NCBI GenBank assembly: GCA_900315935.1
Contig: ONBB01000012.1
Span: forward strand, 116,290 to 180,289
DNA: 64,000 nt
Origin: an uncultured Bacteroidales bacterium
GTDB taxonomy: Bacteria; Bacteroidota; Bacteroidia; Bacteroidales; P3
Direction: 5' to 3'
The stretch's first letter is position 1. Each line of letters opens with the position of its first letter. Below, piece by piece: positions 1 through 64,000 of the stretch. The notes beneath the pieces were generated by a model. The model searched no databases. It saw only the letters and a list, made by a program, of their open reading frames with translations, and was not told the origin of the DNA. A program made the translations under genes and the position numbers.

Positions 1-509
1 ACAAGCGCTTCTGGCTCGGCGCCTTCGGCCATATCGACGCCAAGCTGGCCGCCGGCGTGGTGTGGAACCGCGTGCCCTATCCCCGCCTCTACATCCCCAG
101 CGGCAATGCCGGTCTCTTCCTCTCGTCCAACGCCTTCAACACCATGCAGCCCATGGAGTTCATCATGGACCAGTATGTGGCTTTTTTCGCCACCTACCAC
201 CTCAAAGGCTGGATTCTCAACCGCGTGCCCCTCGTCAACCGTCTGCGCCTGCGCGAGGTGGTGGGTTTCAACATCCTCTATGGCGGCCTCTCCACCAAGA
301 ACGACCCCGCCCACGACCCCGCCGGCCTCTACCGCTTCCCGGAGAACACCATCCCCTTCGGCACCAAACCCTACATGGAGTACTCGGTCGGCGTGGAGAA
401 CATACTGTCGTTCCTGCGGGTCGACTTCGTGCGCCGCCTCACCTACACCGAGGGCATGGAGGGCTGGGACCGCTGGTTCATACGCCTCGACCTCAAGTTT
501 GCTCTTTAG
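1..509 (+). CDS. DUF5686 family outer-membrane protein, C-terminal part (5' truncated by window)
   Basis: Reading frame is open from base 3 to the TAG at 507-509, giving about 168 residues. The segment has the character of the C-terminal barrel of Bacteroidetes DUF5686 proteins (carboxypeptidase-like N-terminus, then a large outer-membrane domain): a run resembling LRLREVVGFN followed by a GGLS turn, a PYMEYSVGVENI stretch and a final FLRVDFVRRLTY strand. The protein ends in LKFAL, an aromatic-poor but barrel-like last strand. The start lies outside the window. The next gene on the same strand also encodes a small barrel, so the two may be co-expressed. Family assignment is by recognition of the terminal motifs; the function of DUF5686 proteins is not established. 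Confidence 0.75.
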   Translation, partial: KRFWLGAFGHIDAKLAAGVVWNRVPYPRLYIPSGNAGLFLSSNAFNTMQPMEFIMDQYVAFFATYHLKGWILNRVPLVNRLRLREVVGFNILYGGLSTKNDPAHDPAGLYRFPENTIPFGTKPYMEYSVGVENILSFLRVDFVRRLTYTEGMEGWDRWFIRLDLKFAL

Positions 510-516
510 TAGATAG

Positions 517-588
517 TAGTTAAGTAGTTAAGTAGTTAAGTAGTTAAGTAGTCAAGTAGTTAAGTAGTTAAGTAGTTAAGTAGTTAAG
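517..588. repeat. Tandem octamer array, unit TAGTTAAG x9
   Basis: Nine consecutive 8-base units TAGTTAAG fill 517-588; only the fifth unit (TAGTCAAG, 549-556) differs. The array starts 7 bases after a stop codon and ends 16 bases before the next ATG, so it occupies almost the whole intergenic gap. Confidence 0.97.
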
Positions 589-604
589 ACAAATGTTACC
601 ATAT

Positions 605-1297
605 ATGAAAAAGACATTTTTTATAGCCGCCCTGTTTTCAATTTTCAATTTTCAATTTTCAATTTGCACTCTCCATGCCCAGTATGACGAGCAGGGCCAC
701 CAGCAATATGCCTCGTGGGGCTTCGCCGTGGGTCCCAACACCTCGTCGTACATCATGCGGGTGGACCCCCTGCTGCGCGACACGCTGATTGCCGACACCG
801 TGCTCAACTCGCTCCCCGCCACCGGCCTCAGCCTCGGCCTCTTCCTCGACTACCACATCACCGCCGAGTGGGCCCTGCAGTTCAACGGCCAGTTCGCCAT
901 GGAGCAGTCCCTGCTGCGCTACGCCGACCACCACAGCCACATCCTCACCCTCGGCAGCGACGTGGGCGTCGCCGTGCGCTACCGCACCCCCTGGCGCCAG
1001 GGCCACTTCTACTGCGCCTTCGGCCCATACGTCCATTTCGTGCTCTACTCCGGCGCCACCGAGGGCATCAACCTCTACCGCCGCCAGATCTACACCGACC
1101 CCGCCACCGGCACCTCGCGCTTCGCCATGAGCGACATCCACGCCGGCCTCAACCTCACCCTCGGCTACGAGTTCCGTAACCGCTGGCTTGTGCAGCTGGA
1201 AAACAAGTTCGGCGTAACCGACATCCTCCACCTCAAGACCCCGGGCACCTACGTCTACCCCTACAAAATCACCATCGGCGTCGGCTGCCGCTTCTAG
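605..1297 (+). CDS. Small outer-membrane beta-barrel protein with signal peptide
   Basis: 230-residue protein starting at the ATG at 605 (MKKTFF); an ATG 12 bases upstream would only add MLPY. Residues 1 to about 26 form a signal peptide ending LHAQ, and the hydrophobic core is written by four perfect TTTTCAA heptamers (635-662), read as FNFQFSI. The mature part alternates polar and hydrophobic residues with aromatic girdles and a final strand ending VGCRF, as in Bacteroidales outer-membrane beta-barrel proteins of OmpW/PorT size. A central segment (GLSLGLFLDYHITAEWALQFNGQ) looks like a barrel hairpin. Exact family and function are not recognised. Confidence 0.7.
   Translation: MKKTFFIAALFSIFNFQFSICTLHAQYDEQGHQQYASWGFAVGPNTSSYIMRVDPLLRDTLIADTVLNSLPATGLSLGLFLDYHITAEWALQFNGQFAMEQSLLRYADHHSHILTLGSDVGVAVRYRTPWRQGHFYCAFGPYVHFVLYSGATEGINLYRRQIYTDPATGTSRFAMSDIHAGLNLTLGYEFRNRWLVQLENKFGVTDILHLKTPGTYVYPYKITIGVGCRF
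635..665 (+). repeat. Heptamer array TTTTCAA x4 inside a signal peptide
   Basis: Perfect TTTTCAA units at 635-641, 642-648, 649-655 and 656-662, then TTT. Translated in frame it supplies the hydrophobic core of the signal peptide of the gene at 605. The same unit recurs at 45332-45359 and 51327-51354, again in coding sequence. Confidence 0.95.
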
Positions 1298-1318
1298 CCT
1301 CCTCCTCAAAAGACCGCC

Positions 1319-1477
1319 AGACTGCCCATCCGCCGCCACCCGCATCCGCAATACAACAAATACCTCGACCCCAAGAAATTCGCCACTTTCACCATCGATG
1401 GGGGCAATGTGGTATGGGGACGTAACTGGGATATGATATTTCCCATCGAGCAACTCCGCACCGGATATATCGACTGA
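1319..1477 (+). pseudogene. DUF2442 C-terminal fragment (fossil)
   Basis: An open frame without a start codon, from 1319 to the TGA at 1475-1477, reads as a DUF2442 C-terminus: a KYLDPKKFATFTIDGG stretch, then VVWGRNWDM and FPIEQL before the stop. This matches the usual end of DUF2442 proteins (a Phe-containing hinge, an I-x-W-x-x-x-x-D core strand). The N-terminal half is missing, and the frame runs directly out of the end of the upstream barrel gene. An intact DUF2442 gene paired with DUF4160 lies at 46042-46550, and a similar hairpin plus TTGnCCA/TCGGAAAAA promoter element follows both. Confidence 0.6.
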
Positions 1478-1500
1478 CTATCATCACCCTATATAACTCA

Positions 1501-1540
1501 TTCCCCGGCAGCACTTCCGCCCGTCGGGGAAAATTATTTT
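1501..1540. terminator. Rho-independent terminator-like hairpin
   Basis: TTCCCCG at 1501-1507 pairs with CGGGGAA at 1525-1531 across a 17-base loop and is followed by AATTATTTTTT. It lies just after the DUF2442 fragment. Similar CCCCG/CGGGG hairpins flank the DUF4160-DUF2442 pair near 46.0 and 46.6 kb. Confidence 0.55.
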
Positions 1541-1570
1541 TTGCCAGTTCGGAAAAAGTTCGTATCTTTG
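1541..1570 (+). promoter_or_regulatory. Bacteroidetes-type promoter (TTG ... TATCTTTG)
   Basis: TTGCCAG at 1541 and TATCTTTG at 1563-1570, followed by CACCC. The only downstream gene is the BspA-like gene at 1874, so the transcript would have a leader of about 300 bases. Confidence 0.75.
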
Positions 1571-1873
1571 CACCCGCAAACTGCAAGAGAAATGGTTTGC
1601 CAATGTTTATTGAAAGCATTTGTTTGGTGTCCCTTCTGAAAATATCGCCAATATTAATCACAGGACATGAAACCGATGCCTTTTTCTGCTTTTTGTATTC
1701 GTTTACAATAGCATAGGATAAAGGTAAAACTGTTTCTGCTGTGATAAGGTGTTTGGCGATGCCTCAGAAGGAGGAAACAGGCAACAAGAGTTCTATGCTT
1801 TCTTTATTTAATAAAGATAATTACCGCCGCCATCTGTGGACTCTGGGCAGCAAAAAAACAAACACCCAACAAC
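1571..1873 (+). other. Long 5' leader of the BspA-like gene; no convincing gene
   Basis: About 300 bases separate the promoter at 1541-1570 from the signal-peptide ATG at 1874. The stretch is AT-rich relative to the surroundings and holds no recognisable protein; a 70-codon frame from 1741 has no family features and runs through the start of the real gene. The leader could be a structured RNA element, but I see no clear hairpin that proves it. Confidence 0.35.
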
Positions 1874-3552
1874 ATGAAAAGAAGACTACTCTTTTTCGCC
1901 CTCCTGCTGGCCGCCCTGCCGTGAGGGGGCACTTGCCATCCCTGCTAGCGTAACTTTTAGCGGCACCACTTATGCTGTAACCAGCATCATGGATGCAGCC
2001 TTTTGGGAATGCCGTGGTCTGACATCAGTAACCATCCCCAGCTCGATAACCACCATCGGGAATGAGATATTCTTTGGTTGCGATAGCCTGACGTCAATAC
2101 ATGTGGAGTCAGGGAATACGGTGTATGACAGCCGCAATGGTTGCAACGCCATCATTGAAACATCCACCAACACGCTTATTGCAGGTTGCAAAAATACGAT
2201 GATTCCCAACACTATTGCCATTATTGGAAGACGAGCGTTCTGTGGTTGCATCAGCCTGACATTAATAGCTATCCCCAATTCGGTTATCTCCATTGAGTAT
2301 GAGGCGTTCGCTTATTGCGACGGCCTGACGTCAATAACCATCCCCAGCTCGGTAACTTCTATCGACAACTCATTCAGAGGTTGCAGAGACTTGGCTTCAA
2401 TTGTGGTGGAGGCAGGGAATACGGTGTATGACAGTCGCAACGGTTGCAACGCCATCATCGAGACTGCCACAAACAGGCTTATTGCTGGCTATCGAGACTG
2501 CCACAAACAGGCTTATTGCTGGCTGCAAGAATACTGTTATTCCCAACACGGTAACTACCATCGGGGAAATAGCATTCTCTGGTTGCAGCGGCTTGATGTC
2601 AATAACCATTCCCAATTCAGTTATCGCCATTGAGTATGAAGCGTTCTGTGGTTGTAGCGGCTTGACATCGGTAACCATTCCTAACTCGGTAGCCGTGATA
2701 GGGCATTATGCGTTTGCTTTTTGCAGAGGTCTGACGTCGGTTACCATTGGGAACTCGGTGCACAACATTGGAGACCGTGCGTTCGCTTATTGCGACGGCC
2801 TGACGTCATTAACTATTCCCAGTTCTACAACCTTTATCGGTCAACTCGCATTCGGTAATTGCAGCGGTCTGGCATCAATACAGGTAGAGGCTGGGAATGC
2901 GGTGTATGACAGCCGTAATAGTTGCAACGCCATCATCGAGACTGCCACAAACAGGCTTATTGCTGGCTGCAAGAATACTGTTATTCCCAACACGGTAACT
3001 ACCATCGGAGAAGCTGCATTCTATGATTGCAGCGGTTTGTCGTCTGTAACGATTCCAAACTCGGTAACTACCATCGGGGAAGAAGCATTCGAAAATTGCC
3101 GCAGCCTGACATCGGTAACCATCGGCGGTGCCGTGGATTCCATAGGGAGTATGGCGTTTGCTTGGTGTGATAATTTGGCAGAATTGCATTGCAAGGCCGC
3201 TGTGCCGCCGGCATTGGGAGTAGGGGTTTTTTATCTCATTGGCCAAGAAATCCCCGTCTATGTGCCCTGCGATGCGGCGGACACCTACCGCGCCGCAGCA
3301 GGGTGGAATGAGTTCACCAACATCCAGGAGGACTGCATGGAAGGCATCGGCGATGTGGACGGAAGGGACGGCCTGCAGGTATGGAGTGTTGACGGAAGCA
3401 TTCACGTATCGGGTTTTGCCGAGGGCATGGAGGTTCGCGTGTATGACATCACTGGGCGCCGCGTCGGCACGAGCGGCCTGCGCAGTGGGGTCTATTTGGT
3501 CAATGTGGGCACGCTGCCAGCCAGGAAGGTGGTGGTGATTGTTAAGGGTTAG
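1874..3552 (+). pseudogene. BspA-like leucine-rich-repeat surface protein with T9SS sorting domain; two frame lesions
   Basis: Three reading-frame pieces make one gene. ATG 1874 gives a signal peptide (MKRRLLFFALLLAALP) that hits TGA at 1922. Skipping one base restores the frame used from 1923 onward (GALAIPASVTF). LRR_5/BspA repeats follow, with recurring VTIPNSV, AFxGC and GLTSIxI modules and intervening VYDSRNGCNAIIET ATNRLIAGC blocks. A 34-base tandem duplication at 2457-2524 shifts the frame again, and the rest continues to 3552. The last ~70 residues (LQVWSVDGSIHVSG ... VRVYDITGRRV ... VYLVNVG) are a type IX secretion C-terminal sorting domain, so the intact protein would be exported to the surface. 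Either lesion could be a sequencing or assembly error; the duplication could also be a reversible switch. Confidence 0.8.
2457..2524 (+). repeat. Perfect 34-bp tandem duplication inside the LRR gene
   Basis: Bases 2457-2490 and 2491-2524 are identical (begin ATCGAGACTGCC, end TTGCTGGCT). 34 is not a multiple of three, so two copies break the frame and one copy restores it. The same unit occurs once, unduplicated, in the paralogous repeat at about 2935-2968. Confidence 0.95.
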
Positions 3553-3665
3553 GTTTGGGACCCGCGGGTTCCCCGCGGCCTTGTACTTGTTTTTGGGAGG
3601 AGCGGTTTTGGACGGATTTGGATGGGTAAGGGGCTATAGGCTGCCATAAGCGACCAGAGCCGAAG

Positions 3666-3700
3666 TATTCCCCTACCATTCCCCTAGAGACCCCCTGCCG
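3666..3700. repeat. Dispersed repeat of the CCCCTA family, copy 1
   Basis: Contains TATTCCCCTACC and ATTCCCCTAGAGACCCCC. Related copies lie at 19079-19102 (inverted) and 57655-57695; a looser relative is at 33101-33163. It sits directly downstream of the gene at 3703 (minus strand). Confidence 0.75.
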
Positions 3701-3702
3701 CT

Positions 3703-4185
3703 TCAAAGCATCGCCACGAGGCGCTCCAGGTACTGGCGGTCGGTGTCGTCGAAGGTGGCCAGCTCGCGGCTGTCGATGTCAAGCACGGCCACCACTTCGT
3801 CGCCCTCGAACACCGGCACCACTATCTCGCTGCGGCTCTCGCTGCTGCAGGCTATGTGGCCGGGGAACAGCTCCACGTCGGGCACCACCACCGTGCGCCG
3901 CTCCTTCCACGCCGTGCCGCACACGCCGCGGCCGTAGCCGATGTGCATGCAGGCCAGCGGGCCTTGGAAGGGGCCCAGGACTAGTTCTGAGTTGCCGGTT
4001 GCGGCAGCCGACCTCATAACTCCTAACTCATAATTCATAACTCTGTAAAACCCTGTCCACCAGAAGCCGAACTCGCTGTGCAGCAGTGCGCAGACGTTGG
4101 CCATCTTGGCTATCATGTCCGCCTCGCCTTCGCAGAGGGCCTTCACCTGCGGCAGCAGGGCTATATATCTGTCTTCCTTTGTCAT
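3703..4185 (-). CDS. msrC: Free methionine-(R)-sulfoxide reductase (GAF-domain fRMsr)
   Basis: 160-residue GAF-domain protein that reduces free Met-R-sulfoxide in the cytoplasm. The three cysteines expected for the fRMsr catalytic relay are present: Cys79 and Cys89 in CMHIGYGRGVCG and Cys113 in HIACSSESRSEI. The FWWTGFYR segment and the VLDIDS end of the GAF core are also typical. Residues about 49-66 (NYELGVMRSAAATGN) are an extra loop where homologues have a tight turn before ELVLGPFQGP; its DNA contains four CTCnTAA heptamers (4013-4040). The frame stays open and all catalytic residues remain, so the enzyme is probably functional. It stands alone, separated from the glycosidase operon by a repeat-rich gap. 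Confidence 0.9.
   Translation of the reverse strand: MTKEDRYIALLPQVKALCEGEADMIAKMANVCALLHSEFGFWWTGFYRVMNYELGVMRSAAATGNSELVLGPFQGPLACMHIGYGRGVCGTAWKERRTVVVPDVELFPGHIACSSESRSEIVVPVFEGDEVVAVLDIDSRELATFDDTDRQYLERLVAML
4013..4040. repeat. Heptamer array CTCnTAA x4 within the fRMsr gene
   Basis: CTCATAA, CTCCTAA, CTCATAA and TTCATAA run without gaps at 4013-4040. Read on the minus strand in frame they encode MNYELGVM. The same family forms the junctions at 20434-20468 and 44786-44834. Confidence 0.93.
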
Positions 4186-4486
4186 TTGCAGTCTGTTTTG
4201 TCTCCCGCTTCGCGAGATCTTGTAAATCTTATGGATTGTCTTGGATATTTTGTCTGTATCAGAAAATCTTTTTAAATCTAAGGGAATCTTTTCTGGATTT
4301 CCAGGATCTCCGCCGAGGCGGGGCGGTGGATTTGTCTCCTGCTTCGCGAGATCTTGTAGATCTTGTAGAAAATGGATTGTCTTGGATTTCCAAGATTTGC
4401 AATGTCTGGTATGAGAAATCTTTTAAATCTAATGTAATCATTTCCATGATTTTCAGGATTTCCGCCGATAGGCGGGGAGATTATGT
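4186..4486. repeat. Intergenic mosaic of degenerate repeats, no gene seen
   Basis: The gap holds two diverged copies of one sequence: TCCCGCTTCGCGAGATCTTG at about 4202 and TCCTGCTTCGCGAGATCTTG at about 4337, each followed by TGTAAATCTT- or TGTAGATCTT-like units and ATGGATTGTCTTGGAT. Further copies of AAATCTTTTAAATCTAA and of a GGATTTCCGCCGA palindrome follow. Short frames through it are composed of the repeats and are not credible genes. Confidence 0.75.
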
Positions 4487-5734
4487 CTATCTGTTCTTTT
4501 TCATCTTCCTGACGGTGGCATAAGGGTACTCGTCGGTGAGGGTTATCTCGTAGCGGTGCTTGCCGTCCTTGCTCTGCGTGTAGCGGCGGTTGCCGTCGCA
4601 GTAGGGTGAGAGGGGGCGGGTGCCGTAGATGGCGTATCCGTACACATCGAGCCACTTGCCAATCTCCTCCATGCGCCGCAGTGCCTCGGGGGGCAGGTTG
4701 CCGTCGGCATCGGGACCCACGTTGAGTAATAGGTTGCCGCCCTTGGCCACCACGTCGCACAGGAGGTGTATCAGCTCGCGGGTGCTCTTGTACTGGTCGC
4801 GAGGCGAATAGCTCCAGCTGTCGCCCATCGTCATGCAGGTCTCCCAGGGGTAGGGCAGGAGGGTGTCGGGCACCTGCTTCTCGGGGGTGCGGTAGTTTTC
4901 ATACCGGCCGCCCACGCTGCGGTCCACGATGATGGTGCGGGGATTGCGCTCGCGCGCGATGGAGGCCAGGCGGTGCATGTCGAGTTCCTGCACCTGTCCG
5001 CTGCAGCCCAGCCAGGGGCGTGTCTCCTCGTTGACGCTCCATGCCGGGCGCACCCAGCCGCCGTCGAGCCATAGGATGTCGATGGGGCCGTAGTTGTGGG
5101 TCAGTTCGTGTATCTGGTTGTAGGTGAACTCTTGATACTTCTTCCAGCGGTCGGGGTGGTCGGCGATGGTGTAGTTCACGTTGCGGTCGGGCGTGGCCCA
5201 CTCGTGCGCCCAGTAGTCGTCGCAGTGCCAGTCGGGCTTGCTGAAGTAGAGGCCGGTCCAGAAGCCCGCGGCGCGGAAGGCATCCACCACGCCGCGCGTG
5301 AAGTCGGTCCGCGCCGGGCTGTGCATGCTGGTGTAGTCGGTATGCCGGCTGTCGAACATGCAGTAGCCGTCGTGGTGCTTGGTGGTGAAGACCACGTATT
5401 TCATGCCGGCCTTCTTGGCCGCCTCGGCCCACCCCTGCGGGTCGAAGTGCTTGGGGGCGAAGGTCTTGCTCAGCGCCCAGTAGGCGCGCTTGTAGTCCTC
5501 GTAGGGGGCTCCGTCGCGGTTGAGCCACGGCTCGTTGCATAGGTTCCAGCTCTCCACGCAGCCCCACTGCGCGTAGATGCCCCAGTGCATCATAAAGCCA
5601 AATTTGAGGTCCTGCCACTCCGCGATGCGCTGCACTATCAGCGGGTCGCTCTCGGGGATGCTGTCGTGCTGGGCCTTCACACTACCCATTAAACCCATCA
5701 GGCCCAATAAACCTATTAGTATTGTCTTTTTCAT
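4487..5734 (-). CDS. Alpha-L-fucosidase, GH29, secreted
   Basis: 415-residue glycosidase expected to release terminal alpha-L-fucose from glycans in the periplasm or outside. Signal peptide MKKTILIGLLGLMGLMGSVKAQ. The GH29 catalytic barrel covers about residues 30-370: KFGFMMHWG near 44-52, the TTKHHDGYCMFDS strand-loop near 118-129, and the nucleophile Asp224 in IDILWLDGGW. The C-terminal beta-sandwich of larger family members is short. The start overlaps the stop of the upstream GH3 gene by ATGA, so the pair is one operon. The signal-peptide core is encoded by repeated CCCAT(A)TAAAC-like units (5684-5719). Fucosidase is firmer than any particular linkage preference. Confidence 0.92.
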   Translation of the reverse strand: MKKTILIGLLGLMGLMGSVKAQHDSIPESDPLIVQRIAEWQDLKFGFMMHWGIYAQWGCVESWNLCNEPWLNRDGAPYEDYKRAYWALSKTFAPKHFDPQGWAEAAKKAGMKYVVFTTKHHDGYCMFDSRHTDYTSMHSPARTDFTRGVVDAFRAAGFWTGLYFSKPDWHCDDYWAHEWATPDRNVNYTIADHPDRWKKYQEFTYNQIHELTHNYGPIDILWLDGGWVRPAWSVNEETRPWLGCSGQVQELDMHRLASIARERNPRTIIVDRSVGGRYENYRTPEKQVPDTLLPYPWETCMTMGDSWSYSPRDQYKSTRELIHLLCDVVAKGGNLLLNVGPDADGNLPPEALRRMEEIGKWLDVYGYAIYGTRPLSPYCDGNRRYTQSKDGKHRYEITLTDEYPYATVRKMKKNR

Positions 5735-7773
5735 TTTCTGTTGTGATAGATGAATGTGAAATCTTGTAAATCGCGGTCGTCGCTGGAGAAGCCTATTTGG
5801 AGGGTGAACGGGGTGCCGTCGCGTGGCTCTTCTAGGAGGCCGGTGGCGGGATTGTACTGGCGGAACCAGAAGGGGTCGAGTTGGATGGTGAAGGGCTGCA
5901 GGTGGTTCTCCTCGGTGAGCGACAGCGAGGAGGTGCCTATCAGCTGCTTGAGCGGTGCCTCGGGGTCGTTGTCGTTCTTCAGGTAGACCTGTATGACGGT
6001 GCGGTGGGAGGCCGCTTGGTGGGCGTCGGTATTGCAGAGGCTGGCTGTGCCGCCGACGGTGAAGTTGGCCTCGTCGACCCAGGGCTCCTTGAGGCTGAAG
6101 AAACTGTAGCTGTAGCCGAAGCCGAAGGGGAACGCCACGCGCTCGGGGTCGACGTAGCGGTAGGTTCGCCCCTGCATGGCGTAGTCCTCGAAGGGCGGCA
6201 GGTCGCCGGTGCTGCGGTAGAAAGTGATGGGCAGGCGGCCGAAGTCGTCGCGCTCGCCGAAGAGCAGTTCTTTGACAGCGGTGCCCATGTCCTGACCGCC
6301 ATACCAGCCCACAAGGACGGCGTCGCAGTCGTCGATGACGTTGTCCAGCGCGATGGCGCTGCCGGTGCAGAGCAGCAGGACGATGCGGTAGCCCTGTGCC
6401 TTGAAGGCTTTGATTTCGGCGACCTGCTCTTTGGGAAGTTCAATAAGGGTGCGGTCGCCCTTATAGAATCCCTCTTTCTCCACGGGCAGTTCCTCGCCCT
6501 CGAGTTGGGGATTGAGGCCGCCGCAGTAGACAATGGTCTTGCCGGTCTGGCTAATCAGACCAGTCAAGCCTTCTCCGATGGTTACGGTGTGTCTCGGAGT
6601 GCCATTGTAGTTGCCGAGGGGCATCAGGCTGTCGTAGGCGTTGGGACCTTCGAGGCGCAGGCCGTCCTCTGCCTTGAAGGGCAGCACGCCATCGTTTTTC
6701 AGCAACACCATGCCTTGTGTGTAGAAAACAGTCAAGTCGATGTATTCTTCGGCAGGTTCTTCGACCGGTTCGGGGTCGTCGGTGACGCGCAGACGCACTC
6801 GCAATATTCGCCGCACATGCTCGTCCACTTTGCTTTCGGGCACCAGCCCTTTCTGTACGGCTTCGCGCAAGGCGGGCAGGCCGCTGCCGCATTCGAGGTC
6901 CACCTCGCGACCGAAGGCATCGCCATAGGCGGCAGCTGCAGTGGCGTGGGTGCGGTGGCGCGGGATGACGGTGTCGGTCTCATAGGCATCGTTCAAAGCC
7001 CAGCAGTCGGTAACAAGGATGCCATCGTACAGCCATTCGTTGCGCAGGATGTCAAAGAGTCTTCGGTTTGTGCAGCAGGGCTCTCCGTTAAGACGATTGT
7101 AGCCGCACATCACCTGTGCCACGTCGCTGTTCTTGATTATATATTCGAAGGCCGGCAGGTAGGTGGTACGCAGGTCGCGGTCGGAGACGCGGCTGTCGAA
7201 CTCGTGGCGCACGCCTTCGGGGCCGCTATGCACGGCATAGTGCTTGAGGCAGGCAGCGGTGTTACCCCCTTGTAACCCTTTGACGCAGGCCAGTCCCATC
7301 ATGGCGGCGAGGTAGGGGTCTTCGCCGTAGGTCTCCATGCCGCGTCCCCAGCGTGGGTCGCGGAATATGTTGATATTCGGGGTGAAGAAGGTTAGACCCG
7401 TATAGTCGCCGTATCCTCCAGTGTCTTGTGCATCATAGTATTTTTGGCGTGCCTCAAAGGCAACATGGTCGAAAATACTGTGTACCAAAGGCGGGTCGAA
7501 GGTGGCGGCCAGCGCGATGGGCATGGGGTAGACGGTGGCCAGGCCGGCTCGTCCCACGCCGTGCAGCGCCTCGTTCCACCAGCTGTACTCCTCCAGCCCC
7601 AGGCGCGGGATGGCAGGGTTGTGGTGCATCATCAGCGAGAGCTTCTCATCGAGCGTCAGCTGCCCAAGCAGCCACTCCACACGTTTCTCCACGTCCGTCG
7701 CCTCCTGGGCCCAACAGGCTGGACTGCAACCCAATATAACGGCTGCCAACAGCAGCATTCCTCTTTTTTTCAT
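5731..7773 (-). CDS. Glycoside hydrolase family 3, beta-xylosidase/beta-glucosidase type
   Basis: 680 residues from ATG 7773 (MKKRGMLLL); an upstream in-frame TTG at 7788 overlaps the promoter and is rejected. Signal peptide ends about residue 22 (CWAQ). The GH3 N-terminal barrel includes EALHGVGRAG near 68-77, DPRWGRGMETYGEDP near 139-153, KHYAVHSGPE near 177 and the nucleophile Asp256 in ILVTDCWA. The second alpha/beta sandwich follows (VLVGWYGGQDMGTAV, PITFYRSTGDLP), then a short fibronectin-III-like tail. The EALHG...YPMPIALAATFD signature favours the xylosidase-like branch, but substrate is inference. First gene of an operon with the GH29 fucosidase, suggesting stepwise trimming of a fucosylated plant or host glycan. 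Confidence 0.88.
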   Translation of the reverse strand: MKKRGMLLLAAVILGCSPACWAQEATDVEKRVEWLLGQLTLDEKLSLMMHHNPAIPRLGLEEYSWWNEALHGVGRAGLATVYPMPIALAATFDPPLVHSIFDHVAFEARQKYYDAQDTGGYGDYTGLTFFTPNINIFRDPRWGRGMETYGEDPYLAAMMGLACVKGLQGGNTAACLKHYAVHSGPEGVRHEFDSRVSDRDLRTTYLPAFEYIIKNSDVAQVMCGYNRLNGEPCCTNRRLFDILRNEWLYDGILVTDCWALNDAYETDTVIPRHRTHATAAAAYGDAFGREVDLECGSGLPALREAVQKGLVPESKVDEHVRRILRVRLRVTDDPEPVEEPAEEYIDLTVFYTQGMVLLKNDGVLPFKAEDGLRLEGPNAYDSLMPLGNYNGTPRHTVTIGEGLTGLISQTGKTIVYCGGLNPQLEGEELPVEKEGFYKGDRTLIELPKEQVAEIKAFKAQGYRIVLLLCTGSAIALDNVIDDCDAVLVGWYGGQDMGTAVKELLFGERDDFGRLPITFYRSTGDLPPFEDYAMQGRTYRYVDPERVAFPFGFGYSYSFFSLKEPWVDEANFTVGGTASLCNTDAHQAASHRTVIQVYLKNDNDPEAPLKQLIGTSSLSLTEENHLQPFTIQLDPFWFRQYNPATGLLEEPRDGTPFTLQIGFSSDDRDLQDFTFIYHNRK

Positions 7774-7777
7774 GTTG

Positions 7778-7785
7778 CAAATATA
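7778..7785 (-). promoter_or_regulatory. -7 element of the GH3-GH29 operon
   Basis: Read on the minus strand, TATATTTG ends only 4 bases before the ATG at 7773, so transcription would begin at or next to the start codon (possible leaderless mRNA). Confidence 0.55.
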
Positions 7786-7816
7786 CAATTTATTTTCCGG
7801 TTTCCAAAAATATTTG

Positions 7817-7824
7817 TACTTTTG
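7817..7824 (+). promoter_or_regulatory. -7 element of the lipoprotein gene at 7879
   Basis: TACTTTTG followed by CCTC, about 55 bases before the ATG, with a TTTCC-rich region upstream; divergent from the GH3 promoter. Confidence 0.6.
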
Positions 7825-7878
7825 CCTCTATGATTCATAGACTTGTGTGTCTGTGATAATGTTTATAATCAGTTTTTT

Positions 7879-8571
7879 ATGAAGAAGAAGTCCCTGTTTA
7901 TGACCCTATTGGCGGCCATCGTTTTCATTGCCTGCGACCGCGATGTGGTGCCGCTGCCCACCTCCATCGAGCACTTCACCGTCAGCTCCTCCAAGCGGGT
8001 CAAGTTTTCCAAGGGCAACCTGCAATACCACCCCGCCAGCGGGCAGTGGCGCATGGCCGAGGCGCAGCACGTCTACCTGGGCGACCCTCTGTACGATGTT
8101 GACGGCTGGGAAGACTATTTCCCTTGGAACCCAGAGGGTTGGAGCATCGGCGAGTGGCGCACCCTCTCGTCGGGGGAGTGGCACTACCTGCTCACCTTCC
8201 GCACCAATGCGCCCAAGAAACGCGGCCTGGTTTCGATAGAAGGCATCAATGGCCTGGCCCTCCTGCCCGACGGCTGGAAGCGTCCCTCTGGCATCCTCTT
8301 CTACGCTGATGCTGAAGACTATAGCACCAACGCCTACACCTTCGAGGAATGGGAAGTGATGGAAAAGGCGGGTGCCATCTTCCTCCCTGCCGCCGGCCAT
8401 GACCTCGGAGAACGGATAGAGGGCTTGGGTACCGAAGGATACTATTGGTCCACAACCGCTTACGACGACCTCGGCGCCTGGAACGTGGCCTTCCACTCGG
8501 CCGGCATCGGTGCCGTCTACGGCCACAACAAGTCGCACGGCTACTCCGTCCGCCTCGTCCGCGAGGACTGA
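7879..8571 (+). CDS. Lipoprotein with FISUMP-like (major paralogous) domain
   Basis: 230 residues from ATG 7879. The signal peptide ends in a lipobox (LLAAIVFIAC, Cys about residue 17). The remainder is a Bacteroidales surface-lipoprotein domain resembling the Fibrobacter succinogenes major paralogous domain: VKFSKGNLQYHPASGQWRMA, GEWHYLLTFR, GLALLPDGW, GAIFLPAAGHDLG, GYYWSTTAYDD and a final SVRLVRED. A distal resemblance to C-type-lectin/FGE folds is usual for this group. It stands alone, divergent from the glycosidase operon, and ligand or function is unknown. Confidence 0.7.
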   Translation: MKKKSLFMTLLAAIVFIACDRDVVPLPTSIEHFTVSSSKRVKFSKGNLQYHPASGQWRMAEAQHVYLGDPLYDVDGWEDYFPWNPEGWSIGEWRTLSSGEWHYLLTFRTNAPKKRGLVSIEGINGLALLPDGWKRPSGILFYADAEDYSTNAYTFEEWEVMEKAGAIFLPAAGHDLGERIEGLGTEGYYWSTTAYDDLGAWNVAFHSAGIGAVYGHNKSHGYSVRLVRED

Positions 8572-8662
8572 GCAGGATTGAACAAGTTTCCATCCACCTT
8601 CAATCCTTCCCCATACCCCAAATCTAGAGATATTTCTCTTCTGCATATATAAGCGTTGTGCT

Positions 8663-9343
8663 ATGATACTTAATACGATGACATACAAGGAGGTCTACGA
8701 TAATTATATGCGAGACCAATCCAAGGTGCTTTATTGGCGGAATAAATATGCTGACAAGTATCAAAAATCCATAAAGCCCAATTGCCCTATTCAGGTAAAA
8801 CACCAAATTGAGAAGAACGATTATATTATTTCTCTCTTTACAGAGAATCGTGTTCAATTATTTGAATATTATTTCCTTCCGTTCTTCAATAATAACCAGA
8901 GACTGCTTTTGGTTTGCCAAGAGACTCCTTGGATTGCACCTTGGGGAGAAGAAGTAGTGATTCCTGGTGTGCATTTATACACAATGCATTTTCTTGAAAG
9001 GTATAATGAGAGGTTTTTGAATTCGTTGCGGTCTTCTTTGAATGAGGTGGCTGGTGTGTTTTTTGGTCGAAATATAATGCGGTACCCGGTTAAGGTTACG
9101 GATGCAATAAATCGCAATATAGGGAAATATAGTGAGAATTCGCAGCTTGGATTTAAGATTAGAGATGGATTCTGTTTTACGGTGAGTGCATCTCAAAACA
9201 GTCAGGATTCGCCTATTCCCATGGCAGTATGCCATGTTTATACAACATTTGTTGGCAATAAGGATTTGTCCGAAGAGCAGTCGCAGGCTATTGCGGATGA
9301 ATGTGCCAAAACATTGTCGATGCACAAGAATCTCCTAGGCTAG
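8663..9343 (+). CDS. AT-rich orphan protein of unknown function
   Basis: 226 residues, starting at ATG 8663 (or the in-frame ATG at 8678, MTYKEVYDNY). No signal peptide or membrane segment. Visible features are a basic N-terminus (RNKYADKYQKSIKP), an aromatic FEYYFLPFFNNNQRLLLVCQETPW stretch and LYTMHFLERYNERF near the middle. I do not recognise the family. Base composition is much richer in A+T than its neighbours, which suggests acquisition. Its last 56 bases overlap, tail to tail, the end of the DUF6266 gene on the other strand. Confidence 0.6.
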   Translation: MILNTMTYKEVYDNYMRDQSKVLYWRNKYADKYQKSIKPNCPIQVKHQIEKNDYIISLFTENRVQLFEYYFLPFFNNNQRLLLVCQETPWIAPWGEEVVIPGVHLYTMHFLERYNERFLNSLRSSLNEVAGVFFGRNIMRYPVKVTDAINRNIGKYSENSQLGFKIRDGFCFTVSASQNSQDSPIPMAVCHVYTTFVGNKDLSEEQSQAIADECAKTLSMHKNLLG

Positions 9344-10136
9344 TTTTTTCTGGAGAAGGAGAGGTGGCGATGGTTATGGCGTTCCCTATTGATTTGTTTT
9401 CTTGCTGAATTACAGCGGATTCCCGCAGGGGTGAGCTTTGCAGGGTGTCAATTGTTGTGGCCTCCTGCGGAGTGGTGGTGGCGTAGGCCGTGGAGGATGC
9501 GTGGCCTTGAGTGTCGGTGGCGAAGAGATAGCAGTGGAGGTCTCTTCGGTTCCAATGATCTGGGAGCAAGATGGTTATGGTGCTGTCGGAGCGGCGGGCA
9601 GATGCAGCGAGGAGACTCTCGCGCGTGTGGGCGTTATAAATGTAGAGATGTACGCTGTCGCTTGATTTGCATCGGGGCAGAGGAGTGCGTCGTTCCCAGG
9701 AGGCGGTCAGCACCTGCCGCTCGTCCATCCGCCAGGTGGCGCCCAGGAGAGGGGCGACGGGACCGGAGGAGAGTGTGAGGTGTTGGTAATCACACAACTC
9801 CCCCTCTAAACCAGAGGTGTTGGCGCCGCCACAGGCGGCGGGGGCGTGTGCACGCCCGAAACAGCGCTTGTTCATCTTGACGAAGGCGTTGCCCTCGGTC
9901 ATCTGGTCACGGTTAGCCTTTTCCTTGAGACCTAACAACAAAGCCTGCCGTGCCGTGGCGGCGAAGCGCACCATGGAGATAAACCAGTCGCGTTCAAGCT
10001 GTTGGTTCTCTGTGTTGGGATAGTTGATTTCCCTGCGGTAGCCGCGGACTACGTGCTTGCCACGCCAGAGGTAGCCCACCACCATGCCTACTTTGCCTCG
10101 GAAGGGGCCGAGGATGCCCTGCTCCAATTTTGCCAT
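9288..10136 (-). CDS. DUF6266 family protein, copy 1, with in-frame palindromic element
   Basis: 282 residues. The N-terminus (MAKLEQGILGPFRGKVG, WRG, REINYPNTENQQLERDWF, MTEGNAFVKMNKRCFG) is the DUF6266 signature and is nearly identical to the copy at 49225-50309. Residues about 96-115 (HAPAACGGANTSGLEGEL) are encoded by a REP-like palindrome (9796-9850) and are followed by the normal LTLSSGPVAPL continuation. The middle carries two Ig-like strands (LYIYNAHTRE, ITILLPDHW). The last ~60 residues are low in conservation and rich in Thr/Ser, and overlap the convergent gene. Role unknown; DUF6266 proteins are common and multi-copy in Bacteroidetes. Confidence 0.8.
   Translation of the reverse strand: MAKLEQGILGPFRGKVGMVVGYLWRGKHVVRGYRREINYPNTENQQLERDWFISMVRFAATARQALLLGLKEKANRDQMTEGNAFVKMNKRCFGRAHAPAACGGANTSGLEGELCDYQHLTLSSGPVAPLLGATWRMDERQVLTASWERRTPLPRCKSSDSVHLYIYNAHTRESLLAASARRSDSTITILLPDHWNRRDLHCYLFATDTQGHASSTAYATTTPQEATTIDTLQSSPLRESAVIQQENKSIGNAITIATSPSPEKTSLGDSCASTMFWHIHPQ
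9796..9850. repeat. REP-like palindromic element, copy A1, inside DUF6266 copy 1
   Basis: AACTCCCCCTCTAAACCAGAGG..., then GCCGCCACAGGCGGC and GGGGGCGTGTG. Close relatives are at 49826-49872 and 49965-50023; inverted or diverged ones at 49907-49955 and 23811-23856. The insertion keeps the frame. Confidence 0.85.
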
Positions 10137-10174
10137 ATATCTTGAATTTTATTGTTTTACGACAAATTTGGCAA

Positions 10175-10182
10175 CAAAGATA
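10175..10182 (-). promoter_or_regulatory. -7 element of DUF6266 copy 1
   Basis: TATCTTTG on the minus strand, about 39 bases upstream of ATG 10136. Confidence 0.6.
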
Positions 10183-10332
10183 ACGGAGTAGGCGACGCGT
10201 TTCTTTCGAAGGGTTCCATGTTCGTTGTCCTGGTTGTTTGTGTTGTCGTTGGTTGTCGTTTTGAAACAAACAACGTCGGGAATTTGGCTTTATTGTGCCC
10301 ATTCACTAATCAAAGAAGAAGGTAGGAAGAAG

Positions 10333-10485
10333 ATGATGATTTCAATTAGCTGTATGTCAGTGGGCTGTGTTGGTGCGAAAATCTGGTTTTTCCACAAAAA
10401 ATGTGTTTTTTTTTCAAAAAGTTTTCCGCCATGTCGGATTTATTTTGTAATTTTGCAGCCTCAAAATATTTGTACTATAATATAA
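10333..10485 (+). other. Possible small ORF divergent from DUF6266 copy 1
   Basis: The 364-base gap before the next gene contains a 50-codon frame from ATG 10333 whose N-terminus (ISISCMSVGCVGAKIWFF) resembles the 40-codon frame at 50406-50528, which occupies the same divergent position next to the other DUF6266 copy. The DNA around the two ATGs is also alike (a GGAAGAAGATGA stretch). The frame runs through the promoter at 10448, so its 3' half is unlikely to be coding. It could equally be a conserved noncoding element. Confidence 0.3.
10448..10455 (+). promoter_or_regulatory. -7 element of the hemerythrin-LuxR / Tat operon
   Basis: TAATTTTG followed by CAGCC, with CCGCCATGTCGG about 20 bases upstream, matching the GCCATGTCGG spacer region of other promoters here (tRNA at 43483). 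Leader of about 40 bases to GTG 10501. Confidence 0.6.
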
Positions 10486-10500
10486 TAATACATTCTGACC

Positions 10501-11361
10501 GTGGGCAAGCGAACTATATTCACCGGCCGCATGAAGATGGCCGACATGATAGCATCCAACTATGACCTCATCCTTATGTTGCCGCGTTTCGGCATCCACC
10601 TGGGCTTCGGCGAGAAGACCATCAAGGAGGTCTGCCGCGAGTTTGGGGTCGACGATTTCTTCTTCCTCACCGTGTGCAACATATACACCTTCGATGACTT
10701 TCGTCCCGACGACGAGGAGATTGCCCGGATTGACAACCGGCTGGTGGTGGAGCACCTGCAGGCATCGCACCGCTACTATACCGAGGAGCGCCTGCCGCAC
10801 ATGCAGCGCCATCTGGACCATATCGCCGACTCGGCAGGCGAGCAGTCGGCCGCCATATTGAAGAAGTACTTTGCCGACTACTGCCGCGAGGTGCGCGAGC
10901 ATGTGCGCCGCGAGGAACGCAACCTGGCCAATATGCTCACCGCCCTGCGCGAGGGCGAGCCGTTGAGCAAGGGTGTCAGCGATCACTATGTGAAGAGCCA
11001 CGACAGCATCAAGGACAAGCTCTCCGACCTCACGCAGATTATCTACAAGTATATCCCCGGCGAGCGCCTCAACGAGGAGATGATGGAGCTGGTGTTCGAC
11101 ATCATGCAGCTCAGCCGCGACCTGGAGAAGCATGCCGAGATAGAGGAGATGCTCCTCCTGCCGCCCGAGGACCATTCGCTCTCGGAGCGCGAGCAGGAGG
11201 TGCTCGAGTTGGTGGCGCAGGGATTGAGCAGCAAGGAAATCGCCTCGCGTCTCAACATTACAGTCAACACCGTCAACACGCACCGCAAGAGTATCACCCG
11301 CAAGACCGGCATCAAGTCGGTGGCCGGCCTGGCGGTGTATGCCATGCTTAAGAAGAATTAA
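10501..11361 (+). CDS. Hemerythrin-like HHE domain fused to LuxR-type HTH regulator
   Basis: 286 residues, GTG start at 10501. Residues about 1-75 resemble the N-terminal DUF542/ScdA-like region of Fe-S repair proteins (GFGEKTIKEVCREFGVDDFFFL). Residues 80-210 are an all-helical hemerythrin-type domain with spaced His/Glu ligands (VEHLQASH, MQRHLDHI, VREHVRREE, HYVKSHDSI, EKHAEIEE). Residues 218-280 are a LuxR/GerE HTH (LSEREQEVLELVAQGLSSKEIASRLNITVNTVNTHRKSI). A di-iron centre would make this a sensor of oxygen, NO or redox state that controls transcription. It is followed within 12 bases by a polyferredoxin gene, so it probably regulates its own Fe-S and Tat operon. The sensing role is inference. 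Confidence 0.85.
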   Translation: MGKRTIFTGRMKMADMIASNYDLILMLPRFGIHLGFGEKTIKEVCREFGVDDFFFLTVCNIYTFDDFRPDDEEIARIDNRLVVEHLQASHRYYTEERLPHMQRHLDHIADSAGEQSAAILKKYFADYCREVREHVRREERNLANMLTALREGEPLSKGVSDHYVKSHDSIKDKLSDLTQIIYKYIPGERLNEEMMELVFDIMQLSRDLEKHAEIEEMLLLPPEDHSLSEREQEVLELVAQGLSSKEIASRLNITVNTVNTHRKSITRKTGIKSVAGLAVYAMLKKN

Positions 11362-11373
11362 TCCTAAAAACCC

Positions 11374-12750
11374 ATGTATAAGTATTTCAAATACATCCGA
11401 ATGTTTCTGGCAGGGTTGATGCTGGTAGGCATCACGGCCCTGCTGCTGGATTGCACCGGCGTGCTGCGCCACTGGCTGGGCTGGGCGCCCAAGGTACAGC
11501 TCCTGCCCGCCATCCTGGCCCTGAACTTTGTGGTTGTGGTGGCCGTCCTGTTGGTAACTGTCCTCATCGGCCGCCTCTACTGCTCGCTTATCTGCCCGAT
11601 GGGTATCATGCAGGATGTGCTCATTTGGCTGCACAAGGTGTGGCCCTCGCGCCGCAAGTCCCGTTATCGCAAACCCTTGCCTTGGCTACGCTACACCGTG
11701 CTGGCCTTGTTTGTCATCCTTATGGTCTTCGGTCTCAACAGCCTAGCCGTCCTCATCGCCCCCTACAGCGCATACGCCCGCATGGTGCAGGGTTTTGCCT
11801 CCGGCGGTGTCATGCTGGCGGTCGCTATCGCCTCGGCTGTGCTTATGGTCGTCATGACCTTGTGGGGGCGCCTCTGGTGCAACACCGCCTGCCCCGTCGG
11901 CACCTTGCTGGGGTTGGTCGCCAAGCATCGCATTTTCGGCATCCGCATCGATGCCTCGAAGTGCGTCGGCTGCCACCAGTGCGAGCAGGGCTGCAAATGC
12001 TCCTGTATCGACATTGACGGCGGCTGCAAGGTGGACGACTCGCGCTGTGTCGACTGCTGGAACTGCCTCTCCAAGTGCAAGTTCGGTGCCATTAGTATTG
12101 CTAGCAAAACTGGTAACACGAGTTCTACTAGTGAAGTCGACCCCTCGCGCCGCGCTTTCGTGGCCACCACCCTTGCCGTCGGCGCCACCACTGCCCTGCA
12201 TGCGCAGGAGCAGAAGATGGACGGCGGCCTGGCTGTGCTGCTCGACAAGTCGGTCCCCAAGCGCCAGGTGCCTCTCCGTCCCTTCGGTGCCATCAGTCAG
12301 AAGAACTTCGAGAGCCGCTGCACCGCCTGCCAGCTCTGCGTCAGCCAGTGCCCAGAGAAGGTGCTGCGCCCCTCGACCGACCTCGGCACCTTCCTGCAGC
12401 CCTATATGGCCTACGACCAGGGCTACTGCCGCATGGCCTGCACCCGCTGCAGCGAGGTGTGCCCCAGCGGTGCCATACAGCCCGTCAGCCGTGAGCAGAA
12501 GACCGCCATCAGCATCGGCCTCGCCGTTACGCTGCACGACAACTGCATCTCCACCCAAGGCGTCAATTGCGGTGCCTGCGCCCGCCACTGCCCTGCCCAG
12601 GCCATCACTATGGTGGAGGCCGGCGGCATGACGGTACCCTCGGTCAACGAGAGCAAGTGCACCGGCTGCGGCGCCTGCGAGTACTACTGCCCCGCCCGCC
12701 CCATGACGGCCATCTACGTCGAAGGCCGCCAGCATCACACCGAAATCTAA
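11374..12750 (+). CDS. NapH-like membrane polyferredoxin with C-terminal ferredoxin module
   Basis: 458 residues. The N-terminal half has about four membrane helices and the paired motifs LYCSLICPMG and LWCNTACPVG typical of NapH/NosR/CcoG-type proteins. Cluster motifs CVGCHQCEQGCKC and CVDCWNCLSKC follow. Around residue 256 is a Tat-like signal (DPSRRAFVATTLAVGATTALHA), then a second ferredoxin unit with CTACQLCVSQC, CTRCSEVC, CGACARHC and CTGCGACEYYC. It therefore looks like a NapH-type membrane protein fused to a NapF/G-like exported ferredoxin. The likely role is to carry electrons from the membrane to a periplasmic reductase; the Tat-exported aldo/keto reductase two genes downstream is the natural partner. 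Confidence 0.85.
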   Translation: MYKYFKYIRMFLAGLMLVGITALLLDCTGVLRHWLGWAPKVQLLPAILALNFVVVVAVLLVTVLIGRLYCSLICPMGIMQDVLIWLHKVWPSRRKSRYRKPLPWLRYTVLALFVILMVFGLNSLAVLIAPYSAYARMVQGFASGGVMLAVAIASAVLMVVMTLWGRLWCNTACPVGTLLGLVAKHRIFGIRIDASKCVGCHQCEQGCKCSCIDIDGGCKVDDSRCVDCWNCLSKCKFGAISIASKTGNTSSTSEVDPSRRAFVATTLAVGATTALHAQEQKMDGGLAVLLDKSVPKRQVPLRPFGAISQKNFESRCTACQLCVSQCPEKVLRPSTDLGTFLQPYMAYDQGYCRMACTRCSEVCPSGAIQPVSREQKTAISIGLAVTLHDNCISTQGVNCGACARHCPAQAITMVEAGGMTVPSVNESKCTGCGACEYYCPARPMTAIYVEGRQHHTEI

Positions 12751-12778
12751 CCCTACAACTCAATTAAATACCCCCATT

Positions 12779-13735
12779 ATGGACATTTCTACAAAAGTGA
12801 ACGAAGCCATCCGCTATGTCGGAACCTTCAAATTCTGGAAAGAGCTGGTCATCATGACCCTCGGTATGATGGTTACCGCCGCCGCTGTCTACTACTTCCT
12901 GGTCCCCAGCAAACTCATCATCGGCACCATCAGCGGTCTCTCCATCGTACTCTCCAACATCTTCGGCGGCAACCTTGGCACCTGGATTACCTGCATCAAC
13001 ATCCTGCTGCTCATCCTGGCCTTCATACTGATTGACAGCGAGTTCGGCTTCAAGACCGTCTACACCGCCCTCATCCTCGGCCCGCTGACCCAGTTCTGGG
13101 ATGCTGTCTACCCTTGGCAAAACATTGCCAACACCAACATCGTTACCGGCAGCCCCTCGGTCATGGGCGACCCTTGGCTGGATCTCTGCTGCTTCGTGCT
13201 GCTGCTCTCCGCGGCCCAGGCCCTGATGTTCAGCATCAATGCCTCGACCGGCGGCCTTGACATCCTGGCCAAGATTGTCAACAAATTCCTTCACTTCGAC
13301 ATCGGTGCATCGGTCTCTGTGGCTGGTGCCGTCATCTGCTGCACCGCCTTCTTCATCAACGACTTCCGCATGGTGGTCATCGGCCTCATCGGCACCTGGA
13401 TCAATGGCCTGGTGGTCGACTACTTCACCGCCACGCTTAACAACCGCAAGCGCATCTGCATCGTCAGCAAGGACTACGACCGCATCCGCCACTATATCAT
13501 CAATGACCTGCGCCGTGGCTGCACCCTCTACGAGGTAACCGGTGGTTACAGCGGAGAGAAGAGCATCGAACTGGTCGCTCTGCTGGGCAAGGACGAGTTC
13601 AGCAGCCTCATGCATTGGCTCAAGGAGAACGATGTCAATGCCTTCACCACCGCCAGCAACGTCAGCGAGGTTTACGGCACCTGGTTCAGTACCCAGAAGC
13701 GCAAGCAGCTGCTTGAAGAACAGAAAAAGAGATAA
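12779..13735 (+). CDS. YitT family membrane protein (DUF161 + DUF2179)
   Basis: 318 residues with about six membrane helices in the first 220 residues, containing family runs VPSKLIIGTISGLSIVLSN and NASTGGLDILAKIVNKF, then a soluble DUF2179 C-terminal domain (RKRICIVSKDYDRI, GCTLYEVTGGYSGEKSIEL). YitT proteins are widespread with no settled substrate; transport or sensing has been suggested. Located 28 bases after the polyferredoxin and 5 bases before the aldo/keto reductase, so it is co-transcribed with the redox genes. Confidence 0.88.
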   Translation: MDISTKVNEAIRYVGTFKFWKELVIMTLGMMVTAAAVYYFLVPSKLIIGTISGLSIVLSNIFGGNLGTWITCINILLLILAFILIDSEFGFKTVYTALILGPLTQFWDAVYPWQNIANTNIVTGSPSVMGDPWLDLCCFVLLLSAAQALMFSINASTGGLDILAKIVNKFLHFDIGASVSVAGAVICCTAFFINDFRMVVIGLIGTWINGLVVDYFTATLNNRKRICIVSKDYDRIRHYIINDLRRGCTLYEVTGGYSGEKSIELVALLGKDEFSSLMHWLKENDVNAFTTASNVSEVYGTWFSTQKRKQLLEEQKKR

Positions 13736-13740
13736 ATACA

Positions 13741-15132
13741 ATGGATAGAAGAGATTTTCTGAAAGGAATGGCGGGTGCCGTTGCGGCGGGTGCCGTGGTG
13801 GCTGCCGGCTGCGACAACCCCAATAGCGTGCCTGCCGAGGGCATGACCGCCGGCGAGGTGCCGATGGGTCAGATGACCTATCGCCCCGATGCCCATGGGC
13901 AGCAAGTGTCGCTGCTCGGATTTGGCATGATGCGCCTGCCTGTGGAAGGTGGCGGATCGGGTCGCGAGAACCCCGGTGCCCCCATCGACCAGGAGATGGT
14001 CAACCAGCAGGTAGACTACGCCATTGAGCACGGTGTCAACTACTTCGACACATCCCCTGTCTATTGTCAGGGCCGTTCCGAGACCTGCACCGGCATTGCC
14101 CTCAGCCGCCACCCCCGCGACAAGTACCTCGTGGCCACCAAGCTATCCAACTTCCGCAACTGGACTCCCGAGGCCAGCCTGAAGATGTACCGCGAGTCGT
14201 TCGAGAAGCTGCAGGTCGACCACATCGACTACTATCTCCTCCACTCGTTCGGCATGGTCGACGACGAAGGCAAAAGCGACTTCGAGAAGCGCTTCGTTGA
14301 CAACGGCATGCTCGACTTCCTCATGAAGGAGCGCGAGGCAGGCCGTATCCGCAATCTCGGCTGGTCGTTCCACGGCATGCAGGAGGAGTTCGACAAGGTG
14401 GTCGCATTGCACGACAAATACCACTGGGACTTCGCCCAGATACAGATGAACTATGTCGACTGGCACTACGCCAAGGAAATCAATCCCCGCAATGTGGAGG
14501 GCGAGCACCTCTATACCGAGCTGGACAAGCGCGAGATACCCGTCGTCATCATGGAGCCCCTGCTCGGCGGCCGCCTGGCCACCCTCAACGACCATGCCGC
14601 CGCGCAGCTCAAGGCCCGCGAGCCGAACCAGAGCCTCGCCTCCTGGTCGTTCCGTTTCTGCGGCACCTTCCCGCGAGTGATGACCTCGCTCAGTGGCATG
14701 ACCTTCATGGAGCATCTGCAGGACAACCTCCGCACCCACTCGCCCCTCAAGCCCCTGAACGCAGAGGAACTGGCCCTGCTGGAGCGTATCGCCGACGAGT
14801 TCGCCCACTATCCCGCCGTCCCCTGCACCACCTGCCAGTACTGCATGCCCTGCCCCTATGGCCTCGACATCCCCGGCATCTTCACCCACTACAACAAGTG
14901 CCTCAACGAGGGTAACATAGCCCTCGAGGGCACTATGGAGCAGCGCGAGTTCCGCCGTGCCCGCAAGGCGTTCCTCACCTCCTACGACAAGAGCATTGAG
15001 CGCCTGCGCCAAGCCGACCACTGCATCGACTGCGGCGAGTGTGTCAAACACTGTCCGCAGGGCATCAAGATACCCGAGAAGATGCACATGATTGAAGATT
15101 ACACCAACAAACTTAAAGATTCACTGGTATGA
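13741..15132 (+). CDS. Tat-exported aldo/keto reductase with two 4Fe-4S motifs
   Basis: 463 residues. The N-terminus [24 protein letters not shown] combines a twin-arginine motif with a lipobox, predicting Tat export and lipid anchoring. The AKR barrel covers about residues 50-350 ([59 protein letters not shown]). A C-terminal ferredoxin domain has [13 protein letters not shown] and [15 protein letters not shown]. Enzymes of this type couple an Fe-S centre to NAD(P)-fold or flavin chemistry; substrate is unknown. The gene overlaps tatA by 4 bases, tying export machinery to its cargo. Confidence 0.88.
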
Positions 15133-15320
15133 AACTCCTCTTTTTAGGCACCTGGGAGATTATCCTCATTGTCCTTGCCGTGCTGCTGCTATTCGGCGGC
15201 AAGAAGATACCCGAGCTTATGAAGGGCGTCGGCAAGGGCGTCAAGAGCTTCAAAGACGGCATGAATGGCATCGGAGAAGATGAAGGCGGAAAAGGGAAGG
15301 GTGAAAGTGAGGTCAAATAG
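15129..15320 (+). CDS. tatA: Sec-independent translocase subunit TatA
   Basis: 63 residues: a short N-terminal membrane helix ([15 protein letters not shown]), the [16 protein letters not shown] amphipathic helix that defines TatA/E, and a charged Gly/Lys/Glu tail. Start ATG overlaps the stop of the aldo/keto reductase. TatC follows. No separate tatB is visible, consistent with minimal TatAC systems in Bacteroidetes. Confidence 0.95.
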
Positions 15321-15355
15321 CTTGCCGCTTTAAACTTTCCACACACTCCACCGGC

Positions 15356-16048
15356 ATGACCTTCTGGGACCACTTGGATGCCCTGCGCTCGCACCTTTGG
15401 CGTATGCTGCTGGCTGTGCTGATGGCGGCTGTGGCTTGTTTCTGCTTTAAGGATGCACTCTTCGGGGTAGTGCTGAGGCCCAAGCCGGCCGACCTTACGC
15501 TTATCAACGTCGACATCGCGCAGCAGTTCCTTACCCACATGCGCGTGTCGCTGCTGACAGGTCTGCTTCTCGCGGCTCCCTATCTTATTTACCAGCTCTT
15601 TGCCTTCGTGGCTCCCGGCCTATACAGTGCCGAACGGCGCATAACCGTCCGTGCCTTGGCTGGCGCTTGCCTGTTGTTCTATGCCGGAGTGGCGCTCAAC
15701 TACTTCGTTATCTTTCCCTTTGCAGTCCGCTTTCTTGGCGGTTACCAGGTGAGTGCCGAGGTGCAGAACCTCATATCGCTCACCTCCTATGTCGACCTCC
15801 TTCTGCTGATGAGCCTGCTGATGGGTATCCTATTCGAGCTGCCGGTGCTATGCTGGCTGCTGGGCAAGGTGGGTTTGCTCAAGGCGGAGGCCATGCAGCG
15901 CTACCGCCGCCATGCCGTGGTGGCCATCCTCGTACTCGGCGCCGTCATTACACCCACCGGCGACCCCGTTACCCTCGCGCTGGTATCCGTTCCGATATAC
16001 CTCTTGTGGGAGTTGAGCATATTGATAGTCAAACGCGTAACGAAATGA
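15356..16048 (+). CDS. tatC: Sec-independent translocase subunit TatC
   Basis: 230 residues with six membrane helices; TFWDHLDALRSHLWR at the N-terminus is the conserved TatC opening (usual consensus HLxELRxR). FAFVAPGLYSAERR and VGLLKAEAMQRYRRHAVVAILVLGAVITPTGDPVT are the characteristic periplasmic-loop and late-helix motifs. Receives twin-arginine precursors, here presumably the adjacent aldo/keto reductase and perhaps the polyferredoxin module. Overlaps the next gene by ATGA. Confidence 0.95.
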   Translation: MTFWDHLDALRSHLWRMLLAVLMAAVACFCFKDALFGVVLRPKPADLTLINVDIAQQFLTHMRVSLLTGLLLAAPYLIYQLFAFVAPGLYSAERRITVRALAGACLLFYAGVALNYFVIFPFAVRFLGGYQVSAEVQNLISLTSYVDLLLLMSLLMGILFELPVLCWLLGKVGLLKAEAMQRYRRHAVVAILVLGAVITPTGDPVTLALVSVPIYLLWELSILIVKRVTK

Positions 16049-16539
16049 AACATATCCTATATTTTGCAGCGGCATGCCTCCTGATGGCAGCCTGCCAGCA
16101 CCCACAGAAGCCGGCATCGCAGTGTGGCAATGCCCTGATGGCCTATGCCGAGCGCTACCCGGAGGCCCAGCCGCAGGACCTCTACAAGCTGGTGTTTCAA
16201 GACCTATACGGGCCGGGGCACCTGCTGACTGACTCGGTTGCGGCCCTGCGCTATATCGGGCGCGAGATGGAGGAGATGCCGGACACTACGGCATTTCCCC
16301 TGTATGAGTACACACTCTGCGACAGTAATTTCGTGCGCGTCAACCTTATCTTCCTCAAGCGCGGCACCCTTCAGCTGGCACCCTTCGTATCGGCCGTACT
16401 GCGCAGCGCCGAGGGGCTGCCGACACCCGACCCACGCTTCGTCATGTCGCACAGCCAGCAGTTCAAGGATGCCTACCACCTCCACTACCGCATCATCCGG
16501 CGCGACATCTTTGAAAAAGAGATACTTCCTCTACTTTAG
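16045..16539 (+). CDS. Small lipoprotein of unknown function
   Basis: 164 residues from ATG 16045, which overlaps the tatC stop (ATGA). Signal peptide with lipobox LLMAACQ (Cys about 16). The body has LMAYAERYPEAQPQDLYKLVFQDLYGPGHLL and a C-terminal FKDAYHLHYRIIRRDIFEKEILPLL. I do not recognise a functional family. Position at the end of the Tat/redox operon suggests co-transcription, with no direct evidence of a shared role. Confidence 0.7.
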   Translation: MKHILYFAAACLLMAACQHPQKPASQCGNALMAYAERYPEAQPQDLYKLVFQDLYGPGHLLTDSVAALRYIGREMEEMPDTTAFPLYEYTLCDSNFVRVNLIFLKRGTLQLAPFVSAVLRSAEGLPTPDPRFVMSHSQQFKDAYHLHYRIIRRDIFEKEILPLL

Positions 16540-16542
16540 TGT

Positions 16543-18801
16543 TTAGATTTTGACCATTTTCCGCTCGAATCCCTCGACGGTCATCTCCTCGGGCGAGACG
16601 AGCCAGAGCAGGTCGTTGTGCAGGAAGATGGTGTTCCGGCGCGGATTGACTATCTTTTCGCCCGCCCGTTCGATGGCAATGACCATCACGTGGTGCTGCG
16701 TGGCGAGGACCGATGTGCCGACCGGCAGGCCGCACAACGGGCCTCCGGATTCGACGCGGTAGCGGTACATGTGTATGGCGTGATCCGAATGGTCGTGGAT
16801 GAGCACGTCGGCCTCACGTTCCACGTCGCCTCGGATGGCCGACACCTGTTCCTCGGTGCCGATGACGGTGAGCACGTCGGACGGCATCAGGATCTCGTCG
16901 CGACCGGGGAGGTCTATGATTTGGTCGCCACGTTCGATGGTTACCACGTTGGCTCCGTAGCGGTCGCGCAGGTCGTTCTCGGCGAGGGTCTTGCCGGCCA
17001 GGGGCGAATAGGGGCTCATGCAGAGGCGCTCCATGTAGAACTCGTTCTCCATGCCCGCCGGTATGCGGAAAGAGTTCTGCGCCTGGCGCGAGTTGAGGTT
17101 GTCAAGGAAGCGCTCCTCAATCTGGGCGTAGAAGCCGTTCGCCTTGCGCGAGAAGAGCACCACTATCAGCACCATCAGCGCGATGACCATGAGGAAGCCG
17201 ACGGCGAGGTTGACGTAGCTGCCGACCACCATGCCGACAAAGAACAGCGCCACGAAATAGCGCAGCACCAGTATCGGGATGACCACCGCCTGCGAGAAGC
17301 GGTAGGTGCTGAACATCTCCTTGATGCGCTGCTTGCTGACGTTCTTTACAGCCACGGCCCACAGGAAGGGGGACATCAGCAGCAGGGTGGCTGCCATGCC
17401 TATCAGACGGCTCCAAATCTGCGGTATGCCTGCCTCGGCGAAGATGCCGTCGAGCAGCGGCCGCAGCAGGGTGCCCGAGAGCAGCGCGATGGCCGCCAGG
17501 ATGATGCCGTAGAGGATGATGTTGGTCAGCTGCTTTTTGACGAAGGAGCGTATGCCGGCCTCATGGTCGGCGTCGCTCGAGGCGTTGTTGCTGTAGTGGT
17601 CCAGGTACTGCTTGGCCTTGGCGGGCAGCTTGGGGTTGAGCCAGTTGTAGAACGGCAGCGCCCCCTTGATCATGTAGGGGGTTACGAAGGTGGTGAGGAT
17701 GGAGACGGAGACGATGATGGGGTAGAGGTTGGGGTCGATGACCTTGAAGCTGAGGCCCAGGCCGGCGATGATGAACGAGAACTCGCCAATCTGGCAGAAG
17801 CAAAAGCCGCTCTGGATGGCGGTCTTGAGGGGGCGACCGCTGAGCAGCACACCGGCCGTGGCGGCTATGCTCTTGAAGAGGATGATGGTCAGCGCGATGA
17901 CCAGTATGGGGACGATGTAGTCCACCAGCACCTCGGGGTTGACCAGCATGCCGACCGAGACGAAGAAGACGGCCCCGAAGAGGTTCTTCAGCGGCATCAC
18001 CAGGCGGTGGATGACGTCGACCTCGATGGTTTCGGCCAGGATGGCACCCATGACGAAAGCTCCGAGGGCGGTGGAGAAACCAGCCTGGGCGGCCAGCACC
18101 ACCATGCCGAAGCAGAGACCCACGGCCAGGATGAGCAGCGTCTCCTCGCTCATGTAGCGCCGCATCCAGCGCAGGAAGGTGGGTATCAGGTAGATGCCGA
18201 ACACGAACCAGGCCACTAGGAAGAAGGCCAGCTTGACCATCTGGCCCGCCAGCGCACCGCCGTCGAAGCTGCGGCTGACGCTGACCGTGGACAGCACCAC
18301 CAGCAACAGCACCGCGATGATGTCCTCGACCACCAGCACGGCGGTTACCGTCGAGGTGAACTTCTGCTGCTTGAGCCGCAGGTCGTCGAAGCTTTTGATG
18401 ATGATGCTGGTGGACGAGATGGAGAGCATGCACCCCAGGAAGGTACACTCCATAGAACTGAAGCCCAGCATTTTGCCTACCGATGAGCCAATGAGGAACA
18501 TGATGGCCAGCTCGGTCAGGGCGGTGATGGCACCCGTGGCACCCACCTTTTTCAGCTTTTTCAGGCTGAACTCCAGACCGAGGCCGAACATGAGGAAGAC
18601 GATGCCGATGTCGCTCCATACGTGTATGTTGGCCGCGTCGGTAACGCCGGGGAACCATTTGAAGTAGGGCCCGATGAAGAATCCGGCCAGGATGTAGCCC
18701 AAAACCAGCGGCTGCTTGAGCCACTTGAAGACCACGGTGATGACGCCGGCGGCGATGAGGATGACGGCAAGGTCGGTAAATATGGCGGGTAGGTTTTCCA
18801 T
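16543..18801 (-). CDS. Kef-type monovalent cation:proton antiporter with TrkA-C domain
   Basis: 752 residues. The N-terminal ~400 residues are a CPA2 (KefB-like) Na+/K+:H+ exchanger with about 12 helices: LGYILAGFFIGPY, FLMFGLGLEFSLKKL, CMLSISSTSIIIKSF, VVEDIIAVLLLV, GAFVMGAILAET. A second group of helices follows at about 420-560. The C-terminus is a TrkA-C regulatory domain (SPLAGKTLAENDLRDRYGANVVTIERGDQII...DVLTVIGTEEQV) with a second TrkA-C-like end (GGPLCGLPVGTSVLA). It works in the inner membrane in pH and cation homeostasis. Convergent with the Tat operon (3-base gap). Confidence 0.93.
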   Translation of the reverse strand: MENLPAIFTDLAVILIAAGVITVVFKWLKQPLVLGYILAGFFIGPYFKWFPGVTDAANIHVWSDIGIVFLMFGLGLEFSLKKLKKVGATGAITALTELAIMFLIGSSVGKMLGFSSMECTFLGCMLSISSTSIIIKSFDDLRLKQQKFTSTVTAVLVVEDIIAVLLLVVLSTVSVSRSFDGGALAGQMVKLAFFLVAWFVFGIYLIPTFLRWMRRYMSEETLLILAVGLCFGMVVLAAQAGFSTALGAFVMGAILAETIEVDVIHRLVMPLKNLFGAVFFVSVGMLVNPEVLVDYIVPILVIALTIILFKSIAATAGVLLSGRPLKTAIQSGFCFCQIGEFSFIIAGLGLSFKVIDPNLYPIIVSVSILTTFVTPYMIKGALPFYNWLNPKLPAKAKQYLDHYSNNASSDADHEAGIRSFVKKQLTNIILYGIILAAIALLSGTLLRPLLDGIFAEAGIPQIWSRLIGMAATLLLMSPFLWAVAVKNVSKQRIKEMFSTYRFSQAVVIPILVLRYFVALFFVGMVVGSYVNLAVGFLMVIALMVLIVVLFSRKANGFYAQIEERFLDNLNSRQAQNSFRIPAGMENEFYMERLCMSPYSPLAGKTLAENDLRDRYGANVVTIERGDQIIDLPGRDEILMPSDVLTVIGTEEQVSAIRGDVEREADVLIHDHSDHAIHMYRYRVESGGPLCGLPVGTSVLATQHHVMVIAIERAGEKIVNPRRNTIFLHNDLLWLVSPEEMTVEGFERKMVKI

Positions 18802-19236
18802 TGCAAATAAAATAAATATGCCATTCGGAACGAGAAAAATGGCAATTTATTATGTAAAAATAACAAAAAAAATGAAACAATGATTTGGAACGGCATGAGA
18901 ATTTTAAATAATGTTAAATTAACTTTTATTAGGAAAATTGGCAATGTTAATGTGAATTTGTTAAGGAATGTTAAAATGGCAAAAATGGAGAAAAAATGCA
19001 TTTGCAACAATTTGGAAAACAGTGTATTGCAAGCTCAATTTCTTGAAATTGGCCTCCTGCCTAGCTCCAGAGGCATTTGGTAGGGGATCTCTAGGGGAAT
19101 AGTTCGGCCATGGTAGGGTAATTTAACACAAATGTTAATACATGTTTTTGGAGGGGTGTGTTTAACAGTTATTAACAGTTTTCTCGGCTCGCCTTCGTTC
19201 ATGCTATTTTTTGGCGTGTATTCAAATTTTATTTCG
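18802..19236. other. AT-rich intergenic region, no gene
   Basis: About 480 bases between the divergent antiporter and alkaline phosphatase genes. The first 230 bases are strongly AT-rich with recurring AATGTTAAa and GTTAATG words; an inverted CCCCTA-family repeat lies at 19079-19102; GTTAACAGT-like words (TTTAACAGTTATTAACAGTTTT) follow at about 19160. Frames in it have no family features. Confidence 0.6.
19079..19102. repeat. Dispersed CCCCTA-family repeat, copy 2 (inverted)
   Basis: GGTAGGGGATCTCTAGGGGAATAG is the reverse complement of the core of the copy at 57655-57695, with a trailing TGGTAGGG at 19111. Confidence 0.8.
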
Positions 19237-19244
19237 TACCTTTG
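19211..19244 (+). promoter_or_regulatory. Promoter of the alkaline phosphatase gene
   Basis: TTGGCGTG at 19211 and TACCTTTG at 19237-19244 followed by CAAC, 37 bases before ATG 19282. Confidence 0.7.
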
Positions 19245-19281
19245 CAACATTGATTCAACTGTTGTTAAAAAACATTAGGTT

Positions 19282-20439
19282 ATGAATATCAGAAAGATAC
19301 TTCTTCCAATCCCCCTCTTCGGCGCATGGCTGCTGGCTTCATGTTTCGGCATGTCGGAACTTTCGGTCGACCTCGGCGAAGCCATCGAGCTGATGAATGC
19401 CCGCGAGCAGGGTGCCTCCGAAGAGGAGGTGCAGCCGCTCAACGTCATCCTTATCGTGGGCGACGGCATGGGTGTGCCGCAGGTCTACGCCTCGGTGGTG
19501 GCCGAGCGCGAGAACAACTCCGCCTTCCTGCGCTTCCCCTACACGGGCTTTTCGCGCACCTATTCGCGTAACAGGTACCGCACCGACTCCTCGGCCGGCG
19601 GCACCGCGCTGACCACCGGCCACAAGGTGGACAACTACCACGTCAACTGGGGCCCCGACTCGGCGCGCTACGCCACCATCTTCGACGACGCTGTGGCTGC
19701 CGGCATGAGCACCGGCTTCGTGGTAACCTCCTCCGTGCTCGACGCCACACCCGCCGCCACCTACGGCCACGTGCCTTATAGGAAGATGTTCGACACACTG
19801 AGCCTGCAACTGTCGCAGTGTCAGCACAGTGTGATGGTGGGCGGCGGCCGCAAGTATTTTCTTCCCGAAAACCGCAAGGACGGCCTCGCGCCGCTCGACA
19901 CCCTGGCACGCCGCGGCTACACGGTGGTCGGCACTCTCGACAGCCTCAACCGCTTCGCCGGCGACCGCCTCGTGGGGCTCCTCTACGACGGCGACCCGCT
20001 CACCGAGCCCTCGCGCGGCGACATGCTCACCCAGGCCACCAAGAAGGCCATCGCCATGCTCAGCCGCAACCCCAAGGGCTTCGCGCTGATGGTCGAGGGG
20101 TCGCAAATCGACTGGGCCTGCCACAACAACGACTCGGCCTACCTGCGCGCCGAGCTGGCCGACTTCGAGCAGATGCTGCACGCCGTGCTCGACTTCGCCC
20201 AGCGCGACGGGCGCACCCTGGTGGTCGTTACCGCCGACCACGAGACCGGCGGCCTCACCCTGCCCGACGGCGACATCCAGCAGGGTATCAACAACGTGCG
20301 CTTCCATTGGGACAACCACACTGGCTGCATGGTGCCCGTCTTCGCCCTCGGCCCCGGCGCCCACAACTTCTCCGGCATCCAGGAGAACACCGACATCCCC
20401 ATGAAAATCCGCCTCTTGATGGGGATTGGGGAGTTGTGA
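19282..20439 (+). CDS. Alkaline phosphatase lipoprotein (PhoA superfamily)
   Basis: 385 residues. Signal peptide with lipobox (LLASCFG, Cys about 20). The catalytic and metal motifs are present: GDGMGVPQVYAS (metal Asp), the nucleophile region DSSAGGTALTTGHK, SQIDWACHNND, and VTADHETGGL near the end. It hydrolyses phosphomonoesters in the periplasm, releasing phosphate. The last residues GIGEL and the TGA stop are written by the first unit of a TTAnGAG heptamer array (20434-20468). It has its own promoter; the downstream apt gene is 40 bases away and may be read through. Confidence 0.9.
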   Translation: MNIRKILLPIPLFGAWLLASCFGMSELSVDLGEAIELMNAREQGASEEEVQPLNVILIVGDGMGVPQVYASVVAERENNSAFLRFPYTGFSRTYSRNRYRTDSSAGGTALTTGHKVDNYHVNWGPDSARYATIFDDAVAAGMSTGFVVTSSVLDATPAATYGHVPYRKMFDTLSLQLSQCQHSVMVGGGRKYFLPENRKDGLAPLDTLARRGYTVVGTLDSLNRFAGDRLVGLLYDGDPLTEPSRGDMLTQATKKAIAMLSRNPKGFALMVEGSQIDWACHNNDSAYLRAELADFEQMLHAVLDFAQRDGRTLVVVTADHETGGLTLPDGDIQQGINNVRFHWDNHTGCMVPVFALGPGAHNFSGIQENTDIPMKIRLLMGIGEL

Positions 20440-20468
20440 GTTAAGAGTTATGAGTTAGGAGTTTTGAG
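20434..20468. repeat. Heptamer array TTAnGAG x5 at a gene junction
   Basis: TTGTGAG, TTAAGAG, TTATGAG, TTAGGAG and TTTTGAG run at 20434-20468. The first unit contains the stop codon of the phosphatase; the array ends 11 bases before the ATG of apt. It is the reverse complement of the CTCnTAA family. Confidence 0.93.
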
Positions 20469-20479
20469 TTTTTAATGTT

Positions 20480-21043
20480 ATGTTCGAGAATGTAATCAAA
20501 CACTACTTGGATTTTCCCAAGCCCGGCATCGACTTTATCGATGTGCTGCCTTTCCTGCAGGACAAGCAGGCGTTCACCGAGGCCGTGCGCGAGATTGACC
20601 GCCTGGCTACGGCCCCCAACCTGGCCACCGTCGAGGCCCGCGGCTTCCTCTTCGGCGCACCCCTGCTGGCCATGAGCGACCACGTGCGCACTCTCGTCCC
20701 CTTCCGCAAGAAAGGCAAGCTGCCCCATGCCGAGGGCGATCTGGTGCGTGTGGAAATCGAGAAGGAATACGGCAGCGACGAACTTTTCTACCGCCTCAGC
20801 GACTTCGCCGCCTGCCAGCCCGCGGGCGACGAGATAGAGGTTACCCTCTTCGACGACCTGCTGGCCACCGGCGGCACCGTCGACGGCATCGTCCGCTCCC
20901 TGCAGCAGCAGGTCATCGACGGCCGCCGCATACGCATCAAGGAATTCATCTTCCTCGTCGAGCTGCCCGCCCTCGGCGGACGCAGGTTGCTGGAACCCAT
21001 CGCCCCCGTCCACTCGCTGATGAGCCTCGAGGGCGTCGAGTAA
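20480..21043 (+). CDS. apt: Adenine phosphoribosyltransferase
   Basis: 187 residues; converts adenine plus PRPP to AMP in the cytoplasm. Family hallmarks: FPKPGIDFIDVLPFL near 12-26, the EARGFLFGAPL segment near 53, the flexible-loop VPFRKKGKLPH, and the PRPP-binding loop TLFDDLLATGGT near 127-138. The usual FVDDLLATGGT sequence differs only in its first residues. Convergent with the DUF456 gene (5-base gap). Confidence 0.93.
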   Translation: MFENVIKHYLDFPKPGIDFIDVLPFLQDKQAFTEAVREIDRLATAPNLATVEARGFLFGAPLLAMSDHVRTLVPFRKKGKLPHAEGDLVRVEIEKEYGSDELFYRLSDFAACQPAGDEIEVTLFDDLLATGGTVDGIVRSLQQQVIDGRRIRIKEFIFLVELPALGGRRLLEPIAPVHSLMSLEGVE

Positions 21044-21048
21044 GAGAT

Positions 21049-21540
21049 TTACACCAGGGCCACGATGACCACGACGAGGAGGGCGATGCAGTAGACCACC
21101 TTCATCACCGTGCCGCTGAGGAAGCCCACAAAGGCGCCCCAGGCCGCACGCAGGGCGGGCTGGATGTCCTGTTTCTTGATGTATTCGCCCACCAGGGCAC
21201 CCGCAAACGGCCAGAATACCAGTCCGAAAAGGCCCGTGGGGCCGAACGGCAGGCCGAAGATGGAGACCAGCAAGCCGATGTTGCAGCCCCAGATGCCGTA
21301 CTTCGAGCCGCCGTAGCGCTTGGTGGAGAGCGAGGGGATGATGTAGTCCAGCACACAGATGACCACCGCCACGGCAGCGGTTACGATAAGCAGCAGCGGC
21401 GAGGTCTCGACCCACGGAGTGAAACCCGCCAGCAGCAGACCCAGCCAGCTGACGGGAGGGCCGGGCAGCGCCGGGGCAATCGAGCCGATGATGCCCACAA
21501 CGAGGCACACAAATGCGATGATGATGAGGAATGTGTTCAT
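21049..21540 (-). CDS. DUF456 family membrane protein
   Basis: 163 residues with four or five membrane helices: an N-terminal FLIIIAFVCLVVGIIGSIAPALPGPPVSWLGLLL, then VAVVICVLDYIIPSLSTKRYGGSKYGIWG, FGLPFGPTGLFG and a C-terminal hydrophobic helix. The GSIAPALPGPP and YGGSKYGIWG motifs are DUF456 hallmarks. Function unknown. Confidence 0.9.
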   Translation of the reverse strand: MNTFLIIIAFVCLVVGIIGSIAPALPGPPVSWLGLLLAGFTPWVETSPLLLIVTAAVAVVICVLDYIIPSLSTKRYGGSKYGIWGCNIGLLVSIFGLPFGPTGLFGLVFWPFAGALVGEYIKKQDIQPALRAAWGAFVGFLSGTVMKVVYCIALLVVVIVALV

Positions 21541-21550
21541 GGTTATTTTG

Positions 21551-21594
21551 AGGTTTAAGGTTTAGGGTTTTAAGGTTTAGGGGTTTAGGGTTAT
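21551..21594. repeat. GGTTTAG/GGTTTAA tandem array overlapping a gene end
   Basis: GGTTTAA, GGTTTAG, GGTTTTAA, GGTTTAG, GGGTTTAG and GGTTATG follow each other. On the minus strand the units supply the last codons (TLNP) and the TAA of the GNAT-HD gene. Confidence 0.88.
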
Positions 21595-22752
21595 GTATTT
21601 TTCAAACAGTTGGCGCAGGCGCTGCTCGTCCTTGATGATGGCGCGCAGGTCGGCTAGGGGGGCGGCGTTGGGCGAGTTCTCCATCCATAGTTTGATGTAG
21701 CCGCCTTCGGCATATTTCTCGTGCAGGTGGTCGAGGGTGCGCTGCCAGTGCCCCTCGCGGTCGAGGGTAGGGTAGTGGCCCAGGCCGTATTCCACGGTGC
21801 GGCGCACGATGGTCTCGGGCTCGATGTCGCGGTCGGCTTCGGCCACGATGCAGCCCAGTAGCGAGCGCGGTGCGGTGGTGGCGGAGGCGCGGTGGTCCTC
21901 GGCGGCCTGGGCGATGAGCTCTATCTCCTCCTCGCTGAACCAGCGGCGCAGGTTGCGGTCGGCGCGGATGATGCGGCCGGAGGCCAGGTGGTGCACCTCG
22001 CGCCCCTCGCAGATGCCGATGTCGTGCATGGCGGCGGCGGCGTAGGCCAACGTGGAAAGTGGAGAGTGGAGAGAGGAAAGTGTTTTTGGGGCGGCAGCTT
22101 TGTTTTCCACTTCCCACTTTCCGCTATCCACTATCTCCATGGCCCGTGCAATCACGCGGCGGATGTGGTCGGGGCGATGGGCGGCATCGTAGGCTTCATG
22201 CCGTGGAAGTATCTCTTGTTCAACATATTCCTTGAGGTCGGCAGGCACTTCGTCGTAGCGCCACCACTCGTAGGCGTCTCTCGGGCCGCCGTCGGGCATG
22301 TAGATGATGCCGCAGTATACAAAACCCTCTTTCTCAAGTATGTGGTGCATGGGACGGTTGCTGTGGTGGGTGTCCACGCGCAGGTGGTCGTAGCGCTCCT
22401 TGGCGAAGCGGAAGGCCGCCTCGGCGATGCCGCCGGTGCCCGGCATGGCTGCCAGGCGGTGCAGGGTGGCGTAGGGGGTGCGGTCGTCAATCCAGCGCCC
22501 ATGGTCGATGTAGGCGTAGGTGGGCTCCACGCCCGGCACCAACGCGAAGGTGCCGATGGGAGTGTTCTCACAGTACATCAGATACGCCACTCCTTGTGCG
22601 ATGTCTGCTGCCACGTCGTTGCAGGTCGGGTAGCCCACCCACTGGCTGTGGTTGCCGTCGGCGCGCATCACGGTGCGGGAGTGGTCGAACATCTTCAGTA
22701 TCAGTTCGATGTCGGCCTCGGTAGCTTTCCTTATGGTGTGTTTTTCATTCAT
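21577..22752 (-). CDS. GNAT acetyltransferase fused to an HD domain
   Basis: 391 residues from ATG 22752 (MNEKHTIRKATEADIELI). Residues 1 to about 165 are GNAT-like: the opening RKATEADIELILKMFDHSR, GTFALVPGVEPTYAYIDHGRW, LHRLAAMPGTGGIAEAAFRFA (acetyl-CoA loop) and HILEKEGFVYCGIIY. Residues about 185-390 carry an HD-type metal-dependent phosphohydrolase fold with RPDHIRRVIARA, MHDIGICEG and ADRDIEPETIVRR. The two domains flank a linker (GKWEVENKAAAPKTLSSLHSPLSTL) encoded by an inverted pair of heptamer arrays. Substrates are unknown. The last codons are encoded by GGTTTAG-type repeats. Confidence 0.8.
   Translation of the reverse strand: MNEKHTIRKATEADIELILKMFDHSRTVMRADGNHSQWVGYPTCNDVAADIAQGVAYLMYCENTPIGTFALVPGVEPTYAYIDHGRWIDDRTPYATLHRLAAMPGTGGIAEAAFRFAKERYDHLRVDTHHSNRPMHHILEKEGFVYCGIIYMPDGGPRDAYEWWRYDEVPADLKEYVEQEILPRHEAYDAAHRPDHIRRVIARAMEIVDSGKWEVENKAAAPKTLSSLHSPLSTLAYAAAAMHDIGICEGREVHHLASGRIIRADRNLRRWFSEEEIELIAQAAEDHRASATTAPRSLLGCIVAEADRDIEPETIVRRTVEYGLGHYPTLDREGHWQRTLDHLHEKYAEGGYIKLWMENSPNAAPLADLRAIIKDEQRLRQLFEKYITLNP
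22052..22138. repeat. Inverted pair of heptamer arrays inside the GNAT-HD gene
   Basis: GTGGAAA, GTGGAGA, GTGGAGA and GAGGAAA at 22052-22079; then, after about 24 bases, TTTCCAC, TTCCCAC, TTTCCGC and TATCCAC at 22104-22131. The arms are roughly complementary, so they could fold into a hairpin in RNA or single-stranded DNA. The frame is preserved. Confidence 0.9.
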
Positions 22753-22818
22753 ATCTGAATGGATTCCTGCAATTTTAGTGCCACACTTGGCATGAATATT
22801 GCAGACGGTGATAATGTT

Positions 22819-23259
22819 ATGTTGGAACAACTAGGACTTTTCGGCCTCTTCCTGGCCTGTCTGCTGTCGGCCACCATCGTCCCCTTCTCGTCGGAGGCGA
22901 TTGTGGCGGGTGCTTTGCTGCTGGGGTATCCCGGGTGGGTCATCGTGTTGGTGGCCACGCTGGGCAATACCGTCGGCGGCATGATCAGCTTCTCCATGGG
23001 CTGGCTCTGCAAGTGGGACTGGCTGGAGCGATGGTTCAAGGTCAAGCGCGAGAAAATAGAGCGTTTCCGCCATCGTATCGACCGCTACGGCGAGTGGGCG
23101 GCCCTGCTCACCTGGCTGCCCATTGTGGGCGACCCGCTGGCCATCGCCATGGGTTTCATGCGCCTAAATCCCTGGTGGACAATGCTTATCATGTTCTGCG
23201 GCAAATTCCTCCGCTACCTTGCCACCACCTACCTCCTCGGCCTCACCGGCTGGTTCTAG
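22819..23259 (+). CDS. YqaA/DedA-like VTT-domain membrane protein
   Basis: 146 residues from ATG 22819 (MLEQLGLFG); upstream in-frame ATGs at 22759 and 22792 lie in the divergent promoter region and are less likely. Four hydrophobic segments; GLFLACLLSATIVPFSSEAIVAGALLLG and NTVGGMISFSMGWL followed by WLPIVGDPLAIAMGFMRLNPW are characteristic of YqaA-type SNARE-associated/VTT proteins, some of which move lipids across the membrane. Divergent from the GNAT-HD gene and convergent with the PLP enzyme. Confidence 0.85.
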   Translation: MLEQLGLFGLFLACLLSATIVPFSSEAIVAGALLLGYPGWVIVLVATLGNTVGGMISFSMGWLCKWDWLERWFKVKREKIERFRHRIDRYGEWAALLTWLPIVGDPLAIAMGFMRLNPWWTMLIMFCGKFLRYLATTYLLGLTGWF

Positions 23260-23270
23260 AGAGGGCATTT

Positions 23271-24485
23271 TTATTGTAAAATGTCTTTAATGCGGTCAAG
23301 GACCTCGAGGAGTTGGGCTTTGGGGCAGCCTAGGTTGAGGCGGAAGCAGCCTTCATAGTCATCGCCTCCAAATGTCGTTCCGTCGTTCATCACCACGCGG
23401 GCCTCGTGGATGAAGCGGTCGGCCAGCTCCTTGTGCGGGATGCCGTAGGCGCTGAAGTCGAGCCAGGCGAGGTATGATGCCTCGGGCAGCACGGCCTTGA
23501 CCTTGGGCAGCTTGGTCTTCAGGTATTCATCCAGCATTTGCACGTTAGTATTCAGGTAGTCAAGCATCTGCTGCAGCCACTCGTCGCCTTGGGCGAAGGC
23601 GGCTTCGGCGGCGGTGAAGGCGAAGATGTTGCCACCGGCCACGCCCAGGCCGTCGAGCCAGCCGAAGAATTTCTTGCGGAGGGTAGCATCGGTGATGCAA
23701 CATACAGAACTGCCGAGGCCGGCGATGTTGAAGGTCTTGCTGGGGGCCATGAAGGTGATGCTGTGGCGCGCCGCCTCGGGACTCACCGTGCTGTAGCTCA
23801 CGTGTTTACGTTCCTCCCCTTCGCAAGGGGAGGTGGCCGAAGGCCGGAGGGGTGACGATGGCAGGGTGAGGTCGGCGTGTATTTCGTCGCTGATGACGAT
23901 GAGCCCTTTCCGTTCGCAGATGTCGGCAATCCTTTGCAGCACCTCGGTGCCCCACACGGTGCCGGCGGGGTTGTGGGGATTGCTCATGATGAACACCTTG
24001 CAGCCTTCGGCGCGGCGCTCGAAGTCGTCGAAATCGATTTCGAAGCGGCCGTTGTTTATCTTCAGCGGTGAGCATGCCACCTCGCGCCCGCTCTCCTTGG
24101 GCAGGTTGAGGAAGGGCGGGTAAACCGGTGTCGTTACCAGCACGCGGTCGCCCGGTTGCGTGAGGCAGAGCAGTGCATACGAAATGCCAGCCACAATGCC
24201 AGGGATGAAGTGGAGGCACTCCTTGGAGGTATGTATGTTGTAGCGCTTGTCGAGCCAGGCGGTAACGGCCTGCCAGTAGCCGTCGGAGGGCATGGTATAG
24301 CCCAGCACGGGGTGGTCGCAGCGGCGGCGGATGGCCTCCAGCACGAAGTCGGGCGAGCGCCAGTCCATGTCGGCCACCCACATGGGCGTAAGGTCGTCGC
24401 GGTGGTACATCGCGGGCAGTGCGTCCCACTTGAAGCAGTCGCTGCCGTGGCGGTCAATCGGTGTGTCGAAATCGTAGTGTTTCAT
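23271..24485 (-). CDS. PatB/MalY-type PLP-dependent C-S lyase / aminotransferase
   Basis: 404 residues from ATG 24485 (MKHYDFDTPIDRHGS). Fold-type I PLP enzyme of the MalY/PatB class: MWVADMDWRSPDFV, the VSDE-like ISDEIHADL, FIMSNPHNPAG, the Schiff-base lysine in APSKTFNIAGL and the final RLNLGCP. Such proteins cleave cystathionine or act as aminotransferases. Between IHADL and the next conserved strand sits LPSSPLRPSATSPCEGEE, encoded by a REP-like palindrome (23811-23856); homologues have a short loop here. The catalytic lysine lies 3' of the insertion, so the frame is intact. Overlaps the upstream gene by ATGA. Confidence 0.9.
   Translation of the reverse strand: MKHYDFDTPIDRHGSDCFKWDALPAMYHRDDLTPMWVADMDWRSPDFVLEAIRRRCDHPVLGYTMPSDGYWQAVTAWLDKRYNIHTSKECLHFIPGIVAGISYALLCLTQPGDRVLVTTPVYPPFLNLPKESGREVACSPLKINNGRFEIDFDDFERRAEGCKVFIMSNPHNPAGTVWGTEVLQRIADICERKGLIVISDEIHADLTLPSSPLRPSATSPCEGEERKHVSYSTVSPEAARHSITFMAPSKTFNIAGLGSSVCCITDATLRKKFFGWLDGLGVAGGNIFAFTAAEAAFAQGDEWLQQMLDYLNTNVQMLDEYLKTKLPKVKAVLPEASYLAWLDFSAYGIPHKELADRFIHEARVVMNDGTTFGGDDYEGCFRLNLGCPKAQLLEVLDRIKDILQ
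23811..23856. repeat. REP-like palindromic element, copy A2, inside the PLP enzyme
   Basis: TTCCTCCCCTTCGCAAGGGGAGG followed by TGGCCGAAGGCCGGAGGGGTG: two nested palindromes. The layout (CCTCCCCT-AGGGGAGG, then GCCGAAGGC, then GGGGTG) matches the elements in DUF6266 copy 2. Confidence 0.85.
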
Positions 24486-24997
24486 TGTGATAGAAGTTTC
24501 AGTGTCTTGTTTCTTGTGTGGAGGGCGCCAGGCTTCAGCTCCGAGGGTTCGATCAGCAGGAGGCATTGCCGCACCTCCTCCTGCAGTTCGGGGTAGGGCA
24601 GGGCGAGTTTGCCGGCCAGTTTCATGCAGAAGCAGCGGACAGCGCAGGGCTCGTCGGCGAGCATCATGTGCTCCAGGCAGAAGTCCAGCAGTGCGATGTA
24701 GTGTGGCGGTGCCTCCTCGGGGTCTTGTATGCTCCAGTCGAGGCGCTCCAGCAGTGCCAGCGTGATGCGCCGCAACGACGTGTCTGGGGTTGTGGTGGCC
24801 AGCGAGACCAGTTCCTCGCGGTGGGTGGCGATATGGGGAATGTCCGTCTTGGGCAGGTGGGTCAGCGCCCAGGCGGCGTGTACTGCCTCGGTGCGGACGT
24901 CGCCCTGCATGGTGGCAAACAGACCTTCGCGCACTGTCGCGTCCGCGTGTGCACGCTGCGCCATCGCCTTGATTTCGTCTATGTGCATCGTTGCCAT
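24482..24997 (-). CDS. HEAT-like helical protein of unknown function
   Basis: 171 residues, all helical in appearance: repeated units such as VRTEAVHAAWALTHLPKTDI, LRRITLALLERLDW and VRCFCMKLAGKLALPYPELQEEV resemble ARM/HEAT repeats as in DNA-alkylation-repair-like scaffolds. No catalytic motif. The stop overlaps the start of the PLP enzyme by 4 bases and it follows a small GNAT gene by 6 bases, so the three form an operon. Specific function not recognised. Confidence 0.65.
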   Translation of the reverse strand: MATMHIDEIKAMAQRAHADATVREGLFATMQGDVRTEAVHAAWALTHLPKTDIPHIATHREELVSLATTTPDTSLRRITLALLERLDWSIQDPEEAPPHYIALLDFCLEHMMLADEPCAVRCFCMKLAGKLALPYPELQEEVRQCLLLIEPSELKPGALHTRNKTLKLLSQ

Positions 24998-25003
24998 GGC
25001 CGT

Positions 25004-25288
25004 TCAGTTTATTGGACAGCTCAGCGGACTGGTGATTTCGCAGCCTCGGTTTCTTGCAAGCCACAGTGCCGCATAGCTGCAGGTGGCCTCCACGCGCCCG
25101 CCTCGCTTTTCAATCTCCGCTACCGCCCGCCGCACCAGCTCCGAGGCGATGCCCTGCCCCCGCAGCCGGTCGTCCACATACGTGTGGTTGATGACATGGA
25201 CGCCGTTGCGCTCGGGGAATGTTACTTCGCCCACCTCTTCGCCGTCCATGACGGCAGCAATCCGGTTTTTATAGGTGATGTATTCCAT
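25004..25288 (-). CDS. Small GNAT family N-acetyltransferase (YjdJ-like)
   Basis: 94 residues, the size of the short single-domain GNATs (Gcn5-related, YjdJ type). It contains VINHTYVDDRLRGQGIASELVRRAVAEIEKRGG with the R/Q-x-x-G-x-G/A acetyl-CoA loop, and ATCSYAALWLARN near the end. Acetyl acceptor unknown. First gene of the operon with the HEAT-like protein and PLP enzyme. Confidence 0.85.
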   Translation of the reverse strand: MEYITYKNRIAAVMDGEEVGEVTFPERNGVHVINHTYVDDRLRGQGIASELVRRAVAEIEKRGGRVEATCSYAALWLARNRGCEITSPLSCPIN

Positions 25289-25305
25289 AGAGAATGTGGG
25301 AATTC

Positions 25306-25345
25306 GTTAATGTGTTAATGCGTTAGTGTGTTAGTGTGTTAATGT
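25306..25345. repeat. Octamer array GTTAATGT x5 overlapping the Bro-N gene end
   Basis: GTTAATGT, GTTAATGC, GTTAGTGT, GTTAGTGT and GTTAATGT run at 25306-25345. Read on the minus strand, the last unit gives TH and TAA, the C-terminus and stop of the gene at 25339. Confidence 0.92.
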
Positions 25346-25785
25346 GTGATGCTATTGTCGCTATAGGTGAACCGACGATTAAGCGAGTATAGAGCCAGGC
25401 TTGCTTGAGCTTTATAGAGCGAAGAGGAGGTCGGCGAAGCCAACCAATCGAGACAGTCCGTCGTTTTCTTGCTGGGAATGAGTTTTGCCAAAGCTGTTAT
25501 ATCATCCTGGGCCAAACAATCTGTGGCGTATTTCTTTCCGTCGGCAGCGGTAAGTTTCAGTTGACTACATTTTGTAGTCAACTCATTGTTGTCTTTCTTT
25601 TGCCTTGTTTTTAGTACACTCCAATACTTTCGTGGATTAGGGATTTCTGTGATGTCTGCCACAATATCCACTATCGAATGCTGCGGCTGGCGAGCTTGAT
25701 GAGCCAACCACCAATGGTTGTGTTCCTCGTCCCATACGGCACGCACCTGATGGTCTTTATAGAATCGTATGGATATCTTGCTCAT
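25339..25785 (-). CDS. Bro-N-like (phage antirepressor type) protein
   Basis: 148 residues from ATG 25785 (MSKISIRFYKDHQ). The order FYKDHQVRAVWDEEHNHWWLA, VDIVADITEIPNPRKYWSVLKTRQ, LTTKCSQLKLTAADGKKYATD is the Bro-N fold found in viral, phage and island-borne DNA-binding proteins. Compared with the usual WWFSVVDVV core there is an extra HQARQPQHS segment, and the C-terminal ~30 residues (LASPTSSSLYKAQASLAL...) look unrelated to the family, so the gene may be partly remodelled. AT-rich, and at the downstream edge of the defence-type island. Its upstream region shares a ~50-base repeat with the RhuM gene. Confidence 0.7.
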   Translation of the reverse strand: MSKISIRFYKDHQVRAVWDEEHNHWWLAHQARQPQHSIVDIVADITEIPNPRKYWSVLKTRQKKDNNELTTKCSQLKLTAADGKKYATDCLAQDDITALAKLIPSKKTTDCLDWLASPTSSSLYKAQASLALYSLNRRFTYSDNSITH

Positions 25786-25788
25786 TTT

Positions 25789-25839
25789 TTTATTCTCTTG
25801 CAAAGTTGCACATCTCTCACATATTCTGGTGGCGGGGTG
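25789..25839 (-). promoter_or_regulatory. Shared upstream element of the Bro-N gene
   Basis: Minus-strand order: CACCCCGCCACCAGAATATG, then GTGAGAGATGTGCAACTTTGC, 15 to 20 bases before ATG 25785. CAACTTTG (25808-25801) fits a weak -7 box. Nearly the same sequence precedes the RhuM gene (26891-26939). Confidence 0.65.
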
Positions 25840-25867
25840 GAGGAATCATGGGTGGGCGAGGTATAGG

Positions 25868-26890
25868 TTATTCTCCCTTCAGGTATTTTTCAGTTTCGCG
25901 GTCGAAGTCAGAGATGTATTCGCGGTCTTGGCGGACGCGGAATATCTCGTATTCCTTTGTGGCTTTGTCAACGGCCTCGTCGTGCGATACTGTGCCCTTG
26001 TCGGCGAGGATGTTGCGACGGTTGGTGGATAGAAATACATCGGTCTGTTTCAGCCAGTCGGCCATGCTCATCAAAATCTCATCTTCGGCCATCAACTCGG
26101 CATAGTCAATAAACATAGTCACCAGCCTATTCAGTCGCGACAGTTCTTTCTCGTTCAGGTAATTCTTGGCGATAGTTACATCGCGTTTCAATATTTTGCC
26201 ATCAGGGGCGGCACTCCATGTAGTCAGTCCCATAGTGGGTTGGTTTGAGTCCGCACGTTCATAGATGAGTTCTGCCGCAGTCTTGCCTGTCACGGCGAAA
26301 TGTAGTTTGTTTTGCACGAAGGAATAGAAAGCCTTGGTGGTTTCGCTCTTCTTGTCGTAATCGTAGCTGCACTGCTCAAACACATCGGCAATCTTTTGAT
26401 AGGCACGACGCTCGCTGGCACGAATCTCGCGGATGCGTTCCAGCAGCTCATCGAAATAGTCCTTGCCAAATGGTTTTCCATTTTTGAGCATGTCGTCGTT
26501 CAGCACAAAACCCTTGGTGATATATTCTTTCAGGGTCTTGGTTGCCCATATACGAAAAGCCGTAGCCTGATGTGAGTTGACGCGGTAGCCAACGGCAATG
26601 ACTGCATCGAGATTGTAGAAGTCAACAAGTCTTTTTACTTGACGTTCACCTTCTTGTTGAACTTGTTCCATTTTGGAACAGGTTGCCTCTTTCGATAGTT
26701 CCTGTTCTAGATAGATGTTGCCTAAGTGTTTGGTGATAGCTTGAGTGTTTACACCAAACAATTCCGCCATTGCTTTTTGCGTCAGCCAGAATGTCTCATT
26801 TCTATAGTAGACGTTGACACACACATTGCTGTCCTCGTTCTGATAGAGTACGATGCTGTGTTGATTATTTTGTATTTCGTTTTTCTTCAT
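25868..26890 (-). CDS. RhuM family (virulence-RhuM / DUF) protein
   Basis: 340 residues. The N-terminus has a wHTH-like start (YYRNETFWLTQKAMAELFGVNTQAITKHLGNIY) followed by the family hallmarks FYNLDAVIAVGYRVNSHQATAFRIWATKTLKEYI and GFVLNDDMLKNG. The C-terminal half is helical (ERIREIRASERRAYQKIADVF, DYAELMAEDEILMSMADWLKQTD). RhuM proteins are frequently carried by restriction-modification and defence islands, but their biochemical role is not settled. It lies 71 bases downstream of the helicase, with its own promoter-like element, and is slightly less AT-rich than the helicase operon. Confidence 0.9.
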   Translation of the reverse strand: MKKNEIQNNQHSIVLYQNEDSNVCVNVYYRNETFWLTQKAMAELFGVNTQAITKHLGNIYLEQELSKEATCSKMEQVQQEGERQVKRLVDFYNLDAVIAVGYRVNSHQATAFRIWATKTLKEYITKGFVLNDDMLKNGKPFGKDYFDELLERIREIRASERRAYQKIADVFEQCSYDYDKKSETTKAFYSFVQNKLHFAVTGKTAAELIYERADSNQPTMGLTTWSAAPDGKILKRDVTIAKNYLNEKELSRLNRLVTMFIDYAELMAEDEILMSMADWLKQTDVFLSTNRRNILADKGTVSHDEAVDKATKEYEIFRVRQDREYISDFDRETEKYLKGE

Positions 26891-26939
26891 TATTCTTTTG
26901 CAAGGTTACACAGTTCTCACCTGTTCTGGTGGCGGGGTG
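26891..26939 (-). promoter_or_regulatory. Shared upstream element of the RhuM gene
   Basis: Minus-strand order: CACCCCGCCACCAGAACAGG, TGAGAACTGTGTAACCTTGC, then the ATG at 26890. TAACCTTG at 26908-26901 is a plausible -7 box. Similar to 25789-25839 upstream of Bro-N. Confidence 0.65.
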
Positions 26940-26961
26940 TTAAAATGGGAAATTGCAGCTA

Positions 26962-28377
26962 TTATTCAGCAGATGTTAATTCTAATAATTTTTTTCTTAT
27001 ATCTTCTTCATTTCGTTTGAAAACAGCAACAAGTATTTCCATTGGACAATGTTTCTCTTCAGACAAGGTTTTTAGGAGTTCAAGGTCTTTGTCTGGCCAC
27101 AATATAGTCTCATTTTCTTTTATTATCTGAGATGCTACAATTAATTGCATTTCGTCGGTCCCCTCTGAAAAATTACATTCTCTATGTTCTGCGACAATAG
27201 TGTGCCCTGTGCTAGCTCTTCGTGTAGGAATATGGGGATTACCCTCAAAAAATTCTTGCCAATCACGTTCTGAGTTTGGTAAACCGAACAGGAAATGTAA
27301 ACCGATGTTATCCAAAATAATGCAATTGTTTTTTCCTGATGTTGGACGAAGCCCTCGTCCTACTTGTTGCAAATATTTCACTAGTGATTTTGTAGGACGT
27401 GCTAGTTGGATAAATTCAATATCAGGACAATCAAATCCTTCAGAGAAAATGTCTACATTTACAATTATGTCAATAAGTCCCTTTTTAAATCGTTCAACAA
27501 ATAATTTCCGTTCGTCTTTAGGAGTCTTGCTGTCTATTCTAACAATATTCACTCCAGCTTCACGGTATTCTTGACAAATATGATCGCTGTGCTTCCGACT
27601 AATAGAATAAATAATACCCTTTTTCCCTTTGGCAAACTTAATATAGCTATCCAATAACTGTGCTCTGATATGCGTGGTGTCTATCTTGTTCTCTAAAGCG
27701 GAAATCTTATAATCGCCTTCTACGTCAAACTCTGTAATAGAATCTATTTCCTTTTGGATTTCACTATTTGCACATATTGAATAATAGTCATATGGAGCAA
27801 GCCATCCTGCATCAATAAAACTTTGAATTGACTGAGAGATAATTATTTTTTCGAAAATACCTTTAAAGCCTCCGTTATTCATACGCCAAGGTGTAGCAGT
27901 AACTCCAAGCTTTTTTGCATTGGGATACATTTCCCATAGCTTTTTGTATGAATTTGCAACACAATGATGTGCCTCATCAACTATAATATAGTTGACATTT
28001 AAATCGCTTACAACATCAAAATTGTTTCGATGAGTAATAGTTTGAACTGAGGCTACTTGAACAGGATATCTTAAATCCCGTTGTTTTCCACCAGCAATAA
28101 TACCATGCGATACCTTGTACCGCTCAAGATTCTCGCTAATCTGATCTATCAATTCAATACGATGTGCAATAATAAGAATTTTTACATCCTTATCGTTTTG
28201 CACTCCCCAAGTCTTGATGTCGCTGATAATGGAAGAGAACAATCTGGTTTTTCCCGTGCCTGTTGGCATCTGGAACATCACGTTATCACACTCGTCCCAG
28301 GCAGAGAAGATTTCTTTCTTTGCTTGTTGCTGGTATGGCCGCAGCGTGTTATCTGTTCTTGAGATGTCCTTGTACAT
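26962..28377 (-). CDS. DEAD/DEAH-box superfamily 2 helicase (restriction-type)
   Basis: 471 residues. Helicase motifs in order: Q-motif-like LRPYQQQA near 12-19, Walker A MPTGTGKT at 37-44, IIAHRIELIDQI, motif II DEAH at 134-137, motif III GVTATPWR, motif V VNVDIFSEGFDCPDI and motif VI QQVGRGLRPTSGK. This is the arrangement of type I/III restriction helicase subunits and of SSL2/RAD25-like helicases. A short C-terminal extension (EFFEGNPHIPTRRAS ... CNFSEGTDEMQL) follows; there is no nuclease motif in the protein itself. It starts 2 bases after the DGQHR gene ends, so the two are translationally linked. Low GC relative to the chromosome. Confidence 0.9.
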   Translation of the reverse strand: MYKDISRTDNTLRPYQQQAKKEIFSAWDECDNVMFQMPTGTGKTRLFSSIISDIKTWGVQNDKDVKILIIAHRIELIDQISENLERYKVSHGIIAGGKQRDLRYPVQVASVQTITHRNNFDVVSDLNVNYIIVDEAHHCVANSYKKLWEMYPNAKKLGVTATPWRMNNGGFKGIFEKIIISQSIQSFIDAGWLAPYDYYSICANSEIQKEIDSITEFDVEGDYKISALENKIDTTHIRAQLLDSYIKFAKGKKGIIYSISRKHSDHICQEYREAGVNIVRIDSKTPKDERKLFVERFKKGLIDIIVNVDIFSEGFDCPDIEFIQLARPTKSLVKYLQQVGRGLRPTSGKNNCIILDNIGLHFLFGLPNSERDWQEFFEGNPHIPTRRASTGHTIVAEHRECNFSEGTDEMQLIVASQIIKENETILWPDKDLELLKTLSEEKHCPMEILVAVFKRNEEDIRKKLLELTSAE

Positions 28378-28379
28378 TA

Positions 28380-30674
28380 TTATGCATCAATAAAGTTGGC
28401 TAGATGAGTATTGATCAATTCTAGTCGATTCAAGTCAGACCGGGTTAATGCAGAAGATTTCTTCCCTTTGGGTTCACTTATTAATGACATCCAACCAAGT
28501 TTATCTTTCTTGGATTTGAATGCGAGACCGATGTTAATAGCAAATACCTCTTCAAATTCATGATAGCTGAAGTTTTTATCTATTACTTCTCGATATTCGG
28601 AAATCTCAAGATAATCTTTCCAATCATATTCAGACATATCAAAGTCATCGTTGTCACCGTATTCTTTGATAATCCTTCCTTCTACCGTGTTACGTAATAT
28701 GGCAATGTTATTCATCCATTTGGAGCCATATACCATTTCCAATCTGTCAAACAACAATACTCTGAGCTGTTTCTTAATATCCGCCTTTCGTTCGGCTCCC
28801 TCTTGTTGCAAACTCTGATCTTGGGTTTCTTTCCATTCAAGAAGTTCTTCCGGAGCATACTCGGAGAATTTTCTGTTGATTATGTTTTGGTAAGAACGCA
28901 ACCAGAATGTGTCAGCACCTTGTCCAAGTACACCTTTTATTGTTCGATTTTCTTCATCAGAGAGTTCGTTTAAGCTAAATGCAAGGTGTTTAATATAAGG
29001 CTCAATCGCCGCTATTCTTTCGGGAATAGAAGATTGTGGGTTGATGGTGTTTATTTTTATCAGATAAGTATGTAATGAACCTAATAGTGCAATGAAAGCA
29101 AAAGTTGCGCGGTTAGAGAACAAGTAATCTTGCTTTACTTCCTCCGTCATGATTGCATCAGCAATATTATAACCACCATCAATAAACTGCGTTATTCTCT
29201 TACGAGAATCTTTCATTGCTTTATCAGTATCCGTCTCGTTTGTATTATAGATACAAATATCCGTATCCCCTGTCCATTGGGTAGATGTTGCTTTGGGAAT
29301 AAGGCCAGAACGCCCTAATGCTGTGTCAAATGGCTTAAATGCTAACAAAGAAGGGTCTTCTCCTACTGATATTCTGTTGTATAGCACGTTGTTGGAATTT
29401 GCTGCCAATGATTTTATGATAGAAGAACGTAGTGCTTTCATTCGCGAGTCAAGACGGGACGATTTCCAATATAGATCTTCTTCCAAGTCAAGTCGAAGGC
29501 TGGGACTGACAGCCTTTTGATTTTCATTAATCTCCATGAAAATTTTTAGCTGCTCTTCCGATTCCATGTCCTCAAATGCTACTACAGGAATCGTGCTGTC
29601 TTCTTTATGCTGCGATTGCGCATATCCATAAACTCTGTGCTGTCCATCAATAATATAAGCTATTCCATATGCATTCGGGATTCGCAAGAAACCAAATTCT
29701 GATTGGGAATCTGTTTCTGTTTTAATGGAGGTGAATTTTACTTTGAGTTTGTCATTTGCAGATCCAAAATTAATTATTATCGAGTTTGGGAAATATCCTC
29801 CTCCATCAATGAATTTTGTAATGCCCTTTAATCGAGAAGGAACAAGAAGGCGCTGATAGGTAGGAGCCATCGAATCGTTTACACGAGTTCTGTGCAACAC
29901 AAATCCGATTTTCAGCAAAGTGCTAGGTTCGATAGAAAAAATGTAATAATTGCGTTCTCCCATTTTGCCCCTTAGAACGGGTATTTTTATTTCTTCAGTA
30001 TTAATTAATTCGTCCTTAAACATCAATCCATAAAATTGATAGATGACGGACTCTTTATATGATTTGATGAGATTACTGATATAGTTATACGAGTTGTCGT
30101 TTAGGTGGAATATTCCAGCGTTTGCCATGCGAGCGGTATCCTCATCATTGACACGGTAATTGCGTGTGGCGAATAAAAACTTAACTCGTTTCTCTTTACC
30201 ATATATCTGTCTCAAAGATTCAGTAATTCCATACATATACTGCTCCATCTTGTTTAGTTCTGTCTTGAAACTATGACTGACAGATGAAAGAGCTGCTTTG
30301 CACTCCACTACAAAAATGGCATCGTCTCCCACTGCCACAACATCTAATTGCTGCGTATCTTCTTTGTTGGGTCCCCACTGCACAACGAGGTTCTCGTCAC
30401 TGTTCATAATACGGAATCCCAATTTGTAAAACATACACCACACATCATCTTCAAATTGTACCCCATGATCCTTTTTGCGAGACAGTGTGGTTTTACGAAC
30501 GGAAGAACGAACAGTGGAGAATCCTTTTTTTTCATAATCAGCCACTTCATTATGGGACACACTGATTGTATCGAATTCTGTGTTTTTTGCCCTGAATTTG
30601 ATTTTCAAGACATCCTCGCTATGCATCATGTGCGATTTGATGGTCTCAATCTGTAATTCTGTAAGATGTGCCAT
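28380..30674 (-). CDS. PD-(D/E)xK nuclease-like and DGQHR-domain fusion protein
   Basis: 764 residues. Residues about 70-200 look like a PD-(D/E)xK restriction-endonuclease fold: FEDDVW helix, QQLDVVAVGDD with Asp111, VVECKA with Glu124 and Lys126, then a MEQYMYGI helix. Residues about 330-560 form a DGQHR domain (IIDGQHRVYGYA, DGQHR at 343-347; VAFEDMESEEQLKIFMEINENQKAVSPSLRLDL), a ParB/sulfiredoxin-like fold found in DndB-type DNA modification proteins. The C-terminal third is helical, with a basic end (KGKKSSALTRSDLNRL). It is flanked by a winged-helix gene (4-base gap) and the helicase (2-base gap). It is likely the effector or DNA-recognition subunit of this island; the combined activity is inference. 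Confidence 0.85.
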   Translation of the reverse strand: MAHLTELQIETIKSHMMHSEDVLKIKFRAKNTEFDTISVSHNEVADYEKKGFSTVRSSVRKTTLSRKKDHGVQFEDDVWCMFYKLGFRIMNSDENLVVQWGPNKEDTQQLDVVAVGDDAIFVVECKAALSSVSHSFKTELNKMEQYMYGITESLRQIYGKEKRVKFLFATRNYRVNDEDTARMANAGIFHLNDNSYNYISNLIKSYKESVIYQFYGLMFKDELINTEEIKIPVLRGKMGERNYYIFSIEPSTLLKIGFVLHRTRVNDSMAPTYQRLLVPSRLKGITKFIDGGGYFPNSIIINFGSANDKLKVKFTSIKTETDSQSEFGFLRIPNAYGIAYIIDGQHRVYGYAQSQHKEDSTIPVVAFEDMESEEQLKIFMEINENQKAVSPSLRLDLEEDLYWKSSRLDSRMKALRSSIIKSLAANSNNVLYNRISVGEDPSLLAFKPFDTALGRSGLIPKATSTQWTGDTDICIYNTNETDTDKAMKDSRKRITQFIDGGYNIADAIMTEEVKQDYLFSNRATFAFIALLGSLHTYLIKINTINPQSSIPERIAAIEPYIKHLAFSLNELSDEENRTIKGVLGQGADTFWLRSYQNIINRKFSEYAPEELLEWKETQDQSLQQEGAERKADIKKQLRVLLFDRLEMVYGSKWMNNIAILRNTVEGRIIKEYGDNDDFDMSEYDWKDYLEISEYREVIDKNFSYHEFEEVFAINIGLAFKSKKDKLGWMSLISEPKGKKSSALTRSDLNRLELINTHLANFIDA

Positions 30675-30678
30675 ATCT

Positions 30679-31125
30679 TTAGTATTTGGAATTCATTTTT
30701 TCAATTATTCGTCTACACCATTTCACAATATTGTCTGCACGACGTTCATATACTGCTTCGCTATAACCAGGGAAATACTCTTTTGTCAATGCAATGGCGA
30801 AAGACAAGGGATTTTCATTTGGAAGTACATATATATGGGCGAAAATTTGCCCCATTAACTCGTCAGAGATAATTCTAGCATATACTCGTTCCGAGATTTC
30901 AGCGGGATTGTTTGTAAAAATATCTGTTGCCAACGGAGTCTTGTCGAGATTGTCATCTATTAAATCCAGATATTTACAAGCATTTGTGTAGTAATCGGCC
31001 TGTCGAAGTGTAAATCCACAGTAATTTGCCAATTCTTGTTTTGTACACCCGGGGTGCAAATAAAGATACATAAAAGTATCTATTACTGTATCAGGATTAT
31101 TTGCCTGTATTAGTATCTTTCCCAT
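30679..31125 (-). CDS. Winged-helix protein linked to the methylase
   Basis: 148 residues. The N-terminal ~55 residues contain a winged-helix motif: DTFMYLYLHPGCTKQELANYCGFTLRQADYYTNACKYLDLI. The rest is helical with a FAHIYVLPNENPLSFAIALTKEYFPGY segment and a basic end (RRADNIVKWCRRIIEKMNSKY). Such small wHTH proteins accompany restriction systems as specificity or regulatory subunits (compare control proteins). The gene sits 3 bases after the methylase stop and 4 bases before the DGQHR gene. The exact family is not certain; function could be repression of the operon or DNA recognition. Confidence 0.7.
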   Translation of the reverse strand: MGKILIQANNPDTVIDTFMYLYLHPGCTKQELANYCGFTLRQADYYTNACKYLDLIDDNLDKTPLATDIFTNNPAEISERVYARIISDELMGQIFAHIYVLPNENPLSFAIALTKEYFPGYSEAVYERRADNIVKWCRRIIEKMNSKY

Positions 31126-31128
31126 AAT

Positions 31129-32040
31129 TCAATAGTTTCTAATTACAATTTCAGTCCATCTTAAACGTTTTTCGGGTTTCGCATTAATAAACCGAGGGGC
31201 TATGATTCTTTGGATGTTATACCCTAAATAAAGTTCATTAAAAAAAGATTCCCCATTTACATTCCTACTATCAGAATTGCTCTGCATAATAAGACAATTC
31301 TGTTGTGTGAGACTATCACAAAACTCCTTCAATTCTATCTGTTGTTCGTCTTCAAATGGATGATTGGAGTACTCTTTAAAATTATAGGCTCCGATTAATG
31401 GGCGATATGGTGGATCTAAATAGATGAAGTTCGGATGCTGATGACTAAGGTTTTGCCGAGAGAGTTTATAATCACCCGGAGTACGAACGACCAGTTCTAC
31501 AGATGACAATAACTGGTGATCTAGCATAATCAGTTCTTCGTTACAGATAATGGGGTTTTTGTATCGACCAAATGGAACATTATACTTTCCTGATGCATTT
31601 ACTCGATATAAACCGTTGTAACAAGTGTGGTTTAGAAATATTAGTAAAGCGGCTCGCTCATCAGGATGAGGGTTTCCGTTATTATATCTATTACGGTAGG
31701 AGTAATACAACTCTTTCCTGGCTAATAAATCAACACTATAAAAGGCTTGCTCGATTTCTCTTAGGTGTTCAATAAGAATATTTGGCGATTCGGCAATAAG
31801 CTTGTAGCATCGAATGAGATCTGGGTTTATGTCATTAATGACAGCTCGTTGTATACACTTGTGATTTTGCAACATGTGAAACAACATTGCTCCACCACCG
31901 ACAAAGGGCTCTATATAAGTGACATTCTGAAGTGCATCAAAATTGGCAGGGAGTAGTCCTTCCAACTTTTGAAGCAAATTGCCTTTTCCTCCAGCCCATT
32001 TTACAAACGGTTTCGCATACATTGTGCCATATTTAGACAT
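31129..32040 (-). CDS. D12-class DNA adenine-N6 methyltransferase (Dam/DpnIIA type)
   Basis: 303 residues from ATG 32040 (MSKYGTMYAKPFVKWAGGKG); an in-frame TTG at 32061 is less likely. Motif order is that of alpha-class D12 methylases: PFVKWAGGK with the AdoMet-binding FVGGGAM (46-52), HTCYNGLYRVNASGKYNVPFG and the catalytic DPPY at 209-212 (FIYLDPPYRPL). The target is often GATC in this class, but that is not visible here. It would protect host DNA in a restriction-type system. It is the first gene of a four-gene operon with the wHTH, nuclease-DGQHR and helicase genes and is preceded by a promoter at 32127-32120. Confidence 0.92.
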   Translation of the reverse strand: MSKYGTMYAKPFVKWAGGKGNLLQKLEGLLPANFDALQNVTYIEPFVGGGAMLFHMLQNHKCIQRAVINDINPDLIRCYKLIAESPNILIEHLREIEQAFYSVDLLARKELYYSYRNRYNNGNPHPDERAALLIFLNHTCYNGLYRVNASGKYNVPFGRYKNPIICNEELIMLDHQLLSSVELVVRTPGDYKLSRQNLSHQHPNFIYLDPPYRPLIGAYNFKEYSNHPFEDEQQIELKEFCDSLTQQNCLIMQSNSDSRNVNGESFFNELYLGYNIQRIIAPRFINAKPEKRLRWTEIVIRNY

Positions 32041-32351
32041 GTTGCCAATATCTTCAAACAACTGCTATCTTACCTTCTGTCTAGAATATATTTATATATA
32101 TCCAAGATATATTTTTTTGCAAAGATACTCATAATTCCCGAACTGACCAAACAAATTCCGCCATTGTGGATAACTTTTCGCGAAATTATTTTTTCGTCGG
32201 GGCGAGGGGTTGGCCGTCTGGATATTGGCGGCAAGGCACTCTGCCGTAACTGCGCTGTTGATATTATTTGCAAGGCCGGTTGGTGTTTTCTCAGTAATTT
32301 TGTGGCCCGAACAAAAGCAGCCAGGCTTATTTAACTCGATGAATTACAATG
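32041..32351. other. Intergenic region between the island and DUF6266 copy 3
   Basis: Contains the methylase promoter and AT-rich leader, then a stretch at 32128-32340 returning toward host GC content. No convincing gene; this is a likely island boundary. Confidence 0.4.
32120..32127 (-). promoter_or_regulatory. -7 element of the methylase-helicase operon
   Basis: TATCTTTG on the minus strand followed by CAAAAAAAT; about 80 bases upstream of ATG 32040. The leader between them is AT-rich with overlapping TATAT palindromes (e.g. GGATATATATAAATATATTC) that could serve as an operator. Confidence 0.65.
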
Positions 32352-33041
32352 TCAGCAACCGAAGGTGCCGAGGTAGCGGCTGGGGCTGGATTGGTCGGGG
32401 CGGACTTGGGCTCGGGTGCCGGCGGCACGGTGGAAGGAGGTGGCCTGGAACCAAGCGTAGACATGCATGGCGGCAGGGAGGTCACTCCACTCGTCGGGCA
32501 ACTCGAAGGTGCATTGGGAACAACTGTTGCGCAGGGGACCCTCATAGAGTATAAACGCCGGTACATCAGGCAGGTAGACAGCCACATAGAGACGCTCGTC
32601 GGGCACGGCATGGGTGTGGGCCAGCCCGGGGTCGGGGCAGGTGATGCGCAATAGGTTGCCGTCGAGCTCGGCGGTGATGCCCTCGGGGATGTGGCGCGGT
32701 CCCTGCGCCAGCAAGAGGCGTTCGGGGCGGAGTGCCCAGGCGCCGGTCTCCTCGTCCCAGCGCAAGGCGCCATTGTCCCAGTTGGCTTTGACGAAGGCGT
32801 TGCGGGGCGTCTGGTTCATGGCCTCCTCGGCGATGCGCGCGAAGCCGATGTTGACGGCCTCGGCCAGCTGTGCCGAGAGGCGGTTGGCGAAGGCCAGCTT
32901 GGCGCGGTGCTTCTGCTGCGCCGGTGTGCGCGGATTGGTGGGGCGGTAGAGCTCTTTCTTGATTTGCTGGCCGTTGAGCACCACATAGATTTTGTCGCCC
33001 CGACGGCCGTGCTCCAATCCATTGGAATCTATCTTCGACAT
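32352..33041 (-). CDS. DUF6266-like protein, copy 3
   Basis: 229 residues. The opening SKIDSNGLEHGRRGDKIYVVLNGQQIKKELYRPTNPRTPAQQKHRAKLAFANRLS parallels the DUF6266 N-terminus, with the diagnostic PRNAFVKANWDNGAL corresponding to EGNAFVKMNKRCFG. The rest forms Ig-like strands (LRITCPDPG, LYVAVYLPDVPAFILYEG, FELPDEW, MHVYAWFQA). More diverged than the two copies at 9288 and 49225, and free of palindromic insertions. Role unknown. Confidence 0.65.
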   Translation of the reverse strand: MSKIDSNGLEHGRRGDKIYVVLNGQQIKKELYRPTNPRTPAQQKHRAKLAFANRLSAQLAEAVNIGFARIAEEAMNQTPRNAFVKANWDNGALRWDEETGAWALRPERLLLAQGPRHIPEGITAELDGNLLRITCPDPGLAHTHAVPDERLYVAVYLPDVPAFILYEGPLRNSCSQCTFELPDEWSDLPAAMHVYAWFQATSFHRAAGTRAQVRPDQSSPSRYLGTFGC

Positions 33042-33100
33042 AGGCGTGTATTATGTTAGCTGTATGCTGGTATTATGCTTGTTATTCCCTTGTATTATGC

Positions 33101-33163
33101 CGGTATCCCTATATTTACCCTAGAATTACCCTATAGTTTCCCTATAATTACGCTAGAGTTTCC
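33101..33163. repeat. CCCTA-rich degenerate repeat
   Basis: TATCCCTATA, TACCCTAGAATTA, CCCTATAGTTT, CCCTATAATTA and GCTAGAGTTTCC follow each other; loosely related to the CCCCTA-family elements at 3666 and 57655. Confidence 0.55.
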
Positions 33164-33185
33164 AATATAACGTAACATGCTGAAG

Positions 33186-33211
33186 ATTATTATCTCTATA
33201 GAGATAATAAT
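33186..33211. repeat. 26-bp perfect palindrome
   Basis: ATTATTATCTCTA (33186-33198) is followed immediately by its reverse complement TAGAGATAATAAT (33199-33211), in the gap between DUF6266 copy 3 and the sigma-factor operon. Possible operator or recombination site. Confidence 0.85.
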
Positions 33212-33252
33212 ATATGTTGCCGAGGGTATGTTGGGGGATGTATGGGTGTCGG

Positions 33253-33348
33253 TTAGTGGCCTTCAACAACGGATTTTACCTCGTCGATAATCTGTTGGCA
33301 ACGCTCGCGGCTCATCTTGGTATTTTCTGCATGCTCTTCATCCTCGGC
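33253..33348 (-). pseudogene. Short C-terminal gene remnant
   Basis: A 31-codon frame with no start, preceded by an in-frame stop, reading AEDEEHAENTKMSRERC then QQIIDEVKSVVEGH. It looks like the tail of a lost gene, directly downstream of the membrane-protein gene. An alternative is a 20-residue peptide starting at the internal Met. Confidence 0.3.
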
Positions 33349-33356
33349 TTATACCC

Positions 33357-34310
33357 TTAACCACGGTGCCTCAGCAAGTGGATGAGGAGGGCGATGAGGA
33401 GGAATACTGCGCTGATAATTCCAAAGAACTCTCCAAAAGGCCAGTGGAACAGCCGGAAGGCGGCGTTGGCGACAAGGAACAGGCAGGCAATCTTGGCGAG
33501 TCGGATTACCGGGCGTTCGTCGGGGACGATGCGAGCCAAATGATTTCCCGTGAGCAATACGAAGACCACTCCCGACAGTACGGCGGCGAAATAGATGAGG
33601 CTGGCGAAAGGCCAGTGCATCAGCTTGAAAACGAGACCGACAAGGCTCAACACGACCAAGACTATGCTCGCCCAGTAAGCTTTGCCACGACGATGGGCCG
33701 GTGCTTCGGCAGTTTCGCTGCCATTCAATCGCGCAGTTAGCGACACGAGCTCGTCGCTCATCTTGGCCAGTCGGTCGATATGACCCAGTATCAGGATGAC
33801 GGATATCGTGAGGATGGCAGCCACAATGATGAACGAGGGTCGTAGAATAGCAATCTCATGTTTGGCTCCCAGCTCACTCACAAACCAAATCATCCACAGG
33901 CAAAGGGCAAGCACCCCGGTGCTCCACACCAGCGAGAATCGCGTCTGTGCACTTTTCATCTTTTGGGTGAGTGTATGGATATCGTCATCCGACGTGTTGA
34001 TTTGCTGCACTTTCCGGCAGGCTAGCAGCTCGAACAGGCCTAAGAGCAGAATAAGCAGCACCGACAGGACCACGAAGGGGACACGCAGCTCGAAGCAATA
34101 CCAGCTCCAGCCCACGGCGGCGGTCAGCAACCCGTAGGTGAGCACTCTTTCCATATTGCGGCGCTTGAAGTCCGTTATTCTCGTATGCAGCATTTCGTGC
34201 ATCAGGTCGTTGTTGACGATTTCCTGCTGGTTGAACTTTTCTTGGAGCGTCTTGTATTGTGCTTGCAGCGACGACAGCTCCATCTCCTGGTTTTGTCTGT
34301 TTTCTTCCAT
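33357..34310 (-). CDS. Membrane protein partner of the ECF sigma factor
   Basis: 317 residues. N-terminal ~45 residues form a charged coiled coil (MEENRQNQEMELSSLQAQYKTLQEKFNQQE), then two membrane helices (YGLLTAAVGWSWY..., FVVLSVLLILLLGLFELL), a second pair near 125-175, and four more near the C-terminus with the paired FKLMHWPFASL and FRLFHWPFGEF motifs, a HWP pattern also seen in GldL-type proteins. It lies 9 bases downstream of the ECF sigma gene, so an anti-sigma-like or membrane-sensing role is suggested by context only. Confidence 0.65.
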   Translation of the reverse strand: MEENRQNQEMELSSLQAQYKTLQEKFNQQEIVNNDLMHEMLHTRITDFKRRNMERVLTYGLLTAAVGWSWYCFELRVPFVVLSVLLILLLGLFELLACRKVQQINTSDDDIHTLTQKMKSAQTRFSLVWSTGVLALCLWMIWFVSELGAKHEIAILRPSFIIVAAILTISVILILGHIDRLAKMSDELVSLTARLNGSETAEAPAHRRGKAYWASIVLVVLSLVGLVFKLMHWPFASLIYFAAVLSGVVFVLLTGNHLARIVPDERPVIRLAKIACLFLVANAAFRLFHWPFGEFFGIISAVFLLIALLIHLLRHRG

Positions 34311-34319
34311 GATAAAGGA

Positions 34320-34847
34320 TTATTGGGTGATGGATTTCGATTTCTGAATCAGTTTCACCTTGATGCGGTGCAGTTTGACGCCCACATTGGCCACGCTGAT
34401 GCCCATGATGGCGGCAATCTCGTCGTAGCCGATACCTTCGAGCCACAGCATCACAAGGGCGCGGTCCATCACGTCGAGCTGCTGGATGAGCGTATGGAGC
34501 TGATGCATCTGTTCGAGCGAGGTGTCCTGCGGGTCGTAGGGGTTGATGTCGGTGCTTAGCGGAACCGTCTGAGGGCGGCGTTTTGCCCGTTTGTCGCAGT
34601 TGATGGCGGTGTTGAGCGCGATGCGGTACACCCACGTGTTCACGCTGCTGCGGTTCTCGAACTGGTCGTATCCCAGCCACAACCGGACAAGAATCTCCTG
34701 AAACAGGTCGTTGACCTCTTCGTTGTCGCGCGAGAACATATAACACACGGAGTAGATAGTCCGCTTGTACTGCCTCACCAGTTCCTCAAATTGTTTCTCT
34801 TTAGTGCTTTTCATCTGGCCGTTTTGAATTTCTACACCATTGGACAA
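34320..34847 (-). CDS. ECF-type RNA polymerase sigma-70 factor
   Basis: 175 residues. Sigma region 2: VRQYKRTIYSVCYMFSRDNEEVNDLFQEILVRLWLGYDQF with the NTWVYRIALN element; region 4: ALVMLWLEGIGYDEIAAIMGISVANVGVKLHRIKVKL. The N-terminal ~11 residues before MKSTKEKQ may not be translated (second start at 34814). It directs RNA polymerase to an unknown regulon, and is probably held or tuned by the downstream membrane protein. Confidence 0.9.
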   Translation of the reverse strand: MSNGVEIQNGQMKSTKEKQFEELVRQYKRTIYSVCYMFSRDNEEVNDLFQEILVRLWLGYDQFENRSSVNTWVYRIALNTAINCDKRAKRRPQTVPLSTDINPYDPQDTSLEQMHQLHTLIQQLDVMDRALVMLWLEGIGYDEIAAIMGISVANVGVKLHRIKVKLIQKSKSITQ

Positions 34848-34879
34848 CTCATTCCCAAAATCCTTACATTAATTTGTAA

Positions 34880-34918
34880 AAAAAAGAGGCATCTGTAAGA
34901 AACAGGTGCCTCTTTTTT
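34880..34918 (-). terminator. Rho-independent terminator of the bcd-etf operon
   Basis: AAAAGAGGCATCTGT and ACAGGTGCCTCTTTT form a 15-base stem with one mismatch, flanked by A and T runs on both sides, so it can act in either direction. It lies between the etfA end and the sigma-factor start. Confidence 0.85.
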
Positions 34919-34939
34919 GAATGCAATCATGCGCAATGG

Positions 34940-35950
34940 TTACTTCTGCATGGTCTTGAGACGCTCGGTGAGCATGGGGACGATTTTGTGGAGGTCGCCC
35001 ACGATGCCGAGGTCGGCCACCTGGAAGATGGGTGCGAACTTGTCTTTGTTGATGGCGACGATGAGTTCGCTCTCTTCCATGCCGGCGAGGTGCTGGATGG
35101 CGCCGCTGATGCCGCAGGCCACGTAGAGGGCGGGGCGGACGGTCTTGCCGGTCTGTCCGACCTGGCGGCTGGCGTCCATGACGCCGGCGTCGACCATGGC
35201 GCGGGAGCTGGAGACTTCACCGCCGAGCTCGGTGGCGAGGGCCTGGAGCTTGGCGAAGCCGTCCTTGGTGCCTACGCCGCGGCCGCCGGAGACGAGGATT
35301 TTGGCCTCGCTGATGTCGGCCACGGTCTTCTCTTCCTTGACGGTCTTTATCAGTTTGACGCGACCAATCTTGGCCGTGTCGAAGTTGACGCTGAAGTCGA
35401 CGACCTCGCCTTTGCGGCTGCTGTCGGCGGCCATTTTCTGCATGACGCCGGGGCGGACGGTGGACATCTGCGGGCGGTGGTTCTTGCAGAGGATGGTGGC
35501 CATGAGGTTGCCGCCGAAGGCAGGACGGGTCATGCGGAACTCGTGGGCCTCGTCGTCGCTGATTTCCAGCTTGGTGGCGTCGGCGGTGAGGCCGGTGCGG
35601 TTGCGGGCGGAGACGCGGGGGCCGAGGTCGCGGCCGATGGTGGTGGCGCCGATGAGCATGATGCTGGGTTTCTCGCTTTCGATGATGGCGGTGATGGCCT
35701 GGGTGTAGGCTTCGGTCATGTAGTCGCGCAGCAGGTCGTGGTCGACGACCATGACGCGGTCGGCACCGTGCTCGATGAGGGTCTGGGCGAGGGGCTTGAT
35801 ATCCTTGCCGAGGAGCATGGCGACGACTTTCTCCTGGTTGGCGTCGGCCAGTTCGCGGGCTTTGCCCAGCAGCTCGAGGGCCACATTTTGAAGTTTGCCT
35901 TCGCGCTGTTCGGCAAACACGTATACATCTTTGTATTCTGCTAAGTTCAT
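34940..35950 (-). CDS. etfA: Electron transfer flavoprotein subunit alpha
   Basis: 336 residues. EtfA hallmarks: N-terminal adenine-nucleotide-like half ([27 protein letters not shown]), then [38 protein letters not shown] and the FAD-binding C-terminus with [28 protein letters not shown] and [28 protein letters not shown]. With EtfB it carries electrons from the adjacent acyl-CoA dehydrogenase to the respiratory chain or NAD-linked partners. It is separated from etfB by two octamer repeat arrays. Confidence 0.96.
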
Positions 35951-35960
35951 ATTCTTGATT

Positions 35961-36052
35961 GTGTTATTGTGTTAGTGCGTTATTGTGTTAGTGCTACGCA
36001 ATCGTGCTGCGTCAGCCGCTTACGCATTTACGCATTCACACATTCAAACATT
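35961..36052. repeat. Two octamer arrays filling the etfB-etfA gap
   Basis: GTGTTATT, GTGTTAGT, GCGTTATT and GTGTTAGT at 35961-35992; TACGCATT, TACGCATT, CACACATT and CAAACATT at 36021-36052. The last unit supplies the TAA of etfB (read on the minus strand). Confidence 0.9.
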
Positions 36053-36836
36053 AAATGATGTGTTTCTCCTTGAGCTTGTTGACAATCAGCTCGACAGCCT
36101 CCTCGGGGCTGACCTCGAAGGTCTGGCCGGCGGGTTTGAGCTGCTTGGGGAACGACTTGAAGACGCTGGTGGGCGAGCCTGCCTTGCCGATTTCCTCGTC
36201 GGGCACGTTGATGCGGTCGGCGCCCCAGATCTCGACTTCCTTGTCGAAGGCGTCTACGATGCCGCTGACGCTCATGTAGCGGGGCTGCACGGCGCTGGCC
36301 AGGGCGGTAACGACGCAGGGGGCCTGCATCTCAAGCACCTGGTAGCCGTCCTCGAGCTGTTTGCGGATGGTGAAGGTCTTGGTTGCCTCGTTGTACTGGA
36401 GGTCTTCCATGTAGGAGACCTGCGGCAGGTCGAGGTGTTCGGCAATCTGGGGGCCTACCTGTGCGGTGTCGCCGTCGATGGCCTGGCGGCCGGTGATGAT
36501 GAGGTCGACATCCATGGTGCGCAGGGCGCCGGCGATGGCGCTGGAGGTGGCGAGGGTGTCGGCGCCGCCGAGCTTGCGGTCGGTGAGCAGGATGGCGCGG
36601 TCGACGCCCATGGCGAGGGATTCGCGGAGGATGGCCTCGGCCTGGGGCAGACCCATGGTGATGACGGTTACGTGGGCGCCGTATTTGTCCTTCAGCTGGA
36701 GGGCGAATTCGAGGCCGCCTTTGTCGTCGGGGTTCATGATGGAGGGCACGCCCTCGCGGATGAGTGTACCGGTCTGGGGGTTGATTTTCACCTCGGTGGT
36801 GTCCGGCACTTGCTTTATGCAAACTACTATGTTCAT
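36051..36836 (-). CDS. etfB: Electron transfer flavoprotein subunit beta
   Basis: 261 residues. Typical EtfB sequence: MNIVVCIKQVPDTTEVKINPQTGTLIREGVPSIMNPDDKGGLEFALQL, then MGLPQAEAILRESLAMGVDRAILLTDRKLGGADTLATSSAIAGAL and LIITGRQAIDGDTAQVGPQIAEHLDLPQVSY. Forms the ETF heterodimer with EtfA, binding FAD/AMP. Located between the acyl-CoA dehydrogenase and etfA on the same strand; the upstream gap is a nonamer array. Confidence 0.96.
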   Translation of the reverse strand: MNIVVCIKQVPDTTEVKINPQTGTLIREGVPSIMNPDDKGGLEFALQLKDKYGAHVTVITMGLPQAEAILRESLAMGVDRAILLTDRKLGGADTLATSSAIAGALRTMDVDLIITGRQAIDGDTAQVGPQIAEHLDLPQVSYMEDLQYNEATKTFTIRKQLEDGYQVLEMQAPCVVTALASAVQPRYMSVSGIVDAFDKEVEIWGADRINVPDEEIGKAGSPTSVFKSFPKQLKPAGQTFEVSPEEAVELIVNKLKEKHII

Positions 36837-36843
36837 TTTTCTT

Positions 36844-36888
36844 TCTGAATATTCTGATTACTCTGAGTGTTCGGAGTATTCTGATTTA
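36844..36888. repeat. Nonamer array, unit TCTGAnTAT-like x5, in the bcd-etfB gap
   Basis: TCTGAATAT, TCTGATTAC, TCTGAGTGT, TCGGAGTAT and TCTGATTTA run without gaps at 36844-36888, almost the whole 52-base gap between the two genes. Confidence 0.88.
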
Positions 36889-38028
36889 TTATTTAAACAA
36901 CTTACCGGCGATGACCATGCGCTGCACTTCGGAGGTGCCTTCGTAGATCTCGGTGATTTTGGCGTCGCGCATCATACGCTCGACGGGGTACTCGCGGGTG
37001 TAGCCGTAGCCGCCGTGGAACTGGACGGCCTTGGTGGTAACCTCCATCGCGGTCTCGGCGGCGAAGAGCTTGGCCATGGCGGCGTCGGCGGAGTAGGGGA
37101 TACCGTGGTCTTTCTTGTAGTGGGCGGCGCGCACCAGCAGGCGTGCGGCCTGGACCTTGGTTTCGAGGTCGGCCATCTGGAACTGTGTGTTCTGGAACTG
37201 GGCGATGCTGCGGCCGAACTGCTTGCGCTCCTTGGTGTACTTGACGGTCTCGTCCATGGCGCCCTGGGCGATGCCGAGGGCCTGGCTGGCGATGCCGATG
37301 CGGCCGCCGTCGAGGGTCTTCATGGCGAGTCCGAAGCCTTTGCCGAGTTGGCCCAGCTGGCGGTCCTTCGGGATGCGGCACTCTTCGAAGATGAGCTCGG
37401 TGGTGGCGCTGCCGCGGATGCCCATCTTCTTCTCCTTCTTGCCGATGGAGAAGCCGGGGTCGGTCTTCTCGACGATGAAGGCACTGATGCCCTTGGTGCC
37501 CTGGCTCTTGTCGGTCATGGCGATGACGATGAAGACGTGGGCGTAGGAGCCGTTGGTGATGAAAATCTTGCTGCCGTTGAGCACCCACTCGTCGCCGTCA
37601 AGCACGGCGGTGGTCTGCTGTCCGGCGGCGTCGGTGCCGGCATTGGGCTCGGTCAGGCCGAAGGCGCCGATCCACTCGCCGCTGGCCAGCTTGGGCAGAT
37701 ATTTCTGCTTCTGCTCCTCGGTGCCGTTCTCCATGATGGGGGCGACACAGAGGCTGGTGTGGGCCGACAGGATGACGCCTGTGGTGGCGCAGACGCGGCT
37801 CAGCTCCTCGACGGCCATGCCGTACATGAGGTTGGTGCCGCCGGCGCCGCCGTACTGCTTCGGCACGGGGATGCCCATCAGGCCGATTTTGGCCATCTTC
37901 TGGACGGTCTCCATTGGGAAACGCTCCTCCTCGTCGACTTCGGCGGCGAGGGGCTTCACCTCTTTCTCTGCAAACTCACGAATCATCTGCAGGAAGAGTT
38001 CTTCTTGTTTGGTGTAGCTAAAATCCAT
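36889..38028 (-). CDS. Acyl-CoA dehydrogenase (butyryl-CoA dehydrogenase type)
   Basis: 379 residues. Short-chain acyl-CoA dehydrogenase hallmarks: GFAMTE-like IGAFGLTEPNAGTDAAG, ITNGSYAHVFIVIAMTD, MGIRGSATTELIFEECRIPKD, LDGGRIGIASQALGIAQGAMDE and QFHGGYGYTREYPVERMMRDAKITEIYEGTSEVQR, where the last segment contains the catalytic Glu (YEGTSE). It dehydrogenates a short acyl-CoA, probably butyryl-CoA, passing electrons to EtfBA. The bcd-etfB-etfA order suggests butyrate metabolism or ETF-linked bifurcation, although no thiolase or crotonase is in the window. Confidence 0.95.
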   Translation of the reverse strand: MDFSYTKQEELFLQMIREFAEKEVKPLAAEVDEEERFPMETVQKMAKIGLMGIPVPKQYGGAGGTNLMYGMAVEELSRVCATTGVILSAHTSLCVAPIMENGTEEQKQKYLPKLASGEWIGAFGLTEPNAGTDAAGQQTTAVLDGDEWVLNGSKIFITNGSYAHVFIVIAMTDKSQGTKGISAFIVEKTDPGFSIGKKEKKMGIRGSATTELIFEECRIPKDRQLGQLGKGFGLAMKTLDGGRIGIASQALGIAQGAMDETVKYTKERKQFGRSIAQFQNTQFQMADLETKVQAARLLVRAAHYKKDHGIPYSADAAMAKLFAAETAMEVTTKAVQFHGGYGYTREYPVERMMRDAKITEIYEGTSEVQRMVIAGKLFK

Positions 38029-38047
38029 TATGTTTGTGTGTTGTTAA

Positions 38048-39217
38048 TTATGATTTTTCGTTTTCAAGTATTCTGTTGAACAGGATGTCCAATCGTTCGA
38101 TGTTGCGACCGATGAACTCGCGCATGATGTCGAGCTCGGCGTCGAAGTGGTTGGCGTCGTAGTAGATGTCGTTGTCCACGGGCCACAACAGCTCGTTTGC
38201 CTTCACGGCGGCCTCTATCTGGGCTGCATTGTCGGCAATCATGCGGTTGAAGGTGGCCTCGGTGAAGAGGCCTTCTGTCCGCAGCTGCTGCCAGCGCCGG
38301 GCCACCTGGCTGCGGTATTCGGGCCACTGCCACAATCGGCGCAGCAGCACCGCGCGGTTGCAGTCCACAGTGTCGCGCAGCATGTTGGGCTCGTTGTCGC
38401 CGTCGCGCCCGAAGGAGTGGTCGTAGTCCCACGGCGCCACACGGTAGGGCGTCGCATCGCCGACTTTGTAGAGGAAGAAGTTCTTCCGCAAACCGTCGGC
38501 ATTGTTGCTCAGCAGGAGCAGCAGCTGCCAGTCGGCTATGTTCTTCAGGTCGAACCATTGGCCCACCTCGGCGCGGAACACCTCGTCAGGGCTGTCCTGC
38601 AGGAAGGCGACGATGGCCTCGGCCTGCGCGGTACGGTCGTCCTTGCGCTTCTTCGGGAAGGTCTGCTGGTAGTAGTTGTCGGGGTCCTGAGGCACGATGC
38701 GCTCGTCGTACATCACCGGCGGTTCCTTGAAAATCACCGACGTGCTGTCTCCCTTGTCGATGCCGAGGGTCGAGGCGTCCATCTTCTGCATCACCACATA
38801 GAGCCCCTGCCCGTGTCCATCGACCGTGAGGGTGGCGTAGGCGCACAGCGGCGCGCGGTTCACCTCCTCGTCCATCAGGCGGAAGAGGTCGTAGCAGAGT
38901 TTGTGGCGCATGAAGGTCTTGTCGATGTAGTTGGCATTCAGGATCCAGTCCTTGTCGGCCGGCAGGCCGCAGAGCGGATACCGCTCGTCGAGTTTCAGCG
39001 CTAACGAGTGCTTGGGGTAGCCCGCCGAGAGGCCACCGCGATAGTGGATGCGGCCGTCCAGCGTGTCGCCTTCGGCGACGAGGGTCGCCGCAGTCCATCC
39101 TTCCCACACAATCTCCCCGTTGGCGCTCAGTTGGAGCTCCGGCAGCTCGGGACGCCCGCCGCCACACGACAGCAGCATCCCCGACAGCAAGGCAATTGTG
39201 ATGGTGCGCAGTTTCAT
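38048..39217 (-). CDS. CotH kinase family lipoprotein
   Basis: 389 residues. Lipobox MLLSCGGG (Cys about 18). CotH-type core: VAEGDTLDGRIHYRGGLSAGYPKHSLALKL, DWILNANYIDKTFMRHKLCYDLFRLM, HGQGLYVVMQKMDASTLGIDKGDS and NNADGLRKNFFLYKVGDATPYRVAPWDYDHSFG. In this fold DYDHSFG includes the metal-binding Asp. CotH relatives phosphorylate surface proteins, so a similar role on exported proteins is possible but unproven. It stands between bcd and ridA, perhaps in the same operon. Confidence 0.88.
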   Translation of the reverse strand: MKLRTITIALLSGMLLSCGGGRPELPELQLSANGEIVWEGWTAATLVAEGDTLDGRIHYRGGLSAGYPKHSLALKLDERYPLCGLPADKDWILNANYIDKTFMRHKLCYDLFRLMDEEVNRAPLCAYATLTVDGHGQGLYVVMQKMDASTLGIDKGDSTSVIFKEPPVMYDERIVPQDPDNYYQQTFPKKRKDDRTAQAEAIVAFLQDSPDEVFRAEVGQWFDLKNIADWQLLLLLSNNADGLRKNFFLYKVGDATPYRVAPWDYDHSFGRDGDNEPNMLRDTVDCNRAVLLRRLWQWPEYRSQVARRWQQLRTEGLFTEATFNRMIADNAAQIEAAVKANELLWPVDNDIYYDANHFDAELDIMREFIGRNIERLDILFNRILENEKS

Positions 39218-39227
39218 CCCGTCGGCT

Positions 39228-39602
39228 TTACTTCACGGCGATGGTCTCGATTTCCACCAGCACGCCCATCGGCAGACCCTTCACGGCGAAAGCGGCGCGG
39301 GCCGGGCAGTCGGTGTTGTAATATTTGGCGTAGACCTCGTTCATGGGCTTGAAATACTCCATGTCGGCCAGCAGGCAGGTGCTCTTCACCACGTCGTCGA
39401 ACGTGTAGCCGGCCTCGTCGAGGATGGCCTTGATGTTCTGGAAGACCTGCTCGGTCTGCGCCGTGATGCCTTCGGGCACCTCCTTGGTGGCGGGGTTGAT
39501 GGGAATCTGTCCCGAAATGTAAAGCGTGTTGCCGGCCTGCACCGCCTGGCTGTACGGGCCGATGGCGGCAGGGGCATTGGGGGTGTTGATGATTTTCTTC
39601 AT
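39228..39602 (-). CDS. ridA: RidA family enamine/imine deaminase
   Basis: 124 residues: the usual RidA length with PAAIGPYSQAVQAGNTLYISGQIPINPATKEVPEGI at the N-terminus, EQVFQNIKAILDEAG, VVKSTCLLADMEYFKPMNEVYAKYY and CPARAAFAVKGLPMGVLVEIETIA. Trp/Arg pocket residues (the CPARAA Arg) are kept. It detoxifies reactive enamines from PLP enzymes in the cytoplasm. Preceded by its own promoter (39653-39646). Confidence 0.96.
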   Translation of the reverse strand: MKKIINTPNAPAAIGPYSQAVQAGNTLYISGQIPINPATKEVPEGITAQTEQVFQNIKAILDEAGYTFDDVVKSTCLLADMEYFKPMNEVYAKYYNTDCPARAAFAVKGLPMGVLVEIETIAVK

Positions 39603-39645
39603 TTCCAGTATTTTTATTTAGTTTTTATTTCTCAAATTGAGGGTG

Positions 39646-39653
39646 CAAAGTTA
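39646..39653 (-). promoter_or_regulatory. -7 element of ridA
   Basis: TAACTTTG on the minus strand followed by CACCC, about 44 bases upstream of ATG 39602. Confidence 0.65.
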
Positions 39654-39966
39654 CACCTTTTTTTTCAATCGTCGGCACATTTTTTATCAAATTTTATTAT
39701 CTCGCTGACTCACAGCCGCTTGCCTCCCGACGCCAGCCTCCATCCCTCCGCCCCAGTTTTCCGCCCCTTTTGCCGCCCATTTTCCACCCGCATCGTTGCC
39801 CTTTTGCACCCCGTTTCCCTCCTCCTTCCATTGCAGAATTTATCCAAACTATGGGCAAACTTTGATACCCCCAATTCGCTGGTTTTCAGGTTGCCTTTTC
39901 CTGCCCGTTTTCCCCCGTTTTCCATTTTTGTTTCACTTTTTTTCGCTCCCTTTTCGCCAAAAGTCG
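39654..39966. other. Gap with extreme pyrimidine bias, no gene
   Basis: The central part (about 39715-39960) is C/T-dominated on the plus strand, with few purines. Apparent long frames on either strand are low-complexity products of this bias, not genes. Promoters of ridA (minus) and algI (plus) bracket the gap. Confidence 0.6.
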
Positions 39967-39974
39967 TATCTTTG
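39967..39974 (+). promoter_or_regulatory. -7 element of the MBOAT operon
   Basis: TATCTTTG followed by CACCCC; only 11 bases before ATG 39986, giving a leader of a few bases at most. Confidence 0.7.
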
Positions 39975-39985
39975 CACCCCGAATT

Positions 39986-41419
39986 ATGCTGTTCAATTCG
40001 CTCCATTTCGCCCTCTTCCTGCCCGTGGTCTTCGCCGTCTACTGGCTCCTGCGCCCTTCCCTCCGCAGCCAGAACCTCTTCATCCTCTCCGCCTCCTGTT
40101 TCTTCTACGCCTGCTGGGATCCCCGCTTCCTGCTCCTCATCGCCTTCACCTCCCTCGCCTCCTACCTCAGCGGCCTTGCCATCCACCGCTCTTCGGGGCA
40201 GGGGAGACGGTGGTTCCTCTGGGCGAATGTATCTGTCAACCTGCTGATACTCTGCCTGTTCAAATACTACGACTTCTTCGCCCAGTCCTTCGCCGACCTC
40301 TTCCTCGGCGGCCGATCCGACCACATGCTCCTCCACCTCGTCCTCCCCGTCGGCATCTCGTTCTACACCTTCCAAGCCCTCAGCTATTCCATCGACGTCT
40401 ACCGCCGCTCCGTCACCCCAACGCGCGACCCCGTGGCCTTCTTCGCCTACGTCAGCTTCTTCCCCCAGCTCGTCGCTGGCCCCATCGAGCGCGCCTCCTC
40501 CCTCCTCCCGCAGTTCCTCGCCCCCCGCTCCTTCTCCTATCCCCTTGCCGTCCAGGGGCTTCGCCAAATGCTGTGGGGCTTCTTCAAAAAGATGGTCGTG
40601 GCCGACAGCTGCGCACTCTATGTCGACAGTGTATTCTCTTCTTATTCAGACTGCTCCGCCCCCTCGCTCATCATCGCCTCGCTCCTCTTCTCCATCCAAA
40701 TCTATGCCGACTTCTCCGGCTACAGCGACATCGCCATCGGATGTGCCAAACTCTTCGGTATCAGCCTGCGGCGCAATTTCAATGTCCCCTACTTCAGCCG
40801 CGATATCGCCGAGTTCTGGCGCCGCTGGCATATCTCGCTCACCTCCTGGTTCCGCGACTACCTCTACATTCCCCTCGGCGGCAGCCGTGCCTGCCGTTGG
40901 CGCTCCGTCGCCAACACCTTTATCATCTTCCTGGTCAGTGGGTTGTGGCATGGCGCCAACTGGACCTTCCTCCTCTGGGGATTCTACCACGCCCTCCTCT
41001 TTCTGCCACTCATCCTCCTCGGCCGCAATCGCCGCCATCTCGACACCGTCGCCCCCTCCCGTCCGCTGCCCTCCCTCCCCGAGCTCTTCCAGATGTTGCT
41101 CACTTTTCTCCTCGCCACCCTCGGTTGGATATTCTTCCGCTCGCCGTCTATCGAGTTTTCTTTCAGCTATATAGCGCGTATGCTGGGAATGGGTTCCGCT
41201 GGACAGTTCCTTTCGCCCGTCGCCGGTGACCACTTCATCATTCTCCCCGCCATCTTCCTGATGTTCAGCGTTGAATGGTTCTCGCGCCATAGCAGCTACC
41301 CCTTCGCCCGCCAGCCCCGCAGCCGTACCCTCCGCTGGGTGGGATATATGTCGTTGATTTTCATAATTATCGCATTCTCGCAAACCTCCGAAATGCCCTT
41401 TATCTATTTCCAGTTTTGA
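39986..41419 (+). CDS. MBOAT O-acyltransferase (AlgI/DltB-like)
   Basis: 477 residues with about ten membrane helices. AlgI-type signature: FNSLHFALFLPVVFAVYWLL, GISFYTFQALSYSIDVYRR, FVSFFPQLVAGPIERAS-like stretch (YVSFFPQLVAGPIERA), RRWHISLTSWFRDYLYIPLGG and the catalytic-His segment VSGLWHGANWTF. Moves acyl groups from a cytoplasmic donor across the membrane to a polysaccharide or lipid-linked sugar. The next gene is an SGNH-type partner and overlaps it by TTGA. The specific polymer acetylated is not shown. Confidence 0.94.
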   Translation: MLFNSLHFALFLPVVFAVYWLLRPSLRSQNLFILSASCFFYACWDPRFLLLIAFTSLASYLSGLAIHRSSGQGRRWFLWANVSVNLLILCLFKYYDFFAQSFADLFLGGRSDHMLLHLVLPVGISFYTFQALSYSIDVYRRSVTPTRDPVAFFAYVSFFPQLVAGPIERASSLLPQFLAPRSFSYPLAVQGLRQMLWGFFKKMVVADSCALYVDSVFSSYSDCSAPSLIIASLLFSIQIYADFSGYSDIAIGCAKLFGISLRRNFNVPYFSRDIAEFWRRWHISLTSWFRDYLYIPLGGSRACRWRSVANTFIIFLVSGLWHGANWTFLLWGFYHALLFLPLILLGRNRRHLDTVAPSRPLPSLPELFQMLLTFLLATLGWIFFRSPSIEFSFSYIARMLGMGSAGQFLSPVAGDHFIILPAIFLMFSVEWFSRHSSYPFARQPRSRTLRWVGYMSLIFIIIAFSQTSEMPFIYFQF

Positions 41420-42342
41420 AACGCTTCGTCCGCCATATCATCCTCTTCCTCCCCCTCGCACTGCTTTTCTCCGTGCTGATGCTCTGGCTGCTGGGCGGCA
41501 CAGGGCGCCTGCGCAACGTTTCCTATCGGCTCGGTGGCGACGATTTTCTCTACTCCAAGTCGCGCGAAATCGCTTCCATTCAGCAGGTTGACGTCCTTTT
41601 CCTCGGCTCTTCCCACGCCTATCGCACCTTCGATCCACGCATCTTCGCCGAGCGGGGCATCTCCGTCTTCAACCTCGGCTCCTCCAACCAGACACCTCTC
41701 CAGTCCGAAGTCCTTCTCCGTCAGTATCTTGATTCCTGCAACCCCCGCCTGGTGGTCATCGAGGTGCACCCCGACATCATCGACTACGACGGCATCGAGT
41801 CCGCCCTCTCGCTCCTCTCCAACGTCCCCCCTTCGTGGCACATGCTTCCCATGGCCCTCCGCTCGCGCAACCTCCGTGTCCTCTGCACCGCCCCCTATGC
41901 CATGCTCCACAACCTCTTTTCTCCCTCTTTCCGCTCTTTCGATGAGCCTCCGGTTCTCGGCGTAAATCATTATGTGTCTGGAGGCTACGTCGAACGCGAC
42001 ATGGCTCGCTATACCCCTTCCGACGAGCCGCTCTACCACATCGCTCCGCTTCCTGCCCAGACGGCAGCCCTCCGCCGCTGCCTCAACTACCTCGACTCCA
42101 GGACTGTTCCGTTCCTCCTCGTCCAAACACCCGATACGCGCGCTCGGCTGGAGGCATATACTAATTTGTCTGATTTCCAATCGCTCATGTCCTCCTTGGG
42201 TCCCTTCTGCGCGCTGCGCTCCGACGCCTTGGTCGACACGCTCCACTTCTTCGACTCCGACCACCTCAATCAGCGCGGCGTCGACCTCTACTGTTCTCAA
42301 TTCTGTGATTCAATTATTATCCTATTAATCAATACATTATGA
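41416..42342 (+). CDS. SGNH-type acyltransferase partner of the MBOAT protein
   Basis: 308 residues, TTG start overlapping the MBOAT stop (TTGA). One N-terminal membrane helix (HIILFLPLALLFSVLMLWLLG), then an SGNH/GDSL-like periplasmic fold with FLGSSHAYRTFD (nucleophile Ser) near 55-66, a VVIEVHPDIIDYD strand, FLLVQTPD and a terminal DSDHLNQRG carrying the Asp and His. Such proteins finish the O-acetylation started by an AlgI-like protein (AlgJ/X, DUF1574-type). Overlaps anmK by ATGA. Confidence 0.8.
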   Translation: MKRFVRHIILFLPLALLFSVLMLWLLGGTGRLRNVSYRLGGDDFLYSKSREIASIQQVDVLFLGSSHAYRTFDPRIFAERGISVFNLGSSNQTPLQSEVLLRQYLDSCNPRLVVIEVHPDIIDYDGIESALSLLSNVPPSWHMLPMALRSRNLRVLCTAPYAMLHNLFSPSFRSFDEPPVLGVNHYVSGGYVERDMARYTPSDEPLYHIAPLPAQTAALRRCLNYLDSRTVPFLLVQTPDTRARLEAYTNLSDFQSLMSSLGPFCALRSDALVDTLHFFDSDHLNQRGVDLYCSQFCDSIIILLINTL

Positions 42343-43388
42343 CAATCCTTGGCCTCATGTCCGGCACCTCGCTCGACGGCATCGACCTCGCCCTCTGCCG
42401 CATCTCCGGCTCCGCCTACCAGGTGCTTGCTGCCACCACCGTCCCCTACACCGACCACTGGCGCCAGCGCCTCGCCTCCCTCGAGCATTCCTCCGCCCTC
42501 GACTATGCTAAAGCACATGTTGAACTAGGACATCTTTATGGCAAGGTAATCAATGAATTCCTTTCTGGTAAAAGTGTCGTAGTCGACGCCATCGCCTCCC
42601 ATGGCCACACCATTTTCCACCAGCCTGATCTGGGGCTGACCACCCAGATTGGCGACGGCGATGCCATTGCCGCGGAGACGGGGCTGCTGGTGGTCAGCAA
42701 CTTCCGCACGTTTGACGTGGCCCTTGGCGGCCAAGGTGCTCCGCTGGTGCCTGTTGGCGACGAGCTGCTCTTTGGCCAATACGATGCCTGTCTCAATCTC
42801 GGCGGCATTGCCAATATTTCCTATCGCGCTGATGGCCATCGAGTTGCATTCGACATCTGCCCTTGCAACATGGCGCTCAACCGCCTCGCCGCCCGCCTCG
42901 GCCATCCATTCGACCCCAAGGGCTCCATCGCGCGCCGCGGTGCGTGCCGCTCCGCGTTGCTTGACTTGCTGGATGGCCTTGATTTCTATTCCGCCAAGCC
43001 TCCGAAGTCTCTCGGCAAGGAGTGGTTTCTGGCCGACTTCTGGCCTCGGGTTGATGCGGCGGATGGATCCGCCGAGGATTTGCTCTGCACCGTGGTGCAT
43101 CATATCGCGCGGCAGGTGGCGCATGTTGTTGGCCAGCAACGGATTGGGTCGTTGCTTATCACTGGAGGTGGCGCTTTCAACAAATACCTCGTCGAGTGTA
43201 TCACCGGCCTTCTGCCTTCGGTCGAGGTGGTTGTTCCCGACAGCGAGACGGTCAACTACAAGGAGGCCATCATCTTCGCTTTCCTGGGCTACCTCCGCCT
43301 CTCCGGGCAGGTCAACACGCTTGCCTCGGTTACGGGTGCGCGTTGCGATTCCGTCGGTGGCACCATTAGCGGATTTTGCCTGAAATAG
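42339..43388 (+). CDS. anmK: Anhydro-N-acetylmuramic acid kinase
   Basis: 349 residues. ASKHA-fold kinase converting 1,6-anhydro-MurNAc to MurNAc-6-phosphate during cell-wall recycling. Opening TILGLMSGTSLDGIDLALCR (phosphate-binding), catalytic-region IASHGHTIFHQPD, GDGDAIAAETGLLVVSNFRTFDVALGGQGAPLVP and DACLNLGGIANISYR are diagnostic, followed by the adenosine-binding LLITGGGAFNKYLVE. Encoded in an operon with surface O-acyl transfer genes, possibly linking wall turnover and envelope modification. Confidence 0.96.
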   Translation: MTILGLMSGTSLDGIDLALCRISGSAYQVLAATTVPYTDHWRQRLASLEHSSALDYAKAHVELGHLYGKVINEFLSGKSVVVDAIASHGHTIFHQPDLGLTTQIGDGDAIAAETGLLVVSNFRTFDVALGGQGAPLVPVGDELLFGQYDACLNLGGIANISYRADGHRVAFDICPCNMALNRLAARLGHPFDPKGSIARRGACRSALLDLLDGLDFYSAKPPKSLGKEWFLADFWPRVDAADGSAEDLLCTVVHHIARQVAHVVGQQRIGSLLITGGGAFNKYLVECITGLLPSVEVVVPDSETVNYKEAIIFAFLGYLRLSGQVNTLASVTGARCDSVGGTISGFCLK

Positions 43389-43482
43389 CCGCTTGCCGAC
43401 TGCGTTGCGTCCCTTGCGTAGTGCTTTTGTTTGCAAAATAAGATGTTGTTTATGAGCTGGTTGCATATTATTTTGCAAAAAT

Positions 43483-43515
43483 ATTTGGCCATGTCGGAAA
43501 ATGTTAGTACTTTTG
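43483..43515 (+). promoter_or_regulatory. Promoter of the CAT-anticodon tRNA
   Basis: TTTGGCCATGTCGGAAAA with TACTTTTG at 43508-43515, followed by CACCC: the strongest consensus promoter in the window. Confidence 0.8.
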
Positions 43516-43548
43516 CACCCGTTTTTGAGAGAATCAAAGGCATGTGAT

Positions 43549-43625
43549 GGCGGGATAGCTCAGCTGGTTAGAGCGCTGGATTCATAACCCGGAGGTCACC
43601 AGTTCAAGTCTGGTTCCCGCTACCA
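43549..43625 (+). tRNA. tRNA with CAT anticodon (Met, or Ile if lysidine-modified)
   Basis: 77 bases including an encoded CCA. Acceptor stem GGCGGGA / TCCCGCT (first pair G-U), D arm GCTCAGCTGGTTAGAGC, anticodon loop TTCATAA with CAT at the wobble-to-third positions, extra loop AGGTC, T arm CAGTTCAAGTCTG. An initiator-type C1xA72 mismatch is absent, so elongator Met or tRNA-Ile2 (CAU) are the options; sequence alone does not decide. The lower anticodon pair (A-C) is not Watson-Crick. Confidence 0.95.
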
Positions 43626-43627
43626 AA

Positions 43628-43664
43628 GAAGGCACTTCCATCGAGGAGGTGCTTTTTTTGTCTC
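43628..43664 (+). terminator. Rho-independent terminator after the tRNA
   Basis: GGCACTTCC and GGAGGTGC form a stem with one G-U pair, followed by TTTTTTT. Confidence 0.8.
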
Positions 43665-43682
43665 CCCTCGCAATATAAATAT

Positions 43683-44792
43683 ATGATACGCGTTATCACG
43701 GACATGGAAGACAAGCATCTCTACAGCAACTTCGACTACGACTCCGCCCTCTCGGTGCAGCAGGGCGTCAAGCAACCCGACCAGGTGAGCCTCAACTATA
43801 TAGAGCGTGTGCGCGCCAAGCGTGCACAGGAACCCTCGGTCGAGGAGTTGGTGGCCGGCATCCGCCATGCCGACCGCACCCTGTTGAGCCGCGCCATCAC
43901 GCTGGTGGAGAGTTCGTTGCACGCCCACCAGAAGAAGGCGCAGGAGGTCATCGAGCGCTGCCTTCCCTACAGCGGCAAGTCGGTGCGCCTCGGCATCACC
44001 GGCGTGCCCGGTGCTGGCAAGAGCACCACCATCGAGGCGCTGGGCAAGATGCTGACCGCTCACAATCACAAAGTTGCCGTCCTCGCCATCGACCCCTCCA
44101 GCGAGCGTTCCAAGGGCTCCATCCTGGGCGACAAGACCCGCATGGAGGAGCTTTCCGTGGACCCCAACGCCTTCATCCGCCCTAGCCCCTCGGCCGGTTC
44201 GCTCGGCGGCGTGGCGCGCAAGACGCGCGAGATCATCACCCTCTGCGAGGCGGCCGGTTTCGATGTGGTAATCGTTGAGACTGTGGGCGTTGGACAGAGC
44301 GAGGTGGCCGCCCACTCGATGGTCGACTTCTTCCTCCTGCTCCAGCTGGCCAACACCGGCGACGAGCTGCAGGGCATCAAGCGCGGCATCATGGAGATGG
44401 CCGACATGATTGCCATCAACAAGTGCGAGCTCGACATGCAGCGCTCCGAGCTGGCCGCCGCCCAGTTCCGCAACGCTCTCCACCTTTTCCCCATGCCCGA
44501 GAGCGGCTGGACCGTCAAGGTGTCCCTCTGCTCGGCCTACACCAAGCAGGGCCTCGAGGAGCTGTGGAACGACGTGATGGACTATGTTACCTTCACCAAG
44601 GGCAACGGATATTTCTACCACAAGCGCCAGCAGCAGAGCCTGCGCATCATGACCGAGGCCATCGAGAGTGGCCTGCGCGACCGCTTCTACAACACCCCCG
44701 GCATCGAAGAGCGCATGAAAGAACTTGAACAGCAGATACTTGAAAACAAACTTACCCCCTACGCCGCCGCCGACCAACTGTTAGACTCTTAA
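43683..44792 (+). CDS. meaB: MeaB/ArgK family GTPase (methylmalonyl-CoA mutase chaperone)
   Basis: 369 residues. P-loop GTPase of the ArgK/MeaB class: GVPGAGKSTTIEALGKML, VLAIDPSSERSKGSILGDKTRM, AFIRPSPSAGSLGGVARKTRE and VIVETVGVGQSEVAAHSMVD, with the NKCE-like MIAINKCELDM. It protects and gates methylmalonyl-CoA mutase and its B12 cofactor. The mutase is not in the window. The stop codon TAA (44790-44792) is the end of the first unit of a CTCnTAA heptamer array. Confidence 0.95.
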   Translation: MIRVITDMEDKHLYSNFDYDSALSVQQGVKQPDQVSLNYIERVRAKRAQEPSVEELVAGIRHADRTLLSRAITLVESSLHAHQKKAQEVIERCLPYSGKSVRLGITGVPGAGKSTTIEALGKMLTAHNHKVAVLAIDPSSERSKGSILGDKTRMEELSVDPNAFIRPSPSAGSLGGVARKTREIITLCEAAGFDVVIVETVGVGQSEVAAHSMVDFFLLLQLANTGDELQGIKRGIMEMADMIAINKCELDMQRSELAAAQFRNALHLFPMPESGWTVKVSLCSAYTKQGLEELWNDVMDYVTFTKGNGYFYHKRQQQSLRIMTEAIESGLRDRFYNTPGIEERMKELEQQILENKLTPYAAADQLLDS

Positions 44793-44834
44793 CTCCTAAC
44801 TCCTAACTCCTAACTCTTAACTCATAACTCGTAA
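44786..44834. repeat. Heptamer array CTCnTAA x7 at the meaB-hemW junction
   Basis: CTCTTAA, CTCCTAA three times, CTCTTAA, CTCATAA and CTCGTAA run at 44786-44834. The first unit contains the meaB stop; hemW's first codon lies 6 bases after the last unit, so the whole junction is repeat. Confidence 0.95.
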
Positions 44835-44840
44835 CTCAAT

Positions 44841-45956
44841 TTGATTTACCTCCACGTTCCTTTCTGCCACCGCAAGTGCACCTACTGCGCCTTCTACTCC
44901 AAGCCTGCGCGCGGGGTGGATGCCTTTGGCCGCTACGTCAATGCCCTGCTGGCGGAAATGGAGCAGCGCAAGGGCGAGCAGCCGCATTCGATTCGGACTG
45001 TCTATTTCGGCGGCGGTACCCCGTCGATACTGCCCTTGGCGGAGCTTACACGCATCGTCGACGGGCTGCGGCGCTGCTTCGACCTCTCGCAGGTGGAGGA
45101 GTTCACGCTCGAGGCCAACCCCGAGGACCTCACGCCCGACTACCTGGCCGGCCTCCGAGCGCTCGGTTTCAACCGCTTGAGTGTCGGCATCCAGAGCCTT
45201 GACGACAGCCAGCTGCGCCTCCTCAATCGCCGCCACACCGCCCGCCAGGCACTCGATGCCTTGGAGAACGCCCACCGTGCAGGCTTCCATAACGTCAGCG
45301 CCGATTTCATCTACGGCCTTCCTCATGGGAATTTTCAATTCTCAATTTTCAATTTCCAATTAATCACCCACATCTCCGCCTACGCCCTCACCGTCGAGTC
45401 TGGCACCGCCCTGGACCTGCAGGTGCGGCAGGGTAGGGTGGTGCTCCCCGGCGAGGAAGAGGTCGTGCGCCAGTATCATGCACTGCAACAGCAGTTTGGG
45501 GAGGCTGGCTTCCGGCAGTACGAGGTCAGCAACTTCGCCCGTCCGGGCTACCATTCGCGCCACAACAGTCGCTACTGGGACCGCACCCCCTACCTCGGCC
45601 TCGGGCCCGCCGCCCACAGCTTCGACGGCCGTCGCCGCCGTTGGAACAGCCCCATGGAGGTGGAAAGTTGTATGTGGAAAGTGGAGAGCGAAGAGGTTCT
45701 CACCGCGGCCGATGCTGTCAACGAACTCCTTATGACCGCCCTCCGCACCACCCGCGGCCTCCTCCTCGCCGACGTCCCCGAGGCATACCGGGCAGGGCTC
45801 CTCCAGAAGCTGCAGCCCTACGTAGCCTGCGGCTGGCTCTACGTTGAAGAATCCCACCAGCCCTCACTCCTCACCCCTCACTCCTCACTAATCTATTGCC
45901 CCACTCCCGAGGGTCTCCTCCACGCCGACGGCATGGCCGCCGCGCTCTTTGTCTGA
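44841..45956 (+). CDS. hemW: HemW-like radical SAM protein carrying three heptamer insertions
   Basis: 371 residues from TTG 44841 (no better start is present; the repeat array abuts it). Radical SAM motif C9-x3-C13-x2-C16 in FCHRKCTYC, then FGGGTPSIL, EANPEDLTPDYLAGLRALGFNRLSVGIQS and HISAYALTVE; the C-terminal region keeps YEVSNFARPGYHSRHN and GLGPAAHSF. HemW is a heme chaperone-type enzyme. Three segments are encoded by repeats: NFQFSIFNFQL (TTTTCAA family, 45332-45359), VESCMWKVESEE (GTGGAAA family, 45660-45687) and PSLLTPHSSL (CCTCACT family, 45862-45889). The first replaces the helix before HISAYAL. All insertions keep the frame, so the protein may still work. Confidence 0.88.
   Translation: MIYLHVPFCHRKCTYCAFYSKPARGVDAFGRYVNALLAEMEQRKGEQPHSIRTVYFGGGTPSILPLAELTRIVDGLRRCFDLSQVEEFTLEANPEDLTPDYLAGLRALGFNRLSVGIQSLDDSQLRLLNRRHTARQALDALENAHRAGFHNVSADFIYGLPHGNFQFSIFNFQLITHISAYALTVESGTALDLQVRQGRVVLPGEEEVVRQYHALQQQFGEAGFRQYEVSNFARPGYHSRHNSRYWDRTPYLGLGPAAHSFDGRRRRWNSPMEVESCMWKVESEEVLTAADAVNELLMTALRTTRGLLLADVPEAYRAGLLQKLQPYVACGWLYVEESHQPSLLTPHSSLIYCPTPEGLLHADGMAAALFV
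45332..45359. repeat. Heptamer array TTTTCAA-type x4 in hemW
   Basis: TTTTCAA, TTCTCAA, TTTTCAA and TTTCCAA; the same family as at 635-662 and 51327-51354. Confidence 0.93.
45660..45687. repeat. Heptamer array GTGGAAA-type x4 in hemW
   Basis: GTGGAAA, GTTGTAT, GTGGAAA and GTGGAGA; the same family as the arms at 22052-22131 and 51227-51254. Confidence 0.88.
45862..45889. repeat. Heptamer array CCTCACT-type x4 in hemW
   Basis: CCTCACT, CCTCACC, CCTCACT and CCTCACT; the same family as at 60501-60535 and 63152-63200. Confidence 0.95.
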
Positions 45957-45967
45957 CTTCCCTGAAT

Positions 45968-46004
45968 ACTTTTTCCGACGTGGCCAAAAATAATTTTCCC
46001 CGAT
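45968..46004. repeat. Left direct repeat flanking the DUF4160-DUF2442 pair
   Basis: CTTTTTCCGACGTGGCCAAA followed by AATAATTTTCCCCGATGG. Nearly identical to 46588-46624. The TTTTCCCCGATG...CATCGGGGAAA part also forms a terminator-like hairpin (to about 46026). Confidence 0.85.
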
Positions 46005-46041
46005 GGAATCGAAATTCATCGGGGAAATAATGTTTGTGTGG

Positions 46042-46299
46042 CTATGCGATGGACACTCCGTATTTGTATAGTACGTCCGAAGGCAGGTCTATGCGATCGT
46101 TCCAGTATGCTACCGTGCGGCTCTTGTCCAGTTGCACATGGTTCCACAACCCGGCAATGAGTTCTAGGTTTTTGAACTCTTCGAGCGTATCGATATCGTC
46201 CTTTACATCGTAGAGCACTCTTCTTCCGTCATCGAAGAGGACGGACAACTGGAAGTCAGCCAAAGGCTGGATGGTTTGTATGCGAGGAATTGTGGTCAT
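46042..46299 (-). CDS. DUF2442 protein (putative antitoxin/partner of DUF4160)
   Basis: 85 residues with the DUF2442 pattern: IQPLADFQLSVLFDDGRRVLYDVKDD, a FKNLELIAGLWNHVQLDK hinge and SRTVAYWNDRIDLPSDVLYKYG at the end. The start overlaps the DUF4160 stop by ATGA. DUF4160-DUF2442 pairs are often annotated as putative toxin-antitoxin modules, without firm biochemistry. A fossil relative lies at 1319-1477. Confidence 0.85.
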   Translation of the reverse strand: MTTIPRIQTIQPLADFQLSVLFDDGRRVLYDVKDDIDTLEEFKNLELIAGLWNHVQLDKSRTVAYWNDRIDLPSDVLYKYGVSIA

Positions 46300-46550
46300 T
46301 CCAGTGGTGGTAGTTTATGAATATTTTGAGAATCCCACATCACAATCAATTCATTCCCATGAGAACCCAACCATTCTTGCACTAGTCGTTGAGCTTTGAC
46401 AGGGAGATCTCCTGCGGTCATCTCGTAGGTGTGGATATCAAAGATGCCCACATATTCGTCATAGATGGCATGAATATGTGCAGGTTCATGTTCTTTGGGT
46501 TTGAAGAACATCTTGATGATAATCCCATAAAAGCGACTTATCTCTGGCAT
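46296..46550 (-). CDS. DUF4160 protein (putative toxin/partner of DUF2442)
   Basis: 84 residues from ATG 46550. DUF4160 signature: MPEISRFYGIIIKMFFKPKEHEPAHIHAIYDEYVGIFDI followed by LPVKAQRLVQEWLGSHGNELIVMWD. The HEPAHIHA motif and the terminal WLGSHGNEL are diagnostic. It is translated with DUF2442 through ATGA overlap. Its promoter has TAATTTTG at about 46577-46570 downstream of TTGGCCACGTCGG. The cassette is bounded by direct repeats, so it looks like a recent insertion beside hppA. Confidence 0.85.
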   Translation of the reverse strand: MPEISRFYGIIIKMFFKPKEHEPAHIHAIYDEYVGIFDIHTYEMTAGDLPVKAQRLVQEWLGSHGNELIVMWDSQNIHKLPPLE

Positions 46551-46587
46551 GGATGTGGTGTTTGTTTCAAAATGCAAAATTACAAAC

Positions 46588-46624
46588 TTTTTCCGACGTG
46601 GCCAAAAATAATTTTCCCCGGTGG
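46588..46624. repeat. Right direct repeat flanking the DUF4160-DUF2442 pair
   Basis: CTTTTTCCGACGTGGCCAAA followed by AATAATTTTCCCCGGTGG. In minus-strand sense it carries the -33-like TTGGCCACGTCGG of the DUF4160 promoter; the adjacent CCCCGGTGG...CCATCGGGG hairpin (to about 46642) is a terminator for hppA. Confidence 0.85.
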
Positions 46625-46672
46625 TAGGATGCCATCGGGGAAAATTTGGTTGGGCGGATATATTCGCTTGTG

Positions 46673-49075
<2,403 letters not shown>

Positions 49076-49117
49076 ATTGAGTGTTTTTTGTTATTTACAA
49101 GCTCAAATTTGAGATTA

Positions 49118-49125
49118 CAAATATA
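49118..49125 (-). promoter_or_regulatory. -7 element of hppA
   Basis: TATATTTG followed by TAATC, about 43 bases before ATG 49075. Confidence 0.55.
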
Positions 49126-49677
49126 TGTAGTTTTATAAAAATGACAAAAAAAAAGTGCTCTGCCCGCAATTTTTTTTTCATCTGCGGGTGTCGGTCAGGT
49201 GTCGGAAAAGGGTGGGGGAGTGCGCTAGGTGCGCAGGTCAGGCGGCGGCGCATCGAGGTGGGTTGCCGGTAGTGTGTATGATGTGTTTATTTCGATATAA
49301 ATCATAGTGATACGTTGTGTTTCTTCAGGTATCGGTTCAGCTGTGTCGGCGGCTGTCTCCTGTGCGATGTAGGCCGAGTTTGAGGATCGCCCCTCGCGGT
49401 CCACAACGAAGCCCCACAGTTTCACCTCTTGGCCGCGCCAGTGGTCGGGCAGCGCTGCGCGCAAATGCTTGGTCTTGCGTGTGGTAGGGGCGGTGAGGAA
49501 CCCCTCCTCCAGCGCGGGGCAGTAGGCATAGACGTACACGCGGTCGTCCGGCGAGGCGCGGTACAGCTGCGTATTCTTCTCGAAATCAACTCTTAGGATA
49601 CCGTCATTGCTGATATTCGCTTCGCGGAAAAGCACTGGTGCGGCCGAGCCTTCGGATATGCGAATGCGCTCGTACAC

Positions 49678-49821
49678 TGTAGGGACGCAGCGTGCTGCGT
49701 CCGCAATCGCACCGCGGTCGGCAGCGTCGGCAACCGCACCGCGGACGGATATGCTGGCAGCCGCTTTGCAGTCCGGAATGTTGGCTGGCGCATTGCGGAC
49801 GCGGCACGCCGCGTCCCTACA
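49678..49821. repeat. Inverted pair of GTAGGGACGC-type palindromic elements
   Basis: TGTAGGGACGCAGCGTGCTG...TCCG at 49678-49703 and its near reverse complement CGGACGCGGCACGCCGCG...TACA at 49796-49821, 92 bases apart and both in the coding frame of the DUF6266 remnant. Confidence 0.85.
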
Positions 49822-49825
49822 TTTC

Positions 49826-50023
49826 AACTCCCCCTCTAAGCTAGAGGGGGTGCCCGAAGGGCGGGGGCGTGTGGCCTTGGAGCCATACTCTCCTCCGTCC
49901 TGCAACACACTCCTCCGCCCTTCGGGCACCTCCCCTAACTTAGGGGAGGAGTTCGGTTGCAGTTCAACTCCCCCTCTAAGCTAGAGGGGGTGGCGCCGCC
50001 GCAGGCGGCGACGGGGGCGTGTG
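49826..50023. repeat. Cluster of three REP-like palindromes (A3, A4, A5)
   Basis: A3 49826-49872 (AACTCCCCCTCTAAGCTAGAGG, then CCGAAGGGCGGGGGCGTGTG), A4 49907-49955 (inverted: CACTCCTCCGCCC...AGGGGAGGAG), A5 49965-50023 (as A3 but with the GCCGCCGCAGGCGGC arm of A1). Confidence 0.88.
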
Positions 50024-50405
50024 TACGGCCGAAGCAATGCTTGTTCATCTTGACGAAGGCGTTGCCCTCCGTCATCTGGTCGCGGGCGGCGCGCTCGCGT
50101 AGACCCAGCAGCAGCGCCTGGCGCGCCCGTGCGGCGAAGCGAACCATGCTCACAAACCACTCGCGTTCAGCCTGTTGATGCTCTGTATTTGGGTAGTTTA
50201 TCTCCTTGCGGTAGGCGCGCACGCAGGCCATGCCCCGCCAGGTGTAGCCCACCACGGTGCCCACTTTGCCCCGGAACGGCCCGAGGATGCCTTGCTCCAA
50301 TTTTGCCATATTTCTCTGATTATATTTTTGTCTTTTTTTTACCTCAACGCAGCTTTTCTCCGTTTATTGTCCCATTCCTTTCCAAAAGAAGAAGAAAGGA
50401 AGAAG

Positions 50406-50528
50406 ATGAATGTTTCAAGCGCCTCACAATCTGCTGGTTGCGTCGGCACGGTTTTTCTCTTTTTTTCTGTTTTTTCACACTTCTTTGTGCACGGATGCCG
50501 CTGTGGTGTGGAAAAAGTTTTTTTATAA
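50406..50528 (+). other. Possible small ORF divergent from DUF6266 copy 2
   Basis: 40 codons: MNVSSASQSAGCVGTVFLFF followed by FFVHGCRCGVEKVF. It resembles the frame at 10333 in position (divergent, about 100 bases from a DUF6266 gene) and in its S-x-GCVG-x-x-x-F-F core. Either a small hydrophobic peptide or a conserved noncoding element; the surrounding DNA is very AT-rich. Not enough evidence to call it a gene. Confidence 0.3.
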
Positions 50529-50555
50529 TTTTCTTTATATATTAAAAAAAAGGCG

Positions 50556-50563
50556 TATCTTTG
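50556..50563 (+). promoter_or_regulatory. -7 element of pyrE
   Basis: TATCTTTG followed by CACC and the ATG at 50568; the transcript would begin at or near the ATG unless the second ATG (50586) is the true start. Confidence 0.65.
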
Positions 50564-50567
50564 CACC

Positions 50568-51218
50568 ATGATTAACAACACTGACATGGCTGCACAGACA
50601 GCCGAATTCTTACTGAAAGTGAAAGCGGTAAAGCTCAATAACGAGCAACCTTTCACATGGGCTAGCGGGCGAAAATCGCCCATTTATTGCGACAACCGCG
50701 TTACGTTGTCCTACCCCGAGATACGCACTTTTATCCGCCAGCGCTTCTCCGAGATAGTAACCGACCAGTGGGGCGACGTGGATGTCATAGCCGGTGTGGC
50801 CACCGGCGGCATCGCCCAGGGCGCGTTGGTGGCGCAGGAGCTGGGCAAGCCCTTCGTCTACGTCCGTTCCGAGCAGAAGAGCCACGGCCTGACCAACCAG
50901 ATTGAGGGCGAGATCCACAGCGGCCAGTCGGTCGTGGTGATTGAGGACCTTGTCTCCACCGGCAAGAGCTCGCTCATCGCCGTCAAGGCCCTGCGCGAGA
51001 AAGGCTGCGTGGTCAAGGGCATGGCCGCCATCTTCACCTATGGCCTCCAGGTGGCCGCCGACAACTTTGCCGCCGAGAATGTCGACCTGTTTACCCTGAC
51101 CGACTACGACACCCTCGTCCAGGTGGCCCAGCAGCACGAGTACGTCCGCCCCGAGGACTTCGAGAGCCTCGCCGCCTGGCGCCTCAACCCCGAGCGCTGG
51201 AGCGAAGAGCACATGTAA
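50568..51218 (+). CDS. pyrE: Orotate phosphoribosyltransferase
   Basis: 216 residues (ATG 50568; a plausible alternative is ATG 50586, MAAQTAEFLLKV). Makes OMP from orotate and PRPP in pyrimidine synthesis. Diagnostic segments: FTWASGRKSPIYCDNRVTLSYP, VDVIAGVATGGIAQGALVAQELGKPFVYVR and the PRPP loop SVVVIEDLVSTGKSSL. It stands alone, preceded by a near-leaderless promoter, and is followed by a GTGGAAA-type heptamer array before the next gene. Confidence 0.95.
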   Translation: MINNTDMAAQTAEFLLKVKAVKLNNEQPFTWASGRKSPIYCDNRVTLSYPEIRTFIRQRFSEIVTDQWGDVDVIAGVATGGIAQGALVAQELGKPFVYVRSEQKSHGLTNQIEGEIHSGQSVVVIEDLVSTGKSSLIAVKALREKGCVVKGMAAIFTYGLQVAADNFAAENVDLFTLTDYDTLVQVAQQHEYVRPEDFESLAAWRLNPERWSEEHM

Positions 51219-51226
51219 CGCGGACA

Positions 51227-51254
51227 GTGTAAAGTGGAAAATTGAAAGTGGTTA
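51227..51254. repeat. Heptamer array GTGGAAA-type x4 between pyrE and the FGE-like gene
   Basis: GTGTAAA, GTGGAAA, ATTGAAA and GTGGTTA starting 9 bases after the pyrE stop. Confidence 0.8.
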
Positions 51255-51271
51255 ATTGGGGTCAACTCGTT

Positions 51272-52099
51272 ATGAAGCACCTGTCGAAAAAGTTGAAAAT
51301 TGTTATGCTTGCGGCTGCAGGCATGCTTTTCAATTTTCAGTTTTCAATTTCCAATTCCCTCTGGGCCCAGGACAGCGTGCTCACCGTTCGCCTCGACGGC
51401 GGGGTGAGTTTTGACCTGGTGTGGGTCGAGGGCGGCACCTTTACCATGGGCAGCAACCAGGCGCGCGGCGTGAAGTACAACTACGAGTCGGCCCGCCCCG
51501 AGCACCGCGTGTCGGTGGGCGGCTACTTCATCGCCCGCTGCGAGGTAACGCAGGGCCTCTACCGTGCCGTCATGGGCGAGAACCCCTCCAAGTTCACCGG
51601 CACCGACAGCCTGCCGGTGGAGAGCGTCTCGTGGGCCGATGCGCAGCAGTTTGCCGTGATGCTCAGCCAGATGACCGGCCACCGCTTCCGCCTCCCCACC
51701 GAGGCCGAGTGGGAATATGCCGCCCGCGGCGGCCACCGTTCGCGCCGCCAGCCCTTCCCGGGTTCGGACCGCGCCGGCCTCGACCGTGCAGGCTGGTACT
51801 GCGTCAACAGCAAAGGCGCCACCCATCCTGTGGCCCGGCTGCAGCCCAACGAGCTGGGACTCTACGACATGGCCGGCAACGTGGCCGAATGGTGCCTCGA
51901 CTGGGCCGGCGAATACGCGGCCGACCCGCAGGACAACCCCCGCGGCCCCGCCGAGGGCGAGCACCGTGTGCTGCGCGGCGGCCACTACAACAGCACCTCC
52001 TCGGCTTGCACCGTCTACGACCGCGGCTGGTACATACCCTCCGGACGCTACGAATTGTTTGGCTTCAGACTTGTAATGGAACCCGACCATGCAGATTAA
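51272..52099 (+). CDS. FGE/SUMF1-type (formylglycine-generating-like) exported protein
   Basis: 275 residues from ATG 51272 (MKHLSKKLK). The signal-peptide core FNFQFSISNS is written by TTTTCAA-type heptamers (51327-51354) and ends LWAQ. The FGE-sulfatase fold follows: WVEGGTFTMGSNQARG, CEVTQGLYRAVMGENPSKF, LPVESVSWADAQQFAVMLS, RFRLPTEAEWEYAARGG, LGLYDMAGNVAEWCLDWAGEY and a final RGWYIPSGRYELFGFRLVME. Without the copper-binding Cys pair of true FGE it probably lacks formylglycine activity; many Bacteroidales copies are surface or adaptor proteins. It overlaps hpt by 11 bases. Confidence 0.88.
   Translation: MKHLSKKLKIVMLAAAGMLFNFQFSISNSLWAQDSVLTVRLDGGVSFDLVWVEGGTFTMGSNQARGVKYNYESARPEHRVSVGGYFIARCEVTQGLYRAVMGENPSKFTGTDSLPVESVSWADAQQFAVMLSQMTGHRFRLPTEAEWEYAARGGHRSRRQPFPGSDRAGLDRAGWYCVNSKGATHPVARLQPNELGLYDMAGNVAEWCLDWAGEYAADPQDNPRGPAEGEHRVLRGGHYNSTSSACTVYDRGWYIPSGRYELFGFRLVMEPDHAD
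51327..51354. repeat. Heptamer array TTTTCAA-type x4 in a signal peptide
   Basis: TTTTCAA, TTTTCAG, TTTTCAA and TTTCCAA, in frame in the hydrophobic core of the FGE-like protein's signal peptide. Confidence 0.93.
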
Positions 52100-52619
52100 G
52101 GACCTACACTTCCGACCCTTCATCCCCGAGGCCGAGCTGCAAGGCATCGCCTCGGCCCTGGCCGCGCAAATCAGCCGCGACTACGAGGGTCGCGAGCTGG
52201 TGGTCTGCCCCATACTGACCGGCGCCTTCATGTTCGCCACCGACCTGGTGCGCCGCCTCACCGTCCCCTGCCGCCTGGCCTTCGTGCGCTACGCCTCCTA
52301 TTCCGGCCTGGCCTCCACGGGCGAGGTGGTGTGCCAGCTGCCCTTCCCGGCCGAAATCCGCGGCCGCGACGTGCTGATAGTGGAGGATGTGGTGGACACC
52401 GGCCTCTCCATGCAGCGCATCCTGGCCGACGCGCGTGCCCTGCAGCCCGCCAGCCTCCGCGTTTGCTCCCTCTTCTTCAAGCCCGGTGCCTTCCGCGGCG
52501 ACTACACGGTCGACTACATCGGCCGCAACATCGGCAACGAGTTCATCGTCGGCTATGGCCTCGACTACGACCAGCTGGGCCGCAACCTCAAAGAAATTTA
52601 TGTCCTCGACAAGCAATAG
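52089..52619 (+). CDS. hpt: Hypoxanthine phosphoribosyltransferase
   Basis: 176 residues. Salvages hypoxanthine (and often guanine) with PRPP. Motifs: CPILTGAFMFATDLVRRL, the flexible-loop FVRYASYSGLASTG, PRPP loop DVLIVEDVVDTGLSM and YIGRNIGNEFIVGYGLDYDQLGRNLKEIYVL near the end. Its start lies within the 3' end of the FGE-like gene, so translation is coupled. Confidence 0.95.
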   Translation: MQIKDLHFRPFIPEAELQGIASALAAQISRDYEGRELVVCPILTGAFMFATDLVRRLTVPCRLAFVRYASYSGLASTGEVVCQLPFPAEIRGRDVLIVEDVVDTGLSMQRILADARALQPASLRVCSLFFKPGAFRGDYTVDYIGRNIGNEFIVGYGLDYDQLGRNLKEIYVLDKQ

Positions 52620-52623
52620 TACC

Positions 52624-52998
52624 ATGAAACACACACGCCTCCTGCTCGCACTCCTCCTTGTGCCCCTCTTCGCGGCCTGCTTCCCCGAAGAGAAACATAT
52701 CGATGTCGACCCCGTGATGCTCCACGGCAAGTGGATCAAAGTCGGCACGCAAGAGTACTGGAGTTACTACGATGCGGGCAACGGTGCCACCTGGGACGAG
52801 AGCGAAGGCAAGACCGAGGAGACCACCAACCTCAAGTACACCTGGGACCTCGACCGCGACGAGCTCACCCATTGGTTCCCCGGTGAGCAGGAAAACCAGA
52901 TGGTGCCCAAGGTCTACACCATCAAGGAAATCACCTCCAACTCCATGAAGTGGAAGGACGCCTACGGCATCACCTCCACCTATACCAAAGTGAACTAG
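52624..52998 (+). CDS. Small lipocalin-like lipoprotein
   Basis: 124 residues from ATG 52624. Lipobox LLLVPLFAACFPEE (Cys about 20). The mature part LHGKWIKVGTQEYWSYYDAGNGATWDESEGKTEET...LKYTWDLDRDELTHWFPGE...VYTIKEITSNSMKWKD matches the lipocalin-like/DUF lipoprotein pattern in which a strand-rich domain reports a physiological value (GKW...YTIKEIT). Located 4 bases after the hpt stop and 1 base before the AsmA-like gene, so it is in the operon. Role unknown. Confidence 0.75.
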   Translation: MKHTRLLLALLLVPLFAACFPEEKHIDVDPVMLHGKWIKVGTQEYWSYYDAGNGATWDESEGKTEETTNLKYTWDLDRDELTHWFPGEQENQMVPKVYTIKEITSNSMKWKDAYGITSTYTKVN

Positions 52999-52999
52999 T

Positions 53000-55900
53000 A
53001 TGAAGAAAGGTTGGAAAATAACGCTCATCTCGCTCGGCTCGCTGCTGGGTCTCGTGGTGGTCGCCGTGGCGGTGGCCATGTATCTGGTCTTCACCCCCAG
53101 CCGCCTCACCAAGATTGTCAACCGCCTGGCCTCCGACTACATAGCCTGCGAGAGCCATTTCGACAATGTCGACCTCACCCTCCTCTCCACCTTCCCCGAC
53201 GCGGGGCTCAAGTTGGACAACGTCTACCTCGTCAATCCCACCCCCGGCGCCCCGAGCGACACCCTGGCCCGCATCGGCTCCCTCACCGTGGGACTCGACG
53301 TCAAGGCTTTCCTCAAGGAGCGCAAGGTCATCGTGCACCAGGTGCTGCTCGACGATGCCGACGCCAACCTCTACATCGCCCGCGACGGCTCCAACAACTT
53401 CTCCATCTTCCCCACCTCCGAACCCGACACCACCAAGGGCGAATCCTCGCTCCCCGAGCATATCGACGTCGAGAAAATCAAAGTCAGCCGCCTCAACGCC
53501 ACCCTCAAGGACGAGCAGCACTGCCTCGACGCCTCGCTGGCCGACCTCGGCCTCACCCTCAAGGGGTCGCTCTACAAGAATGACATCGATGCCGACCTCA
53601 CCCTCAACGGTCGCCGCGTGGTCCTCGCCATGGCCGACTCCACCACGGGTCGCACCACCCTCAAGGCCCTCGTCGACAACCTGGCCCTCTCGGCCAAAGG
53701 CGGCATGATAAACGAGGCCATCGACGCCAAGGCCACGCTCGACACCAGGCAGCTGGCCCTCACCATGGCCGACACCGCCGGCCGTACCACCCTTGTGGCG
53801 AACCTGACCGACCTCGAAACCGAACTCAAGGGCGACGGCAGCACCAACCTCTTCTCCGGTCTGCTCGACCTCACCATCGCCAGCGGCACCCTGCAGGCCG
53901 CCGGCACCGACATGGTCAACGCCACCCTCCGCGAATCGAGCCACGACCTGCTTTCCGCCAAGGTGCCTTTCGTGTTCGATGTCAACAAGATGATGGTCGC
54001 CCTCAACGAGGTTTTCATCGGCCTTGACCAGTTTGTGTTCACCGCCGACGGCGATGTGCAGCTGGCCACCGACAGCCTCCCCCTCAATCTTGACCTCCGC
54101 GTGGCCACCGACGGAGCCTGGCAAATCAAGCCCCTGCTGGCCATTGTGCCCGAGGCGTATACCGCCGCGCTGCGCGGTATGGACCTCGACGGCAAGGCCC
54201 GCCTCGAGGCCACAGCCTGTGGCACACTCACCGACAGCACCATGCCTCTAGTCAACGCCCATATGGTGCTTGCCGACGGCCGCTACCACCAGCCGGCGGT
54301 GCTGCCCTACAAAGTCAGCAAAATCAACGGCGACCTCACCGCCCGCCTCGACCTAGGCCCCAAAGGGAAGTGCAGCGCCGTCATCAATACCCTCACCGCC
54401 CGCACCCTCGACACCAAGCTCTCCCTCAAGGGGCGTGCCGACGACCTGCTGGGCGACATGCGCGTCAACGCCGACATCAAGGGTGCCCTTCCCCTCAAGG
54501 ACGCCCTCCCCATGGTGCCCGACACCCTGCCACTCACCATCGCCAAGGGCGATGCCGACCTTGACCTGCACGTCGACTTCCGCATGAGCCAGCTGCAGGC
54601 CATGGCCCTCGACAAGATGGTGGCCAGCGGTACGGTCAAGATGCGCAACCTCGACCTCACCTTCGACACCCTCCGCGCCACGGCGCCGACCCTCGACCTC
54701 TCGCTGCAGCTGCCCGCCAAGCTCCACAAGAGCAAGATGGCCGATGCCCGCATCAAGGGAGCCAGTCTCCGTGTCGACATGCCCCACAAGGGCATTACCG
54801 CCACGGTGGACAAACCCAATATCAGCCTCGGTGTCAACAATTTGATGAAAGAGCAGATCTCGGCCGCCTTTGTCGTCATGGTGGGCGAGACCGAGGCCAA
54901 CATGGACTCGATGATGGTGTCGCTCGACGAGCTATCGCTCAAAGGTACTATCCGTCTCGACTCCACCCAGACCGACCCCCTCAAGCGCTTCAACCCCGTG
55001 GCCGACCTCACCACCCATAGCGCCGTGCTCTACATGCCGAACCTGCCCGATGCCGTGCGCCTCTCGCAGTTCTCGGCCAAGTACGACCGCGCCCACACCG
55101 ACATCCGCAAGGTACAGGTTAAGCTCGGCCACTCCGACTTCGAACTCTATGGCACCGTGGACAACCTCGAGGACTGGCTCGACAACAAGGCCATGCTCCG
55201 GGGCGACCTCAACTTCACCTCCAACTATGCCGATGTGGACCAGCTGATGGACCTCTTCAGCGGCATGGGTTCCGACCCCGACAGCCTCGAGCTGCAGCGC
55301 CAGCAGGACCGGGTGCCCAATGACGCCAACCCCTTCATCGTGCCCAAGAACGTGGACGTAACGCTCCACACCCATATCAAGCGCAGCGTGGCTTTCGGCA
55401 ACGACCTCAACGATGTGGCCGGCAGCCTCACGGTGAAGGACGGCGTGGCCATCCTCGACCAGATTGGTTTCGTATGCAAGGCCGCCACCATGCAGCTCAC
55501 CGCTCTCTACCGCTCGCCCAGGCCCGACGACCTCTTCGCCGCCATCGACTTCCACCTGCTCGACATACAGATCGACGAGCTGCTCGACATGATTCCCGTG
55601 GTCGACACCCTCGTCCCCATGCTCTCGGCCTTCGACGGCAACGCCAACTTCCACCTCGCCGGCGAGAGCTACCTCTTCGCCAACTACCAGCCCAAGATGA
55701 GCACCCTTCTCGGCTCGGCCGCCATCAGCGGTCAGGACCTCGTGTTGATGGACAACAACTCCATCTCCAACATCGCAAAGCTGATGCGCTTCAAGAGTTG
55801 GAAAGAGAAGGACAACAAGATACACATCGACAGCCTCTCGGTCGAGATGACCTGCTTCCGCAAGGAAATCGAGGTCTTCCCGTTCCTCATCAACATGGGT

Positions 55901-56152
55901 TCCTACTCCATCTGCGCCTCGGGCAAGCACACGCTCGACAACACCTGCTCCTACCACCTCGAGCTGCTCAAGAACCCGCTCCTGGCCAAGGTGGGCGTAG
56001 ATATCAAGGGCAACCTTTCGTCGCCCAAGATTTCGCTCGGCCCTGTCATCTACGGCGACTTCTACAAGCCCGAGAAGAAGGGCGCCGCCTCGAAAAAGGC
56101 TCTTGAGTTGAAAGCCGCCATCCGTCAAGCACTAGAAAAGAACGTCAGATGA
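53000..56152 (+). CDS. AsmA-like inner-membrane-anchored protein
   Basis: 1050 residues. N-terminal membrane helix (KITLISLGSLLGLVVVAVAVAMYLVF) and a very long beta-rich periplasmic domain with repeated strand-pairs (LDVKAFLKERKVIVHQVLLDDADANLYIARDGSNN, LKLDERY-like, LRGDLNFTSNYADVDQLMDLF). The C-terminal AsmA_2-like end includes ISGQDLVLMDNNSISNIAKLMRFK, LSVEMTCFRKEIEVFPFLINMGSYSICASGKHTLDNTCSYHLEL and VDIKGNLSSPKISLGPVIYGDFY. AsmA/TamB-type proteins help lipid or outer-membrane biogenesis. Overlaps the next gene by ATGA. Confidence 0.9.
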   Translation: MKKGWKITLISLGSLLGLVVVAVAVAMYLVFTPSRLTKIVNRLASDYIACESHFDNVDLTLLSTFPDAGLKLDNVYLVNPTPGAPSDTLARIGSLTVGLDVKAFLKERKVIVHQVLLDDADANLYIARDGSNNFSIFPTSEPDTTKGESSLPEHIDVEKIKVSRLNATLKDEQHCLDASLADLGLTLKGSLYKNDIDADLTLNGRRVVLAMADSTTGRTTLKALVDNLALSAKGGMINEAIDAKATLDTRQLALTMADTAGRTTLVANLTDLETELKGDGSTNLFSGLLDLTIASGTLQAAGTDMVNATLRESSHDLLSAKVPFVFDVNKMMVALNEVFIGLDQFVFTADGDVQLATDSLPLNLDLRVATDGAWQIKPLLAIVPEAYTAALRGMDLDGKARLEATACGTLTDSTMPLVNAHMVLADGRYHQPAVLPYKVSKINGDLTARLDLGPKGKCSAVINTLTARTLDTKLSLKGRADDLLGDMRVNADIKGALPLKDALPMVPDTLPLTIAKGDADLDLHVDFRMSQLQAMALDKMVASGTVKMRNLDLTFDTLRATAPTLDLSLQLPAKLHKSKMADARIKGASLRVDMPHKGITATVDKPNISLGVNNLMKEQISAAFVVMVGETEANMDSMMVSLDELSLKGTIRLDSTQTDPLKRFNPVADLTTHSAVLYMPNLPDAVRLSQFSAKYDRAHTDIRKVQVKLGHSDFELYGTVDNLEDWLDNKAMLRGDLNFTSNYADVDQLMDLFSGMGSDPDSLELQRQQDRVPNDANPFIVPKNVDVTLHTHIKRSVAFGNDLNDVAGSLTVKDGVAILDQIGFVCKAATMQLTALYRSPRPDDLFAAIDFHLLDIQIDELLDMIPVVDTLVPMLSAFDGNANFHLAGESYLFANYQPKMSTLLGSAAISGQDLVLMDNNSISNIAKLMRFKSWKEKDNKIHIDSLSVEMTCFRKEIEVFPFLINMGSYSICASGKHTLDNTCSYHLELLKNPLLAKVGVDIKGNLSSPKISLGPVIYGDFYKPEKKGAASKKALELKAAIRQALEKNVR

Positions 56153-56667
56153 GATTCCCGCGTCGATACACCTCCACCATCCACGGCAACTACCGCCGCG
56201 CCTACCTGCGCAGCGGCTTGCTGACGGGCATGCTGCTGTTCCTATACATCCTGGTGCGCCACCTGCTCGGTGTGCCCGCTCCGGCGCCTGAGAGTTACGC
56301 CACCGACGGCATCCTGCTGGCGGCGGTCTTCCTGCTGGCGCTGCTCTACCGCAACTCGCTGGACGGCAAGCGGGCTTCGCTCAAGGAACTGATGCTCTTC
56401 GGCATGGGTATGAGCCTTGTGGCCGCGCTCCTCTACGGCCTGCTGCTGTGGGCTTTCTGCCTCGCCGTGCCGGCGCAGACGGTGCTCTTCGCCCACGCCA
56501 CCACCGGCGCCGACATCACCGCCGCCGACCCGCAGCTGCACTACTGGGCCGCCTTTGTGGCCATCGTCGCCGCCGTCAAGCTGGCCCTCATCGGTTGCTT
56601 CGGCGCCTTCCTGGCCGCCGTCTTCTTCAAAAATGAAAAGTCTGAAATAAAAACGAAAAACTCATAA
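56149..56667 (+). CDS. DUF4199 domain membrane protein
   Basis: 172 residues with four membrane helices. Family runs RSGLLTGMLLFLYILVRHLLG near 20-45, ILLAAVFLLALLYRNSLDGKRASLKELMLFGMGMSLVAALLYGLLLWAF and YWAAFVAIVAAVKLALIGCFGAFLAAVFFK match DUF4199. Between AsmA and a GT2 gene, overlapping the former by 4 bases; in Bacteroidetes DUF4199 genes frequently sit next to such a glycosyltransferase. Confidence 0.85.
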   Translation: MRFPRRYTSTIHGNYRRAYLRSGLLTGMLLFLYILVRHLLGVPAPAPESYATDGILLAAVFLLALLYRNSLDGKRASLKELMLFGMGMSLVAALLYGLLLWAFCLAVPAQTVLFAHATTGADITAADPQLHYWAAFVAIVAAVKLALIGCFGAFLAAVFFKNEKSEIKTKNS

Positions 56668-56677
56668 AATCAACAAT

Positions 56678-57610
56678 ATGGACATCTCCATCATAGTACC
56701 GCTATACAACGAGGCCGAGTCGCTGCCGCACCTGGCCGAGTGGATTGACCGCGTGATGCGCGAGCATGGCTTGAGCTACGAGGTCCTCATGGTCGACGAC
56801 GGCAGCAAGGACGGCTCGTGGCAGGTGATAGAGGACCTCCACGCCAAGAATCCCGCCTACCGCGGCATCAAGTTCCGCCGCAACTACGGCAAGTCCGCCG
56901 CCCTCAACACCGGCTTTGCCGCCGCCCAGGGCGACGTGGTCATCACCATGGACGCCGACCTGCAGGACAGCCCCGACGAGGTGCCCGAGCTGCGCCGCAT
57001 GATAGTCGAGGAGGGCTACGACCTCGTATCTGGCTGGAAGAAAGTGCGCTACGACTCCAAGCTGGCCAAGAACATCCCCTCCAAGTTCTTCAACGCCACC
57101 ACCCGCCACCTCTCCGGCATCAAGCTCCACGACTTCAACTGCGGCCTCAAGGCTTACCGCCGCGACGTGGTCAAGAGCATTGAGGTCTACGGCGAGATGC
57201 ACCGCTATATACCCGTCATCGCCAAGTGGGCCGGTTTCTCCAACATCGGCGAGAAAGTGGTGCAGCACCGCAAGCGCGAGTTCGGCGTTACCAAGTTCGG
57301 CATGAACCGATTCCTCAACGGCTACCTCGACCTGATGTCCATCATGTTCATGTCCAAGTTCGGCAAGCAGCCCATGCACTTCTTCGGCGCCATCGGGTCG
57401 CTGTCGTTCCTCTTCGGCTTCATCTCTCTGGTGGTCGTCATCGCCCTGCGCCTCTGTGGCCGCATCGCGCTGACCAACAGCGTCTGGTTCTACCTCTCGA
57501 TGCTATTCCTCGTCATGGGCACCATGCTCTTCCTGGCCGGATTCATCGGCGAGCTGGTCTGCCGCAACTCCTCCACCCGAAACCACTATCTTATTGAAAA
57601 AGAGCTCTGA
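56678..57610 (+). CDS. Glycosyltransferase family 2, DPM1/GtrB-like
   Basis: 310 residues. GT-A fold: ISIIVPLYNEAESLPHLAEWI, MVDDGSKDGSW, FRRNYGKSAALNTGFAAAQGDVVITMDADLQDSPDE (metal-binding DAD), GLKAYRRDVV and QHRKREFGVTKFG. Two C-terminal membrane helices (FLFGFISLVVVIALRLCG, FYLSMLFLVMGTMLFLAGFIGELV) as in dolichyl/polyprenyl-phosphate-sugar synthases. It likely charges a lipid carrier with sugar for envelope glycosylation. Partner gene is DUF4199. Confidence 0.92.
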   Translation: MDISIIVPLYNEAESLPHLAEWIDRVMREHGLSYEVLMVDDGSKDGSWQVIEDLHAKNPAYRGIKFRRNYGKSAALNTGFAAAQGDVVITMDADLQDSPDEVPELRRMIVEEGYDLVSGWKKVRYDSKLAKNIPSKFFNATTRHLSGIKLHDFNCGLKAYRRDVVKSIEVYGEMHRYIPVIAKWAGFSNIGEKVVQHRKREFGVTKFGMNRFLNGYLDLMSIMFMSKFGKQPMHFFGAIGSLSFLFGFISLVVVIALRLCGRIALTNSVWFYLSMLFLVMGTMLFLAGFIGELVCRNSSTRNHYLIEKEL

Positions 57611-57654
57611 AAAAACCTAGGGTACCATATCCTTCCATAAGCTTCCAGTGCCCT

Positions 57655-57695
57655 CCTATTCCCCTAGAGATCCCCTACCGTTCCCCTAGGGAACC
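57655..57695. repeat. Dispersed CCCCTA-family repeat, copy 3
   Basis: CCTATTCCCCTAGAGATCCC followed by CTACCGTTCCCCTAGGG; the fullest copy of the family, in the gap between the GT2 gene and ychF, and the reverse complement of 19079-19102 in its core. Confidence 0.85.
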
Positions 57696-57741
57696 TTGAC
57701 AATAAAAACAACGTATAATAGATAAAGATACAATATAAAAT

Positions 57742-58842
57742 ATGAGCCTCCAATGTGGAATCGTAGGACTGCCCAACGTCGGCAAGTCGACCCTCTTCAA
57801 CTGCCTCTCCAATGCCAAGGCGCAGGCGGCCAACTTCCCCTTTTGCACCATTGAGCCCAACGTGGGCGTCATCACCGTGCCCGACGAGCGCCTGGCCAAG
57901 CTGGTCGAGATTGAGCGTCCCGCCTCGGTGGTGCCCGCCACGGTCGAGATAGTCGACATCGCCGGCCTCGTCCGCGGTGCCTCCAAGGGCGAGGGCTTGG
58001 GCAACAAGTTCCTGGCCGACATACGCAACTGCGACGCCATCATCCATGTGCTGCGTTGCTTCGACAACGACAACGTAACCCATGTCGATGCCACCGTCGA
58101 CCCCGTCCGCGACCTCCATACCATCGACCTCGAACTCCAGTTCAAGGACCTCGAGACCATCGAGAACCGCTACGATAAGGAGGTCAAGAAGGGCAAGGCC
58201 GGCGGCGATGCCCGTGCCAAGAAGCTGGTCGAGGTGATGGACCTCTACAAGGCCGCCCTGCTCGAGGGCCGCAGCGCCCGCACCGTACAGCTCGACGACG
58301 CGCAGGCCGACGTGGCTCGCGACCTGCAGCTCCTCACCACCAAGCCCGTCCTCTACGTCTGCAACGTCGACGAATCCTCCGTCGTCAGCGGCAACGCCCA
58401 CGTCGAAGCCGTGCGCCAGGCCGTCCAGGGCGAGCAGGCCGAGGTGCTCATCCTCGGTGCCGCCATCGAGGCCGACATTGCCGAGCTCGAGACATACGAG
58501 GAGAAACAGATGTTCCTCAACGACCTGGGCCTCGAGGAATCGGGCGTCAACCGCCTCATCAAGGCCGCCTACCGCCTGCTCAACCTGCAGACCTTCCTCA
58601 CCGCCGGCCCCAAGGAGTGCCGCGCCTGGACCTTCAAAAAAGGCATGAAAGCGCCCCAGACCGCCGGCATTATCCACTCCGACTTCGAGCGCGGCTTCAT
58701 CCGTGCCGAGGTCATCAAGTACGACGACTATGTCGCCCTGGGCTCCGAAGCCAAATGCCGCGAGGCTGGCAAGATAGCCGTCGAGGGCAAGGACTACGTT
58801 GTGCAGGACGGCGATATCATGCACTTCCGATTCAACGTTTGA
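57742..58842 (+). CDS. ychF: YchF/OLA1 GTPase-like ATPase
   Basis: 366 residues. Universally conserved Obg-family P-loop protein: GLPNVGKSTLFNCLS (G1), NFPFCTIEPNVGVITVPDERL, VEIVDIAGLVRGASKGEGLGNKFLADIR (G3), a CNVDE in place of the usual NKxD (G4; explains the ATP preference), and a C-terminal TGS domain (EYVVQDGDIMHFRFNV-type end). Acts at the ribosome in stress responses. Confidence 0.95.
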   Translation: MSLQCGIVGLPNVGKSTLFNCLSNAKAQAANFPFCTIEPNVGVITVPDERLAKLVEIERPASVVPATVEIVDIAGLVRGASKGEGLGNKFLADIRNCDAIIHVLRCFDNDNVTHVDATVDPVRDLHTIDLELQFKDLETIENRYDKEVKKGKAGGDARAKKLVEVMDLYKAALLEGRSARTVQLDDAQADVARDLQLLTTKPVLYVCNVDESSVVSGNAHVEAVRQAVQGEQAEVLILGAAIEADIAELETYEEKQMFLNDLGLEESGVNRLIKAAYRLLNLQTFLTAGPKECRAWTFKKGMKAPQTAGIIHSDFERGFIRAEVIKYDDYVALGSEAKCREAGKIAVEGKDYVVQDGDIMHFRFNV

Positions 58843-58855
58843 AAAACGAAGATAG

Positions 58856-61714
58856 ATGAAGATAAAAGGAGATAGCATGCTTCGCTTGCGGAAGATAAAG
58901 GACAAATGCCGTGGTATTGTCCCCTATCTTCCCCTATCTCCCTCTATCTTCCGCTATCTCCCTTTAACTCCCTCTATCTGCCCCTATCTCCCACTGCTCC
59001 TTCTACTTCTTGTAGCCTCTTCCTGCTCCACAAAAAAGGCCAAGTGGACCAATATCCAGTACCACAACATCACCACCCATTACAACGTCTGGTGGAATGG
59101 CAACGAGAGCATCAAGGAGGGGCGCCAGAAGCTTTACGCCTCGGTTGTCGACGACTATACCCAGATGCTCCCTGTCGAACCCCTCGGCACCGACGAGAAC
59201 GCCCGCTCGGTCTATCCCGAAATGGACCGCGCCATCGAGAAGGGTGTCAAGGGCATCAAGAAGCATAGCATCTTCGTCAAGGGGCGCGAACATGTGCCCT
59301 ACATCAAGGAGTGCTACCTGCTGACCGCCTATGCCTCCTTCTACAAGCGCGACTACGCCTCGACCGTCAACACCTGCAATATCCTCATCTCCCAGTTTCA
59401 GGGCACCCGTGCCGGCGACGAGGGCGCCGTGCTCCTGGCCCGTTGCATGACCATGGAGAAACGCTACGCCGAGGCCGAGGCCACCCTCGACCTGCTTGTG
59501 CAGCAACTGGCCAAGAGCCAGTTCACCCGCTCGCAGCGCGACAAGCTCTATATGGCCATGGTCGAGGCCACCCTCCCGCAGGGAAAGTACAAGAAGGCCG
59601 TCGAGTACATCCACCAGGCCGTCGATGCCTCCTCCGACCGCCAGGCCAAGGCGCGTCTCACCTTCATCCTGGCCCAGATCTATCGCCAGCTGGACCGCCG
59701 CTCGGTGGCCGCCAAGTACTACCATGAGGTGCTGCGCTACTCGCCACCCTACGTCATGGAGTTCAACGCCAAGCTCGGCGAAGCCTCTTGCGCCGACCTG
59801 CAGCATGCCGACATCGGCCGCCTCGAGCGCCAGCTCGACGACCTGCTCAACGACAAGAAGAACGAGGAGTACCGCGACCAAATCTATTTCGCCAAGGGCG
59901 AGATGTACCTCGGTATCAAGCAGCCCCGCGAAGCCTGCGACAACTACCGCCTCTCCGTGGCCGCCGCCACCGCCAACAAGGCCCAGAAGGCACTCTCGTC
60001 GCTCCGCATGGCCGAGGTGCAGTACGACCAGTTCCAGAACTACGACCTATCCCAAGTCTACTACGACACCGCCATGCAGTGCATCCAGCCCGACTATCCC
60101 CGCTACGACCACATTCGCCGTCGCCACGAGATGCTCACCGAGCTGGTCTCCTATACCCGCGTCTACACCCGCAACGACAGCCTCCTCCTGGTGGCCGCCA
60201 TGCCCGAGGACGAGCGCGCCAAGCTTATCAACGACCGCATCGAGGAGTTGAAGCGCCGCGAGGCCGAGGCGCGCGAGCGTGAGCTGTTGGCCGAGATACT
60301 GGGCGAGAGCAAGGCGCAGCAGAACACCCTCACCGGCGACTGGTACTTCTACAACCCCACCACCGTGCAGAAAGGCAAGGAGACCTTCCGCCAGCGTTGG
60401 GGCATGCGTGGCCTGGAGGACCTCTGGTGCCTCTCCAGCAAGACACTCATGTCCATCGCCTTGGACGAAGATAACCCCGACGACAGTGGTGCGTCCGATA
60501 CCTCACTCCTCACTCCTAATTCCTCCCTCCTCACTCAAGCCGGCAACCCCGACGACCCCCACAGTCCCGCCTACTACCTCAAGGACCTCCCCACTTCGCA
60601 GCAGCAGCTCGACTCCATCGACTCGCTCACCTCCATCTGCCTGCTCAATGCCGGTTATATCTACTACGACGGCGTGGGCAATGAGCCCCGCGCCCTGGAG
60701 TGCTACCACCGCCTGGCCGCCGACTACACGTCGCATCCCGAGGTGGTGCAGGCGTTCTACATGCTCTACCGCATCTACGACCGACAAGGCAACACGCCGC
60801 AGGCCAACTACTACCGCGACATGGTCCTCATGGGCTTCCCCGACAGCGACTTCGCCAACCTCATCCGCGACAACGAGTACTACAAGGAGCTCCTCCGCCG
60901 CGACCGCCGCATCGAGGAGGACTACGAGGCCGTCTATGCGCAGTACGCTTCGCGCCGCTACTCCGGTGTGCTGCGTTCGGTCGACGAGGCCGAGGAGGTC
61001 TATGCCGGCATGCCCCAGCTGGGTCGCTTCCGTTACTGGAAAGCCCTTGCCCAGGCGCGCATGGGCGACCGCCCCGAGGCTGTGGCTACCCTCGAGACCC
61101 TCCTCTCGCAGGCTCCGCAGGGCGACAGCATCATCCCGCTGGCGCAAGCCCAGCTCGAGCTGTTGCGCGACGACACAGCCTTCGCCGCCCTGACCTCCAG
61201 CGAGACCATCACCGACCTCGACGAGCAGCGCGTCCGTCGCCAGGTGCTCCCGCAGGATACCACTGCCGCCGCCACCGTCTCGCCCACCACACCCCGCACC
61301 TCACAGCAGGACGAGACCCTGCCGCCGGAGTCGCAGGTCTACCGCTTCCGCGAGAACCAACAATATTACGTCGTCATCCTCGTCAACGACCGGAATGTAC
61401 GCGCCACCGAGCTGCAGTACAAGGTGGCCGCCTTCAACAGCCAGTACTATTCCAATTCGGGCTACAAGGTCAACACAACCCTCTTTACCGACACCACCCA
61501 GCTCATCACCATCCACCGCTTCATGTCGGCCGCCGAGGCCATGAACTACTGGCGCCACCTGCAGCAGGACGAGAGCCCCCTCAAGCAGCTGGCTGACAGC
61601 GACCACCAGGAGTTCGCCATCTCCACCCAGAACTACGCCACCTTCTACAACCGCAAGAACCCGGCGGCCTACCTGCCTTTCTTCCGCAAATATTACGTCA
61701 ATAAATACAAATAA
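58856..61714 (+). CDS. porW: Type IX secretion lipoprotein PorW/SprE (TPR)
   Basis: 952 residues. Lipobox LLLLLLVASSCSTKKAKW; the signal region contains 10-base repeats (58921-58990), read as LSPSIFRYLPLTPSICPYLP. The mature start KKAKWTNIQYHNITTHYNVWWNGNESIKEGRQKLY and SVYPEMDRAIEKGVKGIKKHSIFVKGREHVPYIKECYLLTAYASFYKRDYASTVNTC are the conserved opening of SprE/PorW. TPR repeats fill the middle, and the C-terminus (VNDRNVRATELQYKVAAFNSQYYSNSGYKVNTTLF...FYNRKNPAAYLPFFRKYY) resembles the PorW end. SprE/PorW links the T9SS ring to the membrane machinery. Residues about 550-562 (SLLTPNSSLLTQ) are a CCTCACT-repeat insertion. Confidence 0.85.
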   Translation: MKIKGDSMLRLRKIKDKCRGIVPYLPLSPSIFRYLPLTPSICPYLPLLLLLLVASSCSTKKAKWTNIQYHNITTHYNVWWNGNESIKEGRQKLYASVVDDYTQMLPVEPLGTDENARSVYPEMDRAIEKGVKGIKKHSIFVKGREHVPYIKECYLLTAYASFYKRDYASTVNTCNILISQFQGTRAGDEGAVLLARCMTMEKRYAEAEATLDLLVQQLAKSQFTRSQRDKLYMAMVEATLPQGKYKKAVEYIHQAVDASSDRQAKARLTFILAQIYRQLDRRSVAAKYYHEVLRYSPPYVMEFNAKLGEASCADLQHADIGRLERQLDDLLNDKKNEEYRDQIYFAKGEMYLGIKQPREACDNYRLSVAAATANKAQKALSSLRMAEVQYDQFQNYDLSQVYYDTAMQCIQPDYPRYDHIRRRHEMLTELVSYTRVYTRNDSLLLVAAMPEDERAKLINDRIEELKRREAEARERELLAEILGESKAQQNTLTGDWYFYNPTTVQKGKETFRQRWGMRGLEDLWCLSSKTLMSIALDEDNPDDSGASDTSLLTPNSSLLTQAGNPDDPHSPAYYLKDLPTSQQQLDSIDSLTSICLLNAGYIYYDGVGNEPRALECYHRLAADYTSHPEVVQAFYMLYRIYDRQGNTPQANYYRDMVLMGFPDSDFANLIRDNEYYKELLRRDRRIEEDYEAVYAQYASRRYSGVLRSVDEAEEVYAGMPQLGRFRYWKALAQARMGDRPEAVATLETLLSQAPQGDSIIPLAQAQLELLRDDTAFAALTSSETITDLDEQRVRRQVLPQDTTAAATVSPTTPRTSQQDETLPPESQVYRFRENQQYYVVILVNDRNVRATELQYKVAAFNSQYYSNSGYKVNTTLFTDTTQLITIHRFMSAAEAMNYWRHLQQDESPLKQLADSDHQEFAISTQNYATFYNRKNPAAYLPFFRKYYVNKYK
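58921..58990. repeat. 10-base array CCCCTATCTT-like x7 in the PorW signal peptide
   Basis: Seven 10-base units (CCCCTATCTT, CCCCTATCTC, CCTCTATCTT, CCGCTATCTC, CCTTTAACTC, CCTCTATCTG, CCCCTATCTC). Three units give ten residues, so the peptide repeats as PYLPLSPSIF / RYLPLTPSIC / PYLP. Reversed GAAGATA words precede it at 58848-58910. Confidence 0.9.
60501..60535. repeat. Heptamer array CCTCACT-type x5 inside PorW
   Basis: CCTCACT, CCTCACT, CCTAATT, CCTCCCT and CCTCACT; reads SLLTPNSSLLT, an insertion between TPR segments. Confidence 0.92.
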
Positions 61715-61738
61715 TCAATACATTAACAATTTTAAATT

Positions 61739-62158
61739 ATGGCTAGAACAATGGAAGTAGAAAACAGCTCCATCAACATCATCAACAACGGCACCCTCAT
61801 CAAGGGCGACATCACCGCCAGCGGCGATTTCCGTCTCGACGGCACCCTCGAGGGCAACATCCAGCTCGACGGCAAGCTCGTCGTCGGCGACACCGGTGTG
61901 GTCAATGGCAACATCCTCTGCCAGAACGCCAACATCATCGGCTCCGTCAACGGCAACCTCTCCGTCAAGGAACTCCTCTCGCTCCACGCCACCGCCCGTG
62001 TCCGCGGCGACATCCTTATCAACAAGCTCTCCATCGAGCCCGGCGCCGTCTTCACCGGCAAGTGCCGCATGCTCGACGAGGTGCGCCAGCAGCAGGAAGC
62101 CGAGGCTCGTGCCTCCGCCGAGGCCGCCCGCGCCGCCGAAGAGCACACCGAAGAGTAA
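61739..62158 (+). CDS. Bactofilin-family cytoskeletal protein
   Basis: 139 residues. Bactofilin core: IINNGTLIKGDITASGDFRLDGTLEGNIQLDGKLVVGDTGVVNGNILCQNANIIGSVNGNLSVKELLSLHATARVRGDILINKLSIEPGAVFTGKCRM, the right-handed beta-helix of DUF583/polymer-forming cytoskeletal proteins. The C-terminus is a charged Ala/Glu tail. Its stop overlaps the start of the next gene (TAATG). Confidence 0.95.
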   Translation: MARTMEVENSSINIINNGTLIKGDITASGDFRLDGTLEGNIQLDGKLVVGDTGVVNGNILCQNANIIGSVNGNLSVKELLSLHATARVRGDILINKLSIEPGAVFTGKCRMLDEVRQQQEAEARASAEAARAAEEHTEE

Positions 62159-63588
62159 TGCAGCTCCTGCAGCAGCTCTTTGAGCAATGGGCAGGCGAGG
62201 CATGCACCGAGTGCCTCGCCTTGGGAGCCAATGGCTCCAACCGCCGCTACTACCGCCTCTGCGGGGCCACCCGCCGCTGTATCGGCACCATAGGCGACGA
62301 CCTCCGCGAGAACGAGGCTTTCTTCGCCTGCACCCGCCATTTTATGGCGAAGGGTATCGCCGTGCCCCAGCTCTACGCCGTCAGCGACGACCACCGACGC
62401 TACCTCCAGCAGGACCTCGGCGACCAGTCGCTCTATGGCCTCCTGCTCGACAAGCGGCGGCAGGGTAGGGGATTCGATGCCGAAATGCTGGCGCTCTACC
62501 GCCAGGCCCTTGCCGACCTGGCCGCCATTCAGCAGGCCGGAGCCGACCTCGATTTCTCCGTGGCCTACCCGCGCCCCGCCTTCGACCGCCAGTCCATCCT
62601 CTGGGACCTCAATTATTTCAAGTACTTCTTCCTCAAGCTTGGACACATCGACTTCGATGAGCAGCTCCTCGAGGACGACTTCCACCACCTGGCCGACTTC
62701 CTCCTTGAAGCCGACTGCGACTACTTCCTCTACCGCGACTTCAATCCACGCAATATTATGGTATCGGAAGGGCTTTACTACATTGACTACCAAGGGGGTA
62801 GGAGGGGGGCGGCGCAGTACGACGTGGCCTCGCTGCTCTACTCCGCCAAGAGCGACCTGCCCGAGCCCCTGCGTCTCGAATTGCTGAACCATTACCTGGC
62901 CGTGCGCGGCATCAATGGCGACGACAAGCGGCAGTGGATGAGCCACTTCTGGGGCTATGTCCTCGTCCGCATCCTCCAGACCCTCGGTGCTTACGGCTAC
63001 CGCGGCCTCTACGAGCGCAAGCCCTACTTCATCGAGAGCATCCCGCTTGCCCTCAACAACTTGCGCTCCCTCCTCGAGAACCATCCCATCCCCATCGCCC
63101 TCCTCCCCGAACTCAACCGTGCCCTGCAGTCGGTAGTGGAAAGCGGAAATTCCTCACCCCTCACCCCTCACTCCTCACTCCTCGCTCCTCACTCCTCACT
63201 CACCGTTACCGTCCTCTCCTTCAGTTACAAGCAGGGCCTTCCCGAGGACCCCTCCGGCAACGGCGGTGGCTTCATCTTCGACTGCCGCGCCCTGCCCAAC
63301 CCCGGCCGCTACCCCGAGTACAAGGCCATCACAGGCCGCGACCGCCCCGTGATAGAATTCCTGCAGAAAGAACCTGCCGTCGACCAGTTCCTCGGCCATG
63401 CCAAGGCGCTTGTGGGACAGAGTGTTGAGAAATACATCGAGCGCCGTTTCACCCACCTCCAGGTGGCTTTCGGCTGCACCGGCGGACAGCACCGCTCCGT
63501 CTACTGCGCCGAGCAGGTGGCCCGCTGGCTTTCAGATACCTACCCCGCCTGCACCGTCAGTCTCCGACACCGCGAGCAGGACAGGTAG
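62158..63588 (+). CDS. Aminoglycoside-phosphotransferase-like kinase fused to a RapZ C-terminal domain
   Basis: 476 residues from ATG 62158. Residues 1 to about 320: APH-type kinase with GANGSNRRYYRL loop, QQDLGDQSLY, the Brenner-like catalytic segment YRDFNPRNIM and the metal-binding IDYQGG. Residues about 345-476: RapZ C-terminal domain (VLSFSYKQGLPEDPSGNGGGFIFDCRALPNPG, TGRDRPVIEFLQ, VEKYIERRFTHLQVAFGCTGGQHRSVYCAEQV). Linker VESGNSSPLTPHSSLLAPHSSL is a heptamer array (63152-63200). AmgK-type kinases use MurNAc-like sugars, and RapZ senses GlcN6P precursors, so a cell-wall amino-sugar role is plausible; anmK elsewhere in the window fits. Substrate not shown. Confidence 0.85.
   Translation: MQLLQQLFEQWAGEACTECLALGANGSNRRYYRLCGATRRCIGTIGDDLRENEAFFACTRHFMAKGIAVPQLYAVSDDHRRYLQQDLGDQSLYGLLLDKRRQGRGFDAEMLALYRQALADLAAIQQAGADLDFSVAYPRPAFDRQSILWDLNYFKYFFLKLGHIDFDEQLLEDDFHHLADFLLEADCDYFLYRDFNPRNIMVSEGLYYIDYQGGRRGAAQYDVASLLYSAKSDLPEPLRLELLNHYLAVRGINGDDKRQWMSHFWGYVLVRILQTLGAYGYRGLYERKPYFIESIPLALNNLRSLLENHPIPIALLPELNRALQSVVESGNSSPLTPHSSLLAPHSSLTVTVLSFSYKQGLPEDPSGNGGGFIFDCRALPNPGRYPEYKAITGRDRPVIEFLQKEPAVDQFLGHAKALVGQSVEKYIERRFTHLQVAFGCTGGQHRSVYCAEQVARWLSDTYPACTVSLRHREQDR
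63152..63200. repeat. Heptamer array CCTCACT-type x7 in a domain linker
   Basis: CCTCACC x2, CCTCACT x2, CCTCGCT and CCTCACT x2, starting 2 bases after a GTGGAAA-like unit; exactly between the kinase and RapZ domains. Confidence 0.95.
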
Positions 63589-63608
63589 TCAGGGCAGATT
63601 CAAGTCAT

Positions 63609-63647
63609 AAATGCAACACTTTTCTTTTTTTCCAAGGTGTTGCATTT
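63609..63647 (+). terminator. Hairpin after the kinase-RapZ gene
   Basis: AAATGCAACAC (63609-63619) and GTGTTGCATTT (63637-63647) pair perfectly over 11 bases. No clear T-run follows, so termination is likely but not certain. Confidence 0.6.
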
Positions 63648-63701
63648 ATTAGTTGAACTTAAATCCCTTAAAAAAAATTAAAAATGAGGCTGCATTCAGT
63701 G

Positions 63702-63727
63702 TTGTCTCGATAAAAAGTGTATATTTG
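63702..63727 (+). promoter_or_regulatory. Promoter of the gene at 63850
   Basis: TTGTCTCG at 63702 and TATATTTG at 63720-63727 followed by CATC; leader about 115 bases. Confidence 0.6.
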
Positions 63728-63849
63728 CATCGAACCATAACTCCTGCGGCTAGCCGCGATATCTCCGCAAAACTCTCACAACCAAACTGCTATACCCGAC
63801 TGGATTCTCCCGCCGATAAGTAAATATAACCTAAAAATATACCGACGAG

Positions 63850-64000
63850 ATGAAAAAGACACTATTTGCGATGCTGCTGACGCTGGCGTGCCTGTGCGGG
63901 ACGCAGGGGCAGCGGTTCGAGTGGGCCAAGGGGTATGCCTCGGCCCAGCAGGGGAGCGAAATCAAGGGCACGGTGGCCGACCGCGAGGGCAACCTCTACA
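63850..64000 (+). CDS. Exported repeat protein, 5' part (truncated by window end)
   Basis: Starts at ATG 63850: signal peptide MKKTLFAMLLTLACLCGTQGQ, then RFEWAKGYASAQQGSEIKGTVADREGNLY. The opening resembles SBBP/beta-propeller-type exported proteins whose later copies carry T9SS sorting domains; the rest lies beyond the window, so family and sorting signal cannot be confirmed. Confidence 0.6.
   Translation, partial: MKKTLFAMLLTLACLCGTQGQRFEWAKGYASAQQGSEIKGTVADREGNLY

What the first reader, a model, noticed from the sequence alone, without database searches (positions are those of the whole stretch)
635..63200. Multiple unrelated families of 7-10 base tandem repeats, used repeatedly as coding sequence
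At least eight repeat families with fixed unit lengths are present: TTTTCAA (7), CTCnTAA/TTAnGAG (7), CCTCACT (7), GTGGAAA (7), TAGTTAAG (8), GTTAATGT/GTGTTATT/TACGCATT (8), TCTGAnTAT (9), CCCCTATCTT (10), and a GGTTTAG mixture. Each is a short array of 3-9 units. Most recur at several loci, which rules out independent slippage from one ancestral site. They sit in signal peptides (605, 51272, 58856), enzyme loops (3703, 23271, 44841), domain linkers (21577, 62158), stop codons (20434, 21577, 25339, 36051, 44786) and operon gaps (35961, 36844). The pattern is that of a family of dispersed elements copied with selection for frame, not random decay. I know of no described mechanism for it in this group.
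Basis: partly seen in the sequence, partly recalled or inferred. Interest (0 to 1): 0.9.

Follow-up and report, generated by a model that had tools for sequence, protein, structure and literature searches.

The report
Gene-embedded short repeat arrays, gut Bacteroidales
A group of uncultured gut bacteria has its genome studded with short repeated DNA words, often forming hairpins and often read as part of proteins; words and sites change between sister species in a way that simple copying slips do not fully explain.

Summary
The window holds 16 arrays of period 7-11 bp (fifth-order simulations: mean 0.05, max 1 of 40), nine wholly inside genes. The trait is shared by related gut Bacteroidales: 62 heptamer arrays in 839 kb of this genome, 118 in 749 kb of its sister, two in 247 kb of other families. 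Periods 7, 8, 9 and 11 have their own word sets. Heptamer use differs between sisters (0 of 5000 permutations). Orthologous sites are mostly empty or hold other words. Coding sites keep frame: 19 of 20, noncoding 8 of 18. In HemW, array-coded loops stand where relatives have a 21-residue segment. Many arrays form hairpins; spacers share a GC-rich core (20 of 81, random mean 1.0).

Frame selection and dispersal hold. No RVT_1 reverse transcriptase was found; heptamer arrays seldom share flanks. Best reading, partly inferred: slippage plus hairpin template switching, with copying between arrays; selection keeps in-frame outcomes. SbcCD loss may help but is not required. Period-11 arrays are a separate intergenic dispersed element.

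The parts
515..588 (.). 8-bp array AGTAGTTA, 9 copies, intergenic upstream of the OMP gene 605-1297
635..665 (+). 7-bp array TTTTCAA coding FSIFNFQFSI near the N-terminus (signal-peptide-like) of an outer-membrane beta-barrel protein (605-1297)
4013..4043 (-). 7-bp array CTCATAA coding RVMNYELGVMR inside a GAF-domain protein (3703-4185); GCGGCAGC next to it
20420..20472 (+). 7-bp array GAGTTAT holding the stop codon of an alkaline phosphatase-family gene (19282-20439); the orthologous site in the sister holds CAATTTT units
21547..21592 (-). GGTTTAG/TTTAAGG array at the 3' end of an HD-domain gene (ORF 21577-22830; called 21577-22752); codes the last residues
22052..22135 (-). inverted pair of 7-bp arrays (GTGGAAA ... 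TTCCCAC) around a spacer with GGGCGGCAGC, coding a segment inside the HD domain match; RNA fold z -3.2
25293..25347 (.). 8-bp array GTTAATGT, intergenic or at a doubtful ORF end
35958..36052 (.). inverted pair of 8-bp arrays (ATTGTGTT ... TTACGCAT) around core GCTACGCAATCGTGCTGCGTCAGC, between ETF alpha and beta genes; RNA fold z -1.6; the sister has a hairpin of other units here (z -4.1)
36843..36884 (.). 9-bp array TTCTGAATA in the gap between ETF beta and acyl-CoA dehydrogenase genes
44785..44837 (+). 7-bp array AACTCCT holding the stop codon of MeaB and the gap to HemW; two units (14 bp) longer than in the sister
45330..45361 (+). 7-bp array TTTTCAA coding NFQFSIFNFQL in a HemW-like radical SAM protein, where distant relatives have a 21-residue segment
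45862..45889 (+). 7-bp array CCTCACT coding PSLLTPHSSL in a C-terminal loop of the same protein; 84 bp longer in the sister, clear array-coded insert in 4 of 31 aligned relatives
51327..51356 (+). 7-bp array TTTTCAA near the N-terminus of an FGE-sulfatase-domain protein
57660..57689 (.). degenerate 11-bp repeat TCCCCTAGAGA with CCCCTACCG, intergenic; resembles the genome's dispersed period-11 element
58920..58992 (+). 10-bp array CCCCTATCTT coding the N-terminal, signal-like region of a TPR protein
60501..60536 (+). 7-bp array CCTCACT coding TSLLTPNSSLLTQ in the same TPR protein
63151..63201 (+). 7-bp array CCTCACT coding SSPLTPHSSLLAPHSSL between the APH and RapZ C-terminal domains; 18 bp length difference in the sister

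Best explanation
This is a lineage-wide, fast-turning population of short tandem arrays (7, 8, 9 and 11 bp), many of them arms of hairpins. Shown: the arrays, their period-specific words, species-specific heptamer use, different words or no array at many orthologous sites, frame keeping in genes, hairpin sites whose arms carry other words in other species, and no RVT_1 or Ku match. Inferred: they are made and rewritten by ordinary DNA synthesis going wrong. Slippage duplicates and homogenises units within an arm; template switching between the arms of a hairpin copies a changed unit to the other arm; now and then a 3' end primes on an array elsewhere, so words spread between loci and drift to species-specific sets. 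Loss of the hairpin nuclease SbcCD in many relatives may let hairpins persist, but is not required. Selection removes frame-breaking outcomes, so genes keep arrays in N-terminal regions, loops, linkers and stop regions. The period-11 arrays are a distinct class: an intergenic, gene-oriented, dispersed element family that is abundant in only one or two species at a time.
For: Period spectrum: p7 136, p8 42, p9 28, p10 4, p11 62 in 1.36 Mb of 80 related loci, none of period 7 or more in one third-order simulation. Sister word tables (p7) differ, chi2 89.4, 0 of 5000 permutations. Orthologous coding sites, reciprocal views merged: same word 6, same period other word 9, other period 4, no array 14 of 33. 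Coding length differences are 0 mod 3 in 19 of 20 sites with tight flanks (13 of 14 non-zero) and 31 of 33 with all sites; noncoding 8 of 18 and 16 of 41. Hairpin sites whose arms carry other words: ETF gap (this genome z -1.6, sister z -4.1), L179:6402 site (z -6.3, sister z -6.7) and gap 1 near L178:2296 (94-97 bp in four genomes with three words; z -2.2, -0.8, -2.3, -3.2). Inverted partners exceed the reversed control in 80 related loci: p7 19 v 1 of 136, p8 14 v 2 of 42, p9 5 v 0 of 28, p11 32 v 3 of 62. Spacer core GCGNCAGC 20 of 81 v mean 1.0, max 5 of 200 draws. SbcD over cut-off in 0 of the 14 genus genomes with HemW identity of 64% or more (own genome included), 8 of the other 11. Array-free loci: 0 of 20 without SbcD, 6 of 15 with it. 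MutS1 over cut-off in 39 of 41.
Against: SbcD carriers L038, L078 and L080 are rich in arrays, period-8 density is higher with SbcD than without (63 v 27 per Mb; p7 54 v 159), and L021, whose HemW is 70% identical to the window's, has SbcD: loss is not required, and the correlation is not corrected for descent. Only 3 of 14 non-zero coding length differences (84, 42, 7) are whole heptamers, so simple slippage explains few changes. Evidence for copying between loci is weak: aperiodic 16-mers shared within this genome 18 of 81 v 8 of 81 with the sister, but 16 of 91 v 12 of 91 the other way round. Period-specific vocabularies (CTAG in 26 of 62 p9 arrays, 1 of 370 p7) are not predicted by plain slippage. 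Some 'empty' sister sites look like losses: gap 1 is filled in G395 as in G000. In this genome and its sister period-11 arrays have almost no inverted partner (0 of 27, 1 of 19), the complement-only control is high (p8 here 7 v 8 of 21; p7 here 7 v 12 of 62; related loci 9, 5 and 9 for p7, p8, p11), and flanks swapped between arrays give 5 of 62 and 4 of 21 here. Spacer counts include orthologous sites and a few stretches held twice (L010/L244, L022/L246).
Confidence: 0.45

Rival explanations
1. Ordinary simple-sequence-repeat slippage alone: chance seeds of two units expand and contract, heptamers being favoured by the polymerase footprint, and selection tolerates some in genes.
For: Heptamers are the commonest period above 6, as reported for many bacteria (passage citing an earlier survey in PMC4679880). 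Some sites differ by whole units: 44785 by 14 bp, 45862 by 84 bp, L136:2070 by 18 bp with period 9.
Against: Words are shared across unrelated genes in a species-specific way. Most coding length changes are not multiples of the unit. Each period has its own vocabulary. Hairpin arms carry other words in other species and spacers share a core.
Confidence: 0.25
2. Mobile hairpin elements of the MITE, REP or Rickettsia-palindrome kind, moved in trans, whose arms later acquire tandem units.
For: GC-rich core in spacers. Period-11 pairs with one word share flanks in 63 of 78 here and 4 of 30 in the sister (other-word pairs 73 of 273 and 0 of 141). The period-11 word has 135 exact, partly overlapping matches here, 36 in the sister, one each in two others, 0 in the other 55 of 59 genus genomes. 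Y1 transposase domains over cut-off: 3 here, 6 in the sister. Same-word p7 pairs share flanks somewhat more often than other-word pairs.
Against: Period-7 arrays still rarely share flanks (3 of 130, 32 of 629). Y1 domains were not found in G008 and G009, which have 7 and 8 arrays in 40 kb, although G008 is 88% complete. The core is not enriched next to noncoding p7 arrays in general (5 of 65 v mean 3.0, max 7), though it is next to coding ones (14 of 115 v mean 5.0, max 9).
Confidence: 0.2
3. Functional binding-site or RNA-structure arrays kept by selection, whose word follows a fast-evolving binding protein.
For: Period-11 arrays are never wholly inside a gene (0 of 46, two at a gene boundary), and those with the main word between tandem genes keep one orientation (10 of 10 and 5 of 5). 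Period-specific words. Hairpins of about 94 bp at one site with different words. Strong folds at some sites (z -13.0, -7.3, -6.9, -6.7, -6.3).
Against: 115 of 180 period-7 arrays are inside genes. Many sites are empty in the sister. No Rfam family was matched at the hairpins of the window, L021, L178 and L163 (the hairpins of L078 and L179 were not scanned). Some hairpins fold weakly (window ETF gap z -1.6, L277 gap z -0.8).
Confidence: 0.15
4. Reverse-transcriptase or end-joining synthesis writes the arrays.
For: At several displayed sites arrays stand in place of a few bases with sharp borders in otherwise similar DNA (14 sites chosen by me), which resembles filler synthesis at breaks.
Against: RVT_1 not found in G000 or G001 and found in only 5 of 16 genus genomes searched; Ku in 0 of 25. 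A family outside these models could have been missed.
Confidence: 0.05
5. Assembly artefact of metagenome-assembled genomes.
For: The genomes used are draft assemblies, and tandem repeats can be miscounted.
Against: The same HemW array appears at the same place in assemblies whose titles come from separate projects (RUG, RGIG and UBA); reading frames are intact.
Confidence: 0.02

Closest known systems
Bacterial heptanucleotide repeats (TAACTGA of Beggiatoaceae; cyanobacterial STRR, the latter recalled)
   Same: Short head-to-tail units, 7 bp most common, patchy distribution; TAACTGA arrays also reported in a few Bacteroidetes (passages of PMC4679880)
   Different: There one word, mostly just upstream of starts in the main genome; here dozens of words, 115 of 180 p7 arrays in genes, several period classes, hairpin pairs, word turnover between sisters
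Borg tandem repeats (PMC9879509)
   Same: Genome-wide, fast-evolving arrays in genes and between genes, frame kept (passages read)
   Different: Borg units in ORFs are divisible by three and nearly always perfect; here coding units of 7, 8 and 10 bp, degenerate, with frame kept through net site length
Rickettsia palindromic elements
   Same: Palindromic DNA inserted in frame into unrelated genes (passage of review PMC10969869)
   Different: RPEs are element families of about 150 bp with a conserved peptide; here no conserved sequence beyond the word and sometimes a GC core
BrickBuilt MITE of Porphyromonas gingivalis (PMC4596501)
   Same: Same order (recalled); leader plus tandem units, intergenic, with promoter elements (passages read); resembles the period-11 class
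   Different: 23-nt unit, 19 copies in one strain, always intergenic; the period-11 class has an 11-bp unit and more copies
Coding palindromes of nematomorph mitochondria (PMC6649704)
   Same: Inverted repeats in genes whose arms evolve together; template switching proposed by the authors (passages read)
   Different: No tandem units or shared words are mentioned in the passages I saw; organelle genomes

Membership tests
Simple sequence repeats / heptamer arrays | Head-to-tail short units far above chance, 7 bp commonest | tested here: met
Simple sequence repeats / heptamer arrays | Variation mainly by whole units at fixed sites | tested here: not met
   3 of 14 non-zero coding differences are multiples of 7; 6 of 33 coding sites keep the same word
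Borg-type tandem repeats | Units in ORFs divisible by three and perfect | tested here: not met
   115 coding arrays of period 7 in two genomes, many degenerate
Rickettsia palindromic elements | In-frame insertion into unrelated genes | tested here: met
Rickettsia palindromic elements | Conserved element sequence shared by copies | tested here: not met
   p7 same-word pairs sharing flank: 3 of 130 and 32 of 629
MITE with minisatellite (period-11 class) | Dispersed intergenic copies sharing sequence beyond the unit | tested here: met
   63 of 78 same-word pairs in G000, weaker in G001 (4 of 30); 0 of 46 wholly inside genes
MITE with minisatellite (period-11 class) | Terminal inverted repeats and target-site duplications | not tested
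   no polarised insertions of this class were aligned base by base
REP / RAYT elements | Y1 (HUH) transposase in genomes that carry the repeats | tested here: inconclusive
   present in G000 and G001, no match in G006, G008, G009, G014 of 16 genus genomes
Reverse-transcriptase systems (retron, DGR, telomerase-like) | RVT_1 domain in the genome | tested here: not met
   no match in G000 and G001
Ku-dependent end joining filler | Ku | tested here: not met
   0 of 25 genomes

The most novel reading that the evidence does not exclude
A dedicated but unknown array-writing process exists in this genus: it writes 7-, 8-, 9- and 11-bp words, each period with its own grammar (p8 close to AACRYATT, p9 with CTAG or TCAGA, p11 only between genes), often as a hairpin around a GC-rich core, renews the words genome-wide within the lifetime of a species, and so supplies genes with new in-frame peptide segments.
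Probability: 0.15. Interest if true: 0.95.

Novelty: new variant of a known kind. Interest (0 to 1): 0.74.

Why it matters
It is a natural case where tandem arrays whose unit is not a multiple of three are repeatedly used as protein sequence, even in a conserved enzyme family (HemW), so protein segments are swapped by repeat turnover rather than by point mutation. It also gives a tractable test of how dispersed repeats come to share words within a bacterial species and what hairpin nucleases normally prevent.

Tried and rejected
Rejected: one ancestral site decaying (words and sites differ between relatives); RVT_1 reverse transcriptase; Ku end joining; loss of mismatch repair (MutS1 over cut-off in 39 of 41); known RNA families (one search found tRNA and a cobalamin riboswitch only, in 4 sources); a broad trait of the class (TTTTCAA x3 in 10 of 296 sampled genomes including this one). 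Tested with mixed result: SbcCD loss, Y1 transposase, copying between loci, core motif next to single arrays. The core pattern alone is not specific: 1458 sites v 1171 in simulated sequence; with a flanking stem 13 v 1 of 1454. The gap comparison found both gaps in 9 of 20 loci; for the other 11 my anchors returned neither gap and they were not counted. The frame count with tight flanks left out 13 of 33 coding and 23 of 41 noncoding sites; both versions are given. Paper searches for the array peptides found nothing, and in the listings shown I saw no description of this in rumen or gut Bacteroidales; the library lacks most subscription papers. Period 5 and 6 arrays were barely above the word-shuffle null although period 6 is also more frequent than simulated (37 v 3 here, 49 v 5 in the sister); they, period 10 and periods above 11 were left out. 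Gene calls come from a codon-usage script of my own, not an established program. One fold (L275:1-20) had wrong coordinates and is meaningless.
Full report
Setting. The window lies in contig C25 of a 2.29 Mb draft genome in 31 contigs. The 80 best MeaB relatives carry titles of uncultured Bacteroidales or Bacteroidetes and one Candidatus Colimorpha; many titles name ruminant or horse gut (that RUG stands for rumen genomes is recalled). The nearest relative held is G001/L009, 91.4% identical over the 9.8 kb that aligned.

Is it real? Yes. Tandem Repeats Finder lists the arrays. My own detector finds 16 of period 7-11 in the window; 40 fifth-order Markov simulations average 0.05 and never exceed 1; nine of the 16 are wholly inside genes. 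In 839 kb of this genome there are 62 period-7, 21 period-8, 12 period-9, 2 period-10 and 27 period-11 arrays; in 749 kb of the sister 118, 2, 11, 8 and 19; one third-order simulation of each gives none of period 7 or more. In 247 kb from other families of the order there are two of period 7 and one of period 8 (simulated: one of period 7), and in 45 kb of another genus of the same family none of period 7 or more. These control samples are small and poorer in G+C. Period 6 is also in excess (37 and 49) but was not followed.

Period classes and words. In 1.36 Mb of 80 related loci the periods are 7 (136), 8 (42), 9 (28), 10 (4), 11 (62). With rotations and strands aligned, words of periods 7, 8, 9 and 11 are more alike than six sets of letter-shuffled words; periods 5 and 6 barely so. 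Shared descent of sites may add to the likeness. CTAG occurs in 26 of 62 period-9 arrays and 1 of 370 period-7 arrays; the 370 use 97 distinct words.

Species-specific words. Period-7 word use differs between the two sisters (n = 180, 0 of 5000 permutations as extreme). AAAATTC is in 1 array here and 18 in the sister; ACCACTG 0 and 10; ACCTCCG 0 and 8; period-8 arrays 21 and 2. The period-11 word CCCCTACCRTTCCCCTACC has 135 exact matches here (neighbouring matches can lie in one array), 36 in the sister, one each in two other genomes and none in the other 55 of 59 genus genomes; the reversed control has none.

Turnover at fixed sites. Of 122 arrays here 50, and of 150 in the sister 46, had an orthologous site in the other sample. 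After merging reciprocal views, the 33 coding sites divide into same word 6, same period other word 9, other period 4, no array 14; the 41 noncoding sites into 8, 7, 8 and 18. The difference in site length is a multiple of three in 19 of 20 coding sites with tight flanks (13 of 14 with non-zero difference; 31 of 33 with all), against 8 of 18 noncoding (16 of 41 with all). Only 84, 42 and 7 among those 14 are whole heptamers. In most of the 14 sites that I chose to display the borders are sharp and a few neighbouring bases differ as well. Polarity is known for few: the gap near L178:2296 is filled alike in G000 and G395 and short in G001, which suggests loss in G001.

Hairpins. Arrays have an inverted partner within 120 bp more often than the reversed control: in the related loci 19 v 1 of 136 (p7), 14 v 2 of 42 (p8), 5 v 0 of 28 (p9), 32 v 3 of 62 (p11). 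The complement-only control is higher (9, 5, 0 and 9), and in this genome and its sister period-11 arrays have almost none (0 of 27, 1 of 19). At the ETF gap of the window the sister has a hairpin of quite different units (z -1.6 here, -4.1 in the sister). The L179:6402 site behaves alike (z -6.3 and -6.7). At gap 1 near L178:2296 four genomes have 94-97 bp with three different words, folding with z -2.2, -0.8, -2.3 and -3.2. Spacers of 81 p7/p8 pairs contain GCGNCAGC in 20, against a mean of 1.0 and maximum of 5 in 200 random draws, though some of the 81 are orthologues and two pairs of stretches overlap.

Coding use. In this genome 36 of 62 and in the sister 79 of 118 period-7 arrays are inside genes, below the coding share of 86% and 84%; period-11 arrays in 0 of 46. 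HemW is the clearest case. Outgroups and distant members keep a 21-residue segment after the GL motif; 21 of 69 parsed sequences (some genomes fetched twice) hold a detectable array there, of period 7 or 9, and others hold segments of other length without one. A second, clearly array-coded insert extends a C-terminal loop in G000, G001, L031 and L037 of 31 aligned. AlphaFold2 gives mean pLDDT 86.3, with residues 161-170 at 62 and 341-350 at 69, both outside helices and strands; the best fold match is E. coli HemN (1olt). Cysteines 8, 12 and 15 are invariant in the 31 sequences. That the ancestral segment is a helix was not tested.

Machinery. RVT_1 was not found in G000 or G001, Ku in none of 25. 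MutS1 is over cut-off in 39 of 41. SbcD is over cut-off in none of the 14 genus genomes with HemW identity of 64% or more (own included; four have weak sub-threshold matches) and in 8 of the other 11. Against this, L021 with HemW 70% identical has it. SbcC is over its cut-off in none of 25 genomes; among 16 genus genomes matches stronger than 1e-20 occur only in three SbcD carriers. Among 35 genomes behind loci 15 have SbcD. Period-7 density is 54 per Mb in these and 159 in the 20 without, but period-8 density is 63 and 27; 6 of 15 against 0 of 20 loci are array-free; three SbcD carriers are rich. Y1 transposase domains occur in both sisters and were not found in G006, G008, G009 and G014 of the 16 genus genomes.

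Reading. The facts favour a DNA-synthesis process acting on hairpins and arrays, with selection for frame, over a classic mobile element for periods 7-9. The spread of words between loci is the least explained step. Period 11 behaves as a dispersed intergenic element: shared flanks in 63 of 78 same-word pairs in G000 and, between tandem genes, constant orientation of arrays with the main word, 10 of 10 and 5 of 5. The readings offered are not exclusive, so their odds may add to more than one.

Noticed in passing
window 26000-32000: Low-GC island (0.38-0.40 against 0.57 overall) holding several minus-strand ORFs including 28380-30674; probably acquired DNA.
   Followed up: no
window 1989-3552: Two overlapping ORFs in different frames, a perfect 34-bp tandem duplication at 2457-2524 and 69-bp repeats that look like BspA-type leucine-rich repeats (recalled label).
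   Followed up: no
L078:7940-8045, L074:19335-19421, L037:16608-16688: Near-perfect palindromes whose arms are period-11 arrays with loops of only a few bases, words differing by species; RNA fold z -13.0 for the first.
   Followed up: partly
L163:3060-3190, L198:16400-16510: Nested hairpins with period-9 arms (AAATCTTGT) and GC-rich outer and inner stems, a possible separate element family.
   Followed up: partly
L282, gap 1 (orthologue of L178:2296): The 426-bp gap appears to hold a small ORF, possibly a four-helix-bundle protein (by eye, recalled resemblance), followed by an ATTTTCA array, instead of a hairpin.
   Followed up: no
G021 and G038: No MutS1 match over cut-off although G021 is 98% complete.
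   Followed up: no
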